Shown here in pieces: positions 1 to 64,000 of a stretch of DNA of 64,000 nucleotides. This stretch comes from Prevotella fusca JCM 17724 (GTDB taxonomy: Bacteria; Bacteroidota; Bacteroidia; Bacteroidales; Bacteroidaceae): positions 640,501 through 704,500 of the forward strand of contig NZ_CP012074.1 in NCBI RefSeq assembly GCF_001262015.1. Reading direction: 5' to 3'. The notes beneath the pieces are model-generated. The model had not been told where the DNA came from. It made no database searches and was given only the letters and a program-made list of their open reading frames with translations. The translations under genes and the position numbers were made by a program. Positions within the stretch are counted from its first letter, which is position 1; each line of letters starts with the position of its first letter.

Positions 1-189
1 AATCTATTTAATTTGTTTGTTATATATTATTTTATCGTTGTAATATGCAGTACAAACCAAATGCCAAGAAAGGAAGTGGGAACAAATGTTACTTTTTGTG
101 TGGTACAGTGGCAATTCTGTCATTATATTTTTGAGTCGGAATTGCAGTATTCTTTTGTTGCTGTCTGATATGTGGGACGAAAAATTTGT

Positions 190-242
190 GGTTCATCCGT
201 TAAATGTGTGGACACTTTTCGTATAGCTTTAGCGGATGAACC
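190..242. repeat. Inverted repeat, MITE-end-like (GGTTCATCCG)
   Basis: Perfect 10-base arms (GGTTCATCCG at 190-199, its complement at 233-242) enclose a short loop. The left arm continues as TTAAATGTGTGGACAC, which nearly matches a site at 18821-18836. The same TGGTTC(A/T)TCCG start also forms the ends of the element at 63162-63420. This is seen directly. That it is a remnant of a mobile element end is inference. Confidence 0.5.
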
Positions 243-460
243 GGAGTTATGTGTTAAACAAATAGATAGCCAAGACGGTCTTGGCTACCTACTTTATTAT
301 CATCCTCCGACACAGAAAACCTTTTCATGTCAATACTTTGAAACCCGCAGACAAGGGATTGAAAAATCATGACATAATTTCGGATAAAACACCTGCAGAT
401 AAAGGCTAAAACACGTATAAAAAGCAAGTTTGCAACCAACAGTAAATCAGTTAGTTATAA

Positions 461-570
461 AGTAGTGCAAGAAAAGGTGCTTAATTGGACTTCAAAAGGG
501 CGTCAGTTAGACCTCAAAAGGGCATCTATTGCAAGCCAATTGGGCGTCTTTTCAAAGCCAAAAGACCATG
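461..570 (+). repeat. 22-bp-period array, AAAGGGCG family, copy 1
   Basis: Units of exactly 22 bases start near 483, 505, 527 and 549, with a diverged unit before them. Units share a TCAAAAGGGCGTC-like half. The 40 bases before the array (CAGTAAATC...TTATAA...GTGCA) are also conserved before the copy at 54848. There are no spacers, so this is not a CRISPR array. Confidence 0.75.
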
Positions 571-835
571 TGTTATTTTCTACAATTGATTTTATTATTA
601 CAAAAGTAAGTGCTTTTCTCCATTTTTCATTATGAACTCCCAGTATTGGTATTGTAAGATATTCCGATAATCAGTTTGGGTTAAAATATCATTATAAGCT
701 CTGTACCGGTTACTATCGAACGTTAGTAATAGAGCTGTCAAACCTCTCTTACATGAAATAAGATAGCTGTATAGATACTAATCCATGGTCAAAAGCCTTT
801 TGAGAGGTAATCGGCACACTATCAATGCGTTGTCC

Positions 836-1951
836 TTATGGTTTCTTTACAGTAATGTTCCGTTTCAGACCTTCAAATTTTACACGTTTGACAGCTGACC
901 CCTTGAATAACCGACGATAATCTTCAACTGTTAGATTATGCCACTTTTCTTTACTCATATTGAGCAGTTCAGGCTTCGGCTGCAGAGCTGGCTCGGTATT
1001 GGGTGTGGCAAAACGGTTCCATGGGCAGGCTGTCTGGCAGCGGTCACAGCCATAGATGGTGTCGCCCATGGCGGTCTTGGCTTCTGCAGACAGTTCTCCA
1101 CGATTCTCTATCAACTGATAAGACAGACAGCGTTCTGCATGAAAATCTTCACCGGGAATAATCGCTCGGGTAGGGCAGGCGTCAATACAACGGTGGCAAC
1201 TTCCGCAGCGGTTGGCCATCGGTTCATCATACACATCAACTTCAAACGGCAGGAAAATCTCCCCCAAGAAGAACATTGAACCGGCATGAGGGATAATAAG
1301 CTGATGATTACGTCCTATCCAACCAATTCCAGCTTTCTGTGCCCAGTAGCGTTCAAGAACGGGAGCCGTATCGCAGAAACATCCCCACCCCCTCTCTCCT
1401 CGAGGAGAGAGGGGAACTTTCTTACCACATTCTTTGATATTCGTCTCGTTATCTTTCGTTCTTGTCTCCCTGTTCAAAGGCTGATTTTCCTCTGTTTCTT
1501 GGAAGGAATGGAACTTAGCAGCTATCTTTTCTGCCAACTCTCTCATCTTCACTTTCATCAAATCATGGTAATCCAGTCCGAGGGCATAGGCTGCAATCTG
1601 GTATTCCCCTTCGGGCAACTGTTGTGCAGGGGCATAATTAAGAGCGAGGGATACAATGCTTCGCACACCTGGGACAAGAAGACGAGGGTCAAGGCGTTTC
1701 TCCAGATAGTTAGCCATGTATGCCATAGATGCTTCTTCACCATTCTCCAACCATTTACGATATTTCTGCGCTACGGCTTCGTCAACAGGTTCAGCCTTGG
1801 CTATACCGCATGCGAAAAATCCAAGAGAATGTGCTAAGGATTTGATAACCGATGAGTTACCAAGTCCATAACTATCTCTGGGGGTAGGCAATTTGGCTTG
1901 TTCAACAGGTGACATAAGCGGTGAAAGAAAAAACAACATAAATCCTTTCAA
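836..1951 (-). CDS. queG: Epoxyqueuosine reductase QueG
   Basis: QueG reduces epoxyqueuosine to queuosine in the wobble base of GUN-anticodon tRNAs, using cobalamin and two [4Fe-4S] clusters in the cytoplasm. The N-terminal DUF1730-type region carries LGFFACGIA near residue 43. The CDTAPVLERYWA segment near 193 holds the expected catalytic Asp. CGSCHRCIDACP near 249 and CDRCQTACP near 302 are the two ferredoxin-type cluster motifs. Residues 148-190 are a hydrophilic insertion with a perfect DNA palindrome in it, absent from the usual family layout. The first about 30 residues also look extended, so the true start could lie downstream. The gene follows a deacetylase gene on the same strand after about 100 bases. 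Confidence 0.93.
   Translation of the reverse strand: MKGFMLFFLSPLMSPVEQAKLPTPRDSYGLGNSSVIKSLAHSLGFFACGIAKAEPVDEAVAQKYRKWLENGEEASMAYMANYLEKRLDPRLLVPGVRSIVSLALNYAPAQQLPEGEYQIAAYALGLDYHDLMKVKMRELAEKIAAKFHSFQETEENQPLNRETRTKDNETNIKECGKKVPLSPRGERGWGCFCDTAPVLERYWAQKAGIGWIGRNHQLIIPHAGSMFFLGEIFLPFEVDVYDEPMANRCGSCHRCIDACPTRAIIPGEDFHAERCLSYQLIENRGELSAEAKTAMGDTIYGCDRCQTACPWNRFATPNTEPALQPKPELLNMSKEKWHNLTVEDYRRLFKGSAVKRVKFEGLKRNITVKKP
1389..1414. repeat. Perfect 26-bp palindrome inside queG
   Basis: CCCCTCTCTCCTC is followed directly by its exact complement. It is translated on the minus strand as part of the PLSPRGERGWG segment of QueG. Similar CCCCTCTCC...GGAGGGG palindromes occur inside topB and intergenically at 19554-19581, which suggests a dispersed element that inserts in frame. 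Confidence 0.75.
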
Positions 1952-2054
1952 GAAGAAAGGACGTTAGAGTAATGATGAATAATACTGAGCAATAGCAGCT
2001 AACATGAATGATAATACTATCTGTCTTGAGGATGGGGTAAGGTGGAGTTAAGTT

Positions 2055-2690
2055 TTAAAGATACGTCCCGGCTGGGTCATCGGGGAAAACTTTGAACGCA
2101 TACCCCTGTTCCTTGAGCCATTGTAATGATTCGGGGAGGGCAGTGCGGAGCTTGTCAATACTTTTGAGAGAATCATGGAAAGTGATGATAGAACCGTTGC
2201 GAGTATATCGTTTAACATTGTTCACGACATCTTCTGCTGTCAGCCACTTGGAGTAATCGCGTGTAACGAGATCCCACATTACAACACGATAGTTCTGCTT
2301 TACCCACCAGTAAACTGTATGACGCAGCCATCCATGTGGCGGACGGAAGTAAGGACTGTGGAGTAGGCCATCAGCCTTAGTCACGTCAACGGCATAGGTC
2401 AGTGTCCAATGCCTGAAAGAACCAAGATGATGGTAGGTGTGGTTGCCAACCTTATGACCACGACGGATGACCTCTTCGTATAGTTCCGGATGTTTCCTTA
2501 CATTGTCAGCAACCATGAAGAACATAGCCTTTGCCCCGAATTTGTCAAGTATGTCGAGGATGAGAGGGGTAGCTTCTGGTATCGGACCGTCATCGAATGT
2601 TAGATAAACAGAATGATCGTTCTTGTCCATACGCCAAAGAGCATGTGGATAGAAGAGGCGGAGCCAGCGTGCGGGTTGTTCAATTAACAT
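2055..2690 (-). CDS. Polysaccharide deacetylase (NodB domain, CE4)
   Basis: Metal-dependent carbohydrate esterase 4 fold, expected to remove N- or O-acetyl groups from a cell-wall or surface glycan. All family motifs are visible: TFDDGP at residues 31-36, HTYHH at 84-88, RPPHG at 116-120, a Trp-Asp pair near 139 and FHDS at 171-174. At 211 residues it is nearly a bare catalytic domain. No cleavable signal peptide is evident and the N-terminus is only mildly hydrophobic, so localisation is uncertain. The substrate cannot be told from sequence. It lies upstream of queG on the same strand. Confidence 0.9.
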   Translation of the reverse strand: MLIEQPARWLRLFYPHALWRMDKNDHSVYLTFDDGPIPEATPLILDILDKFGAKAMFFMVADNVRKHPELYEEVIRRGHKVGNHTYHHLGSFRHWTLTYAVDVTKADGLLHSPYFRPPHGWLRHTVYWWVKQNYRVVMWDLVTRDYSKWLTAEDVVNNVKRYTRNGSIITFHDSLKSIDKLRTALPESLQWLKEQGYAFKVFPDDPAGTYL

Positions 2691-2817
2691 ATTATATCAA
2701 ACTCCTGATCCCTCCCAACAAAGGACAGGGAACAAAGTGAATTGTTGGTTTAATACTCTATAACCTGTTCAACCGATGAGTCTGTCGGACTATGGAGACA
2801 GAAGTCAAAGGGAAGAA

Positions 2818-2866
2818 AAAAGCCGGAGAATGGCAGTCTGTTGAGGACAACCAGATTCCGGCTTTT
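2818..2866 (-). terminator. Rho-independent terminator after the DUF2723 gene
   Basis: Ten-base arms (AAAAGCCGGA and its complement) flank a loop of 29 bases. Read on the minus strand the stem is followed by a run of T. It sits about 35 bases past the stop codon of the DUF2723 gene. Confidence 0.7.
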
Positions 2867-2899
2867 AGTTATTATTTCTCTTTTAATATTTCAAGAATC

Positions 2900-5800
2900 T
2901 TAATCAAACGAACCATTCAGACTCTGGAACCTCTTGAAGAGGTTGTCAAGCTGGGCTGCATGCTTGTTAGCCCATGTGCGGTCAGTACGTTCGTAGTCGT
3001 TAACAAGATTCATCATAATCTGGAAGTGCATTTTACATGAACCTTGAGACATGTTGAAAAAGCGTGGAGAAAGGCTCATGTAGTAGTTTGCATACTGCAG
3101 AGAAATCTTCCACAATTCATCATAGAGCTGACGTGCCTTAGCCTTTTCACCCAGCAATGCGTATGCACGAGCCATGTCAGCCGAGCCACTCATATAGCTG
3201 ACAGGAACATTGTAGGCTGGTACTTCCTTCTCAACTTTCTGCAACACCTTCAATGCCTTAGCCTTCTCACCTTTCTCGATGAGGTGGAGCGCAAGGTCAG
3301 CCATCTCGCGGCGGTGCGTGTAACACATACGAGACAATGTCTCATCAATATAGAGTCCTGGCTTGCTGAGACCGCCCCACTTGAAGCGGTTCATCATTAC
3401 ATCGTATGTCTTCTCAGTATCGAAGTTACGCATATTGATGCCATTTGTATTTGTTTCACCCGCTGTTGAGAACGGAGTGATACGATTTACCAGACCTTCC
3501 TGGATGAAGTTCTCGCCTAAGTTCATGAAGTTATCTGAACCAACCGTGATTGCTACATAGAGAGGGCGTGTCCAGTTGCAGTTAGCAATCATTTCAAGCA
3601 TCATCAAATCATTCTTGTACAGTGCCTGCTTTCCTGCCAAAGAGATAACCATACGGTCAGGAATAGAGTCTCCCGGACGCATCATACCACTGCGGCGGAC
3701 AGCCTCCTTGTCGATAGTCATGTAAATGGTATCGGTAGGGATGACATGAGTCTCTGCATCCTTTGAGCGTACCCAGTACTTGAGAATGTTCTTCAATTCA
3801 AATGGTTCGTCACCGAATTGTGCCTTTGCTGTAGCTGGATCCTGCGTGTAGAACTCACGAATCTGCTCCTTGAACTCTGGTGCTATCTGTATATATTCAT
3901 TCGTACCACTTACATAATCCAGGCGTGACCATGAGATAGGTACACTTGGTGAGTTGTAAGCAGGACGTCGCATCTGGTCAATGTACCAGTCAGTCTGCAG
4001 GTAAGAAAGGTTACAGACACGTGTATCCGTGCGTACCCCCTCAACCTCCTGGTTATACCAAAGCGGGAAGGTATCATTGTCACCATTGGTAAAGATGATC
4101 GGATTACCCTTCTGTTGTAGTGAGTTAAGGTAGTTCTGACCAAAGTCACGACAGGTGTAACGACCCGAACGGTCATGGTCATCCCATGTCTGTGATGCCA
4201 TCTGAATAGGCACAAGCAGGCAGGCAAGTGAAATGACTGATGCTGAAAGCACAGGTGCAACCTTCAGCTTACGTGCCCAGTCATAGAGTGCCAATACGCC
4301 CAATCCACACCATATTGCGTATGCGTAGAACGAACCAGCATAGGCATAATCACGCTCACGAGGCTGACTTGGAGTCTGGTTCAGATAGATAACGATTGCC
4401 AGACCTGTCATGAAGAACAGGAAGAATACCACCCAGAACTGCTGGATACCACGCTTTCCACGCCAAGCCTGCCAGAAGAGACCAAGCAGACCGAGCAATA
4501 ACGGCAGACAGTAGAATACGTTATGCCCCTTGTTAGCCTTCAAGTCATCAGGCATCAAGTTCTGGTCGCCATAGAGTGCATTGTCAATGAACGAGATACC
4601 TGTAATCCAGTTGCCATGCTCTGGCTCGCCGTTACCCTGAATATCGTTCTGACGACCTGCAAAGTTCCACATGAAGTAACGCCAATACATGAAGTTACAC
4701 TGGTAAGAAAGGAAGAACTTGATGTTTTCCCATTGTGTAGGCATCTTCACACCGTCAACATCATGACCAGTGACACCACCCATCCATTGTTCATATTGGG
4801 CAGCATGACCTGGGTCATGCATACGTGGAAAGACCATATTCTGTTCAAACACCTGTGTTGCCTTATGACGAACGAGGAAGTAAGAATCCTTCTCATCCTT
4901 GGAAGCCTTCTCCTTACGTTCATAGATTGGTGCACCTTCTTTAAACTTATAGTGCATACCATCCTCTGCTACAGCAGGCTGGCTTGAGTAAGCCTGTCCG
5001 TAGAGCAATGGGCGGTCACCATACTGGTCACGGCTCAGATAACTGCCTAAAGTAAAGATGTCCTCTGGTGAGTTCTGGTCCATCGGAGGGTTAGCCGTTG
5101 AACGGATAACGATTACTGCGTATGAAGAATAGCCGATAATCAACATCAGCATACACAGCAATGCCGTATTCTTCACACGTGAAGAGATGAGTGCCACACG
5201 CTGTTTCTTGCCCTCGCTGTTGAAAGGACGCTGCCACTGGAGCAGTACATAAACAAGGGCAAGCACGACAATACCCGTGAAGAACGCTGTCCAGCCATAG
5301 CCATAGAAAGGAATACCTATCAGTGCCAATGCTGCCAGGAACGCAATGTTCTGACGGTAAGTACTCTTGTCCTGATAGGTTTCATAGATAGCCCAGGCAA
5401 AAGAAGCGATGAGTAACGCTATATATATAATAGTACCCGTGTTGAACGGCATGCCAAGCGTATTCGTAAAGAACAGCTCGAACCATCCACCTACAGTGAT
5501 AATGCCTGGAACGACACCATAAAGAACGGCTGCTACGAGAATCACTGAAAGAAGAAGTGCAAAGAGCGAACCTTTCAGATTGGCATCTGGCACCTTCTTA
5601 TAATAATAAACCAGTACGATGGCTGGAATACAAAGGAGATTGAGCAGGTGCACTCCGATAGACAGACCCGTCATATAGGTAATCAGCACCAACCAACGGT
5701 CGGAGTGTGGCTTGTCAGCACTGTCTTCCCACTTCAAGATAAGCCAGAATACAACAGCTGTAAAGGCTGAAGAATAGGCATATACCTCACCTTCAACGGC

Positions 5801-6220
5801 AGAGAACCAGAATGTGTCGCTGAAAGTATAAATCAGCGCACCGACAAGACCTGCGCCTTCGATAGCAATGGTCTTTGCAAGTGAAGGAGCTTCACCGTCA
5901 CGGACAATCAGGCGACGTGAAAGGTGGGTAATGGTCCAGAAAAGGAACATGATACACGTTGCAGAAAGCAATGCGCTCATTGTGTTGACCATGCGTGCAA
6001 CCTCTGTCGGGTCGCTTGCAAAATGTGAGAAGAGATTAGCTGTAAGCATGAAGAATGGTGCCCCCGGGGGGTGTCCAATCTCCAGTTTGTAGCCTGTTGT
6101 AATGAATTCGGGACAGTCCCAGAAGCTGGCTGTCGGTTCAATTGTGGAACAATAGACGAATGCTGCAATCAGGAATGCAACCCATCCGACGATGTTGTCC
6201 ACCAGTCTGAATTGTTTCAT
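2900..6220 (-). CDS. DUF2723 large membrane protein, GT-C-like
   Basis: A 1106-residue protein of the Bacteroidetes DUF2723 family (PF11028), which resembles GT-C protein O-mannosyltransferase-type enzymes. The first TM segment is at about residues 8-28. It is followed by an acidic loop TIEPTASFWDCPEF, matching the catalytic Asp/Glu loop usual in GT-C enzymes. About a dozen hydrophobic segments extend to residue about 700. The last 400 residues are soluble, with a helical TPR-like region (LHLIEKGEKAKALKVL). By family it is probably a lipid-linked-sugar-dependent glycosyltransferase or related surface assembly factor. No substrate can be assigned. A TATCTTTG promoter lies 75 bases upstream, and a terminator follows. 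Confidence 0.85.
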   Translation of the reverse strand: MKQFRLVDNIVGWVAFLIAAFVYCSTIEPTASFWDCPEFITTGYKLEIGHPPGAPFFMLTANLFSHFASDPTEVARMVNTMSALLSATCIMFLFWTITHLSRRLIVRDGEAPSLAKTIAIEGAGLVGALIYTFSDTFWFSAVEGEVYAYSSAFTAVVFWLILKWEDSADKPHSDRWLVLITYMTGLSIGVHLLNLLCIPAIVLVYYYKKVPDANLKGSLFALLLSVILVAAVLYGVVPGIITVGGWFELFFTNTLGMPFNTGTIIYIALLIASFAWAIYETYQDKSTYRQNIAFLAALALIGIPFYGYGWTAFFTGIVVLALVYVLLQWQRPFNSEGKKQRVALISSRVKNTALLCMLMLIIGYSSYAVIVIRSTANPPMDQNSPEDIFTLGSYLSRDQYGDRPLLYGQAYSSQPAVAEDGMHYKFKEGAPIYERKEKASKDEKDSYFLVRHKATQVFEQNMVFPRMHDPGHAAQYEQWMGGVTGHDVDGVKMPTQWENIKFFLSYQCNFMYWRYFMWNFAGRQNDIQGNGEPEHGNWITGISFIDNALYGDQNLMPDDLKANKGHNVFYCLPLLLGLLGLFWQAWRGKRGIQQFWVVFFLFFMTGLAIVIYLNQTPSQPRERDYAYAGSFYAYAIWCGLGVLALYDWARKLKVAPVLSASVISLACLLVPIQMASQTWDDHDRSGRYTCRDFGQNYLNSLQQKGNPIIFTNGDNDTFPLWYNQEVEGVRTDTRVCNLSYLQTDWYIDQMRRPAYNSPSVPISWSRLDYVSGTNEYIQIAPEFKEQIREFYTQDPATAKAQFGDEPFELKNILKYWVRSKDAETHVIPTDTIYMTIDKEAVRRSGMMRPGDSIPDRMVISLAGKQALYKNDLMMLEMIANCNWTRPLYVAITVGSDNFMNLGENFIQEGLVNRITPFSTAGETNTNGINMRNFDTEKTYDVMMNRFKWGGLSKPGLYIDETLSRMCYTHRREMADLALHLIEKGEKAKALKVLQKVEKEVPAYNVPVSYMSGSADMARAYALLGEKAKARQLYDELWKISLQYANYYMSLSPRFFNMSQGSCKMHFQIMMNLVNDYERTDRTWANKHAAQLDNLFKRFQSLNGSFD

Positions 6221-6294
6221 TTATACGATTAGAATTTACAGTCTGCCAATCAGTATCAGATAAGCAGAGACATTTTATTTCGAAATAACCGGTG

Positions 6295-6302
6295 CAAAGA
6301 TA
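6295..6302 (-). promoter_or_regulatory. Bacteroidetes -7 box (TATCTTTG) for the DUF2723 gene
   Basis: TATCTTTG on the minus strand fits the Bacteroidetes TAnnTTTG element. It would give a leader of about 68 nt. Confidence 0.55.
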
Positions 6303-6547
6303 ATAATATTAATCAAAACAGCATAAAGACAAAAGAGAAATTATAATAAAACACGGGGATTTTTAGCAAGTCAATGTCTCCGAGGGGCTTTAATCTGCAT
6401 GGTTATATCTCTTGCTTTGAATCCAAAACACGCAGAAGACAGCGTTTCATATATTGAAAATACCGCTTGACTAAGTACAAATATTAAGACGGAAGACTAA
6501 CTGTTGCTGGCTGTTAACACCATAGCAGACCGTTGAAACAAAATTAT

Positions 6548-6631
6548 TTACGTGAAAAGAAATATTTATTTTCATGAAGAAAAATATTTCTTTTCACGTA
6601 AATAATTTCTTTTTTTCATGTAAATAATTTG
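6548..6631. repeat. 22-bp-period array, TTTCATGAA family, copy A
   Basis: Four AT-rich units at exactly 22 bases, each beginning TTT(A/C)(A/C/G)TGAA or TTTCA(C/T)GTAA. Because the first unit is the reverse complement of the third, bases 6541-6567 and 6582-6608 form a perfect 27-base inverted repeat with a 14-base loop. The array lies between the topB stop codon and the DUF2723 promoter, both on the minus strand. The rest of the 6221-6742 gap holds only the promoter. Confidence 0.8.
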
Positions 6632-6742
6632 CAGCAATGTGGCTTGTGTATCCATTTTTGTGAATCGTCTACAGATGGAAGAGGCATGTTTTCCTGCCTG
6701 ACAAAGCTGTTTAACAACTGGAGTACATTAAACAATGCCAGG

Positions 6743-8680
6743 TCATTTCCCCTCGTGTCCCTCCGTCTGACCAATCTTTCGGTTAGAATTGTCAGCCAAC
6801 ACATCATTGACAATATTGGCAAGCTGCTCCTTCAATTCGTTAATGAATTGTGCAGCATCGTATTTTCTGGCTTCAATATCACGGAGTTTTTTCTCCCATA
6901 TACCCGTCAGCTCAGCTGATGTAAGGAGTTTCTCGTGAATTGTATCAATGAGGGCAATACCTGTCTCAGTAGCTTCTATGTTCTTCCGTTTACGACGGAT
7001 ATAGTGACGTTTGAAGAGTGTCTCGATGATTCCTGCACGTGATGACGGGCGTCCGATACCGTTCTCCTTCATTGCAGCACGCAAAGTCTCGTCTTCGACA
7101 AGTTTGCCCGCTGTTTCCATCGCACGGAGCAGTGAAGCCTCTGTATAGTGCTTCGGAGGGGTTGTCTGCTTTTCAGTGAGGGTAGGAGTGTGCGGACCTG
7201 ATTCCCCTTTAGTGAAAGTTGGTAGGAGTGCCTCTCCCTCGCCTCCTTTCTGACTGGATAGGGGAGTGGGATGTTCTGTTTGGTGTTCATCTTGCGTAAG
7301 AGTCTGCTTGTCACCAGAGTTATCACGGTGTTCACTTCCCTCTCCACTCTGAGAGGAATCGGGAGTGAGGCAGACTCTCCACCCTAAATCCAATATTTCC
7401 TTTCCTGACACCTTGAATTCAATCTCATCTACCTTGCCCAATACTGTTGTTGTAGAGAATTTACAATCGGGATAGAACGCAGCGATGAATCGGCGGGCAA
7501 TGAGGTCATAGACTTTCTGTTCGGCATCTGTCAGTCCTTGTGGCAGAACACCTGTCGGAATGATAGCATGGTGGTCGGTCACCTTCGAAGAGTCGAAAAC
7601 ACGTTTTGTCTTGGGCAATGGCTTGCCGCCTAAAGTCTTCACGATGTCAGCATAGGGCTTTTTACCGGCAAAGGCAACCTGAAAGAGTCCGTTCATTATC
7701 TGTGGACACTTCGGATAGATGTCATCCGAGAGAAACTGTGTGTCAACACGTGGATATGTAGTGAGCTTACGCTCGTAGAGTGTCTGAATTGTATTGAGCG
7801 TCATCTCGGCAGAGAAACCGAACTTGCGGTTGCAATCCACCTGCAGTGAGGTGAGGTCATAAAGCTGCTTGGGCTGTTCCGCCCCTTTCTTCTTGGTTAT
7901 ACTTATAATGGTGAAAGGCTTTCCTTCAATCGTAGAGAAAGCTTTTTCGCCCTCTTCCTTGGATGTGAATTTACCCTTTGTTGCCGTGAATTGTGTGTCA
8001 CGATAGACCGTAGCCAGCACCCAATACGGTTCTGGCTTGAAGTTGTCAATCTCTTTCTGGCGCCGTACGATGAGTGCCAGGGTTGGTGTCTGTACACGAC
8101 CAATAGACAAGACCTGTCCTCTGCCATAGCTGTTGTTGCCATATTTCAAGGTATAAAGGCGTGTGGCGTTCATTCCCAGCAGCCAGTCGCCAATGGCACG
8201 GGAAAGTCCTGCAAGGTAAAGCGGTTGATATTGTTCCTGTTCTTTCAGATTGGCAAAGCCTTCACGGATAGCCTCGTCGGTCATGGATGATATCCACAAC
8301 CGCTTCACCGGACACTTCACACCGGCTTTCTGCATCACCCAACGCTGAATCAATTCACCTTCCTGGCCGGCGTCACCACAGTTGATAATCATCTCAGCAG
8401 AATGATAGAGCTTCTCAATGACAGCAAACTGCTTCTTGATGCCTTCGTCCTCAATGAGCTTGATTCCAAACCGCGGTGGTATCATCGGCAGTGCAGCCAG
8501 ACTCCAATACTTCCAGTTGGTGAAGTAATCATTAGGTTCCTTCAACTCACAAAGGTGGCCGAAAGTCCATGTAACCTGGTAGTTGTTGCCCTCCATGTAA
8601 CCGTTACAAGGCTTGTTTGCTCCAAGGATTCGGGCTATATCTTTAGCAACGCTGGGTTTCTCTGCTATACAAACTATCAT
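6743..8680 (-). CDS. topB: DNA topoisomerase III
   Basis: Type IA topoisomerase that relaxes and decatenates DNA by a transient 5'-phosphotyrosine link. The Toprim domain opens the protein (VCIAEKPSVAKDIARILGA, residues 3-21). An acidic NCGDAGQEGE motif sits near residue 100. The catalytic Tyr lies in TTYPRVDT near residue 309. The C-terminal ENGIGRPSSRAGIIETL signature is near 545. Residues about 440-482 are a polar low-complexity insertion containing palindromic DNA, and the flanking sequence resumes the normal family pattern. At 645 residues it is close to expected size despite the insertion. Mobile-element TopB homologues exist, but nothing mobile surrounds this copy. Confidence 0.94.
   Translation of the reverse strand: MIVCIAEKPSVAKDIARILGANKPCNGYMEGNNYQVTWTFGHLCELKEPNDYFTNWKYWSLAALPMIPPRFGIKLIEDEGIKKQFAVIEKLYHSAEMIINCGDAGQEGELIQRWVMQKAGVKCPVKRLWISSMTDEAIREGFANLKEQEQYQPLYLAGLSRAIGDWLLGMNATRLYTLKYGNNSYGRGQVLSIGRVQTPTLALIVRRQKEIDNFKPEPYWVLATVYRDTQFTATKGKFTSKEEGEKAFSTIEGKPFTIISITKKKGAEQPKQLYDLTSLQVDCNRKFGFSAEMTLNTIQTLYERKLTTYPRVDTQFLSDDIYPKCPQIMNGLFQVAFAGKKPYADIVKTLGGKPLPKTKRVFDSSKVTDHHAIIPTGVLPQGLTDAEQKVYDLIARRFIAAFYPDCKFSTTTVLGKVDEIEFKVSGKEILDLGWRVCLTPDSSQSGEGSEHRDNSGDKQTLTQDEHQTEHPTPLSSQKGGEGEALLPTFTKGESGPHTPTLTEKQTTPPKHYTEASLLRAMETAGKLVEDETLRAAMKENGIGRPSSRAGIIETLFKRHYIRRKRKNIEATETGIALIDTIHEKLLTSAELTGIWEKKLRDIEARKYDAAQFINELKEQLANIVNDVLADNSNRKIGQTEGHEGK
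7232..7360 (-). repeat. In-frame palindromic insertion within topB
   Basis: A 129-base (43-codon) segment rich in Ser, Gly, Glu, Thr and Gln codons interrupts the protein between GWRVCLTP and ALLPTF. It contains degenerate versions of the CCCTCTCC/GGAGAGGG palindrome that is perfect in queG (7232-7275 and 7336-7365). The insertion boundary is inferred from the usual family layout. Confidence 0.55.
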
Positions 8681-8816
8681 ACTTTTCTTTAGATGGTTTC
8701 GGGTAGAGGACAGGAAGTTATGAAGTTGAAGGAGTAGGGGGTTATGCTTGTTCCTGCTCTTTTATTCTTGTTCTTCTCTTCCTCTGTTTTGTGGATTATG
8801 TTGTCTTCCACAGATG

Positions 8817-8824
8817 CAAAGGTA
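8817..8824 (-). promoter_or_regulatory. -7 box (TACCTTTG) for topB
   Basis: TAnnTTTG match on the minus strand, giving a leader of about 130 nt before topB. Confidence 0.45.
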
Positions 8825-9063
8825 AGAAAAATATTCCACAGCAGGATTTATACGTTAATCTTTGAACCTTTTTTCATTTAATTTTGTATCATGGTAGATT
8901 ATGAGAAACATTTTGATTCAGGTGGCTAAGCATATTAAACAGGTTCTTTTTACAGATATACAGACTGCGCAAGGTGTTTCATTTGTTGTCGTTGAGTAAA
9001 CGTTAATTTTGTCAAAATAATAAATATAACGTGTTGTTAGGAGAGGATTACAAGTTTTTTTAT

Positions 9064-9071
9064 TAACTTTG
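9064..9071 (+). promoter_or_regulatory. -7 box (TAACTTTG) for eno
   Basis: Exact TAnnTTTG match 52 bases before the eno start. A TTG-containing stretch lies about 25 bases further upstream where the -33 element is expected. Confidence 0.65.
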
Positions 9072-9120
9072 CAAGGAGAAACGAAAGATAAAATATAACT
9101 GATTTTTAATAAACATATAA

Positions 9121-10431
<1,311 letters not shown>

Positions 10432-10469
10432 GTATCTCTCACCACATTATGTGGTTGACAGAATAAAAC

Positions 10470-10502
10470 AAGGGATTGTCTCGCTAAAGGCAATCCCTTT
10501 TT
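10470..10502 (+). terminator. Rho-independent terminator of eno
   Basis: Nine-base arms (AAGGGATTG and its complement) flank a 12-base loop and are followed by a T run. It starts 39 bases past the stop codon. Confidence 0.85.
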
Positions 10503-10600
10503 AAATGAGAGCCCGATGTTGCTCCTTGTGGATGAAATGATCTTTATTGAAAATCATTATTATAATTTAGTTGATAACAAATTATTTAAGTATCAGGTTT

Positions 10601-10801
10601 ATGTTAGCACCACAAATTGAATATTCTGACCGTGAAGAGCGACTTGAGTTCATACAGGAGCGTTTTCATTGTAAGGCACCATCCTGTGGAGGATGCGGGT
10701 CATGCAATCTTCCTGACGGTATGCCTGCTGCAGAATACTTTGCAGATTACATAGATGGTAAGGTTGAATTCGTCAAACTTGCTGCAAAGATATGGGAGTA
10801 G
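10601..10801 (+). CDS. Cys-rich conserved miniprotein
   Basis: A 66-residue protein beginning MLAPQIEYSDREERLEFIQ. Its centre has a dense Cys cluster, CKAPSCGGCGSCNLP, with four Cys in about 15 residues and spacing that could bind a metal or form disulfides. The remaining sequence is acidic and helical. I do not recognise a named family. The ATG at 10601 was chosen because the ten residues before it are unlike the rest and no ribosome site favours the upstream TTG/ATG. It sits alone after the eno terminator. Confidence 0.6.
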   Translation: MLAPQIEYSDREERLEFIQERFHCKAPSCGGCGSCNLPDGMPAAEYFADYIDGKVEFVKLAAKIWE

Positions 10802-10975
10802 GGCTAACTGCTGTATAATCAAGAAGGGATTTTTTGAATGATCGTCAGCCAGTGGCAGCATCATTACCAAGGCTTGGTAATAATAAATGATGAAGAATGT
10901 TGACTTTTCCTGATTTGACCAGACACTTTCTTTATTAGTGCTGCATGATAAGAACTTTCTGTATATTTTACTCAT

Positions 10976-11334
10976 CAGTGTCTTACTATATACAATATAA
11001 TGACAGTGAAGAATCTTTCTTCCCACTCCCTACCAATGTGTTGTTGCTCATCACGCATGGTATTGATGGTAAGCACCAATGGTGCTGGTGGTAAGCACGT
11101 GTGGTGTTAGTGGTAAGCACCAATGGTGTTGAGAGCCAAACACCATGCGGTATAAAGTCAACATGTAAGTAGCTTGCTGTCAGAAAAAAGTCATACTACC
11201 AAAAGTAAACAAAACATACTTGATGAGGGGACTTACTTTCTCGTGACAATACGACATTACCTGTTTGTTTGTAAGAGATTCTGCATGAGAGAGTATACAG
11301 TTTAGGTTTTATCGGACAACAATATTTCTTTATA
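10976..11334 (+). repeat. Long dispersed repeat copy 1, with GCACC 22-bp array at 11048-11157
   Basis: Five units of exactly 22 bases (starts 11048, 11070, 11092, 11114, 11136). The core is the palindrome AGCACCAATGGTGCT or a variant. The flanks are also shared with the copy at 33365-33582: AGTGTCTT(A/G)CTATAT before the array, and TTTTATCGGACA(A/G)CAATA after it. The two copies therefore share a modular layout over 220-360 bases, not just the repeats. Confidence 0.75.
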
Positions 11335-11671
11335 CAAACAGAATCTGTGAGAATTTGTTGTCTATCATTTGTGATGTTATGCTTTAAGAATTCTCTAATG
11401 AACTGATATGGTGTCAATAGATTATTAAATAGAAATCTGACTGTTTGATAACTGATGTAGAATTTTATTTTCCTTTCGCTCTTCTATTCATCCTTCTTAT
11501 AAGAAATCTCTTGTGCAACCTTATCTTTTTAGGATTGCTACATCTTACGACTGATCCCTATCTTTCTCCTATTGATTTGGCTTTGTCCATCCATTAAATC
11601 CAATTGGTTTCTTTGTCTTCTTCTGTTTGTACTTGCAAGTTTATGGATAGGATAGCCTTTATAAACGCATG

Positions 11672-11700
11672 AATCCCGGCTCCAAAAGGAAACCGGGATT
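11672..11700 (-). terminator. Hairpin downstream of rpmA
   Basis: Eight-base arms AATCCCGG and CCGGGATT with a GC-rich stem, 40 bases past the rpmA stop codon. The T run on the minus strand is weak, so termination efficiency is uncertain. Confidence 0.5.
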
Positions 11701-11739
11701 ATGTTGTTTGTTTGGAATAGTTGTTTTGTTTGTTTCGCT

Positions 11740-12030
11740 TTATGCTTCTGGCTTTACAGTCTTAGCAGCGTAAACTTCCTCAGAAAGGACTGAAACAGTA
11801 CTCTTGTTGTACTTGCCCTTGTGGAAGTAAACAACACCGTCTGCAAGTGCATACAATGTGTCGTCCTTACCCTGTGCAACGTTCTCGCCTGGGAAGTGCT
11901 TGTTGCCGCGCTGACGAACAATGATGTTACCAGCAACGATCTTCTGACCACCCCAGATCTTAACACCTAAACGCTTTGAAGCTGATTCGCGACCGTTCTT
12001 AGAACTACCTACACCTTTTTTATGTGCCAT
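11740..12030 (-). CDS. rpmA: 50S ribosomal protein L27
   Basis: Large-subunit protein L27, whose N-terminal tail reaches the peptidyl transferase centre. It begins [20 protein letters not shown], the canonical start without a cleavable Firmicutes-type leader. It keeps [22 protein letters not shown] and the [16 protein letters not shown] core. Its 96 residues are slightly longer than E. coli L27 through an extended C-terminus. It lies 16 bases after rplU in the usual rplU-rpmA order. Confidence 0.97.
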
Positions 12031-12046
12031 TCTTAAGTCCTCCTTT

Positions 12047-12364
12047 TTAAGCGTTAATTGATTTAATTTCTACCTGAGTGAAGTGGGTACGATGACCGTT
12101 CTTCTTTCTGTAGTCCTTGCGACGTTTCATCTTGAAGACGATTACCTTGTCGCCCTTTACGAGAGGAGCTACAACCTCGGCTACTACCTTTGCGCCCTCA
12201 ACAGTTGGTGCGCCTACTGTGACTGCTCCGTTGTTGTCAACCAACAGAACCTTGTCAAACTCAACAGCCTTGCCTTCTTCCGCATCCTTGATGTGGTTTA
12301 CGAAGAGCTTTTTGCCCTCCTCAGCCTTGAACTGCTGACCGTTAATTTCTACAATTGCGTACAT
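12047..12364 (-). CDS. rplU: 50S ribosomal protein L21
   Basis: Large-subunit protein L21, which binds 23S rRNA. The start was set at [18 protein letters not shown], the universal L21 N-terminus, giving 105 residues. An upstream in-frame start exists but lies within the transcribed leader. The C-terminal [20 protein letters not shown] rRNA-binding signature is intact. It is cotranscribed with rpmA from the TAACTTTG box upstream, after a leader of about 80 nt. Confidence 0.96.
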
Positions 12365-12444
12365 TTTAATATTGTAAACGGGTTTGTACCGTTGGGCGGC
12401 TGAGCATCTTTCCAGCACTTGTTCTGAGCCCATTACGGCATAAT
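12365..12444 (-). promoter_or_regulatory. Structured leader of rplU-rpmA
   Basis: About 80 transcribed bases before rplU contain GGGCTCAGAAC and later GCTCAGCCGCCC, able to form a GC-rich stem before the start codon. L21 leaders are autoregulatory in other bacteria. Whether this one is homologous is not known. Confidence 0.35.
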
Positions 12445-12450
12445 CAGGTG

Positions 12451-12458
12451 CAAAGTTA
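12451..12458 (-). promoter_or_regulatory. -7 box (TAACTTTG) for rplU
   Basis: Exact TAnnTTTG match on the minus strand upstream of the rplU leader. Confidence 0.65.
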
Positions 12459-12778
12459 CTAAAAATTAATGTTATGCAACATAATAATGTGCGATAATTC
12501 TATGCTAATTAACAATAATTAGAGCATTGCTATCGTTTCTCTTCTTTGCAAAGTGTTTCTTTATTGATGAACTGAAGAATAATAACTGCTTGCTGTATGC
12601 AGCGAAAAATCATACAACAAATTCCATGTTTACCTCTGACAGCAATGTACAAAAGTAAATAGCATTATCTTACAACAAGATTTTTAGTCAGATTTACAAC
12701 TGACATCAAGGCTGTAACATAGATATTTATCTTGCGTTCTTACAGAACAGCGTGTTCTATGTTGCAGCCTCATTGTTT

Positions 12779-12898
12779 TTATTTATACGTTATGTCAAAG
12801 GGACGGTCGTCCATAATGTCGAGTTGACGCTCATCTTCCTGATAGATGTTATCAATGTCAAACTCATGCTCATTGTGCATCTTCGGTTTACGCTTCAT
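12779..12898 (-). CDS. Small acidic protein of 39 residues
   Basis: It begins MKRKPKMHNEHEFDIDNIYQ and ends DDRPFDITYK. It is highly acidic and hydrophilic with no Cys or membrane segment. I do not recognise the family. The start is supported by an unusually good Shine-Dalgarno site, GGAGGA, 7 bases before the ATG, and by a TATATTTG promoter about 95 bases upstream. The longer in-frame reading to 13024 would begin before that promoter, so it is less likely. Function is unknown. Confidence 0.5.
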   Translation of the reverse strand: MKRKPKMHNEHEFDIDNIYQEDERQLDIMDDRPFDITYK

Positions 12899-12984
12899 AG
12901 TTATGTCCTCCATAGGGCAAGCCACTGCCGCAGGGCATGCCTTTGATGATGAGTGATAGAGGTTGCGGCAATCCCCTGTTTCCT
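12899..12984 (-). promoter_or_regulatory. Structured 5' leader of the 39-residue protein gene
   Basis: The inferred leader contains TGCCGCA and TGCGGCA as pairing arms, a GGCATGCCC hairpin, and a CCTC that could pair with the GGAGG of the ribosome site. This is a plausible translational control element. No known riboswitch class was recognised. Confidence 0.4.
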
Positions 12985-12990
12985 CGGTTA

Positions 12991-12998
12991 CAAATATA
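12991..12998 (-). promoter_or_regulatory. -7 box (TATATTTG)
   Basis: TAnnTTTG match on the minus strand before the structured leader at 12899-12984. Confidence 0.5.
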
Positions 12999-13024
12999 TA
13001 AATTAATTCTGAGATAATTGTCAA

Positions 13025-13477
13025 TAAATAAGAAATATTTATATTCTATCAAGATTACATCTATCAGAAGTCATAGGACTAAAGGAATAAAAAGAAGTGA
13101 AGCCATCATCTTTCCTTTGCCGAAATTGGCATTCTTAGAAGAGAACACTGCCAGCTCTCCTTATATCTATTGACAATATATTTGACTCCTGCCTTTTTTA
13201 CTTATTATAATCCTTTGCTTTATATATGGCTCTCTTCAAACAATCCTTGCTGGAGGCTTTATCTAATGAACGTAGTCAGGTTCTCGTGTCTTTTTACTTT
13301 CTCATTCAGTTGCACAGCCTGTCATGCACATTACAAGAAGAAAGCAAGAGTTGTTTGTTGACGGCTAAGATTCTTCAAAAGTGTTTTCTAAGGATTGGTC
13401 ATGTATTTTGAAATTTGATATTGAGCTTGGATGAATCACAAAAAGGACATTTATTTGCTTATTAAAAAGGAAAATAA
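13025..13477. other. Gene-free stretch
   Basis: About 450 bases upstream of the NUDIX promoter. The short plus-strand frames here lack coding composition and conserved motifs. I see no repeat or RNA gene. Confidence 0.5.
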
Positions 13478-13485
13478 TAACTTTG
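13478..13485 (+). promoter_or_regulatory. -7 box (TAACTTTG) for the NUDIX gene
   Basis: Exact TAnnTTTG match 30 bases before the chosen NUDIX start. It rules out the in-frame start at 13431. Confidence 0.6.
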
Positions 13486-13514
13486 CGTTATCAAAATCAA
13501 CAGTTTATTGTGTT

Positions 13515-14081
13515 ATGGATAATAAAAAGCAACGCAGTGATGAAGAGATGAAATGGAATACGCTCTCTTCCGAACAGCTTATTAACCGCCCCTGGCTGAA
13601 GGCACGGCGCGACACTGTCCAGCTGCCCAATGGAAAGGTGTATGATGAGTATTATGTACTTTCGTACCCAACATGGATAAACGTTATCGCCGAGACAGAA
13701 GACGGAAATATCATTTTAGAGCGTCAGTACAGGCATGGACTTGGCGTTGTTTCTACAGAAATATGTGCTGGGGTGATGGAAGAAGGAGAAACCCCACTAC
13801 AGGCTGCACAACGCGAACTGGAAGAAGAAACGGGATATACAGGCGGTGTATGGCAGGAGATAATGACAATTTCTCCCAATCCAAGTACTATGGACAATCT
13901 CTGTCATTGTTTCTATGCTCACGGTGTGAAGAAGACGAGCAGGCAGCACCTTGATGATACAGAGGATATTGAGGTGTTACTCTATCCCAAAGAAGAAGTA
14001 AAACAAATGCTCCTTCGTGGCGATTTCATTCAGGCATTGATGGTTGCTCCCCTGTGGAAATACTTCTCTATCAACACCTAA
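13515..14081 (+). CDS. NUDIX hydrolase (ADP-ribose pyrophosphatase-like)
   Basis: Hydrolyses a nucleoside diphosphate linked to another moiety, most likely ADP-ribose or an ADP/GDP-sugar judging by the subfamily. The Nudix box is complete: GVMEEGETPLQAAQRELEEE followed by TG, matching GX5EX7REUXEEXGU. An N-terminal beta strand region (WLKARRDTVQLPNGKVYDEY) is typical of ADP-ribose pyrophosphatases. It starts at the ATG after the TAACTTTG box. ATG 13548 (MKWNTLSSEQL) is an alternative and may be the real one. The next gene on this strand is 42 bases downstream. Confidence 0.88.
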   Translation: MDNKKQRSDEEMKWNTLSSEQLINRPWLKARRDTVQLPNGKVYDEYYVLSYPTWINVIAETEDGNIILERQYRHGLGVVSTEICAGVMEEGETPLQAAQRELEEETGYTGGVWQEIMTISPNPSTMDNLCHCFYAHGVKKTSRQHLDDTEDIEVLLYPKEEVKQMLLRGDFIQALMVAPLWKYFSINT

Positions 14082-14123
14082 CCCTTGTACAAAGAAGGGT
14101 ATATTATTTCCAATCTTTAGAAA

Positions 14124-14366
14124 ATGATAACAAAAGACAGTATCGAAGCAGCCTATTGCTTCTTTCATCAGAAATATCAGGTTTATGCCTTTTCGAACTG
14201 CGAACAGCAGAAAGACGACATTGAATATGCCATCAGTTCGTATGTGGAAACTATGAATCCCGACCTCTATGCAAGGCTTGCTGCAGGAAAAGAAGACTTC
14301 CTGCTGACACACTCAAGGTTTGCAGAAGACATGAAAGAGGCAATACACAGTCTTACCTTGGAGTAA
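14124..14366 (+). CDS. Small conserved hypothetical protein
   Basis: An 80-residue soluble protein, MITKDSIEAAYCFFHQKYQV at the start, with predicted helices and a mixed polar composition. I do not recognise a named family. It follows the NUDIX gene closely and is probably cotranscribed with it. Its last 14 bases overlap the 3' end of the convergent DUF4230 gene, so the two transcripts would be antisense there. Confidence 0.65.
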   Translation: MITKDSIEAAYCFFHQKYQVYAFSNCEQQKDDIEYAISSYVETMNPDLYARLAAGKEDFLLTHSRFAEDMKEAIHSLTLE

Positions 14367-15024
14367 TCGTCACCTCTACATTCTTATATCCCATTGCTTT
14401 CAGGAACTGCGTGAACTGCTGTCTGGCATTCTCTTCAGCTGTCTTGATGTTTGCAGCTGTCATACAACGGGCAAGCATCTTCTTGTAAGCACGGTTGTAA
14501 AGTTGCTCCCGGTCAGCAGCAGACCAGTTTCCTTTCTCGAAAAATGAGCGCGACTTAGCCTCATCTATAAAGTTAGTGTCAAGCAACTCTATAGGTGGCA
14601 GTTTTGCGACAATGACACTGTCGTTCTCAACACGAATCCAATGTGGTTTGGCTTTATGAAGATTAATGCCTAAACGCACAGTCCCATAATAGATGCGGAC
14701 AAGTTCAGCATCAGAAAAGAAACCACGGCTTATCGTGTCAATGAGTTCTTCATTATTGATAGAAAGGAACTCCCATTGCCCGATGTCTTGTATCTGTCGT
14801 ATCTGTGTGGGTGTAATGTCAATACGCTGGTCGGCTTCTATACTTATCTCATTGGATGAATTAAGCCATAGGAATAGCCCCGTGCCCAGACAGGCAAGAA
14901 TGAAAAGCGTGAGCATACGGCTCTTGCGAAATGACAAGATACGTTTAAAAAGACCTTTCTTTTCCGTCTTTTCACCTTTCTTCTGATTCTTTATAATGAT
15001 ATTTTCAGGTGTTTCCTTCTCCAT
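14353..15024 (-). CDS. DUF4230 membrane-anchored protein
   Basis: A member of DUF4230 (PF14014), a family of unknown function. A charged cytoplasmic N-terminus (residues about 1-35) leads to one TM helix (MLTLFILACLGTGLFLWL). The extracytoplasmic domain follows, with the family pattern IGQWEFLSINNEE and a C-terminal ARQQFTQFLKAMGYKNVEVTI. The ATG at 15024 was taken as start. A TTG 6 bases upstream overlaps the previous stop. It lies directly behind a second DUF4230 gene and resembles it throughout, so the pair is a tandem duplication. Confidence 0.85.
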   Translation of the reverse strand: MEKETPENIIIKNQKKGEKTEKKGLFKRILSFRKSRMLTLFILACLGTGLFLWLNSSNEISIEADQRIDITPTQIRQIQDIGQWEFLSINNEELIDTISRGFFSDAELVRIYYGTVRLGINLHKAKPHWIRVENDSVIVAKLPPIELLDTNFIDEAKSRSFFEKGNWSAADREQLYNRAYKKMLARCMTAANIKTAEENARQQFTQFLKAMGYKNVEVTITPR

Positions 15025-15026
15025 TG

Positions 15027-15695
15027 TCAATCCTTTTTGTTTACTTCAACCACCTGTCCTAAATCCTTAATTGTAAACTTCTTACGAAAGGATATTGTTA
15101 TGTCTGCTTCGTTGTATCCCATAGCTGTAAAGATTGGGACAAGTTGCCGGGCAGCACTTTCTTGTGCCCGTTCGATAATTCCCATCTGTGGGATCGAAGC
15201 TATTATCTGTTTCCTGCCCTGTGCTTCATAACTTGTCAGCTCGGCATCCGTAAAGTTATGTCTTGTCAGTGCCACATATTGCTTCACCTCTTTATGGTCA
15301 ATCTTCGTAGATGTAAGTATGATTTTAGGGTCGGGTAGAGTGACGGCAAGTCTTTTTCCTTGTTTTTGAATGTTCTTCTCGCTGAAATCAGACATATCAA
15401 TATATGCCTTCAAGGTAGCATTCATTGGAATTGCAATGCGCCGGTCACCCAACGGCAGGTTCACGCTGAATTCATGTTTCATGAACGAGCCGGACACTTT
15501 CATCTTGTCATCGTGTGTGATAATCTTGTGAATTTGATATTCTGTGGTGTAAAGACGGGAGCATAGCTGCACCTGCGTCACCAATGTCGGAATCGTATCA
15601 ATGACTTCCGAAGATGGTTCTTCAGTGCTTTTCTTGTCTGTACAGGCTGTTGCCAGCAATGAAAGAAGCGATAAAACGACGATTATCTGTTTCAT
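15027..15695 (-). CDS. DUF4230 lipoprotein
   Basis: The second DUF4230 protein. The start MKQIIVVLSLLSLLATACTD is a lipoprotein signal with a clear lipobox (LLATAC), so the mature protein should be lipid-anchored outside the cytoplasm. The domain shows VTQVQLCSRLYTTEYQIHKI and the shared C-terminal pattern SAARQLVPIFTAMGYNEADI, close to that of its downstream neighbour. ATG 15695 was chosen over 15743 because it opens the signal peptide and lies downstream of the TATCTTTG box. Stop and next start nearly touch, so the pair is coupled. Confidence 0.85.
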   Translation of the reverse strand: MKQIIVVLSLLSLLATACTDKKSTEEPSSEVIDTIPTLVTQVQLCSRLYTTEYQIHKIITHDDKMKVSGSFMKHEFSVNLPLGDRRIAIPMNATLKAYIDMSDFSEKNIQKQGKRLAVTLPDPKIILTSTKIDHKEVKQYVALTRHNFTDAELTSYEAQGRKQIIASIPQMGIIERAQESAARQLVPIFTAMGYNEADITISFRKKFTIKDLGQVVEVNKKD

Positions 15696-15718
15696 TCCTA
15701 TCATATAATTGAATGCTG

Positions 15719-15726
15719 CAAAGATA
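15719..15726 (-). promoter_or_regulatory. -7 box (TATCTTTG) for the DUF4230 pair
   Basis: TAnnTTTG match on the minus strand, 24 bases before the lipoprotein start. Confidence 0.6.
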
Positions 15727-15818
15727 CGAAAAATAGCCAACATGAAACACTTATACTATGCAAATAAAGGTGAAAGAAGAGGAATGATGTGGGTATGTCA
15801 ATGTGTTTTCTGAATTTT

Positions 15819-15906
15819 CTTCATGAAAAAAAATATTTCTTTTCATGATAATAATTATTTCTTTTCATGACAATAATTATTTTTCTTCATGAAAAGAAAT
15901 TGTAGA
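15819..15906. repeat. 22-bp-period array, TTTCATGAA family, copy B
   Basis: Four units start at 15819, 15841, 15863 and 15885. Each opens (C/T)TTCATGA followed by an A/T-only half. The array lies between divergent DUF4230 and sdaA promoters. The rest of the 15727-16222 gap shows only the sdaA promoter and a loose inverted pair (CGGATAAG near 16056, CTTATCCG near 16122). Confidence 0.8.
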
Positions 15907-16174
15907 GCATATATCAAGTGACGCTTTTACTTCGGTATATTCTTACCTTAGATGCCAAATTATCTTTTCTTGGCAAGCATTGATTTTTATGATAGCCTGG
16001 TGTAGGAAGTATAAAAGAAAGAGTCAGGAATTCAACTAACTATCTACTGACAAAGTGCTCTTGCGGATAAGAACACTGACAGTTTACGTAATAAAAATAC
16101 GATCTTTAGATGTTCAAAAAATCTTATCCGATAATTTATGAGTTGTTTCTCTGCACCATTGCCGTTTTTTTTCG

Positions 16175-16182
16175 TAATTTTG
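16175..16182 (+). promoter_or_regulatory. -7 box (TAATTTTG) for sdaA
   Basis: TAnnTTTG match 41 bases before the sdaA start codon. Confidence 0.55.
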
Positions 16183-16222
16183 CAGCATAATTGTATTAAG
16201 AAGTATTTGGGACAAACCATAT

Positions 16223-17431
16223 ATGGAATCATTAAGAGAGATATTTAGAATCGGCAAAGGTCCATCGAGCAGTCATACGATGGGACCACAGCGTGCAGCT
16301 ATCATCTTTGCTGAACGTCATCCAGAGGCAGCACGGTTTGATGTTACACTGTTTGGCAGTCTGGCTGCAACAGGCAAGGGACACATGACAGACAAAGCCA
16401 TCATAGACGTTTTGAAACAGGTAGCACCAGTAGAAATTAAATGGGAACCAGATGTTTTTCTGCCTTACCATCCCAATGGTATGATGTTTCAAGCCTATAG
16501 CGGCAGCCAGGAACTGGTAGACGAATGGACTGTCTATAGTGTTGGCGGCGGTGCCCTGTCAGAAGGGAAGGCTAAAGATGATTTTTTTCATCAGCCCACA
16601 GTCTACGACATGCACACGCTCAGGGACATCCAGTCTTGGTGTGAACACCATGGACGGGGCTACTGGGAATATGTGAAACAGTGTGAGGATGATGACTTTT
16701 GGGATTATCTCCGTGAGGTATGGCATACTATGCAAGCTGCTGTAGAGCGTGGTCTTGACAGTGAGGGAGCATTGCCCGGTCCGTTGAATCTGGCACGAAA
16801 AGCTCCCACCTATTATATTAAGGCACGTGGATATAAGCCTTCGTTGCAGAGTCGTGGAATGGTTTATTCATATGCCTTGGCGGTCAGTGAGGAGAATGCG
16901 TCGGGTGGTACGATAGTCACTGCACCTACATGTGGTGCCTGTGGCGTTATGCCTGCTGTTCTCTATCATCTGTCAAAAGGACACGAATTCTCTGAAACAA
17001 AGATATTGCATGCACTTGCAACGGCTGGTCTCTTTGGCAACATCGTGAAGTACAACGCATCTATCTCTGGCGCAGAGGTAGGCTGCCAGGGAGAGGTTGG
17101 CGTGGCTTGTGCAATGGCATCAGCCGCTTCCTGCCAGCTGTTTGGCGGCAGTCCTTCCCAGATTGAATATGCTGCAGAGATGGGACTGGAGCACCACTTG
17201 GGCATGACCTGTGACCCTGTCTGCGGTTTGGTACAGATTCCCTGTATTGAGCGCAATGCCTTTGCAGCCTGCCGTGCTTTGGATGCTCAGCTTTATGCGT
17301 CGTTCAGTGATGGCAGTCACCGTGTTTCATTCGACCGTGTTGTCGAGGTGATGAAACAGACGGGACACGACATTCCGTCGCTCTATAAGGAGACAAGTGC
17401 GGGTGGACTGGCAAAAGATTACCAAATGTAA
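16223..17431 (+). CDS. sdaA: L-serine ammonia-lyase (L-serine dehydratase)
   Basis: Deaminates L-serine to pyruvate and ammonia with an oxygen-labile [4Fe-4S] cluster. This is a single-chain enzyme: the beta-type domain (IGKGPSSSHTMGPQRAA, residues 10-26) is fused to the alpha-type catalytic domain. Cluster Cys are in TAPTCGACGVMP (about 233-244), GCQGEVG, and CDPVCGLVQIPCIERN (about 332-347). At 402 residues it is shorter than the 450-460 usual for the E. coli enzyme. It is transcribed alone from its own promoter and converges on the XAC2610-like gene. Confidence 0.95.
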   Translation: MESLREIFRIGKGPSSSHTMGPQRAAIIFAERHPEAARFDVTLFGSLAATGKGHMTDKAIIDVLKQVAPVEIKWEPDVFLPYHPNGMMFQAYSGSQELVDEWTVYSVGGGALSEGKAKDDFFHQPTVYDMHTLRDIQSWCEHHGRGYWEYVKQCEDDDFWDYLREVWHTMQAAVERGLDSEGALPGPLNLARKAPTYYIKARGYKPSLQSRGMVYSYALAVSEENASGGTIVTAPTCGACGVMPAVLYHLSKGHEFSETKILHALATAGLFGNIVKYNASISGAEVGCQGEVGVACAMASAASCQLFGGSPSQIEYAAEMGLEHHLGMTCDPVCGLVQIPCIERNAFAACRALDAQLYASFSDGSHRVSFDRVVEVMKQTGHDIPSLYKETSAGGLAKDYQM

Positions 17432-17515
17432 CCCCCTCTTCTTGCTGCTATTAAAGGGGTTGTTCTTTGGCACATCTGACTGATTCCATGTGACAGAATA
17501 ATGTGGATAGATAAT

Positions 17516-17581
17516 CGTAACGCCCGAGAACCATATTGCCAAGTGTTGGTAAATTAGTTGTCGGGCGTTGGTAATATCTTT
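17516..17581. repeat. Weak 22-bp-period repeat between convergent genes
   Basis: Units at 17538 (GCCAAGTGTTGGTAA) and 17560 (GTCGGGCGTTGGTAA) align at 22 bases. The segment at 17516 looks like an inverted unit (TAACGCCCGA). It lies in the 313-base gap between sdaA and the convergent gene, where I see only a weak AACCCC/GGGGTT hairpin besides. Confidence 0.45.
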
Positions 17582-17744
17582 ATTCGCTAAATAATTTTCA
17601 AAAAGCTGGCAAACATTCAATGATAACATACGAACAGGCTTGGCCACTTCTGAGGATATATCCGAACAAATTACTCTTAAATGCGTCTGTGACAAAAGCA
17701 GAAGTACTGTTCTGAAAAGGTACAAGATGTAGTCAAGTTGTTGT

Positions 17745-18773
17745 TTAGCGATATACGACATTGTCAAGTTTAGCCTTTAACAGCTTTCCTATACTCCCCC
17801 GGCGACTTTTGGAATTACCTTTCCAGTGATGCGTTTTTCCCTTGAAAGTAATGTCAATGCCAATATTGCCTGCTTTATCGTAAATGGTATAGTACGCATC
17901 CTTGTTCTTGAAGCTCACTTTACCGTTTGTCTTATCGTATCTGAAGTCGGGTGACTTGTAAGGAGAATCGACAGGGTAGTATAATTCCACATTACCTTTA
18001 TCATTTGTAATAGCATAATAGAGCATACGGTCATTGATATTGTAGTAAAGTATAATGTCTTTGTTTACTTTATCCACATGAAACTTGAAATACTCTTTGA
18101 TATTTTCACTTTCAAGTTCAATGGAAGTTGAAACCGTCTCAACCATCTTTTTGCCATCCCATTCTTTAGTTCTTTCAATATAGATAGGGTCATTCTGGCC
18201 GTCAACAGTGTATGAACTTATAAGTTTTGGCTCATTATTCTTTACAATATAGTTGGAGAACTGGTGCCAACAGCAACCGCTTTTCACCATTGTAGATATT
18301 ATTTCGTTTTCATGGTCGACACTAAACATCCCACAATAATCTTGAGCTAACCTCGTGAAACTATCACTATATACAAAGCCATTCTTTGAAGCCAGATAGA
18401 TCTGAAAGGAGGGTCCATGATAGCAGCTATTGAATCCATCCATAATCGCAAAGTCTTTCTTGCCGTCAAAATTATAGTCTTTATAGAGTAACACACTGTG
18501 TTCTCCATAAGGAATCTCTGCTATGTCTGCCTTTAACTCTCCATCATGAAGGTTGAACGACAGTTCATCGGCATCGACATGGATAAGTTTCTTTTCTGTG
18601 ACTCGGTCATACACTTCGACCCAGCCTTCAGAAGTTATTTCTGTTGTATCAGAGAAATAAACCTTACCATAATATTGTTTGGAGAAGCCATCAATCTTAA
18701 ATGTAGCCTGACCAAAGGCAGAATATATCCAGCCTAATAATGCAAGGCAAAGTATAAGCATTCTTTTCATCAT
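17745..18773 (-). CDS. Secreted XAC2610-like protein
   Basis: A 342-residue exported protein with an N-terminal signal peptide (MLILCLALLGWIYSAFGQA). Residues about 85-180 match the XAC2610-type fold as I know it: YKDYNFDGKKDFAIMDG, with a Ca-binding-like D-x-N-x-D loop, then CYHGPSFQIYL and KSGCCWHQFSNY, the adjacent Cys pair being characteristic. In Xanthomonas, XAC2610 inhibits a peptidoglycan hydrolase effector. Here no secretion system or effector is adjacent, so the role is open. The C-terminal half is beta-rich and unassigned. A repeat element lies about 40 bases upstream and no TAnnTTTG box was found. Confidence 0.6.
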   Translation of the reverse strand: MMKRMLILCLALLGWIYSAFGQATFKIDGFSKQYYGKVYFSDTTEITSEGWVEVYDRVTEKKLIHVDADELSFNLHDGELKADIAEIPYGEHSVLLYKDYNFDGKKDFAIMDGFNSCYHGPSFQIYLASKNGFVYSDSFTRLAQDYCGMFSVDHENEIISTMVKSGCCWHQFSNYIVKNNEPKLISSYTVDGQNDPIYIERTKEWDGKKMVETVSTSIELESENIKEYFKFHVDKVNKDIILYYNINDRMLYYAITNDKGNVELYYPVDSPYKSPDFRYDKTNGKVSFKNKDAYYTIYDKAGNIGIDITFKGKTHHWKGNSKSRRGSIGKLLKAKLDNVVYR

Positions 18774-18811
18774 CCTATTTTATAAGTTAAGATATTCCTT
18801 GTGCGATTAAT

Positions 18812-19312
18812 AGGCTTCTTCCGTTAAATGTGTGGATACCCATCATTATGCTTGTTTAAAAGCTGTCATTATGCATCTTTGTAGTGACCCTAACAGCATT
18901 TTTGTTCAAATATTTCAAATCGTGAAATCGAATTGATGCTCTTCTGGCTTTGAAAAGATGCCCAATTGGCTTTGAGAAGACGCCCTTTTGAGGTCTTGTT
19001 AACGCCCTTTTGAACCCTAACTAACGCCCTTTTGAAACACGGTTGTGCAAGTCTTTGATTCACTGCAGGTTACAACGTTGCTGAAACCCGTCATTTTTGT
19101 ACTTCTTTTTGAGCCTGATAGCCGCACGATTGTCAAGATATTTCAAATGCATTTCTTTCGTATCTCACAAGGAAAAGCGAACAGGCGAACAGTTGCAGAT
19201 ATAGATAAAAGGTCTATTGTCACAATGATATGGATTTAGAAATGAAGTACACTTCACTTTGAGGCTATATCCATTATATGCGTAGGCGTCGATGCATTTA
19301 ACGGAAGAACCA
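18812..19312. mobile_element. MITE-like element with 15-bp terminal inverted repeats
   Basis: A perfect 15-base pair of ends (TTCTTCCGTTAAATG at 18816-18830, complement at 19295-19309) encloses about 465 bases with no convincing gene. The right end reads outward as TGGTTCTTCCG, matching ends at 190 and 63162. The AAAGGGCG array at 18929-19038 lies within. No clean target duplication was found. Being mobile is inference. Confidence 0.45.
18929..19038 (-). repeat. 22-bp-period array, AAAGGGCG family, copy 2
   Basis: Five units of 22 bases (boundaries 18951, 18973, 18995, 19017), in minus orientation relative to copy 1. Three carry TCAAAAGGGCG and two carry CAATTGGGCATC or a relative. The leader beyond 19039 shares CAGTGAATC with copy 1's CAGTAAATC. 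Confidence 0.75.
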
Positions 19313-19588
19313 TTTATAGGGTATTAATCTTTTGTTAACTTAATATTATGATTTATATTTGCAAACACAATTGGTTCTGTTGACTTTTTTATCCATTTAC
19401 AGTTTACAATGCTGGTGCATATTCTATATAGAATGTGTGAAAAGAGGATAGGGTAGTAGTTTTGTTTTCTCTTAAAATCCTTACTGCACTAATTAGCCTG
19501 TATGGACTTCTATTATGTCAGCGTACTGATATAATCCTACGGGGTATAGAGGAGTCCCCTCTCCTTGACAAGGGAGGGGACAATACTT
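19313..19588. other. Gene-free stretch downstream of hisS
   Basis: About 275 bases, AT-rich, with only the CCCCTCTCC palindrome described separately. No gene seen. Confidence 0.5.
19554..19581. repeat. Intergenic CCCCTCTCC palindrome
   Basis: GTCCCCTCTCCTTG is followed by a near-exact complement (one base differs). It starts 8 bases past the hisS stop codon. It is the intergenic relative of the palindromes inside queG and topB, and could also act as a weak transcript-end structure. Confidence 0.6.
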
Positions 19589-20947
19589 CTAAATTCTATT
19601 TATCATTTCCTCTGGTGAAACAAGTTCTTGTTCACCAGTAGACATATTCTTCAGTGTAATCTTGCCTTCCTGCATTTCTGTTTCGCCTGCAAGAGCAACG
19701 AAACCTATGTTTTTTGCGTTGGCATAGCTCATCTGCTTCTTCATCTTCGCCTTGTCAGGGAAGATTTCTGTACGGATGCCAGCCTTTCGTGCGGCTGCAA
19801 CTATTGGCAGACAGTAGGCTGTTTCCTTCTCACCAAAGTTGATGAAGAGAAGCTGTGTACCCTGTACGCTCTCTTTTGGATAGAGGTCGAGAGTGTTAAG
19901 GACATCATAGATACGGTCAGCACCGAAGCTGATACCAACACCGGAGATACCCGGCATGCCAAAGATACCGGTGAGATTGTCATAGCGTCCACCACCAGTA
20001 ATTGAGCCAATCTGTACATCAAGTGCCTTAACCTCAAAGATGGCACCAGTGTAATAGTTCAGTCCACGTGCCAAGGTAAGGTCAAGTTGTATCTCATTCT
20101 TCAGTCCTGAGTTCTTCAATGTATCAAGGATAAAACGGGTTTCTTCAACACCCTTCAGCCCTGTTTCACTCTCCTTCAGAACCTCTGCAATAACATCAAG
20201 TTTTTCTTCATTGGTTCCTTCTAACTTAATGATTGGCTGTAACTTTTCTATTGCTTCATCAGAGATACCGTTTCCACGTAACTCTTCGTTTACATTGTCA
20301 AGCCCTATCTTGTCAAGTTTGTCAATAGCAACGGTGATGTCAACAATCTTATCCTTCTCGCCAATCACCTCTGCAATACCTGTGAGAATCTTTCTGTTGT
20401 TAATCTTTATCTGTACACGTATACCAAACTCGGTGAAGATGGTATCAATTATCTGCATCAGTTCTACCTCATTCAGTAATGAGTCCGAACCAACCACGTC
20501 GGCATCACACTGATAAAACTCACGATAACGCCCCTTCTGTGGACGGTCAGCACGCCATACTGGCTGGATCTGATAACGTTTGAAAGGTAACTGCAACTCC
20601 TCACGGTGCATCACCACATAGCGGGCAAAGGGCACAGTAAGGTCGTAACGCAAGCCCTTTTCACAGAGTTTAGTCTGCATTTTGAGCGTATTACGCTCCT
20701 TGAGTTCGTCATCGCTGACAGACTTCAGGTAATCTCCCGAGTTCAAGATTTTGAAGAGAAGTTTGTCACCTTCTTCACCATACTTGCCCATGAGCGTCTG
20801 CAAAGTTTCCATCGCAGGGGTTTCAATCTGCTGAAAACCATAGAGCGCATAGACACGTTTGATAGTATCGAATATGTAATTTCTTTTTGCCATCTCCTCA
20901 GGACCGAAGTCACGTGTTCCCTTTGGAATGGAAGGTTTGTTTGCCAT
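19589..20947 (-). CDS. hisS: Histidyl-tRNA synthetase
   Basis: Charges tRNA-His, class II synthetase, cytoplasmic. It begins with [16 protein letters not shown]. Motif 2 is [19 protein letters not shown] (about residues 131-149). The histidine-A region [14 protein letters not shown] is near 300. The C-terminal anticodon-binding domain includes [20 protein letters not shown]. Length 452 is standard. It is last of the fur-purA-hisS run on the minus strand, 100 bases after purA, so it may be cotranscribed. No TAnnTTTG box was found in that gap. Confidence 0.97.
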
Positions 20948-21047
20948 TTGTCTTTTTGTTTATTTTTTAGGAAAAAGGAAAGGCTGTAACAAGCGGTTAT
21001 AAGCTCTGCAATATACTTATAGCCACCTGTCACAGTCTATTAGGAGT

Positions 21048-22322
21048 TTATAAAACAATCGTCTGCTCACGGTCAGGACCGACTGAAATGATACCGATGC
21101 GAGTGTTAAGATAATCCTCGAGGAAAGCAACATAGTCACGGAACTCCTGCGGAAACTCATCCTGTGACTTACATTTCGTCATATCTTTCCTCCAGCCACG
21201 GAACTCCTTGTAGATTGGCTTGACGTTATCAATCTCGTAAGGGAACTCCTTTGTCTCGGTTCCGTCTGGCAACTCGTATGCAACACACGCCTTGATGGTC
21301 TCGAAGCTGTCAAGAACATCACTCTTCATCATGATAAGTTCAGTCACACCATTTATCATTACTGAATAACGAAGCTGAACAAGGTCAATCCAGCCGCAGC
21401 GACGTTCACGTCCTGTCACGGCTCCATATTCATGACCGAGGTCACGGATGTTTTTCCCAGTCTCATCAAAAAGTTCCGTAGGGAATGGACCAGCACCCAC
21501 ACGGGTACAGTAGGCTTTCATGATACCGTAGACATTACCCACTTTGTTAGGACCAATTCCAAGTCCTGTACAAGCACCGGCACATACTGTATTAGATGAA
21601 GTGACGAAAGGATAAGAGCCAAAATCTACATCCAACATCGTTCCCTGTGCACCTTCGCAAAGGATGCTCTTGCTGTCACGAAGCAGGCGGTTTATTTCAT
21701 GTTCGGAGTCAACAAATTTAAACTCCTTCATGTATTCAATACCTTCCAGCCAGAGCTTTTCCGTTTCATCAAAGCATTCAAAGTCAGTCCACCCAAGTGC
21801 TTCGAGCATCTTCATGTGTCGCTCCTTGTGGGCAGCATACTTGCGATCGAAGTCACAGAGGATGTCGCCGACACGCAAACCATTACGGCTGATTTTGTCG
21901 GTATAGGTAGGACCAATGCCCTTGCCGGTCGTTCCCACCTTATCCTTGCCCTTTGCAGCCTCGTAGGCACGGTCAAGAATACGATGTGTAGGCATGATAA
22001 GATGTGCCTTCTTTGAGATATGCAGACGCTCCTTCAGCGGATGTCCGCTCTTCTCAAGGTCTTTTGCCTCACCCATAAAGAGATCTGGAGCCAGAACAAC
22101 TCCATTGCCAATGATGTTTACCTTGCCACCCTGGAAGATACCGGACGGTATGGAACGCAGGACGTACTTCTGCCCTTCGAACTCCAGTGTGTGCCCGGCA
22201 TTAGGACCTCCTTGGAAACGAGCTACTACGTCGTAGCGTGGTGTAAGCACGTCTACGACCTTTCCTTTACCTTCATCACCCCATTGGAGACCCAACAGGA
22301 CGTCTACTTTACCTGTGTTCAT
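21048..22322 (-). CDS. purA: Adenylosuccinate synthetase
   Basis: GTP-dependent first step from IMP to AMP. It begins MNTGKVDVLLGLQWGDEGKG, the P-loop-like GDEGKGK with the catalytic Asp at about residue 17. GTTGKGIGPTYTDK lies near 130. The C-terminal QLRYSVMINGVTELIMMKSDVLD segment holds the base-specificity motif. Length 424 is standard. Its ATG overlaps the fur stop codon as ATGA, so translation of the two is coupled. Confidence 0.97.
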   Translation of the reverse strand: MNTGKVDVLLGLQWGDEGKGKVVDVLTPRYDVVARFQGGPNAGHTLEFEGQKYVLRSIPSGIFQGGKVNIIGNGVVLAPDLFMGEAKDLEKSGHPLKERLHISKKAHLIMPTHRILDRAYEAAKGKDKVGTTGKGIGPTYTDKISRNGLRVGDILCDFDRKYAAHKERHMKMLEALGWTDFECFDETEKLWLEGIEYMKEFKFVDSEHEINRLLRDSKSILCEGAQGTMLDVDFGSYPFVTSSNTVCAGACTGLGIGPNKVGNVYGIMKAYCTRVGAGPFPTELFDETGKNIRDLGHEYGAVTGRERRCGWIDLVQLRYSVMINGVTELIMMKSDVLDSFETIKACVAYELPDGTETKEFPYEIDNVKPIYKEFRGWRKDMTKCKSQDEFPQEFRDYVAFLEDYLNTRIGIISVGPDREQTIVL

Positions 22323-22825
22323 TTGCTTTTATGTGAGTTTTTAACTTGTTTCTGTGTAAGAAACTTGCTTCTCTGACGCGACAAGACAGCCTGACAGCGT
22401 GAACATATACCATATATATATAAGGAGAAACCATCCCTGCGGAAGCGGTGGAACTTTGTATTCTTGATAGCATCCGCAATCTCGGGAGAATCAACCTCGG
22501 TCACAGTCCCGCATACCGTACAGATCTGATGGATATGATCTTCATTGTCGTAACATGCCTCATACTTGGTCTGACCTATGAAACGGTGTCTGACAACAAG
22601 GCGCAATTCAATGAAAAGTCGCATCGTGTTATAAAGCGTGGCACGTGAGACCCGGAAGTTCCTTTCCTCAAGTTCTTCGCCCAGCTCATCCAAGGAGAAA
22701 TGTTCCCCCATGTCATACACTGCATCCAGAATGGCATACCGCTCTGATGTCTTGCGATGATTGTTTGCTTCGAGGTATTCATCCAGAATATCCCGAACTC
22801 TTTTTTTGACTATATCTTTAGTCAC
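22319..22825 (-). CDS. fur: Fur-family transcriptional regulator
   Basis: A metal-dependent winged-helix repressor of the Fur/PerR family. The DNA-binding domain spans about residues 1-85 (RNFRVSRATLYNTMRLFIEL is the recognition region). HIHQICTVCGTVTEV and GICSRCQAV supply the two CxxC pairs of a structural zinc site. The HRF...Y and H-rich metal site fits either Fur or PerR, so the sensed signal cannot be decided. It has its own TAACTTTG promoter and diverges from nrfH. The stop codon overlaps the purA start. Confidence 0.9.
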   Translation of the reverse strand: MTKDIVKKRVRDILDEYLEANNHRKTSERYAILDAVYDMGEHFSLDELGEELEERNFRVSRATLYNTMRLFIELRLVVRHRFIGQTKYEACYDNEDHIHQICTVCGTVTEVDSPEIADAIKNTKFHRFRRDGFSLYIYGICSRCQAVLSRQRSKFLTQKQVKNSHKSK

Positions 22826-22846
22826 AGCTTACTGATTAAATTCGCA

Positions 22847-22854
22847 CAAAGTTA
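22847..22854 (-). promoter_or_regulatory. -7 box (TAACTTTG) for fur-purA
   Basis: Exact TAnnTTTG match on the minus strand 21 bases before the fur start. The 5' leader would be about 15 nt. Confidence 0.65.
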
Positions 22855-23004
22855 CCATTTTTTAATGATATAACTACTATATGGTAATAAAAAAAAGTTA
22901 AATACATGGAGGCGGAATGATATGCTTTTCTCCAGTCTGTAAACCTTTCTGAAAGTCAGTAGAGCAGTGTGACTTGCCTTTAGTCACATGCTTTGTCGAA
23001 TTAT

Positions 23005-23092
23005 TTTCATGAAGAGAAATATTTTCTTTCACGAGTATAACCATTTCCCTTCATGAAAAGAATTATTTCTCGTCATGAAAGTATTTTATTAG
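23005..23092. repeat. 22-bp-period array, TTTCATGAA family, copy C
   Basis: Four units start at 23005, 23027, 23049 and 23071, all opening with (T/C)(T/G)TCA(T/C)GA. The array lies in the divergent fur/nrfH region, between the two promoters. Nothing else is visible in that 370-base gap. Confidence 0.8.
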
Positions 23093-23161
23093 AATTAGTC
23101 TAAATCATAATTTATGATGATTTTTTCTTTTATCTTTACTTGCATATTTAAATTTAATAGC

Positions 23162-23169
23162 TATATTTG
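23162..23169 (+). promoter_or_regulatory. -7 box (TATATTTG) for nrfHA
   Basis: TAnnTTTG match 24 bases before the chosen nrfH start. It overlaps an in-frame upstream TTG, which is therefore not the start. Confidence 0.6.
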
Positions 23170-23193
23170 TACGCAAAACAAGACATAACTCCT

Positions 23194-23823
23194 ATGAAGC
23201 TAAAAACCATCTCTACCAAATTTAAAAGTGTGCTGGGAAACTTTCTGGCACGCATTTCATATCGACAGAAAGTAGCATTGACTCTTTCACTTGGTGTGAT
23301 TGTAGGATTGACTGGGTTATTCTTTTATTTGCTCCGCATGCACACCTATATAATAGGTGATGACCCTGCTGCATGTATCAACTGCCACATTATGTCGCCC
23401 TACTATGCTACGTGGGCACATTCCGCACATGCCCGAAACACCACCTGTAATGACTGTCACGTGCCTAACAACAACATCGTATCCCACTATGCTTTCAAGG
23501 GTATGGACGGCATGAAACATGTTGCTTATTTTGTCACTCACAGTGAGGCACAGGCAATCGAAGCTGAAGAAGCATCCGCAGAGGTTATAATGGACAACTG
23601 TATCCGTTGTCATAAACAGCTTAACCAGGAGTTTGTCAATACTGGAAGAATTGATTATATGGAGGCACAGCGTGGTGAAGGAAAAGCATGCTGGGACTGT
23701 CACCGTGATGTTGCTCACATGAACAAGAACTCCCTCTCCAGTACGCCTGGAGCTGAATATGTGGAGCCCATGCCACCTTCTCCAGTACCAGATTGGTTGC
23801 AGAAAGTTTTAGGAAAGAAATAA
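23194..23823 (+). CDS. nrfH: Cytochrome c nitrite reductase small subunit NrfH
   Basis: Membrane-anchored tetraheme NapC/NirT-type quinol dehydrogenase that passes electrons from menaquinol to NrfA. One TM anchor (about residues 27-48) is followed by four CxxCH heme motifs: CINCH (61-65), CNDCH (85-89), CIRCH and CWDCH. The start is the ATG after the promoter, giving 209 residues. It is 22 bases ahead of nrfA. Together they allow respiratory ammonification of nitrite. Confidence 0.96.
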   Translation: MKLKTISTKFKSVLGNFLARISYRQKVALTLSLGVIVGLTGLFFYLLRMHTYIIGDDPAACINCHIMSPYYATWAHSAHARNTTCNDCHVPNNNIVSHYAFKGMDGMKHVAYFVTHSEAQAIEAEEASAEVIMDNCIRCHKQLNQEFVNTGRIDYMEAQRGEGKACWDCHRDVAHMNKNSLSSTPGAEYVEPMPPSPVPDWLQKVLGKK

Positions 23824-23845
23824 TAAAAACTAAAAACCTATAATT

Positions 23846-25342
23846 ATGGCAAAGACATTAAAGAAATGGCAAGGCTGGCTACTCTTCGGAGGGGCAATGG
23901 TCATCGTGTTCTTACTTGGATTGCTCTGTTCATCTATGCTTGAAAGAAGAGCCGAGGTGGCAAGCGTATTCAATAACAGACGTACACCGATGACAGATTC
24001 CATTGTTGCTCAGAACGAGAAGTTTGCAGCAGATTTTCCACGTGAATACCAGACGTGGGCGATGACGGAAGACACAAGTTTCGTGAGCAAGTATAACTCT
24101 TCTCAGGAGGTAGACGTGCTTGCAGAGAGACCCGAGATGGTCATTTTATGGGCTGGTTATGCGTTTTCAAGGCATTATAACACCCCACGTGGTCACCGTC
24201 ATTGTATAGAAGATTTACTAAAGATTCTGCGTACAGGAAGCCCTGGGGTTGATGGACAGGATGATATGCAGCCTGGTACTTGCTGGACCTGTAAGAGTCC
24301 AGACGTCCCACGCCTTATGCGTGAAAAGGGCACTGACAAGTTCTATGCTGCCAAGTGGAGCGACTGGGGACCAGAGGTCATGAACACCGTCGGTTGCTCT
24401 GACTGCCATGATGCTCGGACGATGGAGCTCCGCCCTGCTCGTCCTGCACTCTATGAGGCTTGGGCTCGTGTCGGTAAAGACGTGAAAAAAGCCAGCCATC
24501 AGGAGATGCGTAGTCTGGTCTGCGCACAGTGCCATACGGAATACTACTTCGAGAAGGAGAATGGTAACTATCTCCACTTCCCTCAAGAAAAGGGTATGAC
24601 GTGTGAGGCAGCAGAAGAATACTACGATAGTATCGGATTCTACGATTACATCAATCCGCTTTCAAAAGCTAAGATTCTCAAGGCTCAGCACCCTGGCTAT
24701 GAAGTGTTCCTGCAAGGAATCCACGGTCAGCGTGGCGTTTCATGTGCCGATTGCCACATGCCTTACATCTCTGAAGGTGGCGTGAAGTACACGGATCACC
24801 ATATTACAAGTCCGTTGGCAAACATCGACCGTACTTGTCAGACCTGTCACAGGCAGGATGCCGAGACACTTCGTCAGAACGTTTATGAGCGTCAGCAGAA
24901 GGTTTATGAGTTCCGCACAAATGTAGAGAAGGAACTTGCAGCCGCACATATCGAAGCGAAGTTTGCCTGGGAGAAAGGTGCTACTGAAACTGAAATGCAG
25001 CCTGTCCTGACCGACCTCCGCAAGGGACAGTGGCGTTGGGACTATGCTGTTGCCAGCCACGGTGCAGCATTCCATGCTCCACAAGAGACGATGCGTCTGC
25101 TTGCAAGTGCAATGGAATATGCAAAGGATGCCCGTTTACAGATAGCACGTGTCGTTGCCCGTCATGGCTTTACAGGACAGATTCCTCTTCCTGACATCTC
25201 AAGCAAGGCCAAGGCTCAGTCTTATATTGGTCTTGACATGAAGAAGCTCAATGGTCAGAAGAAGCAGTTCCTTGATACTGTAGTACCAAAGTGGATTGAG
25301 ACAGCCCGCAAGAACAAACGGTTTATAACCAAGCCTATGTAA
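23846..25342 (+). CDS. nrfA: Ammonia-forming cytochrome c nitrite reductase NrfA
   Basis: Periplasmic pentaheme enzyme reducing nitrite to ammonium with six electrons. An uncleaved or cleaved hydrophobic signal spans about residues 11-31. The active-site heme uses the distinctive CWTCK motif (146-150). The other four hemes use CSDCH (184-188), CAQCH, CADCH and CQTCH. Length 498 is normal. It pairs with nrfH upstream, and the heme attachment genes resB and ccsA follow 196 bases later, supplying the system that matures it. A hairpin follows the stop codon. Confidence 0.97.
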   Translation: MAKTLKKWQGWLLFGGAMVIVFLLGLLCSSMLERRAEVASVFNNRRTPMTDSIVAQNEKFAADFPREYQTWAMTEDTSFVSKYNSSQEVDVLAERPEMVILWAGYAFSRHYNTPRGHRHCIEDLLKILRTGSPGVDGQDDMQPGTCWTCKSPDVPRLMREKGTDKFYAAKWSDWGPEVMNTVGCSDCHDARTMELRPARPALYEAWARVGKDVKKASHQEMRSLVCAQCHTEYYFEKENGNYLHFPQEKGMTCEAAEEYYDSIGFYDYINPLSKAKILKAQHPGYEVFLQGIHGQRGVSCADCHMPYISEGGVKYTDHHITSPLANIDRTCQTCHRQDAETLRQNVYERQQKVYEFRTNVEKELAAAHIEAKFAWEKGATETEMQPVLTDLRKGQWRWDYAVASHGAAFHAPQETMRLLASAMEYAKDARLQIARVVARHGFTGQIPLPDISSKAKAQSYIGLDMKKLNGQKKQFLDTVVPKWIETARKNKRFITKPM

Positions 25343-25351
25343 TATTACTAT

Positions 25352-25383
25352 CAGGATTCCTTCCTTTCCGGGGAGGAATCCTG
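25352..25383 (+). terminator. Hairpin after nrfA
   Basis: Ten-base arms CAGGATTCCT and its complement. There is no good T run, so it may act as partial terminator or 3' stabiliser between nrfA and resB. Confidence 0.45.
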
Positions 25384-25537
25384 TCAGTAGAAAACACAAA
25401 TGCTTAGTCATTATCATATCTTGTTAATTTTTGTATTTTATCTATCACATATAAATCATTATACTTGCTCATGCTCTATGACAACCATCTAAAGAACTTT
25501 TCCATTTTGGGAAGGGTGGAGCAGAGCTTCTTTTACT

Positions 25538-26866
25538 ATGTGGAATAAACCTTATACACTGAAAGAAGGTACAGCTGTTGTTGTTGGATTATTGGTTACA
25601 GGTGCATTGTTACAGATGACAATGGGACCTTTAGAGTGGGGTATCTTTGTCTGGCCTGCCAACCTTATCATACTTATCTTATTTATACTGATACTTATTG
25701 CAATCTTTGCATTGCGTAAGCGGTCTTATTTCTGTCGTTTCATGACTACCATGCAAGCGGCTATTCCTGCTATTGCTGCAGCGGTGGTACTAACCATCAT
25801 AATGGGATTAACCAAGCAAGTAGCAGAAGGTAAAAGTCCTGTTGACCCAATAGGACTGTCGAAGATGCTTAACTTCTGGTCTTTCATCTTCGTTTACCTG
25901 TGGATGACGGCAATTGTTGGGGAAGTAACATTAAATCAGATAGCACACTTCTCATGGCGCAGGTTACCTATACTAACCAGCCATGTCGGACTGTTCCTTG
26001 TCCTTACACTTGGTAGTGCAGATATGCAACGCTTGAAGATGTACTGTGAAACCGGGCAGGTAGAATGGCGTGGACTCGACGCCTTTGGTAAAGTTCATCA
26101 CCTCCCTGTAGCTATTCAATTAGAAAAGTTCACTATTGATGAATATCCTCCTAAGCTCATGCTTATCGACAAGATGGGGTTTCCGCTTCCAAACGGAAAA
26201 CCAGAAAACATCCTTGTAGACAAGAACGTGAAATCCAGTCAGTTGTTGGACTGCAAGATTGAGATACTGAAACGTGTTGACAATGCCATTCCTGTCATGC
26301 TCAGCAAGATGGTAGGCAAGATGCCTGGAGGTATGATGGCCAATATCCGCATGGACTCTTTAGGACAGGCACGTAACAAGGAAGGGTATATAACAACGGA
26401 CGGCTCTGGTTCAGCCTGTGCATTATTTGTGAAAGTGACAACAGGCGTAAGCTCGACTGCCAGCAAGGGTTCTGAAACGAAAAAAAGACAACAACGCACC
26501 AAAACAGGTTGGCTAACCTGTGGTAGTTATCTGTTTCCTTATCAAGCCTTGAATCTTGATGATGGCAGAAAACTGGTTATGCCTAATCGTGAGCCGCGCC
26601 GTTTTGCCTCACTTGTAGACATCTATACACAGGAAGGAAAAAACATACACACCGAGATAGAAGTCAACAAGCCGTTTAGTATCGAAGGATGGAAAATCTA
26701 TCAGCTCAGTTATAATGAACAGATGGGTAAGTGGAGCAACCTGAGTGTCTTTGAGTTAGTAACTGACCCTTGGATGCCATGTGTTTATGTGGGTATATTC
26801 CTGTTGTTGTTTGGAGCTGTCGGAATGTTCCTGACGGCAAGTCGTAAGAAGGAGGTGAAGCTATGA
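25538..26866 (+). CDS. resB: Cytochrome c biogenesis protein ResB/CcsB
   Basis: Membrane component of system II cytochrome c maturation, working with CcsA to deliver and attach heme at CxxCH motifs outside the membrane. Four or so TM segments lie in residues 12-160. A large extracytoplasmic domain follows, with the ResB-type NREPRRFASLVDIYTQEGKN region near 360. A last TM segment (VYVGIFLLLFGAVGMFL) lies near the end. It overlaps ccsA by 4 bases. The 442-residue length is typical of the short Bacteroidetes form. Confidence 0.88.
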   Translation: MWNKPYTLKEGTAVVVGLLVTGALLQMTMGPLEWGIFVWPANLIILILFILILIAIFALRKRSYFCRFMTTMQAAIPAIAAAVVLTIIMGLTKQVAEGKSPVDPIGLSKMLNFWSFIFVYLWMTAIVGEVTLNQIAHFSWRRLPILTSHVGLFLVLTLGSADMQRLKMYCETGQVEWRGLDAFGKVHHLPVAIQLEKFTIDEYPPKLMLIDKMGFPLPNGKPENILVDKNVKSSQLLDCKIEILKRVDNAIPVMLSKMVGKMPGGMMANIRMDSLGQARNKEGYITTDGSGSACALFVKVTTGVSSTASKGSETKKRQQRTKTGWLTCGSYLFPYQALNLDDGRKLVMPNREPRRFASLVDIYTQEGKNIHTEIEVNKPFSIEGWKIYQLSYNEQMGKWSNLSVFELVTDPWMPCVYVGIFLLLFGAVGMFLTASRKKEVKL

Positions 26867-27651
26867 CCTGGAGTTATTTTATCATATTTGCAGTGGTATC
26901 AGTAGTTTTATGGGCTGTAGGTGCATGGGGTGCATGGCGCAATCGTCGTATTTTATCCTTCACAACGACAGGTCTTGGCCTTGCTGTTTTCTTCGCTTAC
27001 ATTCTTATAATGTGGATAACATTAGAACGCCCGCCACTCCGTACAATGGGAGAGACACGTCTCTGGTACATCTTCTTCCTTCCCTTGGCAGGCATTATCG
27101 TCTATAGCCGTTGGCAATATAAATGGATATTGAGTTTCTCAACACTTCTTGCAACAGTCTTTATCTGTATTAATGTTTTCAAGCCAGAGATACATTCCAA
27201 GACACTTATGCCGGCATTGCAAAGCCCGTGGTTTGCTCCTCATGTGATTGTCTACATGATGGCATATGCACTCTTGGGGGCAGCTCTTGTCATGTCTGTG
27301 TATCTGCTTTTCTTCAAGAAGGGAACAGATGTTGACAAGGAGATGGAAATAACCGACAATCTTACTTACGTTGGTCTTTCCTTCATGACACTCGGCATGC
27401 TCATGGGAGCCATCTGGGCAAAGGAAGCATGGGGACATTACTGGGCATGGGATCCTAAGGAAACGTGGGCGGCCATCACCTGGATGTCTTATCTGGTCTA
27501 CGTTCATTATCGGGAATATCATCCACACTCGATTCGTCCAGCCTTATGGGTGCTTATAATTTCATTCATCCTGCTGCAGATGTGCTGGTGGGGGATTAAC
27601 TACCTGCCCTCAGCACAAGGTATGAGTGTACACACGTATAACCTGGGCTGA
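26863..27651 (+). CDS. ccsA: Cytochrome c biogenesis protein CcsA
   Basis: Heme-handling integral membrane protein of system II. It has about eight TM segments. The tryptophan-rich WGHYWAWDPKETWA motif near residue 190 is the family's heme-binding WWD signature. Conserved His residues flank it (HVIVYMM near 127 and HYREYHPHS near 210). At 262 residues it is a complete CcsA core. ATGA overlap with resB indicates coupled translation. Confidence 0.94.
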   Translation: MTWSYFIIFAVVSVVLWAVGAWGAWRNRRILSFTTTGLGLAVFFAYILIMWITLERPPLRTMGETRLWYIFFLPLAGIIVYSRWQYKWILSFSTLLATVFICINVFKPEIHSKTLMPALQSPWFAPHVIVYMMAYALLGAALVMSVYLLFFKKGTDVDKEMEITDNLTYVGLSFMTLGMLMGAIWAKEAWGHYWAWDPKETWAAITWMSYLVYVHYREYHPHSIRPALWVLIISFILLQMCWWGINYLPSAQGMSVHTYNLG

Positions 27652-27795
27652 CTCTTCTTTTCTGATAGGTAAGCCAGTATTGTTTTGTTGATTGCAAACA
27701 TTTTTTTCACACAAAGGTAGTGACGAGATGAAATAGAAAAAGACGGATAATATTGGATGCTTACCAAGCAAACCCAATTTCTTTCTGAGTAAACG

Positions 27796-27983
27796 AAAAG
27801 AGGGTGTGTCAAAATGCAAATACCATTTTGATAATCTTACAGTTTGAAATAATTCATGAAAAAATACCATTTCTGTACTCGATTTTGAGTAAAGAAATGG
27901 TCTTTTCTTTGCTTTTAGGAAAAAACTACTTATAGTTTGAGAGTTGTCAAGTTATTAATTTGCATTTTGACACACCCTCTTTT
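27796..27983. mobile_element. 188-bp MITE-like element with perfect 26-bp inverted ends
   Basis: The first and last 26 bases are exact reverse complements (AAAAGAGGGTGTGTCAAAAT onward). An inner imperfect stem pairs ACCATTTCT near 27867 with AGAAATGG near 27893. It has no coding capacity. The GAGGGTGTGTCAAAA end resembles ends of several Bacteroidetes insertion sequences from memory. It sits exactly between convergent ccsA and prfC and could terminate both. Confidence 0.7.
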
Positions 27984-28001
27984 ATGTTGTTTCATCTTTG
28001 G

Positions 28002-29570
28002 TTAGAACTCACTTGTAAAGTGGAAGCGGATGTGTTCAAAGTCTTGCTGTGCCATGCTTAGCACGTAGCTGGAATCAGCAAGGAACACATCACGTCCTTC
28101 AATATCCTTTGCCATATACTGATACTTACGCTTCTTGAAGTTCTCTAATTCAGCCTCATCTTCAGCCTCAATCCAACAAGCCTTGTAGAGATGGACTGGC
28201 TCCCAGCGACACTTGGCATTGTACTCATGCTCCAATCGATACTGGATAACCTCAAACTGAAGCTGTCCGACGGTTCCCACAATGCGTCGGTTGTTGAACT
28301 GGTTGACAAACGACTGTGCAACACCTTCGTTCATCAGCTGCTCGATTCCCTTAAGGAACTGCTTGGATTTCATAGGATCATCATTCTCAATGTACTTGAA
28401 GAGCTCTGGTGAAAAACTTGGCAAGCCACGGAAGTGGATGTTCTCACCCTCGGTAAGTGTATCACCAATTTTGAAGACACCACCACTATCCGGCAAACCA
28501 ACGATGTCGCCAGGGTAAGCCTCTTCTACGGTGCTCTTGCGCTGTGCCATGAACTGAGTAGGGGAGGAGAAGCGCATGGTCTTACCGTTACGTATGTGAA
28601 GGTAAGGCTGGTTGCGCTGGAACTTACCAGAGCACACCTTGCAGAAGGCAATACAGCTGCGGTGGTTAGGGTCGATGTTGGCTGTAATCTTGAAGATGAA
28701 ACCAGTGAACTTGGGTTCTGTCGGTTCAACCATACGCTCTTCAGCCTTTGTAGGACGTGGACTTGGGGCTATCTCGACGAAGCAGTTGAGCAATTCCTGT
28801 ACACCGAAGTTGTTAAGTGCAGAGCCAAAGAAAACCGGTGCAACCTCTGCACGGCGGTAAGCCTCAACATCAAACTCTGGGTAAACTCCATTTACCAGTT
28901 CAAGGTCGTTGCGGAGCAGTTCTGCAAAGTCTGCACCAACATGCTCGTCTAATTCCTTAGAGTTGATATCCACTTCAACCTTCTCTGTCACACGCTGTTT
29001 GTTTGGAGTGAAGAGGTTTAGCTGCTGTTCGTAGATATTATATACACCCTTGAAACGTTGTCCTTGTCCGATTGGCCATGAAAGTGGGCGCACACTGATT
29101 TTAAGTTCTTCTTCCAGTTCATCCAGTACATCGAAAGGATCACGACCTTCACGGTCCATCTTGTTGATAAAGATGATAACCGGTGTGTTGCGCATGCGAC
29201 ACACTTCCATCAGCTTACGTGTCTGCGCCTCAACACCTTTAGCGGAGTCAACAACGATGATGGCAGAGTCTACAGCGGTAAGTGTACGGTAGGTATCCTC
29301 GGCAAAGTCCTGGTGACCGGGAGTGTCAAGGATGTTTACCTTATAATCTTCATAGTCAAACTCCATCACAGAGGTTGATACCGAGATACCACGTTGTTTC
29401 TCAATATCCATCCAGTCAGATGTTGCAGTCTTTCGTATCTTGTTGTTCTTCACCGCACCGGCAACCTGAATCTGACCACCAAAGAGAAGGAATTTCTCAG
29501 TCAACGTAGTCTTACCAGCGTCCGGATGAGAGATAATGGCGAACGTTCGCCTGCGTTCTATTTCATTCAT
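28002..29570 (-). CDS. prfC: Peptide chain release factor 3
   Basis: GTPase that recycles RF1 and RF2 from the ribosome after peptide release. G1 is [19 protein letters not shown] (about residues 11-29), G3 is [14 protein letters not shown] (about 82), and G4 is [11 protein letters not shown]. The segment [19 protein letters not shown] and the C-terminal RF3 domain ([16 protein letters not shown]) separate it from EF-G. Length 522 is standard. It lies downstream of the lysE/DUF4924/rfbD run on the same strand, after a 180-base gap in which I see no clear terminator. Confidence 0.96.
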
Positions 29571-29751
29571 TTGTTTTATTTTCTTTGGGAGTTAAAGTGT
29601 TGTCGGCAGTTGCTATGATGCTAAGCGAACCGTTCCCTTTTATGTTCATGGAGTACAAGGATTTTTCTGTAGTTATATGGAGTTTGCTCCAAACCTCCTT
29701 TTACGTCCTTGGAGAAAAGGGTTGTGACTTAACTTCTCCACTTCTTAACTC

Positions 29752-30639
29752 CTATTGTTTGTCTTGTTCCTGCAATCCTTTCATACATTTCTTCAGCGAA
29801 TCAACCCAATAAGGAATCTTTATGCCGAAGGTTTCCTTTATCTTTGTCTTGTCAAGTACTGAATAGGCTGGGCGGGTGACAGGCGAAGGGAATTCGTCAC
29901 TGTGGCAAGGCTGAATGTCACAGGCTGAGTTGCCTGCAAGTTCTGCAATCTTAATCGTGAAGTCATACCAGCTGCATACACCTTCATTGGAGAAATGATA
30001 GACACCGCTATTATCTTCATACTTGCGGTTCTCAACAATATCATAGATGGCTTCTGCCAAGTCACCGGCATAGGTAGGTGTGCCGCACTGGTCAAAGACA
30101 ACTTTAAGTTGTGGCTTTGTTGCTGTCAGGTTCATCATTGTTTTGACGAAGTTGTGACCGAACTCACTGTAAAGCCATGCTGTGCGAAGGATAATATGGT
30201 TTACCCCTGTTGTCTGAATCTTCTCCTCGCCATGCAGTTTGGTCAAACCGTAAACGCCAGTTGGTGTACCTTTCATATCCTCTTTACAGGGTGTGTTGTA
30301 GGGGTCTCCGCCAAAGACGTAGTCCGTACTGACATGAACAAGCAGTCCGTTCACTTCTTTCATTGCCTTGGCAAGGTTCTCTGGTGCGACAGCATTGAGC
30401 TTCTCAACAATCTCGCCTGCCGTTTCAGCTTTGTCAACGTTGGTCCATGCAGCGCAGTTGATAATACATTCTACATTGTTGTCATGCACCATCTTGCAGA
30501 TGTCCTCAAGATCAGTGATGTCCAACTTTGTATATCCCTCGCATACATCAGTGAAGATATAGTGGTCCTTACTATGCTTGGATACAAGCTGTATCTCGTT
30601 GCCAAGTTGTCCGTTTGCTCCTGTAACTAAAATATTCAT
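29752..30639 (-). CDS. rfbD: dTDP-4-dehydrorhamnose reductase
   Basis: NADPH-dependent last step of dTDP-L-rhamnose synthesis. The N-terminal Rossmann motif is NILVTGANGQLGNEIQLV (residues 2-19). The short-chain dehydrogenase catalytic set STDYVFGG (near 105) and YGLTKLHGE (near 130) is present. Length 295 is normal. It is third in the lysE-DUF4924-rfbD run, 12 bases after DUF4924. The other rml genes are not in the window and it is 9 kb from the capsule locus. Confidence 0.93.
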   Translation of the reverse strand: MNILVTGANGQLGNEIQLVSKHSKDHYIFTDVCEGYTKLDITDLEDICKMVHDNNVECIINCAAWTNVDKAETAGEIVEKLNAVAPENLAKAMKEVNGLLVHVSTDYVFGGDPYNTPCKEDMKGTPTGVYGLTKLHGEEKIQTTGVNHIILRTAWLYSEFGHNFVKTMMNLTATKPQLKVVFDQCGTPTYAGDLAEAIYDIVENRKYEDNSGVYHFSNEGVCSWYDFTIKIAELAGNSACDIQPCHSDEFPSPVTRPAYSVLDKTKIKETFGIKIPYWVDSLKKCMKGLQEQDKQ

Positions 30640-30651
30640 AACCTTTCTGTT

Positions 30652-31260
30652 TTACTCTTCGCCAAAGTCCAAGCCCTCTGCCTTATCCTTTATGTAGTAA
30701 TCGGACAACATTCCTATGAAGGTTGTAATCTCTTTCAATGCACGTTTTGTCTCGGGTGTGATCTCCTTCTTCTGTAGTCGGAGCATCATCACACCATAAA
30801 GTAGGTCGAAGCAGGTCTCAACTTCGCTCTCTCCTAATTGTGAGGCAACGCTCTTCAGACGCTCATCATTCGTACGTGCCATCTTGTCTGCGGTACGCTT
30901 TGCCTTCCCTCTCAGCTCTACAATGAATGGTAATACACGATAATATTCTGCAGAATAGAAGGGAAACTTCGATGACTGTAGTAACTGTGCGTGCAGTTCC
31001 GTCAGGTCCTGCATGAGTACCTTGTTTATTTGTAAGTGCCCGCCTTCACGGCAACCCTCCTGATTCATCATACGTACAAGGTCACCGAACCAGTCTTCCT
31101 CTTCCTCCTTTTGTTCTTCAGAATATTGGAACTGGTCGATATATTCTTTACGGATTCGTGTCAGTGAACAACCGTAGGCACGGATTGTATCTTCTATCTG
31201 CCACATATACAGCAGATATTCTGCAATGCTCTTCTTTCTTAATTCCTTAGCAACAAACAT
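30652..31260 (-). CDS. DUF4924 family protein
   Basis: A 202-residue, cytoplasmic, helix-rich protein of a Bacteroidetes-specific family of unknown function. It begins MFVAKELRKKSIAEYLLYMW, typical for DUF4924, and contains an acidic EEQKEEEEDWFGDL stretch. No catalytic motif is visible. The tight spacing on both sides (12 and about 15 bases) points to one operon with lysE and rfbD. Confidence 0.85.
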   Translation of the reverse strand: MFVAKELRKKSIAEYLLYMWQIEDTIRAYGCSLTRIRKEYIDQFQYSEEQKEEEEDWFGDLVRMMNQEGCREGGHLQINKVLMQDLTELHAQLLQSSKFPFYSAEYYRVLPFIVELRGKAKRTADKMARTNDERLKSVASQLGESEVETCFDLLYGVMMLRLQKKEITPETKRALKEITTFIGMLSDYYIKDKAEGLDFGEE

Positions 31261-31275
31261 AAACTGTATTTGTTC

Positions 31276-31962
31276 TTAGTCCATCAACCCGTCAACGGTT
31301 GGCAGGTGATAAAGATTAAATACTGTTCCCAGCAGTATGATGATGGAGAACAGAATAACAACAGAGCCAATTACCTTATTGATAATAAGTACACCGTTGA
31401 CATCGAATTTACCCCTGATTTTATCAATCAGCCATGTCAGTCCATACCACCACAGCAGTGCACCGGCAGGAACACAGGCAAAGCCGATAATCATTTCCAA
31501 CGGCCGGTCAGGCTGTACGAATGCGAACTGTGCATAAGTTGCAACGAAAAGGAAGATAATCAACGGGTTTGAGAATGTCACCAGAAAGGCGGTAAGTCCG
31601 TTGTGGAAGATAGATCCTTTTTCCTTACCGCTCTTATGTGCCTTCTTCATCGGGTCGGAGCGGAAACAGTAAATTCCGAATAACAGAAGCAGGACACTGC
31701 CGGAAATCTGAAGGATGAGTTTATATGTAGGATTCTCTAAGGGTCCCATGATGAAACTCATACCTAAACCTACGATAAGCGCATAGATGGTATCACTGAC
31801 AGCAGCTCCGATACCTGTTACAAAACCGTACCAGCGTCCCTTGTTCAAAGTACGCTGTATACATAATATTCCGACTGGACCCATAGGTGCTGATGCGATG
31901 ATGCCAATCAGCAGCCCCTTGAAGATGAAATCCAGTATATCTAATTGGATGGGAAATTGCAT
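31276..31962 (-). CDS. LysE/RhtB-family exporter
   Basis: Inner-membrane protein of the LysE superfamily, which exports amino acids or related small molecules. About six TM segments are visible. The N-terminal GIIASAPMGPVGILCIQRTL matches the family's conserved first loop (PGP/MGP-IG). The start was set at MQFPIQLDIL because it follows the TATTTTTG promoter, and the upstream extension does not look coding. The substrate is not predictable. It opens the operon with DUF4924 and rfbD. Confidence 0.85.
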   Translation of the reverse strand: MQFPIQLDILDFIFKGLLIGIIASAPMGPVGILCIQRTLNKGRWYGFVTGIGAAVSDTIYALIVGLGMSFIMGPLENPTYKLILQISGSVLLLLFGIYCFRSDPMKKAHKSGKEKGSIFHNGLTAFLVTFSNPLIIFLFVATYAQFAFVQPDRPLEMIIGFACVPAGALLWWYGLTWLIDKIRGKFDVNGVLIINKVIGSVVILFSIIILLGTVFNLYHLPTVDGLMD

Positions 31963-31987
31963 GTTTGTTATTTTAAGTGCAAAATTG

Positions 31988-31995
31988 CAAAAATA
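31988..31995 (-). promoter_or_regulatory. -7 box (TATTTTTG) for the lysE operon
   Basis: TAnnTTTG match on the minus strand, 26 bases before the lysE-family start. Confidence 0.5.
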
Positions 31996-32049
31996 ATACG
32001 AGATAAGCAAATTTAGCTGACAAAACTTTGTGGTATTCCACTTTTTTCA

Positions 32050-32057
32050 TAACTTTG
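32050..32057 (+). promoter_or_regulatory. -7 box (TAACTTTG) for glk
   Basis: Exact TAnnTTTG match 37 bases before the ROK kinase start. It is divergent with the lysE promoter 55 bases away. Confidence 0.65.
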
Positions 32058-32093
32058 CCAATAGTATATTTAAACTAAAAACTTATTTATGTC

Positions 32094-33095
32094 ATGGACG
32101 TAACAGAGCAGAAACCAGTTGTAACTGGATTGGAGAAGCCATTTGTAATTGGCTTGGATTTAGGAGGAACAAACGCTGTATTCGGTGTTGTTGACCAGCG
32201 TGGACAGGTGCTTGCAACCAATTCTATCAAGACACAGGCTTATAAGACCGTTAATGATTTTGTCGAGGCAGGTGTTGAGGCTATCAAGCCCCTCATTGCA
32301 AAGTATGGTGGTATCGGTCAGTTCCGTGCTATGGGTATCGGTGCTCCTAATGGTAACTTCTATCGTGGAACGATTGAGTTTGCACCTAACCTGTCATGGG
32401 GTCACGATGGCGTTGTGCCATTGGCTGATATGTTCTCTGAGAAGTTAGGAATCCCGGTTGGTCTTACCAATGATGCCAATGCTGCTGCTATCGGCGAGAT
32501 GCAGTATGGTGTTGCCCGCGGCTTGAAGGACTTTATCATGATTACTCTTGGTACTGGTGTTGGCTCGGGTATTGTCATCAACGGCCAGATGGTTTATGGT
32601 TCCGACGGCTTTGCTGGTGAGTTGGGTCACATGGTAATGGTTCGTGGGGCGAACGGTCGTACTTGCGGATGTGGTCGTACAGGCTGTCTGGAGACTTATT
32701 GCTCTGCTACTGGTGTTGCCCGCACAGCCCGTGAGTTCTTGAAGGAGAGCAAGGAAGATTCTTTGTTGCGTGAGATCAATCCGGAAGATATTACATCTTT
32801 GGACGTTTCTATCGCAGCTGGTCGTGGTGATGCACTTGCTAAGCGTGTCTACGAGTTCACTGGTAAGATGCTGGGTGAGGCTTGTGCAGACTTCGCAACA
32901 TTCTCTTCTCCGGAGGCATTCATCTTCTTCGGTGGCCTGACCAAGGCTGGAGACTTGTTGATGGAGCCTATCATGCGTTCTTACAAGGAGCATGCTTTGG
33001 AAATCTTCAAGGAGAAACCAAAGTTCCTGGTAAGCTCGCTTGACGATGCTGCAGCTGCTGTTCTTGGTGCTTCAGCTATCGGTTGGGAATTGTAA
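32094..33095 (+). CDS. glk: ROK-family glucokinase
   Basis: Phosphorylates glucose (possibly also related hexoses) with ATP in the cytoplasm. GLDLGGTNAVFGVVD (residues 21-35) is the phosphate-binding loop. LTNDANAAAIGE (near 123) holds the catalytic Asp. The zinc-binding CGCGRTGCLETYCS (near 187) is the ROK signature with three Cys. Length 333 is normal. There is no DNA-binding domain, so it is a kinase rather than a NagC-type repressor. It is monocistronic. Confidence 0.93.
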   Translation: MDVTEQKPVVTGLEKPFVIGLDLGGTNAVFGVVDQRGQVLATNSIKTQAYKTVNDFVEAGVEAIKPLIAKYGGIGQFRAMGIGAPNGNFYRGTIEFAPNLSWGHDGVVPLADMFSEKLGIPVGLTNDANAAAIGEMQYGVARGLKDFIMITLGTGVGSGIVINGQMVYGSDGFAGELGHMVMVRGANGRTCGCGRTGCLETYCSATGVARTAREFLKESKEDSLLREINPEDITSLDVSIAAGRGDALAKRVYEFTGKMLGEACADFATFSSPEAFIFFGGLTKAGDLLMEPIMRSYKEHALEIFKEKPKFLVSSLDDAAAAVLGASAIGWEL

Positions 33096-33364
33096 TTTAT
33101 GATATAGAATTTATATTTCTTTTAGACTGTACGTATAGTTTATCTGTATGTAAGGCTTGAAAGAGTTTAAGACTTATATTTTAAATGTAGGGACAAACAC
33201 CCTCGTCAGCCATCCTTCATTACTAAGAAGAACTGACTTTCGAGACTGTTTGTCCCTATTGTGTTTTGTTCATGTTACCAATTAGCGTGACATTCCTCTT
33301 GTAATGGTGTATTTATTCTTTATCAGTGTTGCCCGCTAAACATCTCCGCTATAAATCAGCCTTT
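33096..33364. other. Intergenic region after glk
   Basis: Holds the 12-base-arm hairpin listed separately and no gene. It leads into the dispersed repeat copy 2. Confidence 0.5.
33188..33258 (+). terminator. Long-range hairpin downstream of glk
   Basis: Perfect 12-base arms TAGGGACAAACA and its complement flank a 47-base loop, with a T-rich sequence shortly after. A glk terminator is plausible, but the loop is long. Confidence 0.45.
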
Positions 33365-33582
33365 AGTGTCTTGCTATATTTATAATGACAATAATGAAAC
33401 TCTCTTTCTATATTATGCCTATGTGTTGTTGCCCAGCACATGTGGTGCTGTTGGCAAACACCAGTGGTGTTGAGTGCTAAACACCTTGCAATATATTGTT
33501 AGAACAGAATCGTTCTATCAAAAGCAAATATCGGGATAGTATGCTGTTTAAGTTTTATCGGACAGCAATAACTCTTTGCATA
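33365..33582 (+). repeat. Long dispersed repeat copy 2, with GCACC 22-bp array at 33433-33498
   Basis: Three units of 22 bases (33433, 33455, 33477), with cores AGCACATGTGGTGCT and AACACCAGTGGTGTT. Both flanks match the copy at 10976-11334, but the inner spacing differs by about 140 bases. It lies between glk and the tsaC promoter, in the same orientation as both genes. Confidence 0.75.
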
Positions 33583-33626
33583 CTTTCTTTTTATAGTTTT
33601 TGTTTTGTGTTTTCGTTTTTTTGCTC

Positions 33627-33634
33627 TAACTTTG
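33627..33634 (+). promoter_or_regulatory. -7 box (TAACTTTG) for the tsaC-clc operon
   Basis: Exact TAnnTTTG match 43 bases before the tsaC start. Confidence 0.65.
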
Positions 33635-33677
33635 CGACTACTTATAATACTTAGAAAGAAATTACAATAACTTAAGG

Positions 33678-34247
33678 ATGAAACAGGAAGACGACATCAA
33701 GAAAGCAATTGAAGTGATGAGAAAGGGTGGTATTATCCTTTATCCAACTGATACTGTGTGGGGTATAGGGTGTGACGCTACCAATGCGGAGGCAGTGGCA
33801 AAGGTATATGCCTTGAAACGTAGAGATGACTCAAAGGCACTTATCTGCCTGGTTGATTCTGAAAATCGTCTTCAGCGTTATATACGTAACGTACCTGATG
33901 TTGCCTGGCAGCTGATAGAAGCTGTTGAGAAACCGACAACATTGATTCTTGATGGCGCTGTGAATCTTGCACCAAACCTGATAGCTGAAGACGGTTCTAT
34001 TGGTATTCGTGTTACAAAGGAACCTTTTTCCCATGAGTTATGTTACAGATTTCAGAAAGCAATTGTAAGTACTTCGGCAAATGTCAGTGGTGAACCAGCT
34101 GCACAGAATTATTGTGATATTTCACAGGAGATTCTTGATGGCGTTGATTATGTTTGTGAGTCACGACGTCAGGAACACAAGCCACATACACCATCCAGTA
34201 TTATCAAGTTGGCTGCTGATGGCGAAGTAACAATCATAAGGAAATAA
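33678..34247 (+). CDS. tsaC: L-threonylcarbamoyladenylate synthase (Sua5/YciO/YrdC)
   Basis: Makes threonylcarbamoyl-AMP for t6A37 modification of ANN-decoding tRNAs. Core YrdC motifs are seen: GGIILYPTDTVWGIGCDA (about residues 16-33), KRRDDSKALICLV (near 55), KPTTLILDG and STSANVSGEPA (near 140). At 189 residues it lacks the Sua5 C-terminal domain, hence TsaC-type. A YciO-type paralogue role cannot be excluded. It is 12 bases ahead of the Clc gene. Confidence 0.92.
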   Translation: MKQEDDIKKAIEVMRKGGIILYPTDTVWGIGCDATNAEAVAKVYALKRRDDSKALICLVDSENRLQRYIRNVPDVAWQLIEAVEKPTTLILDGAVNLAPNLIAEDGSIGIRVTKEPFSHELCYRFQKAIVSTSANVSGEPAAQNYCDISQEILDGVDYVCESRRQEHKPHTPSSIIKLAADGEVTIIRK

Positions 34248-34259
34248 TTGAATAGATAG

Positions 34260-36056
34260 ATGAAAGTATCAGATAGCCTGGGGTTTATATCTCTACTTGA
34301 TAATTGGCGGAAGAAGTATGTTTCTGACCGTGAGCTTGTCTTGGTACTGGCATTCGCAGTCGGCTTCCTTGCTTCGTTGGCAGCTTATTTTCTTCACGTA
34401 ATAATCAAGTTGATAGAGGAACTGGTTACCTCGGGATTTCAAGTCAAAACCATTAACTGGCTCTATCTTATCTATCCAGTCGTAGGTATCTGGCTGACGA
34501 GTCTGTTTGTGAAATATATTGTGCGTGATAATATTTCGCATGGTATAACACGTGTACTCTATGCTATCTCTACGAAACAATCCCGCTTGAAAGCTCATAA
34601 TACATGGTCATCCATCGTTGCTTCTGCTATCACGATTGGTTTTGGCGGTTCGGTAGGAGCAGAAGCTCCTATTGTGCTGACGGGTTCGGCTATTGGAAGT
34701 AATCTGGGGCGTATATTTAAGTTAGATAACCGCACCCTCATGCTTCTTGTTGGTTGTGGCGCAACGGCGGCAGTCTCAGGTATTTTCAAGGCCCCAATAG
34801 CAGGACTGGTATTTACACTTGAGGTGTTGATGGTTGATTTGACCATGGCGTCTCTCTTGCCTATTTTGATAGCATCTGTGACAGCTACGTGTTTCTCCTA
34901 CTTCTTCACAGGAGGTTCGTCGATGTTCCATTTTCAGATGGATTATCTTTGGGGACTTGATCGTGTACCACCAACAATCCTGCTGGGTATAGCTTGTGGC
35001 TTTGTTTCGCTTTACTTCATGCGATTGATGTCATGGTGCGAAAATGGTTACGGCAAGTTGTCTTCTAAACCTTATCTGAAATTACTTGTAGGTGGTTTGG
35101 TGTTATCTTCACTAATTTTTCTTTTCCCATCTCTTTATGGTGAAGGATATAGCAGTTTGAGATTGTTTATTGAAGGAAAGACAGAAGCTGACTGGATGCA
35201 GGTGATGAGTGGCTCTATGTTCGCTGGAGAGGCAAAGTTTCTTTTGCTTTATGTAGGCTTTGTTATGATGACTAAGGTCTTTGCAACAAGTGCTACGAAC
35301 GGTGCAGGAGGTTGTGGTGGAACCTTTGCCCCATCATTGTTCATCGGTGGCTTTGGCGGTTTCTTCTTTGCCCGTTTCTGGAATATGCAGCAACTTGGTG
35401 TGTATGTTCCGGAGAAGAACTTTACGCTTTATGGTATGGCAGCAGTGATGGCAGCAGTGATGCATGCACCGTTGACGGGTATTTTCCTCATTGCAGAACT
35501 GACAGGTGGCTATCAGCTTTTCATTCCATTGATTATCGTGACCATCAGCTCCTATCTTACTATCAACATCTTCGAGCATCATAGTATTTATGCTGTCCGT
35601 CTGGCAAAGCAGGGGAAACTCCTTACACACCATACGGACAAGTCTATTCTCACGTTGATGAGCATGGATAAGATTATCGACAGTGAATTTACATCAGTCG
35701 ATTCTGATATGGAGATGGGAAAACTTGTCCATGCACTCAGTTCCAGTCGTAATGATTATATTCCTGTGCTTAACGACTGTGGCAATCTCTTGGGCGAGAT
35801 AGATATTAACAAACTCCGTCATATTATCTTCCGTACGGAGCTTTATCACCGTTTTCACGTCAGTCAGCTTATGACCCCTCCTGCAGCAACACTCGGTGTC
35901 AATGACCCAATGGAGGATGTCATGAAGACTTTTGACCGTACTGGTGCACAGAATTTACCAGTTGTGAGTATTGATGGGCGGTTGATGGGATATATATCAC
36001 GTGCTCGCCTTTATAGTATGTATCGACAGTTGGTAGCTGACTTCAGTGCGGAGTAA
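34260..36056 (+). CDS. ClC-family chloride channel/antiporter with CBS domains
   Basis: Membrane protein moving Cl- (or F-, or Cl-/H+ exchange) with a cytoplasmic C-terminal CBS pair. About ten or more TM helices span residues 25-430. The selectivity-filter motif is GGSVGAEAPIV (near 126), keeping the gating Glu in GAEAP where E. coli has GREGP. GAGGCGGTFAPSLFIGG (near 350) corresponds to GGIFAPML. CBS repeats occupy about residues 455-590. The first GSGIP-type motif is not obvious. It sits between tsaC and fmt, probably as a run. Confidence 0.92.
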   Translation: MKVSDSLGFISLLDNWRKKYVSDRELVLVLAFAVGFLASLAAYFLHVIIKLIEELVTSGFQVKTINWLYLIYPVVGIWLTSLFVKYIVRDNISHGITRVLYAISTKQSRLKAHNTWSSIVASAITIGFGGSVGAEAPIVLTGSAIGSNLGRIFKLDNRTLMLLVGCGATAAVSGIFKAPIAGLVFTLEVLMVDLTMASLLPILIASVTATCFSYFFTGGSSMFHFQMDYLWGLDRVPPTILLGIACGFVSLYFMRLMSWCENGYGKLSSKPYLKLLVGGLVLSSLIFLFPSLYGEGYSSLRLFIEGKTEADWMQVMSGSMFAGEAKFLLLYVGFVMMTKVFATSATNGAGGCGGTFAPSLFIGGFGGFFFARFWNMQQLGVYVPEKNFTLYGMAAVMAAVMHAPLTGIFLIAELTGGYQLFIPLIIVTISSYLTINIFEHHSIYAVRLAKQGKLLTHHTDKSILTLMSMDKIIDSEFTSVDSDMEMGKLVHALSSSRNDYIPVLNDCGNLLGEIDINKLRHIIFRTELYHRFHVSQLMTPPAATLGVNDPMEDVMKTFDRTGAQNLPVVSIDGRLMGYISRARLYSMYRQLVADFSAE

Positions 36057-36223
36057 ACCTCCACTTAACAGGAACTGCGAAGTCTTGTAACCGACAGTCA
36101 ACCTTATTATAACCACTGTCGTCACTTGACTCACTTATCAACACTATTCCCTGCCTGCCTCTTTTTACTTTCCTTTAGGCAGCAGCAGTTGGGGATCTTC
36201 TTATTATCAAACCCTCAAAGACA

Positions 36224-37249
36224 ATGAAAAAGGAAAATATACGTATCGTTTTCATGGGAACTCCAGAGTTTGCTGTGGAATCGTTGAAGGCTTTAGTTGA
36301 GAATGGTTATAATGTTGTAGCTGTTGTTACTCAACCAGACAAACCCGTTGGTCGTCATCAAGAAAAGCTGCAGCCATCAGCAGTGAAACAGTATGCCTTG
36401 GAACATAATCTGCCTGTTCTACAGCCTGTTAAAATGAAAGATGCAGACTTTATAGAAGAATTGCGTTCTTATAAGGCTGATTTGCAAGTGGTAGTAGCTT
36501 TCCGTATGTTGCCAGAAGTGGTGTGGGGAATGCCTCGACTGGGTACATTTAACGTTCATGCAGCCTTACTCCCACAGTATCGTGGTGCTGCGCCAATCAA
36601 CTGGGCTGTTATCAATGGGGAGACGGAAACGGGTGTGACGACCTTTTTCCTTGACAAGGATATTGATACAGGACGCATCATTCTTCAAAAACCTTTCAAC
36701 GTTCCTGATACGGCAGATGTTGAGTATGTCTATGACGGCTTGATGTGTTTAGGTGCAGAGACAGCTTTGGAGACAATCAATCTTATTGCTTCAAAACTGC
36801 CTGAAGATAATCTGGATAGTATTGATTTCCCATCTGTCCTTGACGAAATCAGTGTTCCGCAAGCGTATGAGAATATTGAACTCAAGGCTGCGCCGAAGAT
36901 TTTTAAGGAGACTTGCGAAATTAATTGGAACCAGTCTGCCAAGAAGGTTTATGATTTTGTGCGTGGACTCAGTCCATACCCGGGAACATGGAGTATACTT
37001 CGTCCTGTTGAAGACAATGGAGAAAAGCCTTTGGTTATGAAGGTTTACAAGACTGCAAAGACAGGTAGCCCATCTACAGGTGCTCCTGGCTCGCTTGTTG
37101 TAGAGAAGAACCGTCTTTATGTTAACACATCTGACGGCCTTTTGGAACTTCTTGACATTCAGCTGTCAGGAAAAAAAAGAATGGATGCTCGCTCGTTCTT
37201 GAATGGTTTTAAGGAGATAGAGAAGTTCCGCTTTAGACAGAATGTATAA
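36224..37249 (+). CDS. fmt: Methionyl-tRNA formyltransferase
   Basis: Formylates Met-tRNA(fMet) for initiation, using 10-formyl-THF. IRIVFMGTPEFAVESLKAL opens the hydrolase-fold domain. The catalytic FNVHAALLPQYRGAAPINWA (near residue 108) contains Asn-His and SLLP-type signature, and KDIDTGRI follows near 145. The C-terminal OB-fold domain contains VRGLSPYPGTWS. Length 341 is slightly long. The stop region (LRQNV-type end, FRFRQNV) includes a 13-base sequence repeated just downstream. Confidence 0.96.
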   Translation: MKKENIRIVFMGTPEFAVESLKALVENGYNVVAVVTQPDKPVGRHQEKLQPSAVKQYALEHNLPVLQPVKMKDADFIEELRSYKADLQVVVAFRMLPEVVWGMPRLGTFNVHAALLPQYRGAAPINWAVINGETETGVTTFFLDKDIDTGRIILQKPFNVPDTADVEYVYDGLMCLGAETALETINLIASKLPEDNLDSIDFPSVLDEISVPQAYENIELKAAPKIFKETCEINWNQSAKKVYDFVRGLSPYPGTWSILRPVEDNGEKPLVMKVYKTAKTGSPSTGAPGSLVVEKNRLYVNTSDGLLELLDIQLSGKKRMDARSFLNGFKEIEKFRFRQNV

Positions 37250-37262
37250 GTGATGATAATAG

Positions 37263-37397
37263 TTTAGACAGAATGACATAAAGACATATTCAATATGGGA
37301 TGCGTAGATGGCAGATTAAATATGTCTAAAAGACTATATACCACATTAATAAACCTAACAACAAAAGAGAATATGTCTTCATGTTATTCTGTCTAAA
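37263..37397. repeat. 135-bp inverted-repeat element between fmt and pagL-like gene
   Basis: Arms of 28 bases (37263-37290 and 37370-37397) pair at 26 of 28 positions. They start TTTAGACAGAATG. That same 13-mer also lies in the last fmt codons at 37232-37244, as a direct repeat. The element could terminate both convergent transcripts or be a small mobile element. It contains no gene. Confidence 0.65.
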
Positions 37398-37453
37398 GAT
37401 ATACTCCATGTTCATTATGTATTCGTGTAATTTGAGAAATTCGTAGTCCATCT

Positions 37454-38698
37454 CTATAATTTCACTGGCATTGCTATCTGCAGTTCAGTGAAGTCGGCTT
37501 TGGTGGCATGTGCATTGACACTAAAGCCTAATGTTAGGTTCTTTAGCTTAGGGAAACTATAGAAAACACCCACCTGCTCGTGGTAAGGTTTTTCCAAGCC
37601 GTTATGCGATTTATACCCCATGTGGCGGTACAGGTAATAGCCCAAGCTGACACGGACAGACATGTTCCCATAGAAGACTTCATGTCGAGCCTCAATACTA
37701 GCTGACCATGGGCTATGTTTCTCCCCAGTGTATCCGTTTTTGTTGTCAAGTTCTGCAACCCTACTGGCATAATCTCCATAGAATAAGCCGAAGCCTACCC
37801 CGGATGCCCAACGACGAGCATAGCGATAGAGTAGGTGTGCATGGAAGGAATAAGCTCCGTAGAAAGCGAACCGCTCCTTTCGATAGTCGGGATGCCCTTG
37901 CGGTGTAGCGAATTGTGTATGCAGCCACTCTTCAAGTAATGTTTTCCCACCGACACCAAAGGTAAATTCTGTAAACCAATACTTCTTGAGGGGGGCTGTG
38001 GCAATAGTGTTGTGCTTTGCTATCTTTGTCGTTTGCTTCTCTGGTTCATACATGATGCCAACGAAAGGACCTAAGTAGTTAGCTCCTTTGTTTGGTCGTG
38101 CCATTGCGCCATTGCTATGATGTGCAAAGTCTAATCCAGCCTTTACGTCCCACTCCTTTGCTATTTTATATTGTCCGTACACTCCTGCAGTAAAGAAGAT
38201 ATTGAAGTGCGAGCCGATATATTCGTTGTCAATATTATTCTTTTGGTTATATTTAAGGGTAGTGTAGCCAACACCAGTACCTAAGTAATAGCCCCATTGC
38301 CAGTGTTTGCTGCGATAAAGCGGACGGGTGAAAATGCCATAAAACGTAAGGAAGTCCCCTAATTTACTGGTATAATTAACAGGCTGTGCTTCTCCCCACG
38401 GATTATCTCGGTGCATAGTGGTTCCATGGTTAAAGTTGTAGCGCAGTCCGATAGAGAATATCGGATAGTTGTAATCATGTGCAAAAGCATTCTCTGTAGG
38501 TGTAATGTTTACTTGTGCTGCTAAGGCATGTGTTTCTTTTGTCTTAGTCCAGATGCGTGGCTCCCTGTCCAAACATAAGGTCTGGGCAGGTATATAACGC
38601 ATCTCTATACCAGCCTTGGGTATAGAAATGCTGTCACACTCTTCTGCTGAGATAACAGCAGAGGGAAGTAAAAATAGTATGGAAAGGAAGCCTCTCAC
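37454..38698 (-). CDS. PagL-like acyloxyacyl hydrolase / outer-membrane barrel protein
   Basis: A 414-residue exported beta-barrel protein starting at a GTG with a signal peptide (MRGFLSILFLLPSAVISA). Residues about 50-225 resemble lipid A 3-O-deacylase PagL (PF09411), with the catalytic His-Ser in AGLDFAHHSNGAMARPNKG. Residues about 240-414 form a second barrel-like half (ENGVGFGLFYGDYAS-type strands, C-terminal LQIAMPVKL). By family it would trim lipid A in the outer membrane. The long double form is usual in Bacteroidetes as I recall. It is 16 bases after another barrel gene. Confidence 0.72.
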   Translation of the reverse strand: MRGFLSILFLLPSAVISAEECDSISIPKAGIEMRYIPAQTLCLDREPRIWTKTKETHALAAQVNITPTENAFAHDYNYPIFSIGLRYNFNHGTTMHRDNPWGEAQPVNYTSKLGDFLTFYGIFTRPLYRSKHWQWGYYLGTGVGYTTLKYNQKNNIDNEYIGSHFNIFFTAGVYGQYKIAKEWDVKAGLDFAHHSNGAMARPNKGANYLGPFVGIMYEPEKQTTKIAKHNTIATAPLKKYWFTEFTFGVGGKTLLEEWLHTQFATPQGHPDYRKERFAFYGAYSFHAHLLYRYARRWASGVGFGLFYGDYASRVAELDNKNGYTGEKHSPWSASIEARHEVFYGNMSVRVSLGYYLYRHMGYKSHNGLEKPYHEQVGVFYSFPKLKNLTLGFSVNAHATKADFTELQIAMPVKL

Positions 38699-38714
38699 TT
38701 GGTTTCAGCGTGTG

Positions 38715-39452
38715 TCAGAGAACTTGTATTCTGTAGCCAAGTGTCACTTCCAACATGTTATTGCGTGCATTCCTCATTAATTCCTTTGCCTCATTGCTTC
38801 GTGCTAACTTTCTGAAGAACACGTTGTAGCGAGCTTCCAGTTGCCATTGTTTCCACTCGTAGCTGATGCCAAGAGGAATAGCTACGTCGCCTCTGTAGAT
38901 GCCTTTCTTTAGATTCATGTCTGCGCCATGCTTCAGTTTCGCATGTGCGCTGATAATATATTCTGTATTCAATCCTGTTGTGAAACTCCATGGCAGGTCT
39001 GCCCATGGGTACCAGCGCACCAGGTAGCTCATGTTGAAATAGTCTAACTTGAAGTCGTATGGGCCATGCTCCTGTATGACAATATTGCCTGTTGCATCAG
39101 TCGTGGTAAAGTTACGGTAGACACCCGAAGAACCTTGCCGACTGTACTTTATTTCCGCATCAACAGCGATATTCTTGGCTACGAACACTTCAAAATACCC
39201 ACCAGCAATAAGTCCTAATTTTACTTTTCCATCAATACCCGGTAGGTTTGATAAATTCAGTCCGACTTTAGGTGCAGCATATATATCCCATATGGTATGT
39301 TCTCCTGACGGTTTAGCGTCCTGCACAATAGCTTCTTTGACATCTTGATAACCCTCCTTTACCGCTTGTCCTATGCGCTTTGTTAAAACCTGAGCTTGTC
39401 CCTTTGTCAGTGCTCCCAGAAGGATGGCAGCAATTAATATAATCTTTTTCAT
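38715..39452 (-). CDS. Outer-membrane beta-barrel protein (porin-like, PF13568-type)
   Basis: A 245-residue exported protein with a cleavable signal (MKKIILIAAILLGALTKGQA, cut before Q). The mature part shows alternating strands, a GLNLSNLPG start typical of PorT-like small barrels, and ends with an aromatic/hydrophobic strand LEVTLGYRIQVL. No function can be given. It heads a two-gene operon with the PagL-like gene, from a TACCTTTG promoter. Confidence 0.78.
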   Translation of the reverse strand: MKKIILIAAILLGALTKGQAQVLTKRIGQAVKEGYQDVKEAIVQDAKPSGEHTIWDIYAAPKVGLNLSNLPGIDGKVKLGLIAGGYFEVFVAKNIAVDAEIKYSRQGSSGVYRNFTTTDATGNIVIQEHGPYDFKLDYFNMSYLVRWYPWADLPWSFTTGLNTEYIISAHAKLKHGADMNLKKGIYRGDVAIPLGISYEWKQWQLEARYNVFFRKLARSNEAKELMRNARNNMLEVTLGYRIQVL

Positions 39453-39475
39453 TTTTAGGATAACTGATTTTGATG

Positions 39476-39483
39476 CAAAGGTA
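39476..39483 (-). promoter_or_regulatory. -7 box (TACCTTTG) for the two barrel genes
   Basis: TAnnTTTG match on the minus strand 24 bases before the start codon. Confidence 0.6.
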
Positions 39484-39621
39484 GTTATTTTTCTTCAAAT
39501 CATTGATATATTATGGTTTTTTCCCTCATTGAAAGTGCCTATCTTGCCTTTAAACATTAATTTATATCGTTTGCCTACAATTATTCTTTTCGTATTCTTT
39601 CATTTTCTCAAAGTTTTTGTT

Positions 39622-39629
39622 TAATTTTG
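39622..39629 (+). promoter_or_regulatory. -7 box (TAATTTTG), candidate promoter of the polysaccharide locus
   Basis: TAnnTTTG match 301 bases before glf. If it is used, the operon has an untranslated leader of nearly 300 nt. Confidence 0.45.
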
Positions 39630-39636
39630 TAGCCGT

Positions 39637-39929
39637 AATAAAAGAATTAAAACTATTAACAGAAAGATTCTGCGAGCGAATCCACCAACTGAATTGACCA
39701 GCACAGTTTATTGTTTGAACTAATGTTCGTTACTGTACCAAGTCTTTTTGTGTTTGCGTATTTGTTCTTATGTGGAAGAACCGTGATAGTAGCAGTCTGT
39801 GAGCTTTTATCATAGCTTGTAGGGAGGAGAGATTGTATGCATACTCGTTCATAGTCTGATGATTATATAATGTTTTCTTATTTGAATTTTTCTGTAGAAT
39901 TTTGTTTTCGTTGAATTATTTTCAGTAGT
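39637..39929 (+). promoter_or_regulatory. Long leader before glf
   Basis: About 290 gene-free bases precede the first locus gene. Long leaders are where UpxY-type antiterminators act in Bacteroides capsule operons, but no such gene is in the window. I saw no strong terminator hairpin in it. Confidence 0.35.
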
Positions 39930-41105
39930 ATGGATGTAAAACTATATGATTATGTCATTGTTGGCGCAGGTCTTTTCGGTGCCACCTTTGCTCATTTTGC
40001 AACTAAGCAAGGAAAGAAGTGTCTGGTGATAGATAGACGGTCACAGCTGGGTGGAAACCTTTATTGTGAGAATGTAGAAGGGGTCAATGTGCACAAATAT
40101 GGTGCACATATTTTCCATACATCAAGCAAACGCGTGTGGGACTTTGTGAACTCTCTTGTTGAGTTCAATCGTTTTACTAATGCTCCTGTTGCTAATTATA
40201 AAGGTAAATTCTATAACCTGCCTTTCAATATGAATACATTCTATCAGATGTGGGGTGTAACTACACCTGAAGAAGCGCAGGCAAAACTTGATGAACAGCG
40301 GGCAGAAGCTGTTGCCAGAATGAAGGCAGAAGGTGTTGAGGAACCTCGTAACCTTGAAGAGCAAGCTTTAGCATTAATTGGTAAAGATGTTTATGAAAAG
40401 CTAATTAAAGGATATACGGAGAAACAATGGGGGAGGAAATGCACAGAACTTCCATCTTTTATTATAAAGCGACTTCCCGTTCGTTTAGTTTATGACAATA
40501 ACTATTTTAACGATAAATACCAGGGTATTCCTATAGGTGGTTATAACAAGCTGATAGAATCTTTGCTTGATGGAGTAGAAACAATAATGGACATAGACTT
40601 TTTTGATTGTCAGCATACTTATGATACAGAGGCTGGTGTTCATAAAGTTCAAAGTTCAAGTTTTAATGTTCAATGTAAAAAACTTGTTTTTACAGGTAAG
40701 ATTGATGAGTATTTCGGATATCGTTTAGGTAAGCTGGATTATCGTACCGTTCGATTTGAACATGAAGTACTCAATGTTGCCAACTATCAGGGCAATGCAG
40801 TTGTCAATTATACAGAGGCACAAGTGCCTTATACACGTATAATAGAGCACAAACATTTTGAATCATTTGGTCAGGAGGTTTATGCTAACCCAAAGACTGT
40901 CATTTCACGTGAATATTCTACGGAATGGCAAGAAGGTATGGAGCCTTATTATCCCGTCAATGATGAAAAGAACAACCTGCTCGCAAAGCGGTATCGTCTC
41001 TTGGCAGCAGAGGAATCTGGGGTAATTTTCGGTGGACGACTTGCTGAATACAAGTATTATGATATGGCACCGATTGTAGAACAAGTAATGAGGTTGTTTC
41101 CATAA
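39930..41105 (+). CDS. glf: UDP-galactopyranose mutase
   Basis: FAD enzyme interconverting UDP-galactopyranose and UDP-galactofuranose, giving Galf for the glycan. The FAD-binding GAGLFGATFAHFATKQGKK lies at residues 12-30. GAHIFHTSSKRVWDFVNSL (near 57) and KLVFTGKIDEYFGYRLGKL (near 250) are family signatures. A short insertion HKVQSSSFNVQCK precedes the latter, encoded by GTTCAA-type repeats. Otherwise the 391-residue length is close to the usual 370-390. It is the first gene of the surface polysaccharide locus. Confidence 0.95.
   Translation: MDVKLYDYVIVGAGLFGATFAHFATKQGKKCLVIDRRSQLGGNLYCENVEGVNVHKYGAHIFHTSSKRVWDFVNSLVEFNRFTNAPVANYKGKFYNLPFNMNTFYQMWGVTTPEEAQAKLDEQRAEAVARMKAEGVEEPRNLEEQALALIGKDVYEKLIKGYTEKQWGRKCTELPSFIIKRLPVRLVYDNNYFNDKYQGIPIGGYNKLIESLLDGVETIMDIDFFDCQHTYDTEAGVHKVQSSSFNVQCKKLVFTGKIDEYFGYRLGKLDYRTVRFEHEVLNVANYQGNAVVNYTEAQVPYTRIIEHKHFESFGQEVYANPKTVISREYSTEWQEGMEPYYPVNDEKNNLLAKRYRLLAAEESGVIFGGRLAEYKYYDMAPIVEQVMRLFP
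40641..40676 (+). repeat. GTTCAA microrepeat insertion in glf
   Basis: AAAGTTCAAAGTTCAAG followed by TTTTAATGTTCAA encodes KVQSSSFNVQ, not expected in Glf at this place. It adds about 8-12 residues in frame. Confidence 0.5.
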
Positions 41106-41304
41106 AGTATAAATACCTATTGGGGGAATTAAATTAAGGTAGTTTCAATAAATAACTTTTGATAGTTTTTTACTAAAGTAGTCATAAAGTGAATGTTACT
41201 GTAGAATTTTTAGGAGTTTCCCAATATCTATATTACAAAGTCAATGAAGTTGTATAGTTATTTTTTATTAAGTTACTATGAGAATGCTTTAATATAATAT
41301 ACCT

Positions 41305-41760
41305 ATGGATTCAATTAAATCATTGAACTTGGACTTTTTCCCTAAAAGTTATGAAGTCTGCTTTCTTGAAAGTTGTACTGTAAAAGAAAACTGTCTTCAC
41401 CATTTGTATTTTAAGTTACAACCATCAAGTAATACATGGGGAGAAGCAATTTATCCTTCAGCTCTTATGGCAGAAAATCTTGTGAATGGTTGTTGTAAGA
41501 AATTTCAAGAGAAGAAACTTGTCACTTGTCATGCAGGCTTTGCTCATTTCTTCGATGAGGTGCGTCGCAAGGATTTACCAGATCTTCGCAATGAAATCTA
41601 CAGATATTTTCGTGGACGTAGCAACTTTTATCGTTACAGCAAAGCTGAGAAGGGCTATCTTTTCACTCAGCTGATGGCAGATGATGTAAAAGCTCTATTC
41701 AAGAAATATGGATATGACGAGCCCGAATATGAAAGAACTTTTGAATCAGTATCTTTTTAA
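41305..41760 (+). CDS. DUF6078-like hypothetical protein
   Basis: A 151-residue soluble protein with several Cys early on (CFLESCTVKENCLHH) and GCCKKFQEKKLVTCH in the middle, followed by a basic aromatic RYFRGRSNFYRYSKAEKGY region. This resembles what I recall as DUF6078, a Bacteroidales family of unknown function. The Cys-Cys-His-Cys spacing suggests metal binding. It lies between glf and the flippase, separated from each by 200-380 bases, so it may be a separate unit rather than part of the sugar pathway. Confidence 0.55.
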   Translation: MDSIKSLNLDFFPKSYEVCFLESCTVKENCLHHLYFKLQPSSNTWGEAIYPSALMAENLVNGCCKKFQEKKLVTCHAGFAHFFDEVRRKDLPDLRNEIYRYFRGRSNFYRYSKAEKGYLFTQLMADDVKALFKKYGYDEPEYERTFESVSF

Positions 41761-42139
41761 GAATAAGTATTGAGTCAGTTTTACAATAACAGTGTTTTAA
41801 TTCAATCTAATAAACTATCATTTATCGTTGTCCGGCAGTCTCGTACACTCTGTCCGAAGCCTTCGTACAATATGTCCGAAAGTGTCGGAAACATTAAAAA
41901 GAGTTCTTAGGGGGAAGTGTGATAATTATCCTTTATAGCCTCGATATTTTCAATTATTATTTTATAGATAATAATAAGGATAGTTAGACTTATCTTACAT
42001 TGTTTCTTTTTCACAATATATAAGTGAGAAAACTTATGATAGTTTTGTTGGTACGTCTTATGGTTATACATCTAAAAATATTTGGAGTAGCCTAAAAGAG
42101 TACTAGTTTGTTTCTACTGAATATTATTACTATAATTTT
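41761..42139. other. Intergenic region with 22-bp array
   Basis: 380 bases between the DUF6078-like gene and wzx, carrying the TCCGA array and otherwise very AT-rich. No gene or clear promoter was seen. Confidence 0.5.
41830..41895. repeat. 22-bp-period array, GTCCGA family
   Basis: Three units of 22 bases start at 41830, 41852 and 41874, each beginning GTCCG. Cores are palindromic or nearly so: CGAAGCCTTCG in the second unit and TCCGAAAGTGTCGGA in the third. The sequence is unrelated to the other array families in the window but has the same period. Confidence 0.7.
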
Positions 42140-43666
42140 ATGTCATCCAACAAATTAATTGTTAAAAATGCAGGTATGCTCTATTTGCGCATGTTTATTA
42201 GCATGGCAATTGGCTTTTATACCTCTCGTATTGTTTTACAGGCACTGGGTGTATCTGATTATGGTATTTATAATTTAGTGGGTGGTATAGTAGTCTTGGC
42301 AAATATGCTTACTTCTTCTCTTAGTGGAGCAACCAGCCGTTATATCACTTATAGCTTGGGTGAACATGATTTTGAGAAGACCCAGAGAACCTTTTCTACT
42401 GCTTTAAGCATTCACATAGGCTTATCTATTTTATTTATTTTAGTAGCAGAAACAGTTGGACTTTGGTTTGTCAATACCCAGTTAGTTATATGTCCTGACA
42501 GGATGGTTGCCGCTAATTGGGTATACCAGTCTGCCATTATTTCTACGGCATTGAGTATAACACAGGTTCCTTATAACTCTTTGATAACTTCACATGAACG
42601 GTTTGGTGTATTTGCTGTTATTGAGGTTCTAAGTGCTTGCTTGAAATTGGTAATAGCTTTTGTAACTCTTTATAGTATGCTTGACCATCTTGTTTTGTAT
42701 AGTATACTGTATATGGTCGTATCTGTCTGTATCATAGTTTACTATCGCATATATTGTGTCAGAAGTTTCTCTGAGAGTCGTTTCGTCAGAATCTTAGATA
42801 GAGAACTATTACCAAAATTGCTCAAGTTTTCAGGTTGGACATTGTTAGGAAATGTGTCATTAACTGTTTTACAGCAAGGTGTTAATATTATTGTCAATCT
42901 TTTTTTTGGAACAATCATTAATGCTGCCGTAGGAATTGCTACGCAAGTTCAGGGGTTGTTGTATTCTTTTATTGGAAATATAACTACAGCATTCACTCCA
43001 CAAATCATAAAGGGCTATGTGGAGTCTGATTTTAAACGAATGAATTATTTGATTTCAATCGGCGGAAAATTCTCTTCAATTTGTATTCTACTTATCTCTA
43101 TCCCTATTATTATTAAAATGGATTTTTTAATGGGGGTGTGGTTAAAAGAAATCCCAACAGGTGCTGTTGTGATATGTCAGATTTTATTGATAAAAAACTT
43201 TTTTAATAGTTTCAATCCTTTACTATATTCGGCAATTACAGCAACAGGAAATATAAAAAAAGCTAATATCTTTTGTGGTTTAGAATATTTGTTATCTGTA
43301 GCAATAACTTATCTTATAGTTTTCTGGACGCACTCCTATGTATATGCTTTCATGTTTAACCTTATTACTTCCTTAATAGCATGTGGGATTTTTTTGTGGG
43401 TTTTGAAACATGAATTAGAATGTTTCTCGGTTTATGACTATGTTGTACATACTGTTTTAGCAGTAACTCTATTGGGGGGAATAACTTTTGGAGTGGTGTC
43501 GTTTATTGATAGTTCTTTCCAAAGCGATATATGGGCACTTGTAACCATTACTTTAATTTCTACTACTCTTATAACAATATTATCTTTTTATTTTGTTCTA
43601 GATAGTAATTCACGTAGTTTCGTCGTTTCAAGAGTTAATTCTTATTTACATAATGGGCGTAAGTAA
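42140..43666 (+). CDS. wzx: Polysaccharide repeat-unit flippase Wzx
   Basis: Integral membrane protein of the MOP/PST family that moves undecaprenyl-linked repeat units across the inner membrane. It has 508 residues with about 12-14 TM helices. It begins NKLIVKNAGMLYLRMFISMA and continues TSRIVLQALGVSDYGIYNLVGG, a pattern common in Wzx/lipopolysaccharide exporters. Base composition is AT-rich. Its 3' end overlaps the acyltransferase by 14 bases. With the EpsG polymerase it defines a Wzx/Wzy-type pathway. Confidence 0.88.
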   Translation: MSSNKLIVKNAGMLYLRMFISMAIGFYTSRIVLQALGVSDYGIYNLVGGIVVLANMLTSSLSGATSRYITYSLGEHDFEKTQRTFSTALSIHIGLSILFILVAETVGLWFVNTQLVICPDRMVAANWVYQSAIISTALSITQVPYNSLITSHERFGVFAVIEVLSACLKLVIAFVTLYSMLDHLVLYSILYMVVSVCIIVYYRIYCVRSFSESRFVRILDRELLPKLLKFSGWTLLGNVSLTVLQQGVNIIVNLFFGTIINAAVGIATQVQGLLYSFIGNITTAFTPQIIKGYVESDFKRMNYLISIGGKFSSICILLISIPIIIKMDFLMGVWLKEIPTGAVVICQILLIKNFFNSFNPLLYSAITATGNIKKANIFCGLEYLLSVAITYLIVFWTHSYVYAFMFNLITSLIACGIFLWVLKHELECFSVYDYVVHTVLAVTLLGGITFGVVSFIDSSFQSDIWALVTITLISTTLITILSFYFVLDSNSRSFVVSRVNSYLHNGRK

Positions 43667-44696
43667 AAAAACAAGAGATTCTAACATTGAACTCTTAAGA
43701 ATTATATTGATGGTATTTATTGTAATGCATCATATAATTTCTTCGGTAATTGCTCCTGGGTTTAGTAGTAAGGGGTTCGCTTGTATTGATGTTATATTTC
43801 ATACAGCTGTTATTATTTTTGTTTTAATATCAGGCTATTTTGGTATTAATTTACGAATAAAAGTACTTATAAACCTAATCTTACAAGTAACTTTCTATTC
43901 TTTATTATTAACTTTAATAGGTGTCTATGTTTTTAGTCTTGGGTCTTCTATAGATGTCATTAAAAGTCTGTTGCCTATAAGTGGTAATTATTATTGGTTC
44001 ATAACTGTTTATATTGAATTACTTTTATTAAGTCCATTTGTCAACAAGTTACTTGTTAATCTATCAAATCGCCAGTATAAATCTTTGGTTCTTATTCTAG
44101 CATCTTTAATATTCTGGTTTGGTTTATTAAGGAAGACTAACATATCTATTGATGGTAAAAATATTGTGTATTTTATCTTTATATATATAGTAGGTGGAGG
44201 AATCCGGAGAATTTCTTTAACAGATGAAAGTAGTAAGTTCCTTACTAATCGTTTTCACTTTTTTATTCTTCTACTTTCTTTAATGGTGCTCGGGGGGGGG
44301 TATCTTCTTCCTGATACTCATTCTCTTTTTATTCATTTTATGGCATATACTTATGTGTATAATTCTCCTTTTCTTTTGATAATGTCTATCTCTATTTTCT
44401 GTTTGTTTAGAAATTTATCTTTCAAAAACAGGTGGATTAACTATATGGCAAGTTCTTCTTTGGCAATTTATTTGATACATGAGCACCCATTAATGAGAGA
44501 AGTTATATATGTTCAACCTTTTATGAAACTTATACACATGAATCCATACTTCTTGTTTGTTATAGTCATAGCTTTTGCTATAATTGTGTCAGTAACATGT
44601 ATGCTAATGGATAAGGTGAGAGTTTTTCTTTTTAGTTTAATAGATAAACCGATATCTTTTTTTACTAACAAAATTGAAAATAAAATAGAATTATGA
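43653..44696 (+). CDS. Acyltransferase 3 family membrane protein
   Basis: Membrane O-acyltransferase (PF01757), likely adding acetyl to a sugar of the glycan. It starts with RDSNIELLRIILMVFIVMHH, the typical first helix with the conserved His. About ten TM helices follow, with SSLAIYLIHEHPL near the end as in other family members. 347 residues. Overlaps on both sides (14 bases with wzx, ATGA with the dehydrogenase gene) show it belongs to the operon. Confidence 0.85.
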   Translation: MGVSKKTRDSNIELLRIILMVFIVMHHIISSVIAPGFSSKGFACIDVIFHTAVIIFVLISGYFGINLRIKVLINLILQVTFYSLLLTLIGVYVFSLGSSIDVIKSLLPISGNYYWFITVYIELLLLSPFVNKLLVNLSNRQYKSLVLILASLIFWFGLLRKTNISIDGKNIVYFIFIYIVGGGIRRISLTDESSKFLTNRFHFFILLLSLMVLGGGYLLPDTHSLFIHFMAYTYVYNSPFLLIMSISIFCLFRNLSFKNRWINYMASSSLAIYLIHEHPLMREVIYVQPFMKLIHMNPYFLFVIVIAFAIIVSVTCMLMDKVRVFLFSLIDKPISFFTNKIENKIEL

Positions 44697-45967
44697 AATT
44701 AGAAAATATTAAAATTGCCGTTATTGGCTTAGGGTATGTCGGCTTGCCACTGGCAAGATTGTTTTCAACAAAGTTCAAGACTGTTGGCTTTGATATGAAT
44801 CAGAGTCGCATTGATGCGTTGATGGCTGGTCATGATGCTACATTAGAAGTATCAGACGAATTATTGCAGTCAGCATTGAAGAATGGATTTGTCTGTACAA
44901 CCAATCTTAATGAAATTAAAGATTGTAATTTCTATGTTGTTGCTGTACCAACTCCTGTCGATGTAAACAATCGTCCAGACTTGAAGCCTCTTTGGAGTGC
45001 AAGTGAGACTGTAGGTAAAGTTATTTCCAAGGGAGATATTGTTGTTTATGAGTCAACAGTTTATCCTGGTGTGACAGAAGAGGAATGTTTGCCTGTTGTA
45101 GAGAGAGTTTCAGGTTTGATTTTTAATAAAGATTTCTTTGCTGGTTATTCTCCAGAACGAATTAATCCAGGTGACAAGGAACATACTGTAGAGAAAATTA
45201 AGAAAGTAACATCTGGTTCTACTCCAGAAGTTGCAGACTTGGTTGACAGTGTGTATAATGCAGTTCTTATTAACGGAACGCATAAAGCATCTTCTATTAA
45301 GGTTGCTGAAGCCTCAAAGATCATTGAAAACTCTCAGCGTGATGTGAATATTGCATTTATGAATGAGTTGGCTAAGATTTTTAATGCAATGGGTATTGAT
45401 ACAAGAGACGTTATAGATGCTGCTGCTTCTAAATGGAATTTCATTAAGTTGAATCCAGGTTTAGTTGGTGGTCATTGTATTAGTGTAGACCCTTATTATC
45501 TCATTCAGAAAGCACAGGTATATGGTGTTTTGCCACGTATTATGTCTGCAGCACGTAGATTGAATGACGGTATGGGAGATTATGTTGCAAATCAGACAAT
45601 CAAGTTGATGAATAAGAAAGGCGTACTTGTCAAGGATTCTAATATCTTGATACTTGGTATTACCTTTAAGGAGAATTGTCCAGATGTTCGTAATACGAAA
45701 GTTGTTGATATCTATTCAACATTGTCAGAGTATACCTCAAATATCACAGTCTTTGACCCATGGGCTAATGTTGGTAAGGTGAAGAAAGAATATGGAATTG
45801 AAGCTGTTGAGACTTTACCGAAAGACAAGAAATATGATGCAATTATTCTTGCGGTATCTCACAAGCAATTTGCTGATACAGACTGGCGAGAGAGATTGAA
45901 TGAGAATGGTGTTATCTATGATGTCAAAGGCTTCTTAAATAGAACTCTTGTAGATGGTAGACTATAA
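44693..45967 (+). CDS. Nucleotide-sugar (UDP-HexNAc) 6-dehydrogenase
   Basis: NAD-dependent two-step oxidation of a UDP-sugar C6 to carboxylate, giving a uronic acid. The Rossmann motif is IAVIGLGYVGLPLARLF (residues 7-23). VAVPTPVD near 84 and the Glu/Lys region follow. The catalytic Cys is in GGHCISVDPYYL (near 258). ILGITFKENCPDVRNTKV near 322 is the UDP-binding loop. It resembles the TviB/WbpO-like group that uses UDP-GlcNAc or UDP-GalNAc rather than UDP-glucose, so GalNAcA or a relative is the likely product. The substrate is inferred from family only. Confidence 0.9.
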   Translation: MKLENIKIAVIGLGYVGLPLARLFSTKFKTVGFDMNQSRIDALMAGHDATLEVSDELLQSALKNGFVCTTNLNEIKDCNFYVVAVPTPVDVNNRPDLKPLWSASETVGKVISKGDIVVYESTVYPGVTEEECLPVVERVSGLIFNKDFFAGYSPERINPGDKEHTVEKIKKVTSGSTPEVADLVDSVYNAVLINGTHKASSIKVAEASKIIENSQRDVNIAFMNELAKIFNAMGIDTRDVIDAAASKWNFIKLNPGLVGGHCISVDPYYLIQKAQVYGVLPRIMSAARRLNDGMGDYVANQTIKLMNKKGVLVKDSNILILGITFKENCPDVRNTKVVDIYSTLSEYTSNITVFDPWANVGKVKKEYGIEAVETLPKDKKYDAIILAVSHKQFADTDWRERLNENGVIYDVKGFLNRTLVDGRL

Positions 45968-46943
45968 ATATAAACTTAGCATAATAATCCCAATGTATAA
46001 TGCAGAGAAGTACATAGGGGCTTGCTTAGACTCCATTCTTGACTCTGATTTACTAAAAGAGGAGTATGAAATTGTTATAGTTAATGATGGATCAAAGGAT
46101 AATTCTCCAGAGATTGCCCAAAACTATGCTTCAAAGTATTCAAATATAACATACTTAAGTCAAGAAAACCAAGGGCAAAGTACAGCCAGAAATCATGGAA
46201 TAAAAACTTGTCAAGGTGAGTATGTCTGGTGTGTAGATGCTGATGATAAACTTATAAGTGAACAGTTGTCAAAGATTATTGAGGCTATAGATAAGTATAA
46301 TAACTTGGATATTTTAGCTGTTCAACTTCAGAATGTAACAGAAGGAGGAGAGAATTTAGATCTTGAATGTTGCCAGCCTACTCTTGAACATAATAAGATC
46401 TTATCAGGCGTAGAGGCTGTTCTTTCTGGTTATAATCCTTCTTCTATCTGTGCTTTAATTACAAAAAAACAGTTATTTATTGATAATGATATATTCTTCG
46501 TGAAAGGTATTACACATCAGGATGTAGAACTAACATATAGACTAATGCCATGTGCGCAACGTGTTGTGTTTAGTGATATAATTCCTTATCTGTATATCTA
46601 TCATCCAAATTCCACCAGCAAATCAATGGTGCCGGAAAAGAAGATAAAGTATATTAAGGATGATATCTATATAATTAAGTCTTTCCGTAGATTAGCACTT
46701 TCTTTTAAAGTTACAAATCCACAGTTAAGTAGTGTGATATTTAATCGAAGCCAGAATGTTTTATTTGGCTTGGTATACTCTCTATATCGAAACAAGAAGA
46801 GTTGGCGTATATTAGGGATAAATTCTGCTATTATTGCTGAACTTAAGAAAGAAAACTTATATCCTATGCATGGAAAATTTGACTCAGTAAAAAAAATGTT
46901 ATTTGTTAGGTTTATCCTAAACATCTCTTTTTTAATAGAGTGA
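45954..46943 (+). CDS. Glycosyltransferase family 2
   Basis: GT-A fold transferase using a nucleotide sugar at the cytoplasmic membrane face. LSIIIPMYNAEKYIGACLDS (residues 9-28), VIVNDGSKDNSPEIA and the metal-binding VDADD are present, and a GITHQDVELTYRL acceptor-side motif lies near 182. 329 residues. It overlaps the dehydrogenase gene by 14 bases. Donor and acceptor are unknown. Confidence 0.88.
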   Translation: MVDYKYKLSIIIPMYNAEKYIGACLDSILDSDLLKEEYEIVIVNDGSKDNSPEIAQNYASKYSNITYLSQENQGQSTARNHGIKTCQGEYVWCVDADDKLISEQLSKIIEAIDKYNNLDILAVQLQNVTEGGENLDLECCQPTLEHNKILSGVEAVLSGYNPSSICALITKKQLFIDNDIFFVKGITHQDVELTYRLMPCAQRVVFSDIIPYLYIYHPNSTSKSMVPEKKIKYIKDDIYIIKSFRRLALSFKVTNPQLSSVIFNRSQNVLFGLVYSLYRNKKSWRILGINSAIIAELKKENLYPMHGKFDSVKKMLFVRFILNISFLIE

Positions 46944-46980
46944 ATTTATGTAAAACTTTTTAACTTAACTATATACTGCT

Positions 46981-48192
46981 ATGAGAATTATTATGATATC
47001 TATGATGATGCCTGCTGCAGAAAACATTCGTGGTACGAGTGCATTGCCTTTTCATTTATTAGCAGGTAGAGAAAAGAATATAGAAGTTATTTTGTATTCG
47101 TATAATTTAAATGGGTTGTCAAAGGAACAGATAGATTCCGTTGCAAAAGAACTTGATATAAAGATCCACATGTTACCAGTACCATGGTGGTATAATTTTA
47201 TACTTAAGTTTCTTTCACCTTTTAGGTTTTTTATGAAGTTCCCTATTGGTAATTATTTCCGTTTAACTGCTTCACAATTATATTTTATTGTCAAAGAGAA
47301 TGCTGATGGTATATGGATTTATGGTGAGGAGCTTTCTTGTGTCAGCAAGCAGTTAAAGGATTTTAAACGAGTACATACGTTGCCTGATTGTGAGTCTCTT
47401 TATTACTATAGAATGCTTGGTAAGCGTTTTACGATGATGAGCACACAAGGATATTTGAGGATAGCATCTATGTATCCGAAGTATTTAGGAATGGAAAGGA
47501 ACTTTGATACTTCTTCATCAGTATATTATCATTTAGTAGGTGAAGCAGATGTTGCTTTTTTGAAAGAAATAAATCCAGAGATTCAAGCACGTTTTTTAAG
47601 GCATCCTCATTATCATGTTGCTGTTCCTGCAAAGTCTATCTCTTTTTCATCACCTAAAATAAAGATTTTAATAGCTGGGCAGTATAATATATATATGCGT
47701 CAGGATTCAGATGAATTGATAGAAAGTTTGGTAAATACCAAATCTTTATCAGAGTTAAAAAATCATTATATTATTACTTTCTTGGGAAAGGGCTGGGAAA
47801 GTCATGTTAAAACTCTAAGTGATGTGGGATATGAAGTTTGTCATATTAAGTTTGCTCCTGATTATATAGATGAGATCTGCAAGCATGATATACAGATTAC
47901 GCCTATTAGTATTGGTACTGGCACTAAGGGAAAAGTTCTTGACGCAATTGCTAATGGTTTATTAGTTATAGGATCATGGTATGCATTAGAGAATATAGCC
48001 GTAGAAGATAAAGTCTCCTGTTTGCAATATAATAAAGTTAATGAAGTTGTTACAATGTTGCAGCAAATATGTTCAAGTCCTTCTCTGTATGAAAATATTG
48101 CCGAGAAGGGGCGACAAGCAGTACTGAGCTTTCATGCTGGAAGTAGTATTGCACAGCAGCTTTATTCTTTATTTTATAATAAGACTCATTAG
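46981..48192 (+). CDS. Glycosyltransferase family 4-like protein
   Basis: A GT-B type protein of 403 residues. The C-terminal nucleotide-binding half carries ISIGTGTKGKVLDAIANG (near 320), comparable to the EX7E region of GT4 enzymes but with the first Glu replaced, and IKILIAGQYNIYMRQD marks the start of that half. The N-terminal half is weakly conserved. It could use an unusual donor. It is the fifth gene after wzx begins and is spaced 37 bases from the preceding GT2. Confidence 0.65.
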   Translation: MRIIMISMMMPAAENIRGTSALPFHLLAGREKNIEVILYSYNLNGLSKEQIDSVAKELDIKIHMLPVPWWYNFILKFLSPFRFFMKFPIGNYFRLTASQLYFIVKENADGIWIYGEELSCVSKQLKDFKRVHTLPDCESLYYYRMLGKRFTMMSTQGYLRIASMYPKYLGMERNFDTSSSVYYHLVGEADVAFLKEINPEIQARFLRHPHYHVAVPAKSISFSSPKIKILIAGQYNIYMRQDSDELIESLVNTKSLSELKNHYIITFLGKGWESHVKTLSDVGYEVCHIKFAPDYIDEICKHDIQITPISIGTGTKGKVLDAIANGLLVIGSWYALENIAVEDKVSCLQYNKVNEVVTMLQQICSSPSLYENIAEKGRQAVLSFHAGSSIAQQLYSLFYNKTH

Positions 48193-48317
48193 TATCTAAT
48201 AAGAAGTAGATGAACTAAAAATAAGTATATCGTCTGCTTGTAATGCGAGAACACAAGAAGGATTATTCACACGATTCGTTATAGAGATGTTTTTATTATT
48301 GTCTAAAATAATATGAT

Positions 48318-49487
48318 ATGTTATTTGTTTTTTTATACATAGTTGTTTCTGCCATTTGTTTTTCCTTGTTTAGAAGTCGACGTGACCTCACTATTGAATG
48401 GCTTATAGGTATTTTGTCAATATTGGCATTAGTTGTAGGTTTAGGTGATATGCTGGGCGGTTATGACCGTTATATTTATTGTGATCTTTTTGATTCAAAT
48501 GCTGATAGAATTCGTGCAGGTGGTCCTTTCCTAAATCCAGAAAGTCCTCTTATGGGATATAGTAAAGAAATGTCGTATGTAATATGGAATTGCTTAGTAG
48601 CTTATATAACTCCTAATCGATATATATTTATTCTTATTACAACACTCTTCGTCTATTCACTTTTGTTTTTTTCTCTCCGTGATATCTTCATGAAGTATCC
48701 TATTTCTATCTTAATTTTTATGGGACTATGGTTCTTCTTTACATTTACTTATTTGCGACAAGTAATGGCGGCAAGTTGTGCTTGGCTGTCTTATCAATAT
48801 GTAATAAAAAAGAAATTTGTTCCTTTTTTAATACTTTGGTTTATTGCTTACAAGTTCCATAATTCTGCTATTATATTTTTTGTGTTCTATTTTTTACCAG
48901 AAAGGAAATGGAAGAAATCAACTATTGTTACAGTTTTAATACTGTCATTTCTTATAGGTGCTTCAGGATTGCCGATGTCTGTATATCATCTTTATGACGA
49001 TGCCTTGGATATTCAAAGAGCTTCCAGTTATGCTGATGATTATCCTGGTATCCGAGTTGATTATGTGCTTGAGGTTCTGGTTATGATATACTTAATTTTT
49101 TCTCGTTATGATGAAATACCGAAAGATAGAAAAAATCTTATATATTTGAACGCATCTCTGATGTTTTGTATTATCCTCCTAATCTTTCTCCACTCTTCTA
49201 ATGCAGGTCGACAAAGTTGGTATTATATGTTAGGTATTATATATACACTCTCTTTCTTGTCCTCAAAAAGGGGAAAGTTAGATAATTATATGAAGATGGT
49301 ATATATGCTTGTAACAGTACTCTATCTGCGTATAATATTTGATTGGGGGATACTTTTAAGTCCATATAAGTCTTTCCTCACAAATGGTCATCGGACTAAT
49401 GACCCTATTTATTATAAGTACGAGTATGACAATGGATATGATGCTGATAAGTTTTATAGGCCAGCCATTGATATATATATACCATAA
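48318..49487 (+). CDS. wzy: EpsG-family polysaccharide polymerase (Wzy-like)
   Basis: Integral membrane protein of 389 residues with about ten TM helices, matching the EpsG family, which polymerises repeat units. Diagnostic segments are GLGDMLGGYDRYIYCDLF early on, FTYLRQVMAASCAWLSYQY near 150 and FIAYKFHNSAIIFF near 178; the Arg-Gln and His are conserved in EpsG. It ends with a soluble YKYEYDNGYD tail. It is the only polymerase candidate in the locus and so pairs with the Wzx flippase. Confidence 0.85.
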   Translation: MLFVFLYIVVSAICFSLFRSRRDLTIEWLIGILSILALVVGLGDMLGGYDRYIYCDLFDSNADRIRAGGPFLNPESPLMGYSKEMSYVIWNCLVAYITPNRYIFILITTLFVYSLLFFSLRDIFMKYPISILIFMGLWFFFTFTYLRQVMAASCAWLSYQYVIKKKFVPFLILWFIAYKFHNSAIIFFVFYFLPERKWKKSTIVTVLILSFLIGASGLPMSVYHLYDDALDIQRASSYADDYPGIRVDYVLEVLVMIYLIFSRYDEIPKDRKNLIYLNASLMFCIILLIFLHSSNAGRQSWYYMLGIIYTLSFLSSKRGKLDNYMKMVYMLVTVLYLRIIFDWGILLSPYKSFLTNGHRTNDPIYYKYEYDNGYDADKFYRPAIDIYIP

Positions 49488-49538
49488 TGATTATTTATAG
49501 TATAGGCTTATTGCTACTGATTAATAAATTCTATTTTT

Positions 49539-50534
49539 ATGCAGAATTCTAAATTCAAATATTCTGTTGCTATCCGTACAGTTGGAAAAGCTGGGGATAA
49601 GTACATTCAAGAGTTGCAGTCACTTCACAATCAAACAGTGAAGCCTGAACATATTTATGTGCATCTTGCTCATGGGTTTGAACGTCCGAAAGAGCAAGTG
49701 GGTATGGAGGAGTATATAGATACTCCAAAGGGGTTAGTGCATCAACGAGCTGCCGCTAATATGGTAGAAGAAGAGTATGTGCTAATTATTGATGATGATG
49801 TTTATTTCCCTGAAGATGCTGTTGAAAAGATGTATAATGCTTTACGAAAGTATAATGCTGATGGTATTGCACCAGATACTTTTCCTTCTCAAAGTATGAG
49901 TTTTTTTTCAAAGGCGGGAGCATATCTGACTAATACGGTTAAAGGACGAAAAAACGATGGATGGGCTATACGTATTCAACGTTCTGGAGCATTCTCCTTT
50001 AATAGTAATCCCGAGAAAGGAGCAATCTATCCTACAGAAAGTGCTGCAGGAACTGCAGTCTTTATGAAGACAAAAGTATGGAAAGCTATTCATTATGAAC
50101 ATGAGGTATGGATTGACAAGTATCCTGCTGGTACGTTTGGTGAAGACCAGTTGATGTATCAGAAGATAATAGAGAATGGATTTAAACTATTAATGTGGTA
50201 TGACTCTGGAGTTCTTCATTTAGATGCAAATACTAATAAAGCCAGTCAGAAATCATACGATAAGATTTATTATCGTGCCATGTCACAGTACTTGACTTGG
50301 TATCGTTGTGTTTATGACTTGCCAAGAAACACATCAGTCGATAAATTAAAAAATCAATTGGCTTATGCTTATAGATTTCTATTGAGTTGTAGCGTTAGAT
50401 TGGTTTATTCCATCCTTCAATTTTCTCCAAGATTTTTGACAGCACATATCAAAGGTAATCTTGATGCCAGAAAATTCGTGAAAAGTGAGGAATATATCAG
50501 TTTACCTCATTTTATTCTTTCACCAAAAGAATAA
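49539..50534 (+). CDS. Glycosyltransferase family 2
   Basis: A GT-A fold transferase of 331 residues. KYSVAIRTVGKAGDKYIQEL begins the domain. VLIIDDDVYFPEDAVEKM (near 85) contains the metal-binding DDD in place of the usual DXD. GTFGEDQLMYQKIIENG (near 198) is the acceptor-side ED motif. There are no TM segments, but a hydrophobic C-terminal stretch near 275-295 may attach to the membrane. Substrate unknown. Confidence 0.82.
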   Translation: MQNSKFKYSVAIRTVGKAGDKYIQELQSLHNQTVKPEHIYVHLAHGFERPKEQVGMEEYIDTPKGLVHQRAAANMVEEEYVLIIDDDVYFPEDAVEKMYNALRKYNADGIAPDTFPSQSMSFFSKAGAYLTNTVKGRKNDGWAIRIQRSGAFSFNSNPEKGAIYPTESAAGTAVFMKTKVWKAIHYEHEVWIDKYPAGTFGEDQLMYQKIIENGFKLLMWYDSGVLHLDANTNKASQKSYDKIYYRAMSQYLTWYRCVYDLPRNTSVDKLKNQLAYAYRFLLSCSVRLVYSILQFSPRFLTAHIKGNLDARKFVKSEEYISLPHFILSPKE

Positions 50535-50559
50535 ATTTGTATAAGAAGTTTCTGTAGCT

Positions 50560-51600
50560 ATGGATAAACCAAAGTTTAGTATCGTTGTTCCTGTTTATAA
50601 TGCAGAGGGATATTTGCGTAAATGCCTTGATTCACTTCTTCGCCAAGGTTTGTATAGTTATGAGATTCTATTAGTTAATGATGGGAGTACTGATAGTTCT
50701 CTGTCTATATGTCAGGAGTATGCAGAAAATAATCATAGGATAAAAGTGTTGAGCCAAAACAATCAAGGTGTTTGTGCTGCACGGAACAATGGTCTAGAAC
50801 ATTCGACAGGGGAATGGATAGTATTGGTAGATTCGGATGATTATCTTTTAGATAATGGATTGTATACAGCTTTTTCTGCTGTTAAATGTCAAGAAGAGTA
50901 TGATGTCATTCAGTATAAGAGCAGCTATGATTTTTGGCCAAAGAAAGCCCTTACATCTGATGTGATTTTTATGGGGAGTGGACATGATTTGATTAGACAG
51001 TCGGGTTTTGTTTCTTTCTGTTGGTTATGTTTTTATAGGAGAGAGTTCTTGATTCGCAACCATATTCACTTTAATAATAAGTATATTGTAGGAGAAGACC
51101 AATTGTTTGTTGCTAATGTGTTTCTTCATAACCCACGAACAGCTGTGGTTTCAACAGACATTTATCGTTATGTTGTACATGAAGATAGTGCAACAACCAA
51201 GCGTGATGTAAAACATACAAGACGATGTGTTGAGGATTATCTGTCGTCTTTCTATGATATATTAAGTATAGCTAAGAGTGTAAAAGGTGATGAAAAGGAA
51301 GGTGTTGTGTTAGCTTGCTATAATGCACTGAATGCAAAGAAAATGTTTGGGTTCAGTAGAATGTTGTCTTCTCAATATGATTATAGAAATTTTAAGCGAA
51401 TCAGGTCTCGAGCAAGAGAAGTAGAATTTTATCCAATCTTTCCGAATGGGGCAGGAATGAAACCTCTGTGTATGGCTTGGATGATTAATTTGATACTTAA
51501 GCATTATTTTTTCTATAAACCTGCTTCTTGGCTTTTTAATAGTCTTGTTGTAAAATATATTCTCCCACGATTAAGAATAAATCTGAAGAATGAAAAATAA
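50560..51600 (+). CDS. Glycosyltransferase family 2
   Basis: A GT-A transferase of 346 residues. FSIVVPVYNAEGYLRKCLDS (residues 5-24), LLVNDGSTDSSLSICQEY and LVDSDDYLLDNG give the nucleotide- and metal-binding motifs. YIVGEDQLFVANVFLHNP near 178 is the catalytic ED region. A basic, aromatic C-terminus may attach to the membrane. It overlaps the next GT2 gene by 11 bases, so the two are translated in tandem. Confidence 0.88.
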   Translation: MDKPKFSIVVPVYNAEGYLRKCLDSLLRQGLYSYEILLVNDGSTDSSLSICQEYAENNHRIKVLSQNNQGVCAARNNGLEHSTGEWIVLVDSDDYLLDNGLYTAFSAVKCQEEYDVIQYKSSYDFWPKKALTSDVIFMGSGHDLIRQSGFVSFCWLCFYRREFLIRNHIHFNNKYIVGEDQLFVANVFLHNPRTAVVSTDIYRYVVHEDSATTKRDVKHTRRCVEDYLSSFYDILSIAKSVKGDEKEGVVLACYNALNAKKMFGFSRMLSSQYDYRNFKRIRSRAREVEFYPIFPNGAGMKPLCMAWMINLILKHYFFYKPASWLFNSLVVKYILPRLRINLKNEK

Positions 51601-52492
51601 AATCATAACAATTGTTACACCTACTTATAATAGGGCTGATAAACTATCTCTATTATTTGAAAGTCTTTGTCAGCAGAGTTGCAAAGATTTTGAATGGTTA
51701 TGTATAGATGATGGTAGTTCTGATAATACAGAGGAACTTGTCGGACAATTTATTCAGAAAATGTCATCATCATCAGAAGGCTTTCCTATAAAATATATTT
51801 ATAAGAAGAATGGAGGAAAACATTCTGCATTGAATGTTGCTTTTAAAAAGGTACAAACAGAGTTGCTTTTTATTGTTGATTCTGATGATGTTTTGATACA
51901 AGATGCAGTTGCTACAATCATTTCAGATTGGAATAGTATTGCTAATAAAGAAAATCTTTGTGGAATTGGGTATTTGCGAGGATTTTCCAATATAGATCGA
52001 ATTGGTGATGCTTATACAGGAGATTACATTGGCAATTTTATAGAAGAACGTTTCAACAAGAATGTTAATGGAGATAAGGCAGAAGTGTGGGTAACAAAGA
52101 AATTACGTAATTTCCAATTTCCAGAAGTTGAAGGTGAGAAATTTATTTCGGAATCGGTTGCATGGATTTGGCTTGCAAAAAAATATAATATGCTTTTTGT
52201 GAATAAAATCATTTATATAACAGAATATTTGGAAGGTGGCTTATCTGATTCGGGACGTGCGTTAAGATTTAAATGTCCAACTTTAATGGCGTATGGTTCT
52301 TTAATGACTATGTCTAAGGAGTTCTCTTTCAAGATACGTATTAAAGAAACTTTGCTGTATATAGTATATTCTCTTTTTGGTAAAAGAAGTCTTAGAGAAC
52401 TCTTTCAATGTGAATATAAACTGCTTGTTTTTCTCAACCTTGTTCCAGGACTTCTGCTTTATAAGTATTGGAAATGGAAGTATATGAAATAG
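51590..52492 (+). CDS. Glycosyltransferase family 2
   Basis: A GT-A transferase of 300 residues. IITIVTPTYNRADKLSLLFE opens it. WLCIDDGSSDNTEELVGQF and LLFIVDSDDVLIQDAVATI carry the binding motifs, and KNGGKHSALNVAFKK near 78 is typical of this subgroup. WIWLAKKYNML near 185 replaces a clear ED motif. The sequence is AT-rich, like its neighbours on the left. The following gene is noticeably less AT-rich. Confidence 0.86.
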   Translation: MKNKIITIVTPTYNRADKLSLLFESLCQQSCKDFEWLCIDDGSSDNTEELVGQFIQKMSSSSEGFPIKYIYKKNGGKHSALNVAFKKVQTELLFIVDSDDVLIQDAVATIISDWNSIANKENLCGIGYLRGFSNIDRIGDAYTGDYIGNFIEERFNKNVNGDKAEVWVTKKLRNFQFPEVEGEKFISESVAWIWLAKKYNMLFVNKIIYITEYLEGGLSDSGRALRFKCPTLMAYGSLMTMSKEFSFKIRIKETLLYIVYSLFGKRSLRELFQCEYKLLVFLNLVPGLLLYKYWKWKYMK

Positions 52493-52518
52493 AAATAATT
52501 TTAAAGGATTGAGTTTTA

Positions 52519-53634
52519 ATGAGAATTTTACAAGTCATTACATCCTTGGAAATGGGCGGTGCTGAAACTTTGGTAGTTAATTTAATACCAAGGTTGCAGG
52601 CATTAGGGCATACTGTAGATTTGTGCGTTTTTAATGGTACAGAAACGCCATTGACTAATAGACTGAAGAAAGAGAGCCCACAAACGAAGATATATGCGCT
52701 GGGACATGGGGTTTACAACCCGCTCTATATATTGAAGCTGGCAAAGATAATGAGAGGGTATGACATTGTTCATACACATAACTCATCGCCGCAACTGTTT
52801 GCTGCTATTGCGAAAGTGTTATGCTCGGTGGAGCTCGTCTCCACCGAGCATAACACTTCCAATCGCAAACGCGATTGGAAGTGGTATGCCCCGGTTGAAA
52901 GCTGGATGTATGGAAAATACCGACACGTAATTTGTATAAGCCGGATTGCTGAAGAGAAACTGCGGGAATATATGAGAGGAGACTGGCAGGACGAGACGAA
53001 GCCACGATATAACCGCATATCAACCATTAATAACGGGGTAGATGTTCATGCTATCAGCAACATTGTTCCCGATGCCGGACTTTTGTCTCTGAAAGAGCAG
53101 AGGAAAGCGATTCTCATGGTTGCCGGATTCAGGGAAGCCAAGGACCAGGACACGATAGTAAGGGCTTTAAGCCTTTTGGACAAAAACAGTTATGAAGTCT
53201 GGTTTGCCGGTGTCGGTGTGCGTCAGGCTCTTGTCAGTCAGTTGGCTGGTAAACTTGGTGTCAGCGACCGGGTAAGGTTTCTGGGTTTGCGCACGGACAT
53301 ACCGAATGTGCTGCGGGCAGCGGACATCATTGTGATGTCTTCTCACTGGGAAGGGTTGAGCCTCAGCAATGTGGAAGGGATGAGTGCCCACCGCCCTTTT
53401 ATTGCTTCTGACGTGAACGGACTGCGAGAGGTGACAAAGGGATATGGACTTCTTTTCCCGCATGAGGATGCAGAGTCGCTGGCTGCGGAAATCAATTGTC
53501 TGGCAGCTGATGAGGCTTACTATCATGAGGTTGCTGAACGCTGCTATAAACGGGCGTTGGAATTTGATATTTCAAAGACGGTAAGCGGATATAACTCTGT
53601 CTATCAAAGTGTGGCTGCTGATGGGAAAAGATAG
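52519..53634 (+). CDS. Glycosyltransferase family 4
   Basis: A GT-B transferase of 371 residues. The N-terminal half has LQVITSLEMGGAETLVVNLI (residues 4-23) and VHTHNSSPQLFAAI. The C-terminal donor-binding half has MSSHWEGLSLSNVEGMSAHR near 275 with the EX7E Glu pair. VSTEHNTSNRKRDWKWYAP near 112 is normal for the family, yet the DNA encoding it forms two perfect hairpins (listed separately). Base composition rises above that of the genes to its left. It overlaps the acyltransferase gene. Confidence 0.9.
   Translation: MRILQVITSLEMGGAETLVVNLIPRLQALGHTVDLCVFNGTETPLTNRLKKESPQTKIYALGHGVYNPLYILKLAKIMRGYDIVHTHNSSPQLFAAIAKVLCSVELVSTEHNTSNRKRDWKWYAPVESWMYGKYRHVICISRIAEEKLREYMRGDWQDETKPRYNRISTINNGVDVHAISNIVPDAGLLSLKEQRKAILMVAGFREAKDQDTIVRALSLLDKNSYEVWFAGVGVRQALVSQLAGKLGVSDRVRFLGLRTDIPNVLRAADIIVMSSHWEGLSLSNVEGMSAHRPFIASDVNGLREVTKGYGLLFPHEDAESLAAEINCLAADEAYYHEVAERCYKRALEFDISKTVSGYNSVYQSVAADGKR
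52814..52883. repeat. Two overlapping perfect palindromes inside the GT4 gene
   Basis: Arms of 20 bases (52814-52833 and 52839-52858) are exact complements around a 5-base loop. A second pair of 13-base arms (52854-52866 and 52871-52883) has a 4-base loop and shares 5 bases with the first, so the two stems compete. The reading frame and protein motif are unbroken. Confidence 0.85.
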
Positions 53635-54595
53635 GATAGCATATCTGGATCTTGTGAAGTTTATGGCGATACTTCTTGTTTGTATAAGTCATTGTTATTT
53701 CATGATGTCAGTTTTAGAGAGTGATCTCAGTCCGATTATACGTTCTTTAAATATGCCGCTGTTTATGCTGGTGTGTGGCTATTTCTCCAGTCGCAGTCTG
53801 GAAATGCCGATGAAGGAGCTTTGTGTGAAAAAGGGTAAGCAGCTGTTGATTCCGGTTATATCCTGCACAGCGGTTACCGTTTGTCTATATAGGGGGGGTA
53901 TTCATAGAGAAATAATAGGATGTGTATGGTTTCTTAAAACGTTGTTTGCCTGTTACCTTGTGGCACGAGTTGCCAAAAGTATCAAACTGCCTGTAGAAAT
54001 TATGTTCCTGCTTTCATGGATAGTGCTTTTATTCATTCCGTATGGCGGAACTTTGATGATTAATTTCCTGTATTTCTATTTCTGTATCGGGTATTTCATC
54101 CATAAGTATCAAGGACGTATCCAGGCTTACAGAGCAGCTCTGTTTTTTGGCTCGGCGGTTTTTTTCATCGTTTCTGTCTGCTGTCATTGGGCAGTTCCCT
54201 GTGCGAAAGTTGATGCTGGTTTCATTCTTCACAGTCCTATGGCGTTTGTTCTCCAGCTGCTGGTGGGGTTGTCCGGCTCGATAGTTGTAATAGGGCTTTG
54301 CGAGATAGTCTATAAGATGTCGGGAAAGGGACAGGTTGCGGTTAAGGTTTTGTCAAAGCTCAGTACGGTTGGAAGATATACCTTGGGGATATATGTCATT
54401 CAGACTTTTATCATTGAGCGGACACTGACAGTATTTGTAAAATTGAATGAAGTTGTCATTTCATCAACTTTTACAGACTTTGTTTTGATCCCGTTGATTG
54501 GTAGTGCCTTGTGTTTTGTGTGTTATTATGTGGTTCGGTTAACACAACCAATTAAAATAATTAACATCCTCTTCTATGGCGGACAGAAATGTTGA
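53621..54595 (+). CDS. Acyltransferase 3 family membrane protein
   Basis: Membrane O-acyltransferase (PF01757) of about 324 residues. It begins MGKDRIAYLDLVKFMAILLV with the conserved first helix and a His in CISHCYFMM. About ten TM helices follow, and VGRYTLGIYVIQTFIIE near 255 is the family's C-terminal helix. The ATG at 53621 was preferred over an in-frame GTG 12 bases earlier. It overlaps the GT4 gene by 14 bases from this start. It is the second such enzyme in the locus, so the glycan may carry two acyl groups. Confidence 0.83.
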   Translation: MGKDRIAYLDLVKFMAILLVCISHCYFMMSVLESDLSPIIRSLNMPLFMLVCGYFSSRSLEMPMKELCVKKGKQLLIPVISCTAVTVCLYRGGIHREIIGCVWFLKTLFACYLVARVAKSIKLPVEIMFLLSWIVLLFIPYGGTLMINFLYFYFCIGYFIHKYQGRIQAYRAALFFGSAVFFIVSVCCHWAVPCAKVDAGFILHSPMAFVLQLLVGLSGSIVVIGLCEIVYKMSGKGQVAVKVLSKLSTVGRYTLGIYVIQTFIIERTLTVFVKLNEVVISSTFTDFVLIPLIGSALCFVCYYVVRLTQPIKIINILFYGGQKC

Positions 54596-55165
54596 AATTA
54601 AGTTTCTGAACCTCATTTGTGTTATGTCTTGCGCAGAGTGGTGTGAGAGAGTTGTAAGATAATTGTATTGATGGGTGTCTTTTCTATGTGAAATTTAGAA
54701 AAGACTTCTTGCATTGAAAGTTTTGAAGTATCTTTACATAACTTGTTGCCGGTTTTGCTTGGAGGGCAGAGGAAAGAAAGGATAATTCGCGCATTTGTAA
54801 CTGTCAGGTAATCTGGCGGTTATAATGTTGTGCAGAAAAAGGTGCTTAATAGGACTTCAATTAAGCACCAGTTGGGCTTCAATTAAGCACCTATTGGACG
54901 TCAATTTGTGCTTAGTTGAGAGGCAACTTACCATTGAGACTTTTTCTTGGTGAATTATTTTGACAAAAGAGGTAGATGTGGATGACTGACTTTGAGCGAT
55001 TGGCAATGGCTATCAGCCTGGTCGCTGTGACAGTCATGGCATAAGAGGTCGGTAGAATTATAGAATCGGTAAATGGTTGCTCCCCAATTATTTGTTACTG
55101 CCTTAGGGCAATGGGACTGAAAAGCGTATTCCAGAAGAAGAATTTAGAAACTTGAATATTAATAT
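54596..55165. other. Large gap inside the polysaccharide locus
   Basis: 570 bases without a gene, between the acyltransferase and a fucosyltransferase-like gene. It holds the third AAAGGGCG-family array with its conserved leader. Downstream of that I see nothing interpretable. It is the largest break in the locus and may mark a module boundary. Confidence 0.6.
54797..54935 (+). repeat. 22-bp-period array, TTAAGCACC variant, copy 3, with leader
   Basis: Units of 22 bases start at 54848, 54870 and 54892, with a diverged fourth at 54914. The order of unit beginnings (AATAGGACTTCAA, AGTTGGGCTTCAA, TATTGGACGTCAA) matches copy 1 at 483-548 unit for unit. The other half differs: TTAAGCACC here, AAGGGCGTC there. 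The 50-base leader before it is shared with copy 1. Confidence 0.75.
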
Positions 55166-56137
55166 ATGATAGGAAGAGATATTTTAGTTAAGCTCATGGA
55201 TTGCTGTTATCGTGAACCTTTGATGAAGTTCAGGATAATGAAGGAGAAAAGGTTCTCTTTATATGCGACGGGCAACAGTTATCCATTTGTATTTATGGTT
55301 GATGGTAGAATCCCACATGGTGGAATGTTCGACAGGCTTAAAGGACTTATTACCATTTTTGCTATATCCAAAGCATTGGGCAAGCCGTTTAAATTGAATT
55401 GGAATTATCCGTTTGTATTAAGCAAATATCTTGAACCATATCAGTATGATTGGTTAATTGATGAGAGCCAAATGAACTTTGGTCTTTTGTCATATAATAA
55501 TATTATAGCTTATGGGGAAATCGTAAATCCTTCCCGTTTATACAAGAAACGTTCGTCGGAGACTCATTTCTATTATGGCTATAACTCCTTGGACAAGGTA
55601 AATGCTCATTTTGGAACAGACTATAAGTGGGGAGAATTATATAGAGAACTTTTCCGTCCAACAGCTTATCTTCAACGTTATTTAGACCAGTATCAGACAG
55701 AGATAGGAGACAACTATATTGCAATCCATACCCGCTTTATGAACCTCTTAGGCGATAAGACAGAGACAGCTATCAATCCAGAGTTAGGTTCTGACAATCA
55801 AAAGAACGCGCTGGTAGAGTCTGCTATCAATTCTGTAAAAAAGATTTCTTTACAGCATCCTGGTATAAGGATTATGATAGCTTCGGATTCTATGGTATTC
55901 ATTGAGGAAATTAAAAAAGCAATGCCTGATGTATATATAGTTCCCGGAACTGTAAAGCATATAGATACTACTGGTGAAACTGATGATTCTGAGAATATAA
56001 AGATGTTCACAGACTATTATTTAATCAGTGGTGCACAAAAGGTATATAGCTTATGGCATGAAGGGATGTGGAAGAGTGCATTCCCAGAGTATGCTGCAAG
56101 AATTGGAAATGTGAATTTTGAACGTGTTGAGTTCTAA
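55166..56137 (+). CDS. Putative fucosyltransferase-like glycosyltransferase
   Basis: A 323-residue soluble protein. GRIPHGGMFDRLKGLITIFA near 52 and NYIAIHTRFMNLLGDK near 187 resemble the conserved regions of NodZ/O-FucT-like GT-B fucosyltransferases, where the second motif binds GDP-fucose through Arg. IRIMIASDSMVFIEEI near 242 and VYSLWHEGMWKSAF near the end support the fold. Family placement is tentative. No GDP-fucose synthesis genes are in the window. It starts a tight run with the GT4 gene 3 bases downstream. Confidence 0.6.
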   Translation: MIGRDILVKLMDCCYREPLMKFRIMKEKRFSLYATGNSYPFVFMVDGRIPHGGMFDRLKGLITIFAISKALGKPFKLNWNYPFVLSKYLEPYQYDWLIDESQMNFGLLSYNNIIAYGEIVNPSRLYKKRSSETHFYYGYNSLDKVNAHFGTDYKWGELYRELFRPTAYLQRYLDQYQTEIGDNYIAIHTRFMNLLGDKTETAINPELGSDNQKNALVESAINSVKKISLQHPGIRIMIASDSMVFIEEIKKAMPDVYIVPGTVKHIDTTGETDDSENIKMFTDYYLISGAQKVYSLWHEGMWKSAFPEYAARIGNVNFERVEF

Positions 56138-56139
56138 GT

Positions 56140-57318
56140 ATGAAGAAGAAACTAATTCGCGTTACCACTGCAGACATATCTTTAGATGGATTGTTGAAAG
56201 GGCAGCTAAAGTTCTTGAACCAGTACTTTGATGTCATTGGTGTTGCAAAAGATACTGGTGTCCTGCAGAAAGTCCGAGAGCGGGAGGGGATCTGTGTTGT
56301 GGATGCCCCGTTGGAGCGTCCTATCAGCTTAGTGAAAGATATTAAGGGCTTGTGGTTCTTGTATCGTTTGTTCCGTAAAGAGAAGCCATGGTGTGTGCAT
56401 GCTAATACTCCTAAGGGAAGTCTTTTAGCGATGATAGCTGCTTGGTTTGCTGGTGTACCTCATAGAGTTTATACGGTTACAGGACTACGTTATCAGGGGG
56501 CTCATGGTTTTTTCAGGAGAATTTTAAAAGGAATGGAAATCTGTACCTGTTTCTTTGCAAATAAGGTAATTCCAGAAGGAAATGGAGTAAAGCAAATTTT
56601 GCAGGAGGATCATATAACAAAAAAGGAGTTGAATGTTATTCTGAATGGAAATATAAATGGAGTTGATATTGACTACTTTTCTCCGGACCACTTTACAGCC
56701 AAAACAAGAATAAACGGAAAGCCATATACAGGAAGTAAAGAAGATATTCGTAAAGACTTAAATCTTAGTAAAGATGATTTTGTTTTTATATTCATAGGGC
56801 GAATCGTTGGTGATAAGGGTATGAATGAACTATCTGATTCTATGAAACGTTTTCAAAAAGAAGGTAAGAACGTAAAGTTACTTCTTGTTGGACGCTTTGA
56901 AACAGAACTTGACCCTTTGAAGAGTGCTAATGAGGATTTTCTTAGGAATAATCCAGATGTACGTTTTGTTGGCTATCAAACAGATGTACGTCCATTCTTT
57001 ATTGCAGCAGATGTTTTAGTTTTTCCAAGCTATAGAGAGGGTTTCCCTAATGTAGTATTGCAAGCTGGTGCAATGGGAATTCCATCAATTGTGACCAATA
57101 TAAATGGATGTAATGAGATTATCAAAGAAGGTCAGAATGGTAAAATATTTCCTTCTAAAGATGCAGATGCATTATTTAAGGAAATGAATTGGTGTATAGA
57201 AAATAGAGATTTTATAAAGGTGATGGCTTCACAGTCTCGTAAAATGATAGTTGATAGATATCGTCAAGAAGAGGTTTGGAAGGCAACACTCAAAGAATAT
57301 AAAAAACTTGAAAAGTAG
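56140..57318 (+). CDS. Glycosyltransferase family 4
   Basis: A GT-B transferase of 392 residues, resembling PglA-type and capsular second-sugar transferases. VHANTPKGSLLAMIAAWFAG near 84 and TVTGLRYQGAHGFFRRIL near 110 mark the acceptor half. FIFIGRIVGDKGMNELSDSM near 212 and FPSYREGFPNVVLQAGAMG near 303 with the EX7E pattern mark the donor half. By position next to the initiating transferase it probably adds the second sugar. It is followed directly by the ATP-grasp gene. Confidence 0.88.
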   Translation: MKKKLIRVTTADISLDGLLKGQLKFLNQYFDVIGVAKDTGVLQKVREREGICVVDAPLERPISLVKDIKGLWFLYRLFRKEKPWCVHANTPKGSLLAMIAAWFAGVPHRVYTVTGLRYQGAHGFFRRILKGMEICTCFFANKVIPEGNGVKQILQEDHITKKELNVILNGNINGVDIDYFSPDHFTAKTRINGKPYTGSKEDIRKDLNLSKDDFVFIFIGRIVGDKGMNELSDSMKRFQKEGKNVKLLLVGRFETELDPLKSANEDFLRNNPDVRFVGYQTDVRPFFIAADVLVFPSYREGFPNVVLQAGAMGIPSIVTNINGCNEIIKEGQNGKIFPSKDADALFKEMNWCIENRDFIKVMASQSRKMIVDRYRQEEVWKATLKEYKKLEK

Positions 57319-57324
57319 TTGACT

Positions 57325-58440
57325 ATGAAATGTGATGTTATTGTAACATATTGTTGGAACCGAGTAGGTTATAACATTATTCGTAGCCTTTATGAAAAAG
57401 GATTAAAGGTTGTTGTTGGAGATACATCATCTTATAATATTTGTAGTATCTCTAAATTTAGTGTAGGAAAATTTGTTTATCGAGATTTCAAAAAAGATGA
57501 AAAAGGCTTTATTGAAGACTTGAAGAAAGCCCTTAAAGAGTATTCCCCTAAAGTCCTTATGCCTACGCATGATGAATCTTTAATTATAGCGAAACACATA
57601 GACGAGCTCCCCAAGGATGTTATATATACAATAGAATCCTATGAGAAACAGATTCAGCTGTCTGATAAGCATAAAGCAACTATTTTATCAAATTCTGTTG
57701 GTGTACCAGTTCCTCGCTTTATAGATGATATAAAACAAGCAACATATCCGATAGTCATTAAAACGAAATTTGGCAATTCTGCAAAGGGTGTGTTCTTTCC
57801 TAAAGATTATACGGAAGCTAAAAATATTTTACTTCAATACGATAAAAAAAATATCTTAATAGAGGACTTCTTTGCTGGTATAGACTATAGTGTAGATTGT
57901 GTTAGGCATGATGGGTTCTTTCAAGCATGTACTTATAGATCTTTAGTGACGAAGACAGATGGAGGAGGTACAACAACACAGAGAATCTTGGTTGAAATGC
58001 CTGAATTAGAGAGATATTCTAAACTAATTTTAGATAAAGTTAATTATAAAGGAGTTTGTGGTATAGATTTCAAGGTGAACGAAGAAACGAAGGAGGCTGT
58101 ATTTATTGAGGTTAATGCTCGATTCACAGGTGGTTTAGCAACACCAATGGCTGGTGGTTTTGATATTCCTTATATTGTATATTCTCTTTTCACTTCAGGG
58201 AAGTATGAACACAAAATCCAACCTCGTATGGGGACAAAAACTAAGTGGATACTTGGTGATATAATAACTCTTGTTGGCAAGATTCTTCGTTGTTCGTTGA
58301 CTATGAAAGAGTTCAAGCAGATAATGAGTTGGAACTTTGATGCTTTCGATGATTATAGAAAAGAAGATAAGAAAGCTATTTTGGGTGAGTTCCTCTATTA
58401 TTTTGTAAAGTTGGTAAAGAATAGAAACCTGAATCCGTAA
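57325..58440 (+). CDS. ATP-grasp domain ligase
   Basis: A 371-residue ATP-dependent carboxylate-amine ligase-type protein. The pre-ATP-grasp domain (MKCDVIVTYCWNRVGYNIIR) is followed by the ATP-binding lobe (YPIVIKTKFGNSAKGVFF, near 153). The metal/ATP site GVCGIDFKVNEETKEAVFIE and VNARFTGG (near 245-270) is complete. The start is the ATG, as the in-frame TTG 6 bases upstream is weaker. In a locus that also makes a uronic acid, it may form an amide on a sugar carboxylate or attach an amino acid. That role is inference. Confidence 0.82.
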   Translation: MKCDVIVTYCWNRVGYNIIRSLYEKGLKVVVGDTSSYNICSISKFSVGKFVYRDFKKDEKGFIEDLKKALKEYSPKVLMPTHDESLIIAKHIDELPKDVIYTIESYEKQIQLSDKHKATILSNSVGVPVPRFIDDIKQATYPIVIKTKFGNSAKGVFFPKDYTEAKNILLQYDKKNILIEDFFAGIDYSVDCVRHDGFFQACTYRSLVTKTDGGGTTTQRILVEMPELERYSKLILDKVNYKGVCGIDFKVNEETKEAVFIEVNARFTGGLATPMAGGFDIPYIVYSLFTSGKYEHKIQPRMGTKTKWILGDIITLVGKILRCSLTMKEFKQIMSWNFDAFDDYRKEDKKAILGEFLYYFVKLVKNRNLNP

Positions 58441-58449
58441 ATTAATATT

Positions 58450-59085
58450 ATGTTTTTAAAATGGTTATTTGATAAACTTGCATCTTTGTTCGGTTTGCTA
58501 TTTCTCTGTCCAGTATTATTGGTTGTAGCAATTCTAATCAAGGTGAAGATGCCTGGTCCTATTTTGTTTTGTCAAAAGCGAGTGGGACAGTATGGTAAAC
58601 TGTTTACTGTATATAAGTTTAGATCGATGACTGTCAAGGCTGAGGCTTCTGTGGCAAGTCGGGATTCTGATGCAACTTCTATTGCCTCAACGGAACAATG
58701 CCGTATAACTCCACTTGGTGAGAAACTCAGACGTTACAAGTTGGATGAGTTACCTGAACTGTGGAATGTTCTCAAGGGCGATATGAGCTTTGTTGGTCCA
58801 CGTCCGGATGTGCCTGGCTATGCCGATCAGCTGCAAGGTGAAGAAAGAGAAATTCTGAAGTTGAAGCCAGGTATTACGGGACCAGCCAGTCTGAAGTATA
58901 GAGACGAGGAGGAGCTGTTGGCTTCAGTTGATAACCCCACGCAGTATAATGATGAGGTCATCTTTCCTGACAAAGTCAGACTGAACCTCTATTACTTGAA
59001 GCATTATTCATTCATAAAGGATATTCAAATGATTATCTGTACGGTTCTCGGTAAGAAGATGGACTATGCAGGTGAAAAAATATAA
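58450..59085 (+). CDS. Initiating sugar-phosphate transferase (PglC/WcaJ-C type)
   Basis: Monotopic phosphoglycosyl transferase (PF02397) that moves a phospho-sugar from a UDP-sugar to undecaprenyl phosphate, starting repeat-unit synthesis. One re-entrant membrane helix (LASLFGLLFLCPVLLVVAIL, about residues 11-30), then QKRVGQYGKLFTVYKFRSM. The catalytic Asp-Glu pair is in YKLDELPELWNVLKGDMSFV (near 97), and GPRPDVPGY and KPGITGPA follow. At 211 residues it is the minimal PglC-like form, with an added segment near residues 65-85. It sits directly before the aminotransferase gene. Confidence 0.92.
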   Translation: MFLKWLFDKLASLFGLLFLCPVLLVVAILIKVKMPGPILFCQKRVGQYGKLFTVYKFRSMTVKAEASVASRDSDATSIASTEQCRITPLGEKLRRYKLDELPELWNVLKGDMSFVGPRPDVPGYADQLQGEEREILKLKPGITGPASLKYRDEEELLASVDNPTQYNDEVIFPDKVRLNLYYLKHYSFIKDIQMIICTVLGKKMDYAGEKI

Positions 59086-59093
59086 TTAGTAAA

Positions 59094-60455
59094 ATGGAAA
59101 GAAACCGTATTTTACTTTGTCTCGCTCACATGAGCGGTAATGAAATGAAATACATCCAAGAGGCGTTCGACACCAATTGGGTTGTACCATTGGGACCAAA
59201 TGTCAATGGCTTTGAAGATGACTTGAGACGTTTCTCAGTGTCTGTAAGTCCTTCAGATGAAAGAGGAAACTTCCTTGCAAAGGAGGCGTATCCACAAACG
59301 ATTATGCCGCATGAGGATAATCCTGATAATCTGTGGAAGGAGTCTTTACCTGGATTGGAGGATAAGCGTGTCGTGGCACTCTGTTCTGGTACGTCTGCTG
59401 TACATCTCTCTTTGGTGGCATTGGGAGTGAAGGCAGGTGACGAGGTCATCTGCCAGAGCTTCACCTTCTGCGCCAGTTCACACCCCGTAACTTACCAGGG
59501 GGCTACGCCTGTCTTTGTTGACTCAGAGCAGGAAACATGGAATATGGATCCTGTGTTGTTGGAGGAAGCTATCAAGGACAGAATTGCCAAGACTGGTAAG
59601 AAGCCAAAGGCTATCATCGTGGTTTATCTCTATGGTATGCCTGCAAAGATAAAGGAAATCCTTGCAGTGGCAGATAAGTATGATATTCCTGTGGTTGAGG
59701 ATGCAGCCGAGGGCTTAGGGTCAAGATATGCAGGACAGGTTTGCGGTACGTTCGGTGCGTATGGTGTTCTGTCATTCAATGGTAATAAGATGATTACCAC
59801 ATCAGGTGGTGGTGCGCTTGTCTGCCCTGATGAGGCTGCCCGCAACAATGTGATGTTCTATGCTACACAGGCACGTGAGGGTTATCCTTACTATCAGCAT
59901 GAGAAGATAGGCTATAACTATCGCATGAGCAATGTCTGTGCAGGTATCGGTCGTGGTCAGATGACTGTTCTCGATGAGCATATCGCCCATCACCGTCATA
60001 TTGCCCATTTGTATGAAGAGGCTTTCAGCAAGATAGAGGGTATTACTTTCCATGCCAATCCTTCACCGGAGTATGATTCCAACTTCTGGCTGAACACAAT
60101 GGTTATAGACCCTTCTGTCAAGGTAAAAGGACAGGAGAACGCCTACAAGACTACGGTGCAGGGTGCTGTAGGTGGTGCTGCTGGTGTTATTCATTCTGTA
60201 GACGATGCACATACTGATTGCGAGCCGAATGCCAATGTTGAGGCTATGCGCGTATTCCTTGACAAGGCTAACATAGAGTGTCGTCCTCTCTGGAAACCAA
60301 TGCACAAGCAGCCTTGCTATAAGGATTGTCCATCATATGTCAATGGTGTCAGTGAGAGTCTCTTTAAGGTTGGCATGTGCCTGCCAAGCGGTCCACTGGT
60401 AACAGATGATGATGTGAAGTATATTGTAGAAAAGATAAAAGAGGCAATGGCATAA
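59094..60455 (+). CDS. DegT/DnrJ/EryC1/StrS (PglE-like) aminotransferase
   Basis: PLP-dependent sugar aminotransferase that would convert a UDP-4-keto-6-deoxy-HexNAc to the 4-amino sugar, the substrate class of PglC-type transferases. CSGTSAVHLSLVALGVKAGD (near 97) binds the phosphate. VVEDAAEGLGSRY (near 198) holds the PLP-contacting Asp. The Schiff-base Lys is in GVLSFNGNKMITTSGGG (near 222). At 453 residues it is longer than PglE (about 385), with extra segments near 48-80 and 345-375. Codon use is host-like. No 4,6-dehydratase gene is in the window. A terminator follows. Confidence 0.9.
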   Translation: MERNRILLCLAHMSGNEMKYIQEAFDTNWVVPLGPNVNGFEDDLRRFSVSVSPSDERGNFLAKEAYPQTIMPHEDNPDNLWKESLPGLEDKRVVALCSGTSAVHLSLVALGVKAGDEVICQSFTFCASSHPVTYQGATPVFVDSEQETWNMDPVLLEEAIKDRIAKTGKKPKAIIVVYLYGMPAKIKEILAVADKYDIPVVEDAAEGLGSRYAGQVCGTFGAYGVLSFNGNKMITTSGGGALVCPDEAARNNVMFYATQAREGYPYYQHEKIGYNYRMSNVCAGIGRGQMTVLDEHIAHHRHIAHLYEEAFSKIEGITFHANPSPEYDSNFWLNTMVIDPSVKVKGQENAYKTTVQGAVGGAAGVIHSVDDAHTDCEPNANVEAMRVFLDKANIECRPLWKPMHKQPCYKDCPSYVNGVSESLFKVGMCLPSGPLVTDDDVKYIVEKIKEAMA

Positions 60456-60480
60456 ACAACATCTTTTTTGAACTCATATT

Positions 60481-60524
60481 AAGGGCTGACGTCGTAGATC
60501 TTATTGTCTTCGGTGCCAGCCCTT
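60481..60524 (+). terminator. Terminator hairpin of the polysaccharide locus
   Basis: Eight-base arms AAGGGCTG and its complement flank a 28-base loop with its own partial pairing. It begins 26 bases past the aminotransferase stop codon. The rest of the gap to 60768 shows nothing further. Confidence 0.55.
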
Positions 60525-60768
60525 TCTGTGTTTTCCCATAGATACTAGATTATGGCAATATCTTGTTTTGCCGAATTCAGAATCCAATATAAGAGTCATT
60601 GGGATATATGTCAGTGGATGTTGAAGTAGCGTTTTTTGTGCAGGTTTATTAAGCAATAAGATACCCTGGCGGAGTATCCATGCCATAAATAGATTCGTTT
60701 AGGTCTATGTGTCGCAAAAGTACGATAAAAAAACCGAATAGACGAAGAAAATACAAGAAAAGTAGTAT

Positions 60769-61551
60769 TTATTTTTCAAGTTTTATATTCTCATCCTCCT
60801 TGATAATCTCTTTTATAGAAACGGGGATAACAGGTGGTAATAACATTGTAGAAGTCAGTGAGTTGAGGATTGTCGATATACTTTTATGTTGTATCGTTAT
60901 ATTGTTGTTATTGGTCGTTTTGTCAGTTATTTTCCTCAAGGAGTCTTTGGGTAGTGTTACCTCATATTTTGCCCAGCAGGCAGCTGCCATCCGTTTAAGC
61001 TGGGCAAGTCTTCCCTGTACGTCTTCTCCTTGTCTAAATTGATTATATTTTTTCTCAGCATTCATGTATTGGTCATATGCAGTTTTCCAAGATTGCAGGA
61101 ACATGTGGCACAGACCTAACCGATAGTAGACGTCACCTTTCTCCCGTTCATAACATACGGTCAGCGTTTTCTCATAGTAGGGGACAGCCTCTTTGTACCG
61201 CTTCAGGTTAAAATTACTTTCTGCTGCGGTATAATAATAGACGGAACGTTCGTGTGGAGCAAGTACTTCCAGCTTCGGGATGGCATCTTCCAGATAATCT
61301 GCTGCTGCTTCATAGTCCCATTCATGATAATAGCACAGTCCGATATAGGCTTTGAAACGGTCGTTAAGTTGGTATGCCTTGTCCAGACGTTGGAAGATAA
61401 GCAGTGCCTCATGGTACTTTGCGGAAGTAAAGTACTCCAGCGCTTTTCCCAACTCTTCTGCATCCTTGCTCTTCTGTGCAGTAGCAGGAATATAGAAGTT
61501 AAGGAACAGCACAAACGTAATGATTATTCTTCCCGTTATTCTTACAGCCAT
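60769..61551 (-). CDS. Exported tetratricopeptide-repeat protein
   Basis: A 260-residue protein with a signal peptide (IIITFVLFLNFYIPATAQ). About five TPR motifs follow (EYFTSAKYHEALLIFQRLDK, GLCYYHEWDYEAAADYLEDA, AESNFNLKRYKEAVPYYEKT, GLCHMFLQSWKTAYDQYMNA). The C-terminus is low-complexity, with a run of Asn and Thr (DKTTNNNNITIQH) and a charged tail. TPR domains bind proteins, so a periplasmic scaffold role is possible. Partner unknown. It overlaps the upstream HPPK-like gene by 10 bases. Confidence 0.82.
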   Translation of the reverse strand: MAVRITGRIIITFVLFLNFYIPATAQKSKDAEELGKALEYFTSAKYHEALLIFQRLDKAYQLNDRFKAYIGLCYYHEWDYEAAADYLEDAIPKLEVLAPHERSVYYYTAAESNFNLKRYKEAVPYYEKTLTVCYEREKGDVYYRLGLCHMFLQSWKTAYDQYMNAEKKYNQFRQGEDVQGRLAQLKRMAAACWAKYEVTLPKDSLRKITDKTTNNNNITIQHKSISTILNSLTSTMLLPPVIPVSIKEIIKEDENIKLEK

Positions 61552-61868
61552 ATTATCTCCTTTACAATCTTCCCACCATATTGTGCAAGGTCAATGTCAA
61601 TCAGGACCTTTCCCTGCTGATGGTTCTCATGTGAGTCACCCATTGACTTCTCAACTTCCTTCAGGCATTGTTGCACTTGTGTAAGTGTCCATGTTGTTTC
61701 AAAAGTTCCTATACAGTTCAGAAAGTTGTCCGACTCTATCCCGATAGGTTCTGTACATTGAGCTTCAGTGAATCTGACATCCTTGAAATATTGTTTCAAC
61801 AATGCCTGTGCTTTGGAAATATTTTCCGTCTGATTGAAATTTGAACCAAGTGCAATAACCGTCTTCAT
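61542..61868 (-). CDS. Short HPPK-like protein (FolK family)
   Basis: It resembles 6-hydroxymethyl-7,8-dihydropterin pyrophosphokinase. MKTVIALGSNFNQTENISKA is the family's N-terminus and TEPIGIESDNFLNCIGTFET matches the pterin-binding region. GKVLIDIDLAQYGGK replaces the catalytic RxxDxDL signature, with D-I-D retained but the Arg changed. At 108 residues it stops about 40-50 short of normal FolK, lacking the C-terminal PHP...R segment. It could be a specialised Bacteroidales short form. Catalytic activity is doubtful. The start at 61868 follows a TAACTTTG box almost immediately. Confidence 0.7.
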   Translation of the reverse strand: MKTVIALGSNFNQTENISKAQALLKQYFKDVRFTEAQCTEPIGIESDNFLNCIGTFETTWTLTQVQQCLKEVEKSMGDSHENHQQGKVLIDIDLAQYGGKIVKEIIWL

Positions 61869-61874
61869 AGAATA

Positions 61875-61882
61875 CAAAGTTA
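61875..61882 (-). promoter_or_regulatory. -7 box (TAACTTTG), possibly leaderless start
   Basis: The box ends 6 bases before the ATG of the HPPK-like gene, which would put the transcript start at or next to the start codon. Confidence 0.5.
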
Positions 61883-61948
61883 AGCATAAGTTTTGATATG
61901 TTTGTGAGATTTTAAGACAAATAGTTTTGCATTATATAATAAAACGTG

Positions 61949-61956
61949 TATTTTTG
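61949..61956 (+). promoter_or_regulatory. -7 box (TATTTTTG) for the glucosaminidase gene
   Basis: TAnnTTTG match 29 bases before the chosen start. It excludes the in-frame start at 61946. Confidence 0.5.
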
Positions 61957-61984
61957 CAGTTATATAATCCAAAAAGAACTTTTT

Positions 61985-62938
61985 ATGCGACGATATATCT
62001 TCCTTTTTTTCTCATTCCTCTATATGTTGTCAGCCATAGCGGCTGGTCCGGCAAAATGGAATCAGGTCTATCAGGCTTATATTGACCAGTACAAGGACAT
62101 GGCTATTGAGGGTATGCTGAAGTATGGCGTGCCTGCCAGCATCACCTTGGCACAAGGTCTGTTGGAGAGCGGAGCTGGTCGTGGAAGGCTTGTCCGTCAG
62201 GGTAATAATCACTTTGGTATCAAGTGTCATGGTTGGAAAGGACGTACGATTACTCATGATGATGATGCGATAGGAGAGTGTTTCCGTGCATACGACAGTG
62301 CATTGGAGAGTTATGAAGACCACTGCAAATTCCTTCGTGATCGTCCACGTTATAGAAGTCTGTTTAGTCTGGACAGGAGTGATTATCGTGGATGGGCACA
62401 TGGACTGAAGCGTGCCGGATATGCAACTAATCCTGCATACGCACAGAGTCTGATAAATCTTATCGAGCTTTATAAACTTTATGAGTATGACAAGGCGAAG
62501 CATTATGACCGCTTCATGGCTCATCATAGTGGAGAGAACATGTCTGCCCGTGATGCTGGTAACAATCGCACAACTACTACTCAGATAGCAGGAGCGCATG
62601 CAATCCATAAATACAATGAGAACTACTATGTAGTTGTAAGGCAAGGTGATACGTTTAAGTCTTTGAGTAAGGAGTTGGATATCAGTGCTCGTAAGTTGGC
62701 TAAATATAATGAGCGTGATAAGAAAGACCGTCTTGTTGAGGGTGAGTTTATCTGGTTGAAGAAGAAACTGTCGAAGGCACCGAAGACCTTTAAGAAACGT
62801 CCATATTATGTGCGCAAGTCAGAAAGTCTGTATGATATAGCGCAGAAGTATGGTATCCGACTGAAGAGCCTTGTTAAGAAGAACGAGAAGATTGCTGAGC
62901 GTGGGCTGCAGATAGGAGATGAAGTTCGGTTATACTAA
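61985..62938 (+). CDS. Secreted glucosaminidase with two LysM domains
   Basis: A peptidoglycan hydrolase. A signal peptide (MRRYIFLFFSFLYMLSAIAA) precedes a glucosaminidase (PF01832) domain at about residues 30-170. SITLAQGLLESGAGRGRL carries the catalytic Glu, and CHGWKGRTITHDDD and CFRAYDSALESYEDHCKFL are family segments. Two LysM domains follow (YYVVVRQGDTFKSLSKELD near 214 and YYVRKSESLYDIAQKYG near 274), which bind glycan. Likely role is cell-wall remodelling. It diverges from the HPPK/TPR pair and has its own promoter. Confidence 0.93.
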   Translation: MRRYIFLFFSFLYMLSAIAAGPAKWNQVYQAYIDQYKDMAIEGMLKYGVPASITLAQGLLESGAGRGRLVRQGNNHFGIKCHGWKGRTITHDDDAIGECFRAYDSALESYEDHCKFLRDRPRYRSLFSLDRSDYRGWAHGLKRAGYATNPAYAQSLINLIELYKLYEYDKAKHYDRFMAHHSGENMSARDAGNNRTTTTQIAGAHAIHKYNENYYVVVRQGDTFKSLSKELDISARKLAKYNERDKKDRLVEGEFIWLKKKLSKAPKTFKKRPYYVRKSESLYDIAQKYGIRLKSLVKKNEKIAERGLQIGDEVRLY

Positions 62939-63155
62939 AATGTTTGGGTCAAATCAGTCATCTGATCATATTAGTATTGCCTCCTGACTTCTTTAATTTG
63001 CCTGTCGGTATCTTGTATGTCTATCTAACTTGACGTAGCCTGTTATGCCTTCGTTACAAAGACAAACAATCTCCCGGTTATCAAACAAAATCTGTTCAGG
63101 CTCTAATGATTGATTTGTATTAAACTACACCTGCAAAGAATTATCTTCACGGTAA

Positions 63156-63426
63156 TAAATATGGGTCTTCCGGAATTTGGAGTGATAATAATTAGTTATT
63201 AATAATCAACTACTTACACCATTGCTCATATATGTTAAACCCTTTATATACGGAGAATTATAATCATAATGTGCTAATTAGTAGTGCAGGAGTTACTATA
63301 ACTTATAAATTCACTTCATTTAGTCTAAATCCATTTATTAATGAGAAGGTTATGAAGAGATTTTTATCTCAAAATTTGAGTATCATTCATTGGTTATCAC
63401 TCCAAATATCGGATGAACCATAAATA
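63156..63426. mobile_element. 259-bp MITE-like element with possible 6-bp target duplication
   Basis: End sequences 63161-63188 and 63394-63421 are reverse complements at 24 of 28 positions (TTGGAGTGATAA core). TAAATA flanks both sides (63156-63161 and 63421-63426), consistent with a 6-bp target duplication of an element at 63162-63420. The outer TGGTTCATCCG matches sites near 190 and 19305. Confidence 0.6.
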
Positions 63427-63431
63427 TTTAT

Positions 63432-63497
63432 TATCGTGAAGAAAAATATTTTTCTTCATGAAAAGAAATATTTTTTTTCATGAAAATAATTTCTCTC
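63432..63497. repeat. 22-bp-period array, TTTCATGAA family, copy D
   Basis: Three units start at 63432, 63454 and 63476. All share T(C/A)(A/G)TGAA in the first half and an A/T-only second half. The array begins a few bases after the MITE-like element. Confidence 0.75.
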
Positions 63498-63620
63498 CGA
63501 TGCTGAAATTAACTGTGCGGGTGTAGTCTCATGGGGTTTTTAAAGTACCAGTTACATTGTGATTAGGTGTCTTTTGTGAATAAAGATTTATCCTTCCATA
63601 CTTATGAAAGCGATAATAGT

Positions 63621-63662
63621 AAAAGGCGGGGATCGCACAATAAAGTGCGGCCCCCGCCTTTT
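63621..63662. terminator. Bidirectional terminator
   Basis: Eleven-base arms AAAAGGCGGGG and its complement, with an inner CGCAC/GTGCG stem and T runs on both strands. It ends 18 bases from the stop codon of the CobW-like gene. Confidence 0.85.
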
Positions 63663-63679
63663 GCTATTTACAGAGATAC

Positions 63680-64000
63680 TTAGAAGTCAGTCAGGCATGT
63701 ATCAAGTGCTTTTGTGATAGCCTCTTTGTCGAGGTCCTGACCAATGAAAACCAACTTTTGCATACGGTCACCGTAAGGTTCTTCCCAGTCTTTCTTCAGT
63801 TTAGGATTTTTCTCCAAGAATTCACGTAGTTGGAACTGTGGCATGGTGGCATACCACTGACCGGCATTGCGTAGGCTCACTTGTTTGCCTGCCTGCTCGA
63901 AAACATAACAGACATCCTTCTCGTTGGAGAAATAGCACAGTCCCTTACAACGGATAATCTGCTTAGGCCACTGACGTGCTACGAAGTCATCAAAGAAGTT
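63680..64000 (-). CDS. CobW/ZigA-family GTPase, C-terminal part (truncated by window edge)
   Basis: Reading the minus strand from the window end gives 106 residues, open at the N-terminus. QWPKQIIRCKGLCYFSNEKD and VFEQAGKQVSLRNAGQWYA are the CobW C-terminal domain pattern (PF07683). The acidic DLDKEAITKALDTCL tail is usual. The family holds metal (often zinc) chaperone GTPases. The GTPase domain is outside the window, so subtype cannot be judged. An apparent start at 63880 is internal. Confidence 0.88.
   Translation of the reverse strand, partial: NFFDDFVARQWPKQIIRCKGLCYFSNEKDVCYVFEQAGKQVSLRNAGQWYATMPQFQLREFLEKNPKLKKDWEEPYGDRMQKLVFIGQDLDKEAITKALDTCLTDF

What the first reader, a model, noticed from the sequence alone, without database searches (positions are those of the whole stretch)
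461..63497. Several unrelated repeat families share one exact 22-bp period
Ten or more intergenic sites carry 3-5 contiguous units. Units align at exactly 22 bases in every case, although the families differ completely in sequence (TTTCATGAA, GCACC/GGTG, AAAGGGCG/TTAAGCACC, GTCCGA, and a weak GTTGGTAA set). There are no spacers and none lies in a gene. A period of about two helical turns places each unit on the same DNA face, as expected for arrays of sites bound cooperatively by a protein, or by a set of paralogous proteins each with its own core. Alternatively they arise by a shared duplication mechanism. From memory, 22-bp direct repeats have been reported in Porphyromonas gingivalis; I could not verify this.
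Basis: partly seen in the sequence, partly recalled or inferred. Interest (0 to 1): 0.85.

Follow-up and report, generated by a model that had tools for sequence, protein, structure and literature searches.

The report
Protein-specific 22-bp palindrome arrays
Short palindromic DNA repeats, always 22 bases apart and often in fours, are scattered through these bacteria, and arrays of the same build sit at a fixed distance from the promoters of genes for a little-studied family of histone-like proteins that may bind them, which would give that family its first proposed DNA targets.

Summary
In 864 kb of this two-contig, Prevotella-like genome, 101 arrays repeat at 22 bp; other periods sit near background. 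96 of 101 touch no called gene. Family A arrays are palindromic and mostly have four units. The same period, with other cores, recurs in relatives.

The arrays lead to a protein family. Of 90 HU-HIG genes tested, 50 have a 22-bp array within 500 bp upstream and 5 downstream; 33 of 406 control genes have one upstream. In the HU+winged-helix subclass 24 of 27 do. The first palindrome centre lies 24-25.5 bp after the -7 box (TAnnTTTG) in 19 of 20 promoters measured with hand-listed cores. Paralogues differ in core, and three cores recur as dispersed arrays, largely in genomes that encode that or a similar paralogue. The window's TTTCATGAA arrays match the one at this genome's own HU-winged-helix gene.

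Best reading: operator-like target arrays of HU-winged-helix paralogues. Binding and repression are inferred. Against it: one relative keeps many TCATGA arrays without the gene; only 29 of 158 dispersed arrays clearly matched a promoter array; the GCACC/GGTG, AAAGGGCG and GTCCGA families have no identified protein, and AAAGGGCG partly lies in a MITE-like element.

The parts
6528..6639 (.). family A array (TTTCATGAAA core, 22-bp period)
15801..15913 (.). family A array, four cores
22998..23092 (.). family A array between fur-like and nrfH-like genes; the same place in G156 and G170 holds a family A array that is split by an inserted MITE-like element carrying a family C array
63411..63509 (.). 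family A array
11030..11147 (.). family B array (GGTG/CACC arms)
33419..33488 (.). family B array, weak and short
460..576 (.). family C array (AAAGGGCG/TTAAGCACC); inside a longer repeat, about 185-575, that matches inserted elements in G156 and G170
18918..19047 (.). family C array, reverse orientation
54836..54920 (.). family C array
41825..41892 (.). GTCCGA array, three units, weak

Best explanation
The 22-bp arrays are target arrays of the HU-HIG protein family (Pfam PF18291, HU domain fused to winged helix, Ig or glycine-rich parts), whose paralogues have diverged in the base sequence they read but kept one spacing. In the winged-helix subclass most genes have a promoter whose -7 box is followed, 24-25.5 bp on, by the first of about four palindromes spaced exactly 22 bp. 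Proposed mechanism: a dimer sits on each palindrome through its winged helices, the HU-like bodies of neighbouring dimers pack at a pitch of two helical turns and bend or coat about 88 bp, and at the gene's own promoter this blocks transcription (autorepression). Dispersed copies of the same array, from a few to (by estimate) over a hundred per genome, would be further binding sites; they are not at promoters, so they more likely serve nucleoid structure, boundaries or titration than ordinary gene control. In this genome family A (TTTCATGAA) belongs to the HU-winged-helix gene at G000:C1:1695774-1696367. Shown: the period, palindromes, promoter geometry, paralogue-specific cores, co-distribution for three families, and higher identity of family A arrays than of their flanks. 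Inferred: binding, dimer on dyad, repression, the role of dispersed arrays, and the extension to families B, C and GTCCGA.
For: Association: of 90 HU-HIG genes tested (of 195 matches in 13 genomes), 50 have a lag-22 array ending within 500 bp upstream and 5 have one downstream; at other lags 16-29 the upstream count is 0-11. Four of the 90 were the coincidences that suggested the link; without them it is 46 of 86. If the whole array must lie in the 500 bp it is 46 of 90. Controls: in 12 of the same genomes 33 of 406 called genes have an upstream array and 54 of 406 a downstream one (Fisher p 2.5e-22 for upstream); 32 of 138 if only genes with at least 250 bp of upstream gap are taken (p 1.2e-6). 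Winged-helix subclass: 24 of 27 genes have a lag-22 array (at least 26/44) in the 330 bp upstream; no other lag from 15 to 30 exceeds 2 of 27; TAnnTTTG is present in 22 of 27 against 3.7 expected from shuffles. Geometry: an unsupervised dyad scan found at least 3 dyads in 22-bp register in 17 of 27 loci and put the first unit 14 bp after the -7 box in 12 and 13 bp in 2; with hand-listed cores for 21 loci the -7-to-first-dyad distance is 24-25.5 bp in 19 of the 20 that have a -7 box. Own core per paralogue: TTTTCATGAAAA in G000, G148, G156; TTTACACGTAAA in G017, G108; ATCTACATGTAGAT in G148; TTTCATCATGATGA in G026, G003; TTTCACCATGGTGA in G003; others. Distant relatives: 4 of 5 homologues (27-35% identity) outside the genus carry 22-bp arrays upstream. 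Co-distribution: the framework with open core is abundant only in G000, G170, G156, G017 and G108 among 299 genus genomes; all but G170 are among the 11 genomes with the close HU-winged-helix gene. The L366 promoter array finds 29, 16, 8 and 1 matches in G026, G003, G232, G100 and none in the other 7 of 11 genomes. Stability: family A arrays are in 7 of 8 unbiased orthologous species-by-place pairs, the eighth holding a remnant; array identity is 87% against 71% in the 80-bp flanks, higher in 9 of 9 pairs. Protein: model with an HU-like body (pLDDT about 57-82) and a winged helix (82-92); best PDB matches are HU and IHF chains; Pfam HU-HIG E 2.2e-24.
Against: G170 has 217 hits to the family A pattern, yet none of its five listed HU-HIG genes is this paralogue (a sixth scored below the listed range) and a DNA search with the gene and its flanks returned only array matches (78 of 78; 40 of 95 candidates scored). 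So arrays persist without the gene there. Of 158 arrays compared with 48 HU-HIG upstream arrays, 80 matched none and 49 (family C) matched only L294, an array 425 bp from its gene that looks like a dispersed copy; that leaves 29. The L364 array of G148 finds only 3 places there, its own promoter included, and 9 and 6 matches in G017 and G108. 42 of the 76 HU-HIG genes outside my winged-helix list have no array upstream, and where they do it often lies upstream of the promoter, a different layout. G024 has 0 of 6. Dispersed arrays do not share the promoter geometry: -7 box beside 6 of 101, against 80 of 789 random intergenic places. In the unsupervised scan 5 of 27 loci gave other gaps (-8 three times, 0, 24; wrong register as I read them) and 8 gave none. 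L371 is counted in the 24 of 27 but shows no palindromic lattice; L363 and L374 have no array. The genes counted share ancestry, so the p-values overstate independence. Higher identity of arrays than flanks could come from gene conversion or from aligning AT-rich repeats.
Confidence: 0.68

Rival explanations
1. The arrays are non-autonomous mobile repeats (MITE- or REP-like) whose internal 22-bp minisatellite has no cellular role; nearness to HU-HIG genes is incidental or reflects shared islands.
For: Family C lies in elements with inverted ends (GGTTCTTCNGTTAAATGYGTRGA-like): the motif is within 450 bp of 24 of 54 C arrays and of 0 of 47 others, and one such element is inserted within a family A array in G156 and G170. 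Family A has uniform ends, themselves inverted repeats, and high copy number. BrickBuilt of P. gingivalis is a MITE with 23-nt internal repeats (passages).
Against: The C-type ends are absent near family A (0 of 19), family A positions are conserved between species, and neither mobility nor island sharing predicts the fixed distance from the -7 box or a different core for each paralogue. Y1 transposase (RAYT type) is absent from 9 of 13 genomes searched, G000 included. No insertion sequence sharing family A ends was sought.
Confidence: 0.16
2. The units act as RNA: tandem hairpins that terminate, stabilise or are processed from transcripts.
For: Units are palindromic; in families B and C arms seem to change in step (by eye); in HU-winged-helix genes the array lies in the presumed 5' leader.
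Against: In arrays flanked by genes of one direction, G.T and A.C mismatches are nearly equal on the coding strand (38 against 30, with 78 others, of 857 pairs), whereas RNA pairing would favour G.U. Cores such as AAATATTT would pair weakly. No Rfam family reached its gathering score in the window.
Confidence: 0.06
3. A duplication mechanism with a fixed step creates 22-bp tandems in intergenic DNA without function.
For: Arrays gain or lose whole units (G156 has 44 bp more than G000 at L049).
Against: Unrelated cores that are palindromic, usually four units in family A, arrays more conserved than flanks, and promoter geometry. Slippage would be expected to give many periods.
Confidence: 0.04
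4. The promoter arrays are operators for some other regulator that controls the HU-HIG genes, not for the HU-HIG proteins themselves.
For: Binding by HU-HIG protein is not shown; G170 keeps family A arrays without the gene.
Against: The core differs from paralogue to paralogue within one genome (for example L355 and L362 in G108, L352 and L364 in G148); a single outside regulator cannot do that, and the proteins carry a winged helix of their own.
Confidence: 0.06

Closest known systems
HU-HIG family (Pfam PF18291; NCBIfam TIGR01201 HU_rel)
   Same: The proteins beside the arrays belong to it; Pfam describes it as HU fused to wHTH, Ig or glycine-rich motif.
   Different: My paper searches listed nothing that gives this family a DNA target (listings only). 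The three winged-helix members scanned score below the TIGR01201 cut-off (41.6, 46.9, 57.6 against 68.6).
PINSR, the 188-bp repeat of Prevotella intermedia and nigrescens (PMC4755523, section 3.4 read)
   Same: Dispersed intergenic repeat, 177-184 copies, about three-quarters of its regions conserved between two strains, no terminal inverted repeats, no known function.
   Different: That section mentions no 22-bp period, palindromes or linked protein; I did not have its sequence, so whether it contains one of these arrays is untested.
BrickBuilt MITE of Porphyromonas gingivalis (PMC4596501, passages)
   Same: Intergenic dispersed element with internal tandem repeats in the same order of bacteria; resembles family C here.
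   Different: 23-nt repeats, terminal inverted repeats, leader and tail segments; family A shows only the array.
REP/BIME palindromes with RAYT transposases (recalled; PMC3733652 seen only in a search listing)
   Same: Dispersed intergenic palindromes linked to one protein gene that carries the same palindrome beside it.
   Different: No Y1 transposase found in G000; strict 22-bp spacing; the linked protein is an HU-winged-helix protein with the array downstream of its -7 box.
Autoregulatory operator arrays and plasmid iterons (recalled)
   Same: Regular tandem protein sites near the gene of the binding protein.
   Different: Iterons are direct repeats at an origin; here palindromes, many families, many dispersed copies.

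Membership tests
Autoregulatory operator array | Array overlaps or abuts the promoter of the regulator's own gene | tested here: met
   First dyad 24-25.5 bp after the -7 box in 19 of 20 HU-winged-helix loci with hand-listed cores; 13-14 bp to the first unit in 14 of 27 by the unsupervised scan
Autoregulatory operator array | The regulator binds the array and changes its own expression | not testable with these tools
   No binding or expression data
Autoregulatory operator array | Operator sequence tracks regulator paralogue | tested here: inconclusive
   For: paralogue-specific cores and the L366 array in 4 of 11 genomes. Against: G170 has family A arrays without the gene
MITE | Terminal inverted repeats shared with an insertion sequence | tested here: inconclusive
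   The family C end motif is near 24 of 54 C arrays and 0 of 47 others. Family A ends are inverted repeats of their own; no insertion sequence sharing them was sought
MITE | Recent mobility (empty sites between relatives) | tested here: inconclusive
   Family A: 7 of 8 unbiased species-by-place pairs carry the array, the eighth a remnant. C: inserted element in G156 and G170 but not in G000 at fur-nrfH
REP/BIME with RAYT | Y1-type transposase gene in the genome | tested here: not met
   PF01797 in 4 of 13 genomes; none found in G000, G156, G170, G148, G017, G108, G026, G003, G024
PINSR | 188-bp consensus sequence | not tested
   The consensus is in a figure that is not held
Structured RNA element (Rfam) | Match to a known family | tested here: not met
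   0 matches at gathering score in the window
HU-HIG protein family (for the linked gene) | PF18291 match over its cut-off | tested here: met
   86.3 bits against 26.2 for the G000 protein

The most novel reading that the evidence does not exclude
A sequence-addressed nucleoid system: a lineage-specific expansion of HU proteins fused to winged helices, each paralogue building a uniform four-dimer particle on its own 88-bp palindromic array, with up to about a hundred such particles at conserved intergenic positions per genome, and each paralogue limiting its own dose through a like array set at a fixed phase from its promoter. Protein specificity and array core then evolve together while the 22-bp pitch stays fixed, even in other Bacteroidales families.
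Probability: 0.35. Interest if true: 0.92.

Novelty: new variant of a known kind. Interest (0 to 1): 0.82.

Why it matters
HU-HIG genes are numerous in these bacteria (6-30 matches per genome in the 13 searched, canonical HU included) and my searches listed no published DNA target for them. If they read these arrays, an orphan repeat class and an orphan protein family explain each other, and exact binding sites are in hand for gel shifts, DAP-seq and structures. It would also offer a natural series of related proteins with matched recognition sites, useful for learning how winged helices change specificity while an HU body keeps spacing, and a case of HU-family proteins with real sequence addresses.

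Tried and rejected
REP/RAYT: set aside because no Y1 transposase was found in 9 of 13 genomes, G000 included. RNA hairpins: mismatch types show no G.U bias. Strand orientation of family A: an apparent all-plus pattern on contig 1 was a listing artefact; both strands match in each of the 30 loci checked. Phage origin: the family B array had no match in the phage collection. Array near a promoter as a general rule: dispersed arrays have -7 boxes at or below background. Period beyond the genus: in 80 Bacteroidetes purA loci lag 22 gave 1 cluster and lag 21 gave 11, several of them low-complexity or coding; by eye there are palindromic arrays of period 21 in Parabacteroides and Tannerella, 23 in Porphyromonas and a Bacteroides bin, 24 in one MAG. 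So 22 is not general in the phylum, and these are too few to claim a period per genus; HU-winged-helix homologues outside the genus again gave 22. Whole-array palindrome test: 41 of 101 beat all 20 column permutations, mean 0.586 against 0.501; real, but weaker than the eye suggests. Papers: 10 searches listed no description of these arrays or of HU-HIG targets; most were judged from listings, the library lacks most subscription papers, and a paper that I recall as defining HU-HIG was looked up by a recalled identifier and is not held.


Full report
WHAT WAS CHECKED. The window lies at G000:C1:640501-704500 of a 3.26-Mb genome in two contigs. A plain lag scan finds 22 (and its double 44) as the only period in the window among lags 8-59 at 28/40, and again in an 864-kb sample: 101 arrays after dropping 4 runs of N. 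96 of 101 arrays overlap no gene by my simple caller; flanks are 30 '--', 27 '+-', 23 '++', 14 '-+' (the other 7 lack a called gene on one side), against 105, 60, 75, 58 for intergenic gaps of at least 150 bp, a mild excess between convergent genes.

ANATOMY. Family A units hold a palindrome TTTCATGAAA and, 11 bp away, AAATATTT, so the array reads much the same on both strands. Of 49 rows printed (some rows are the same place twice), 41 show four cores and 8 show three, all in exact 22-bp register, and most begin near GAATTATTTTCATG and end near CATGAAAATAATTC. Family B has GGTG and CACC arms, family C has AATT every 11 bp in part of its units, and minor families have TTGGAC/GTCCAA, TTAC/GTAA and GTCCGA.

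RELATIVES. In stretches of 17 other genomes of the genus (20-100 kb each) lag 22 at 28/44 gave 2-9 arrays in 11 genomes, 1 in 5 and 0 in G209; other lags from 15 to 30 gave 0 or 1 in each. Cores differ: GGGAATCCTGTTCCC, TTACACGTAA, TTATCTAAGCTTAGATAA, AAACGTATATACGTTT and others. A pattern that keeps the family A framework but leaves the six core bases open is abundant in G000 (188), G170 (76), G156 (75), G017 (59) and G108 (56) and at 0-4 in the rest of 299 genomes; where places were listed, G017 and G108 carry ACRYGT and G000, G156, G170 carry TCATGA or close forms. So the frame stays and the core changes.

CONSERVATION. Of 30 relatives' loci chosen for a family A match, 14 could be tied by gene flanks to G000 sequence that I held. 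Eight species-by-place pairs (six G000 places) fall in stretches taken without regard to arrays: 7 have an array in G000 and the eighth has a one-unit remnant (one of the seven, L227, was judged by coordinates only). Four further pairs were to G000 loci chosen because they carry family A, one locus fell at a stretch end, and one was a second copy of the same place. G156 has 44 bp, two units, more than G000 at L049. Over 9 aligned pairs the arrays are 87% identical and the 80-bp flanks 71%, higher in all 9. At fur-nrfH the family A array of G000 is present in G156 and G170 but split by an element with inverted ends that carries a family C array. Family C is therefore at least partly mobile cargo.

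THE PROTEIN LINK. Of two candidate families tested, Y1 transposase was not found in 9 of 13 genomes, but HU-HIG (PF18291) was in all 13, with 195 matches, and four of its genes coincided with arrays already listed. I then tested 90 of these genes: 30 given as loci and 60 that I picked from its list. 50 have an array upstream and 5 downstream, against 33 and 54 of 406 control genes of 12 of the same genomes, or 32 upstream of 138 with a long upstream gap; in G000 itself the control is 46 of 534. Without the four suggestive genes it is 46 of 86. A close relative of the winged-helix protein is in 11 of 249 genomes of the genus (E 1e-20, 22 genes) and, with another paralogue as query, in 4 of 295 of the order, G000 included (E 1e-15). 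Of the 27 genes tested, 24 have a lag-22 array in 330 bp upstream; L371 among these shows no palindromic lattice, and L370, missed by the lag test, shows one by eye.

GEOMETRY. In these promoters TAnnTTTG (the Bacteroidetes -7 type, recalled) is followed by the array. An unsupervised dyad scan gave a gap of 14 bp to the first unit in 12 loci, 13 in 2, other values in 5 and none in 8 of 27. With hand-listed cores for 21 loci, 20 of which have a -7 box, the first dyad centre is at 25 bp in 15, 24 in 3, 25.5 in 1 and 45.5 in 1; in the last my core list seems to have missed the first unit. In G503, of another family, the layout is the same with TTCCACAGGTGTGGAA. Dispersed arrays show no such geometry: among the family A arrays of the sample only the gene's own (L050) and one other have a -7 box near.

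DISPERSED COPIES. The promoter array of L366 matches 29 times in G026, 16 in G003, 8 in G232, once in G100 and not in the other 7 of 11 genomes (matches count both strands, by my count 16, 9 and 4 places). The array of L364 matches 4 times in its own G148 (3 places), 9 and 6 times in G017 and G108, whose core is close, and not in the other 8. With family A and ACRYGT this gives three families dispersed mainly where the paralogue or a similar one is. In a wider match of 158 arrays to 48 HU-HIG upstream arrays, 29 matched convincingly, 49 family C arrays matched only L294, and 80 matched none. G170 is the strongest counter-example; whether it was among the 249 genomes is not shown.

STRUCTURE. 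AlphaFold2 on a 96%-identical homologue (31 sequences) gave mean pLDDT 70, a poorly modelled N-terminus, an HU-like body and a confident winged helix from about residue 138; the 18 PDB matches at E up to 0.001 are, as far as titled, HU or IHF type chains or complexes. Domain packing is not reliable (pTM 0.37).

WHAT IS INFERRED. That the protein binds the arrays, as dimers on dyads with HU bodies setting the pitch; that the promoter array represses; and that dispersed arrays have a structural rather than promoter role. For the other HU-HIG genes, 34 of 76 have arrays, often upstream of the -7 box (the split rests on my own list of 14 winged-helix genes, and a few of the 76 may also end in a helix-turn-helix), so their relation may differ. 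Families B, C and GTCCGA of the window have no identified protein.

Noticed in passing
window 185-575; L182 3584-3970; L188 15821-16219: Family C sits in a longer repeat with ends like GGTTCTTCNGTTAAATGYGTRGA; the end motif is near 24 of 54 C arrays and 0 of 47 others.
   Followed up: partly
L358, L360, L356, L357 (roughly 200-10 bp before the start codons): Some HU-winged-helix leaders hold what looks by eye like a second, different 22-bp array (AATACG..., AATGYA..., CTCCTRCATCTAAAGACAACAA), perhaps cross-regulation between paralogues.
   Followed up: no
L280 against L281 and L283: The HU-winged-helix locus of G148 is 95% identical in DNA to G000 over 2.3 kb, more than G156 is (91.5%), although PurA of G148 is more distant (91 against 95%): possible horizontal transfer.
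   Followed up: partly
G000 sample, both contigs: Family A and B arrays are mostly on the larger contig (17 of 19 and 12 of 15), family C mostly on the smaller (35 of 54).
   Followed up: no
L075, L076, L082, L085, L087, L123: Other Bacteroidales show similar short arrays with periods 21, 23 or 24.
   Followed up: partly
L301 and L307: A 141-aa HU-HIG gene in G017 and G108 also carries ACRYGT arrays upstream, the core of the winged-helix paralogue of the same genomes.
   Followed up: no
L286, L295, L296, L300, L339: A 153-155 aa HU-HIG paralogue keeps the same array, AAAAGGTAGACCTTTT, upstream in G016, G156 (twice), G148 and G026.
   Followed up: partly
L363 and L371: Two HU-winged-helix genes have an upstream region that looks replaced, without the palindromic array.
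   Followed up: no
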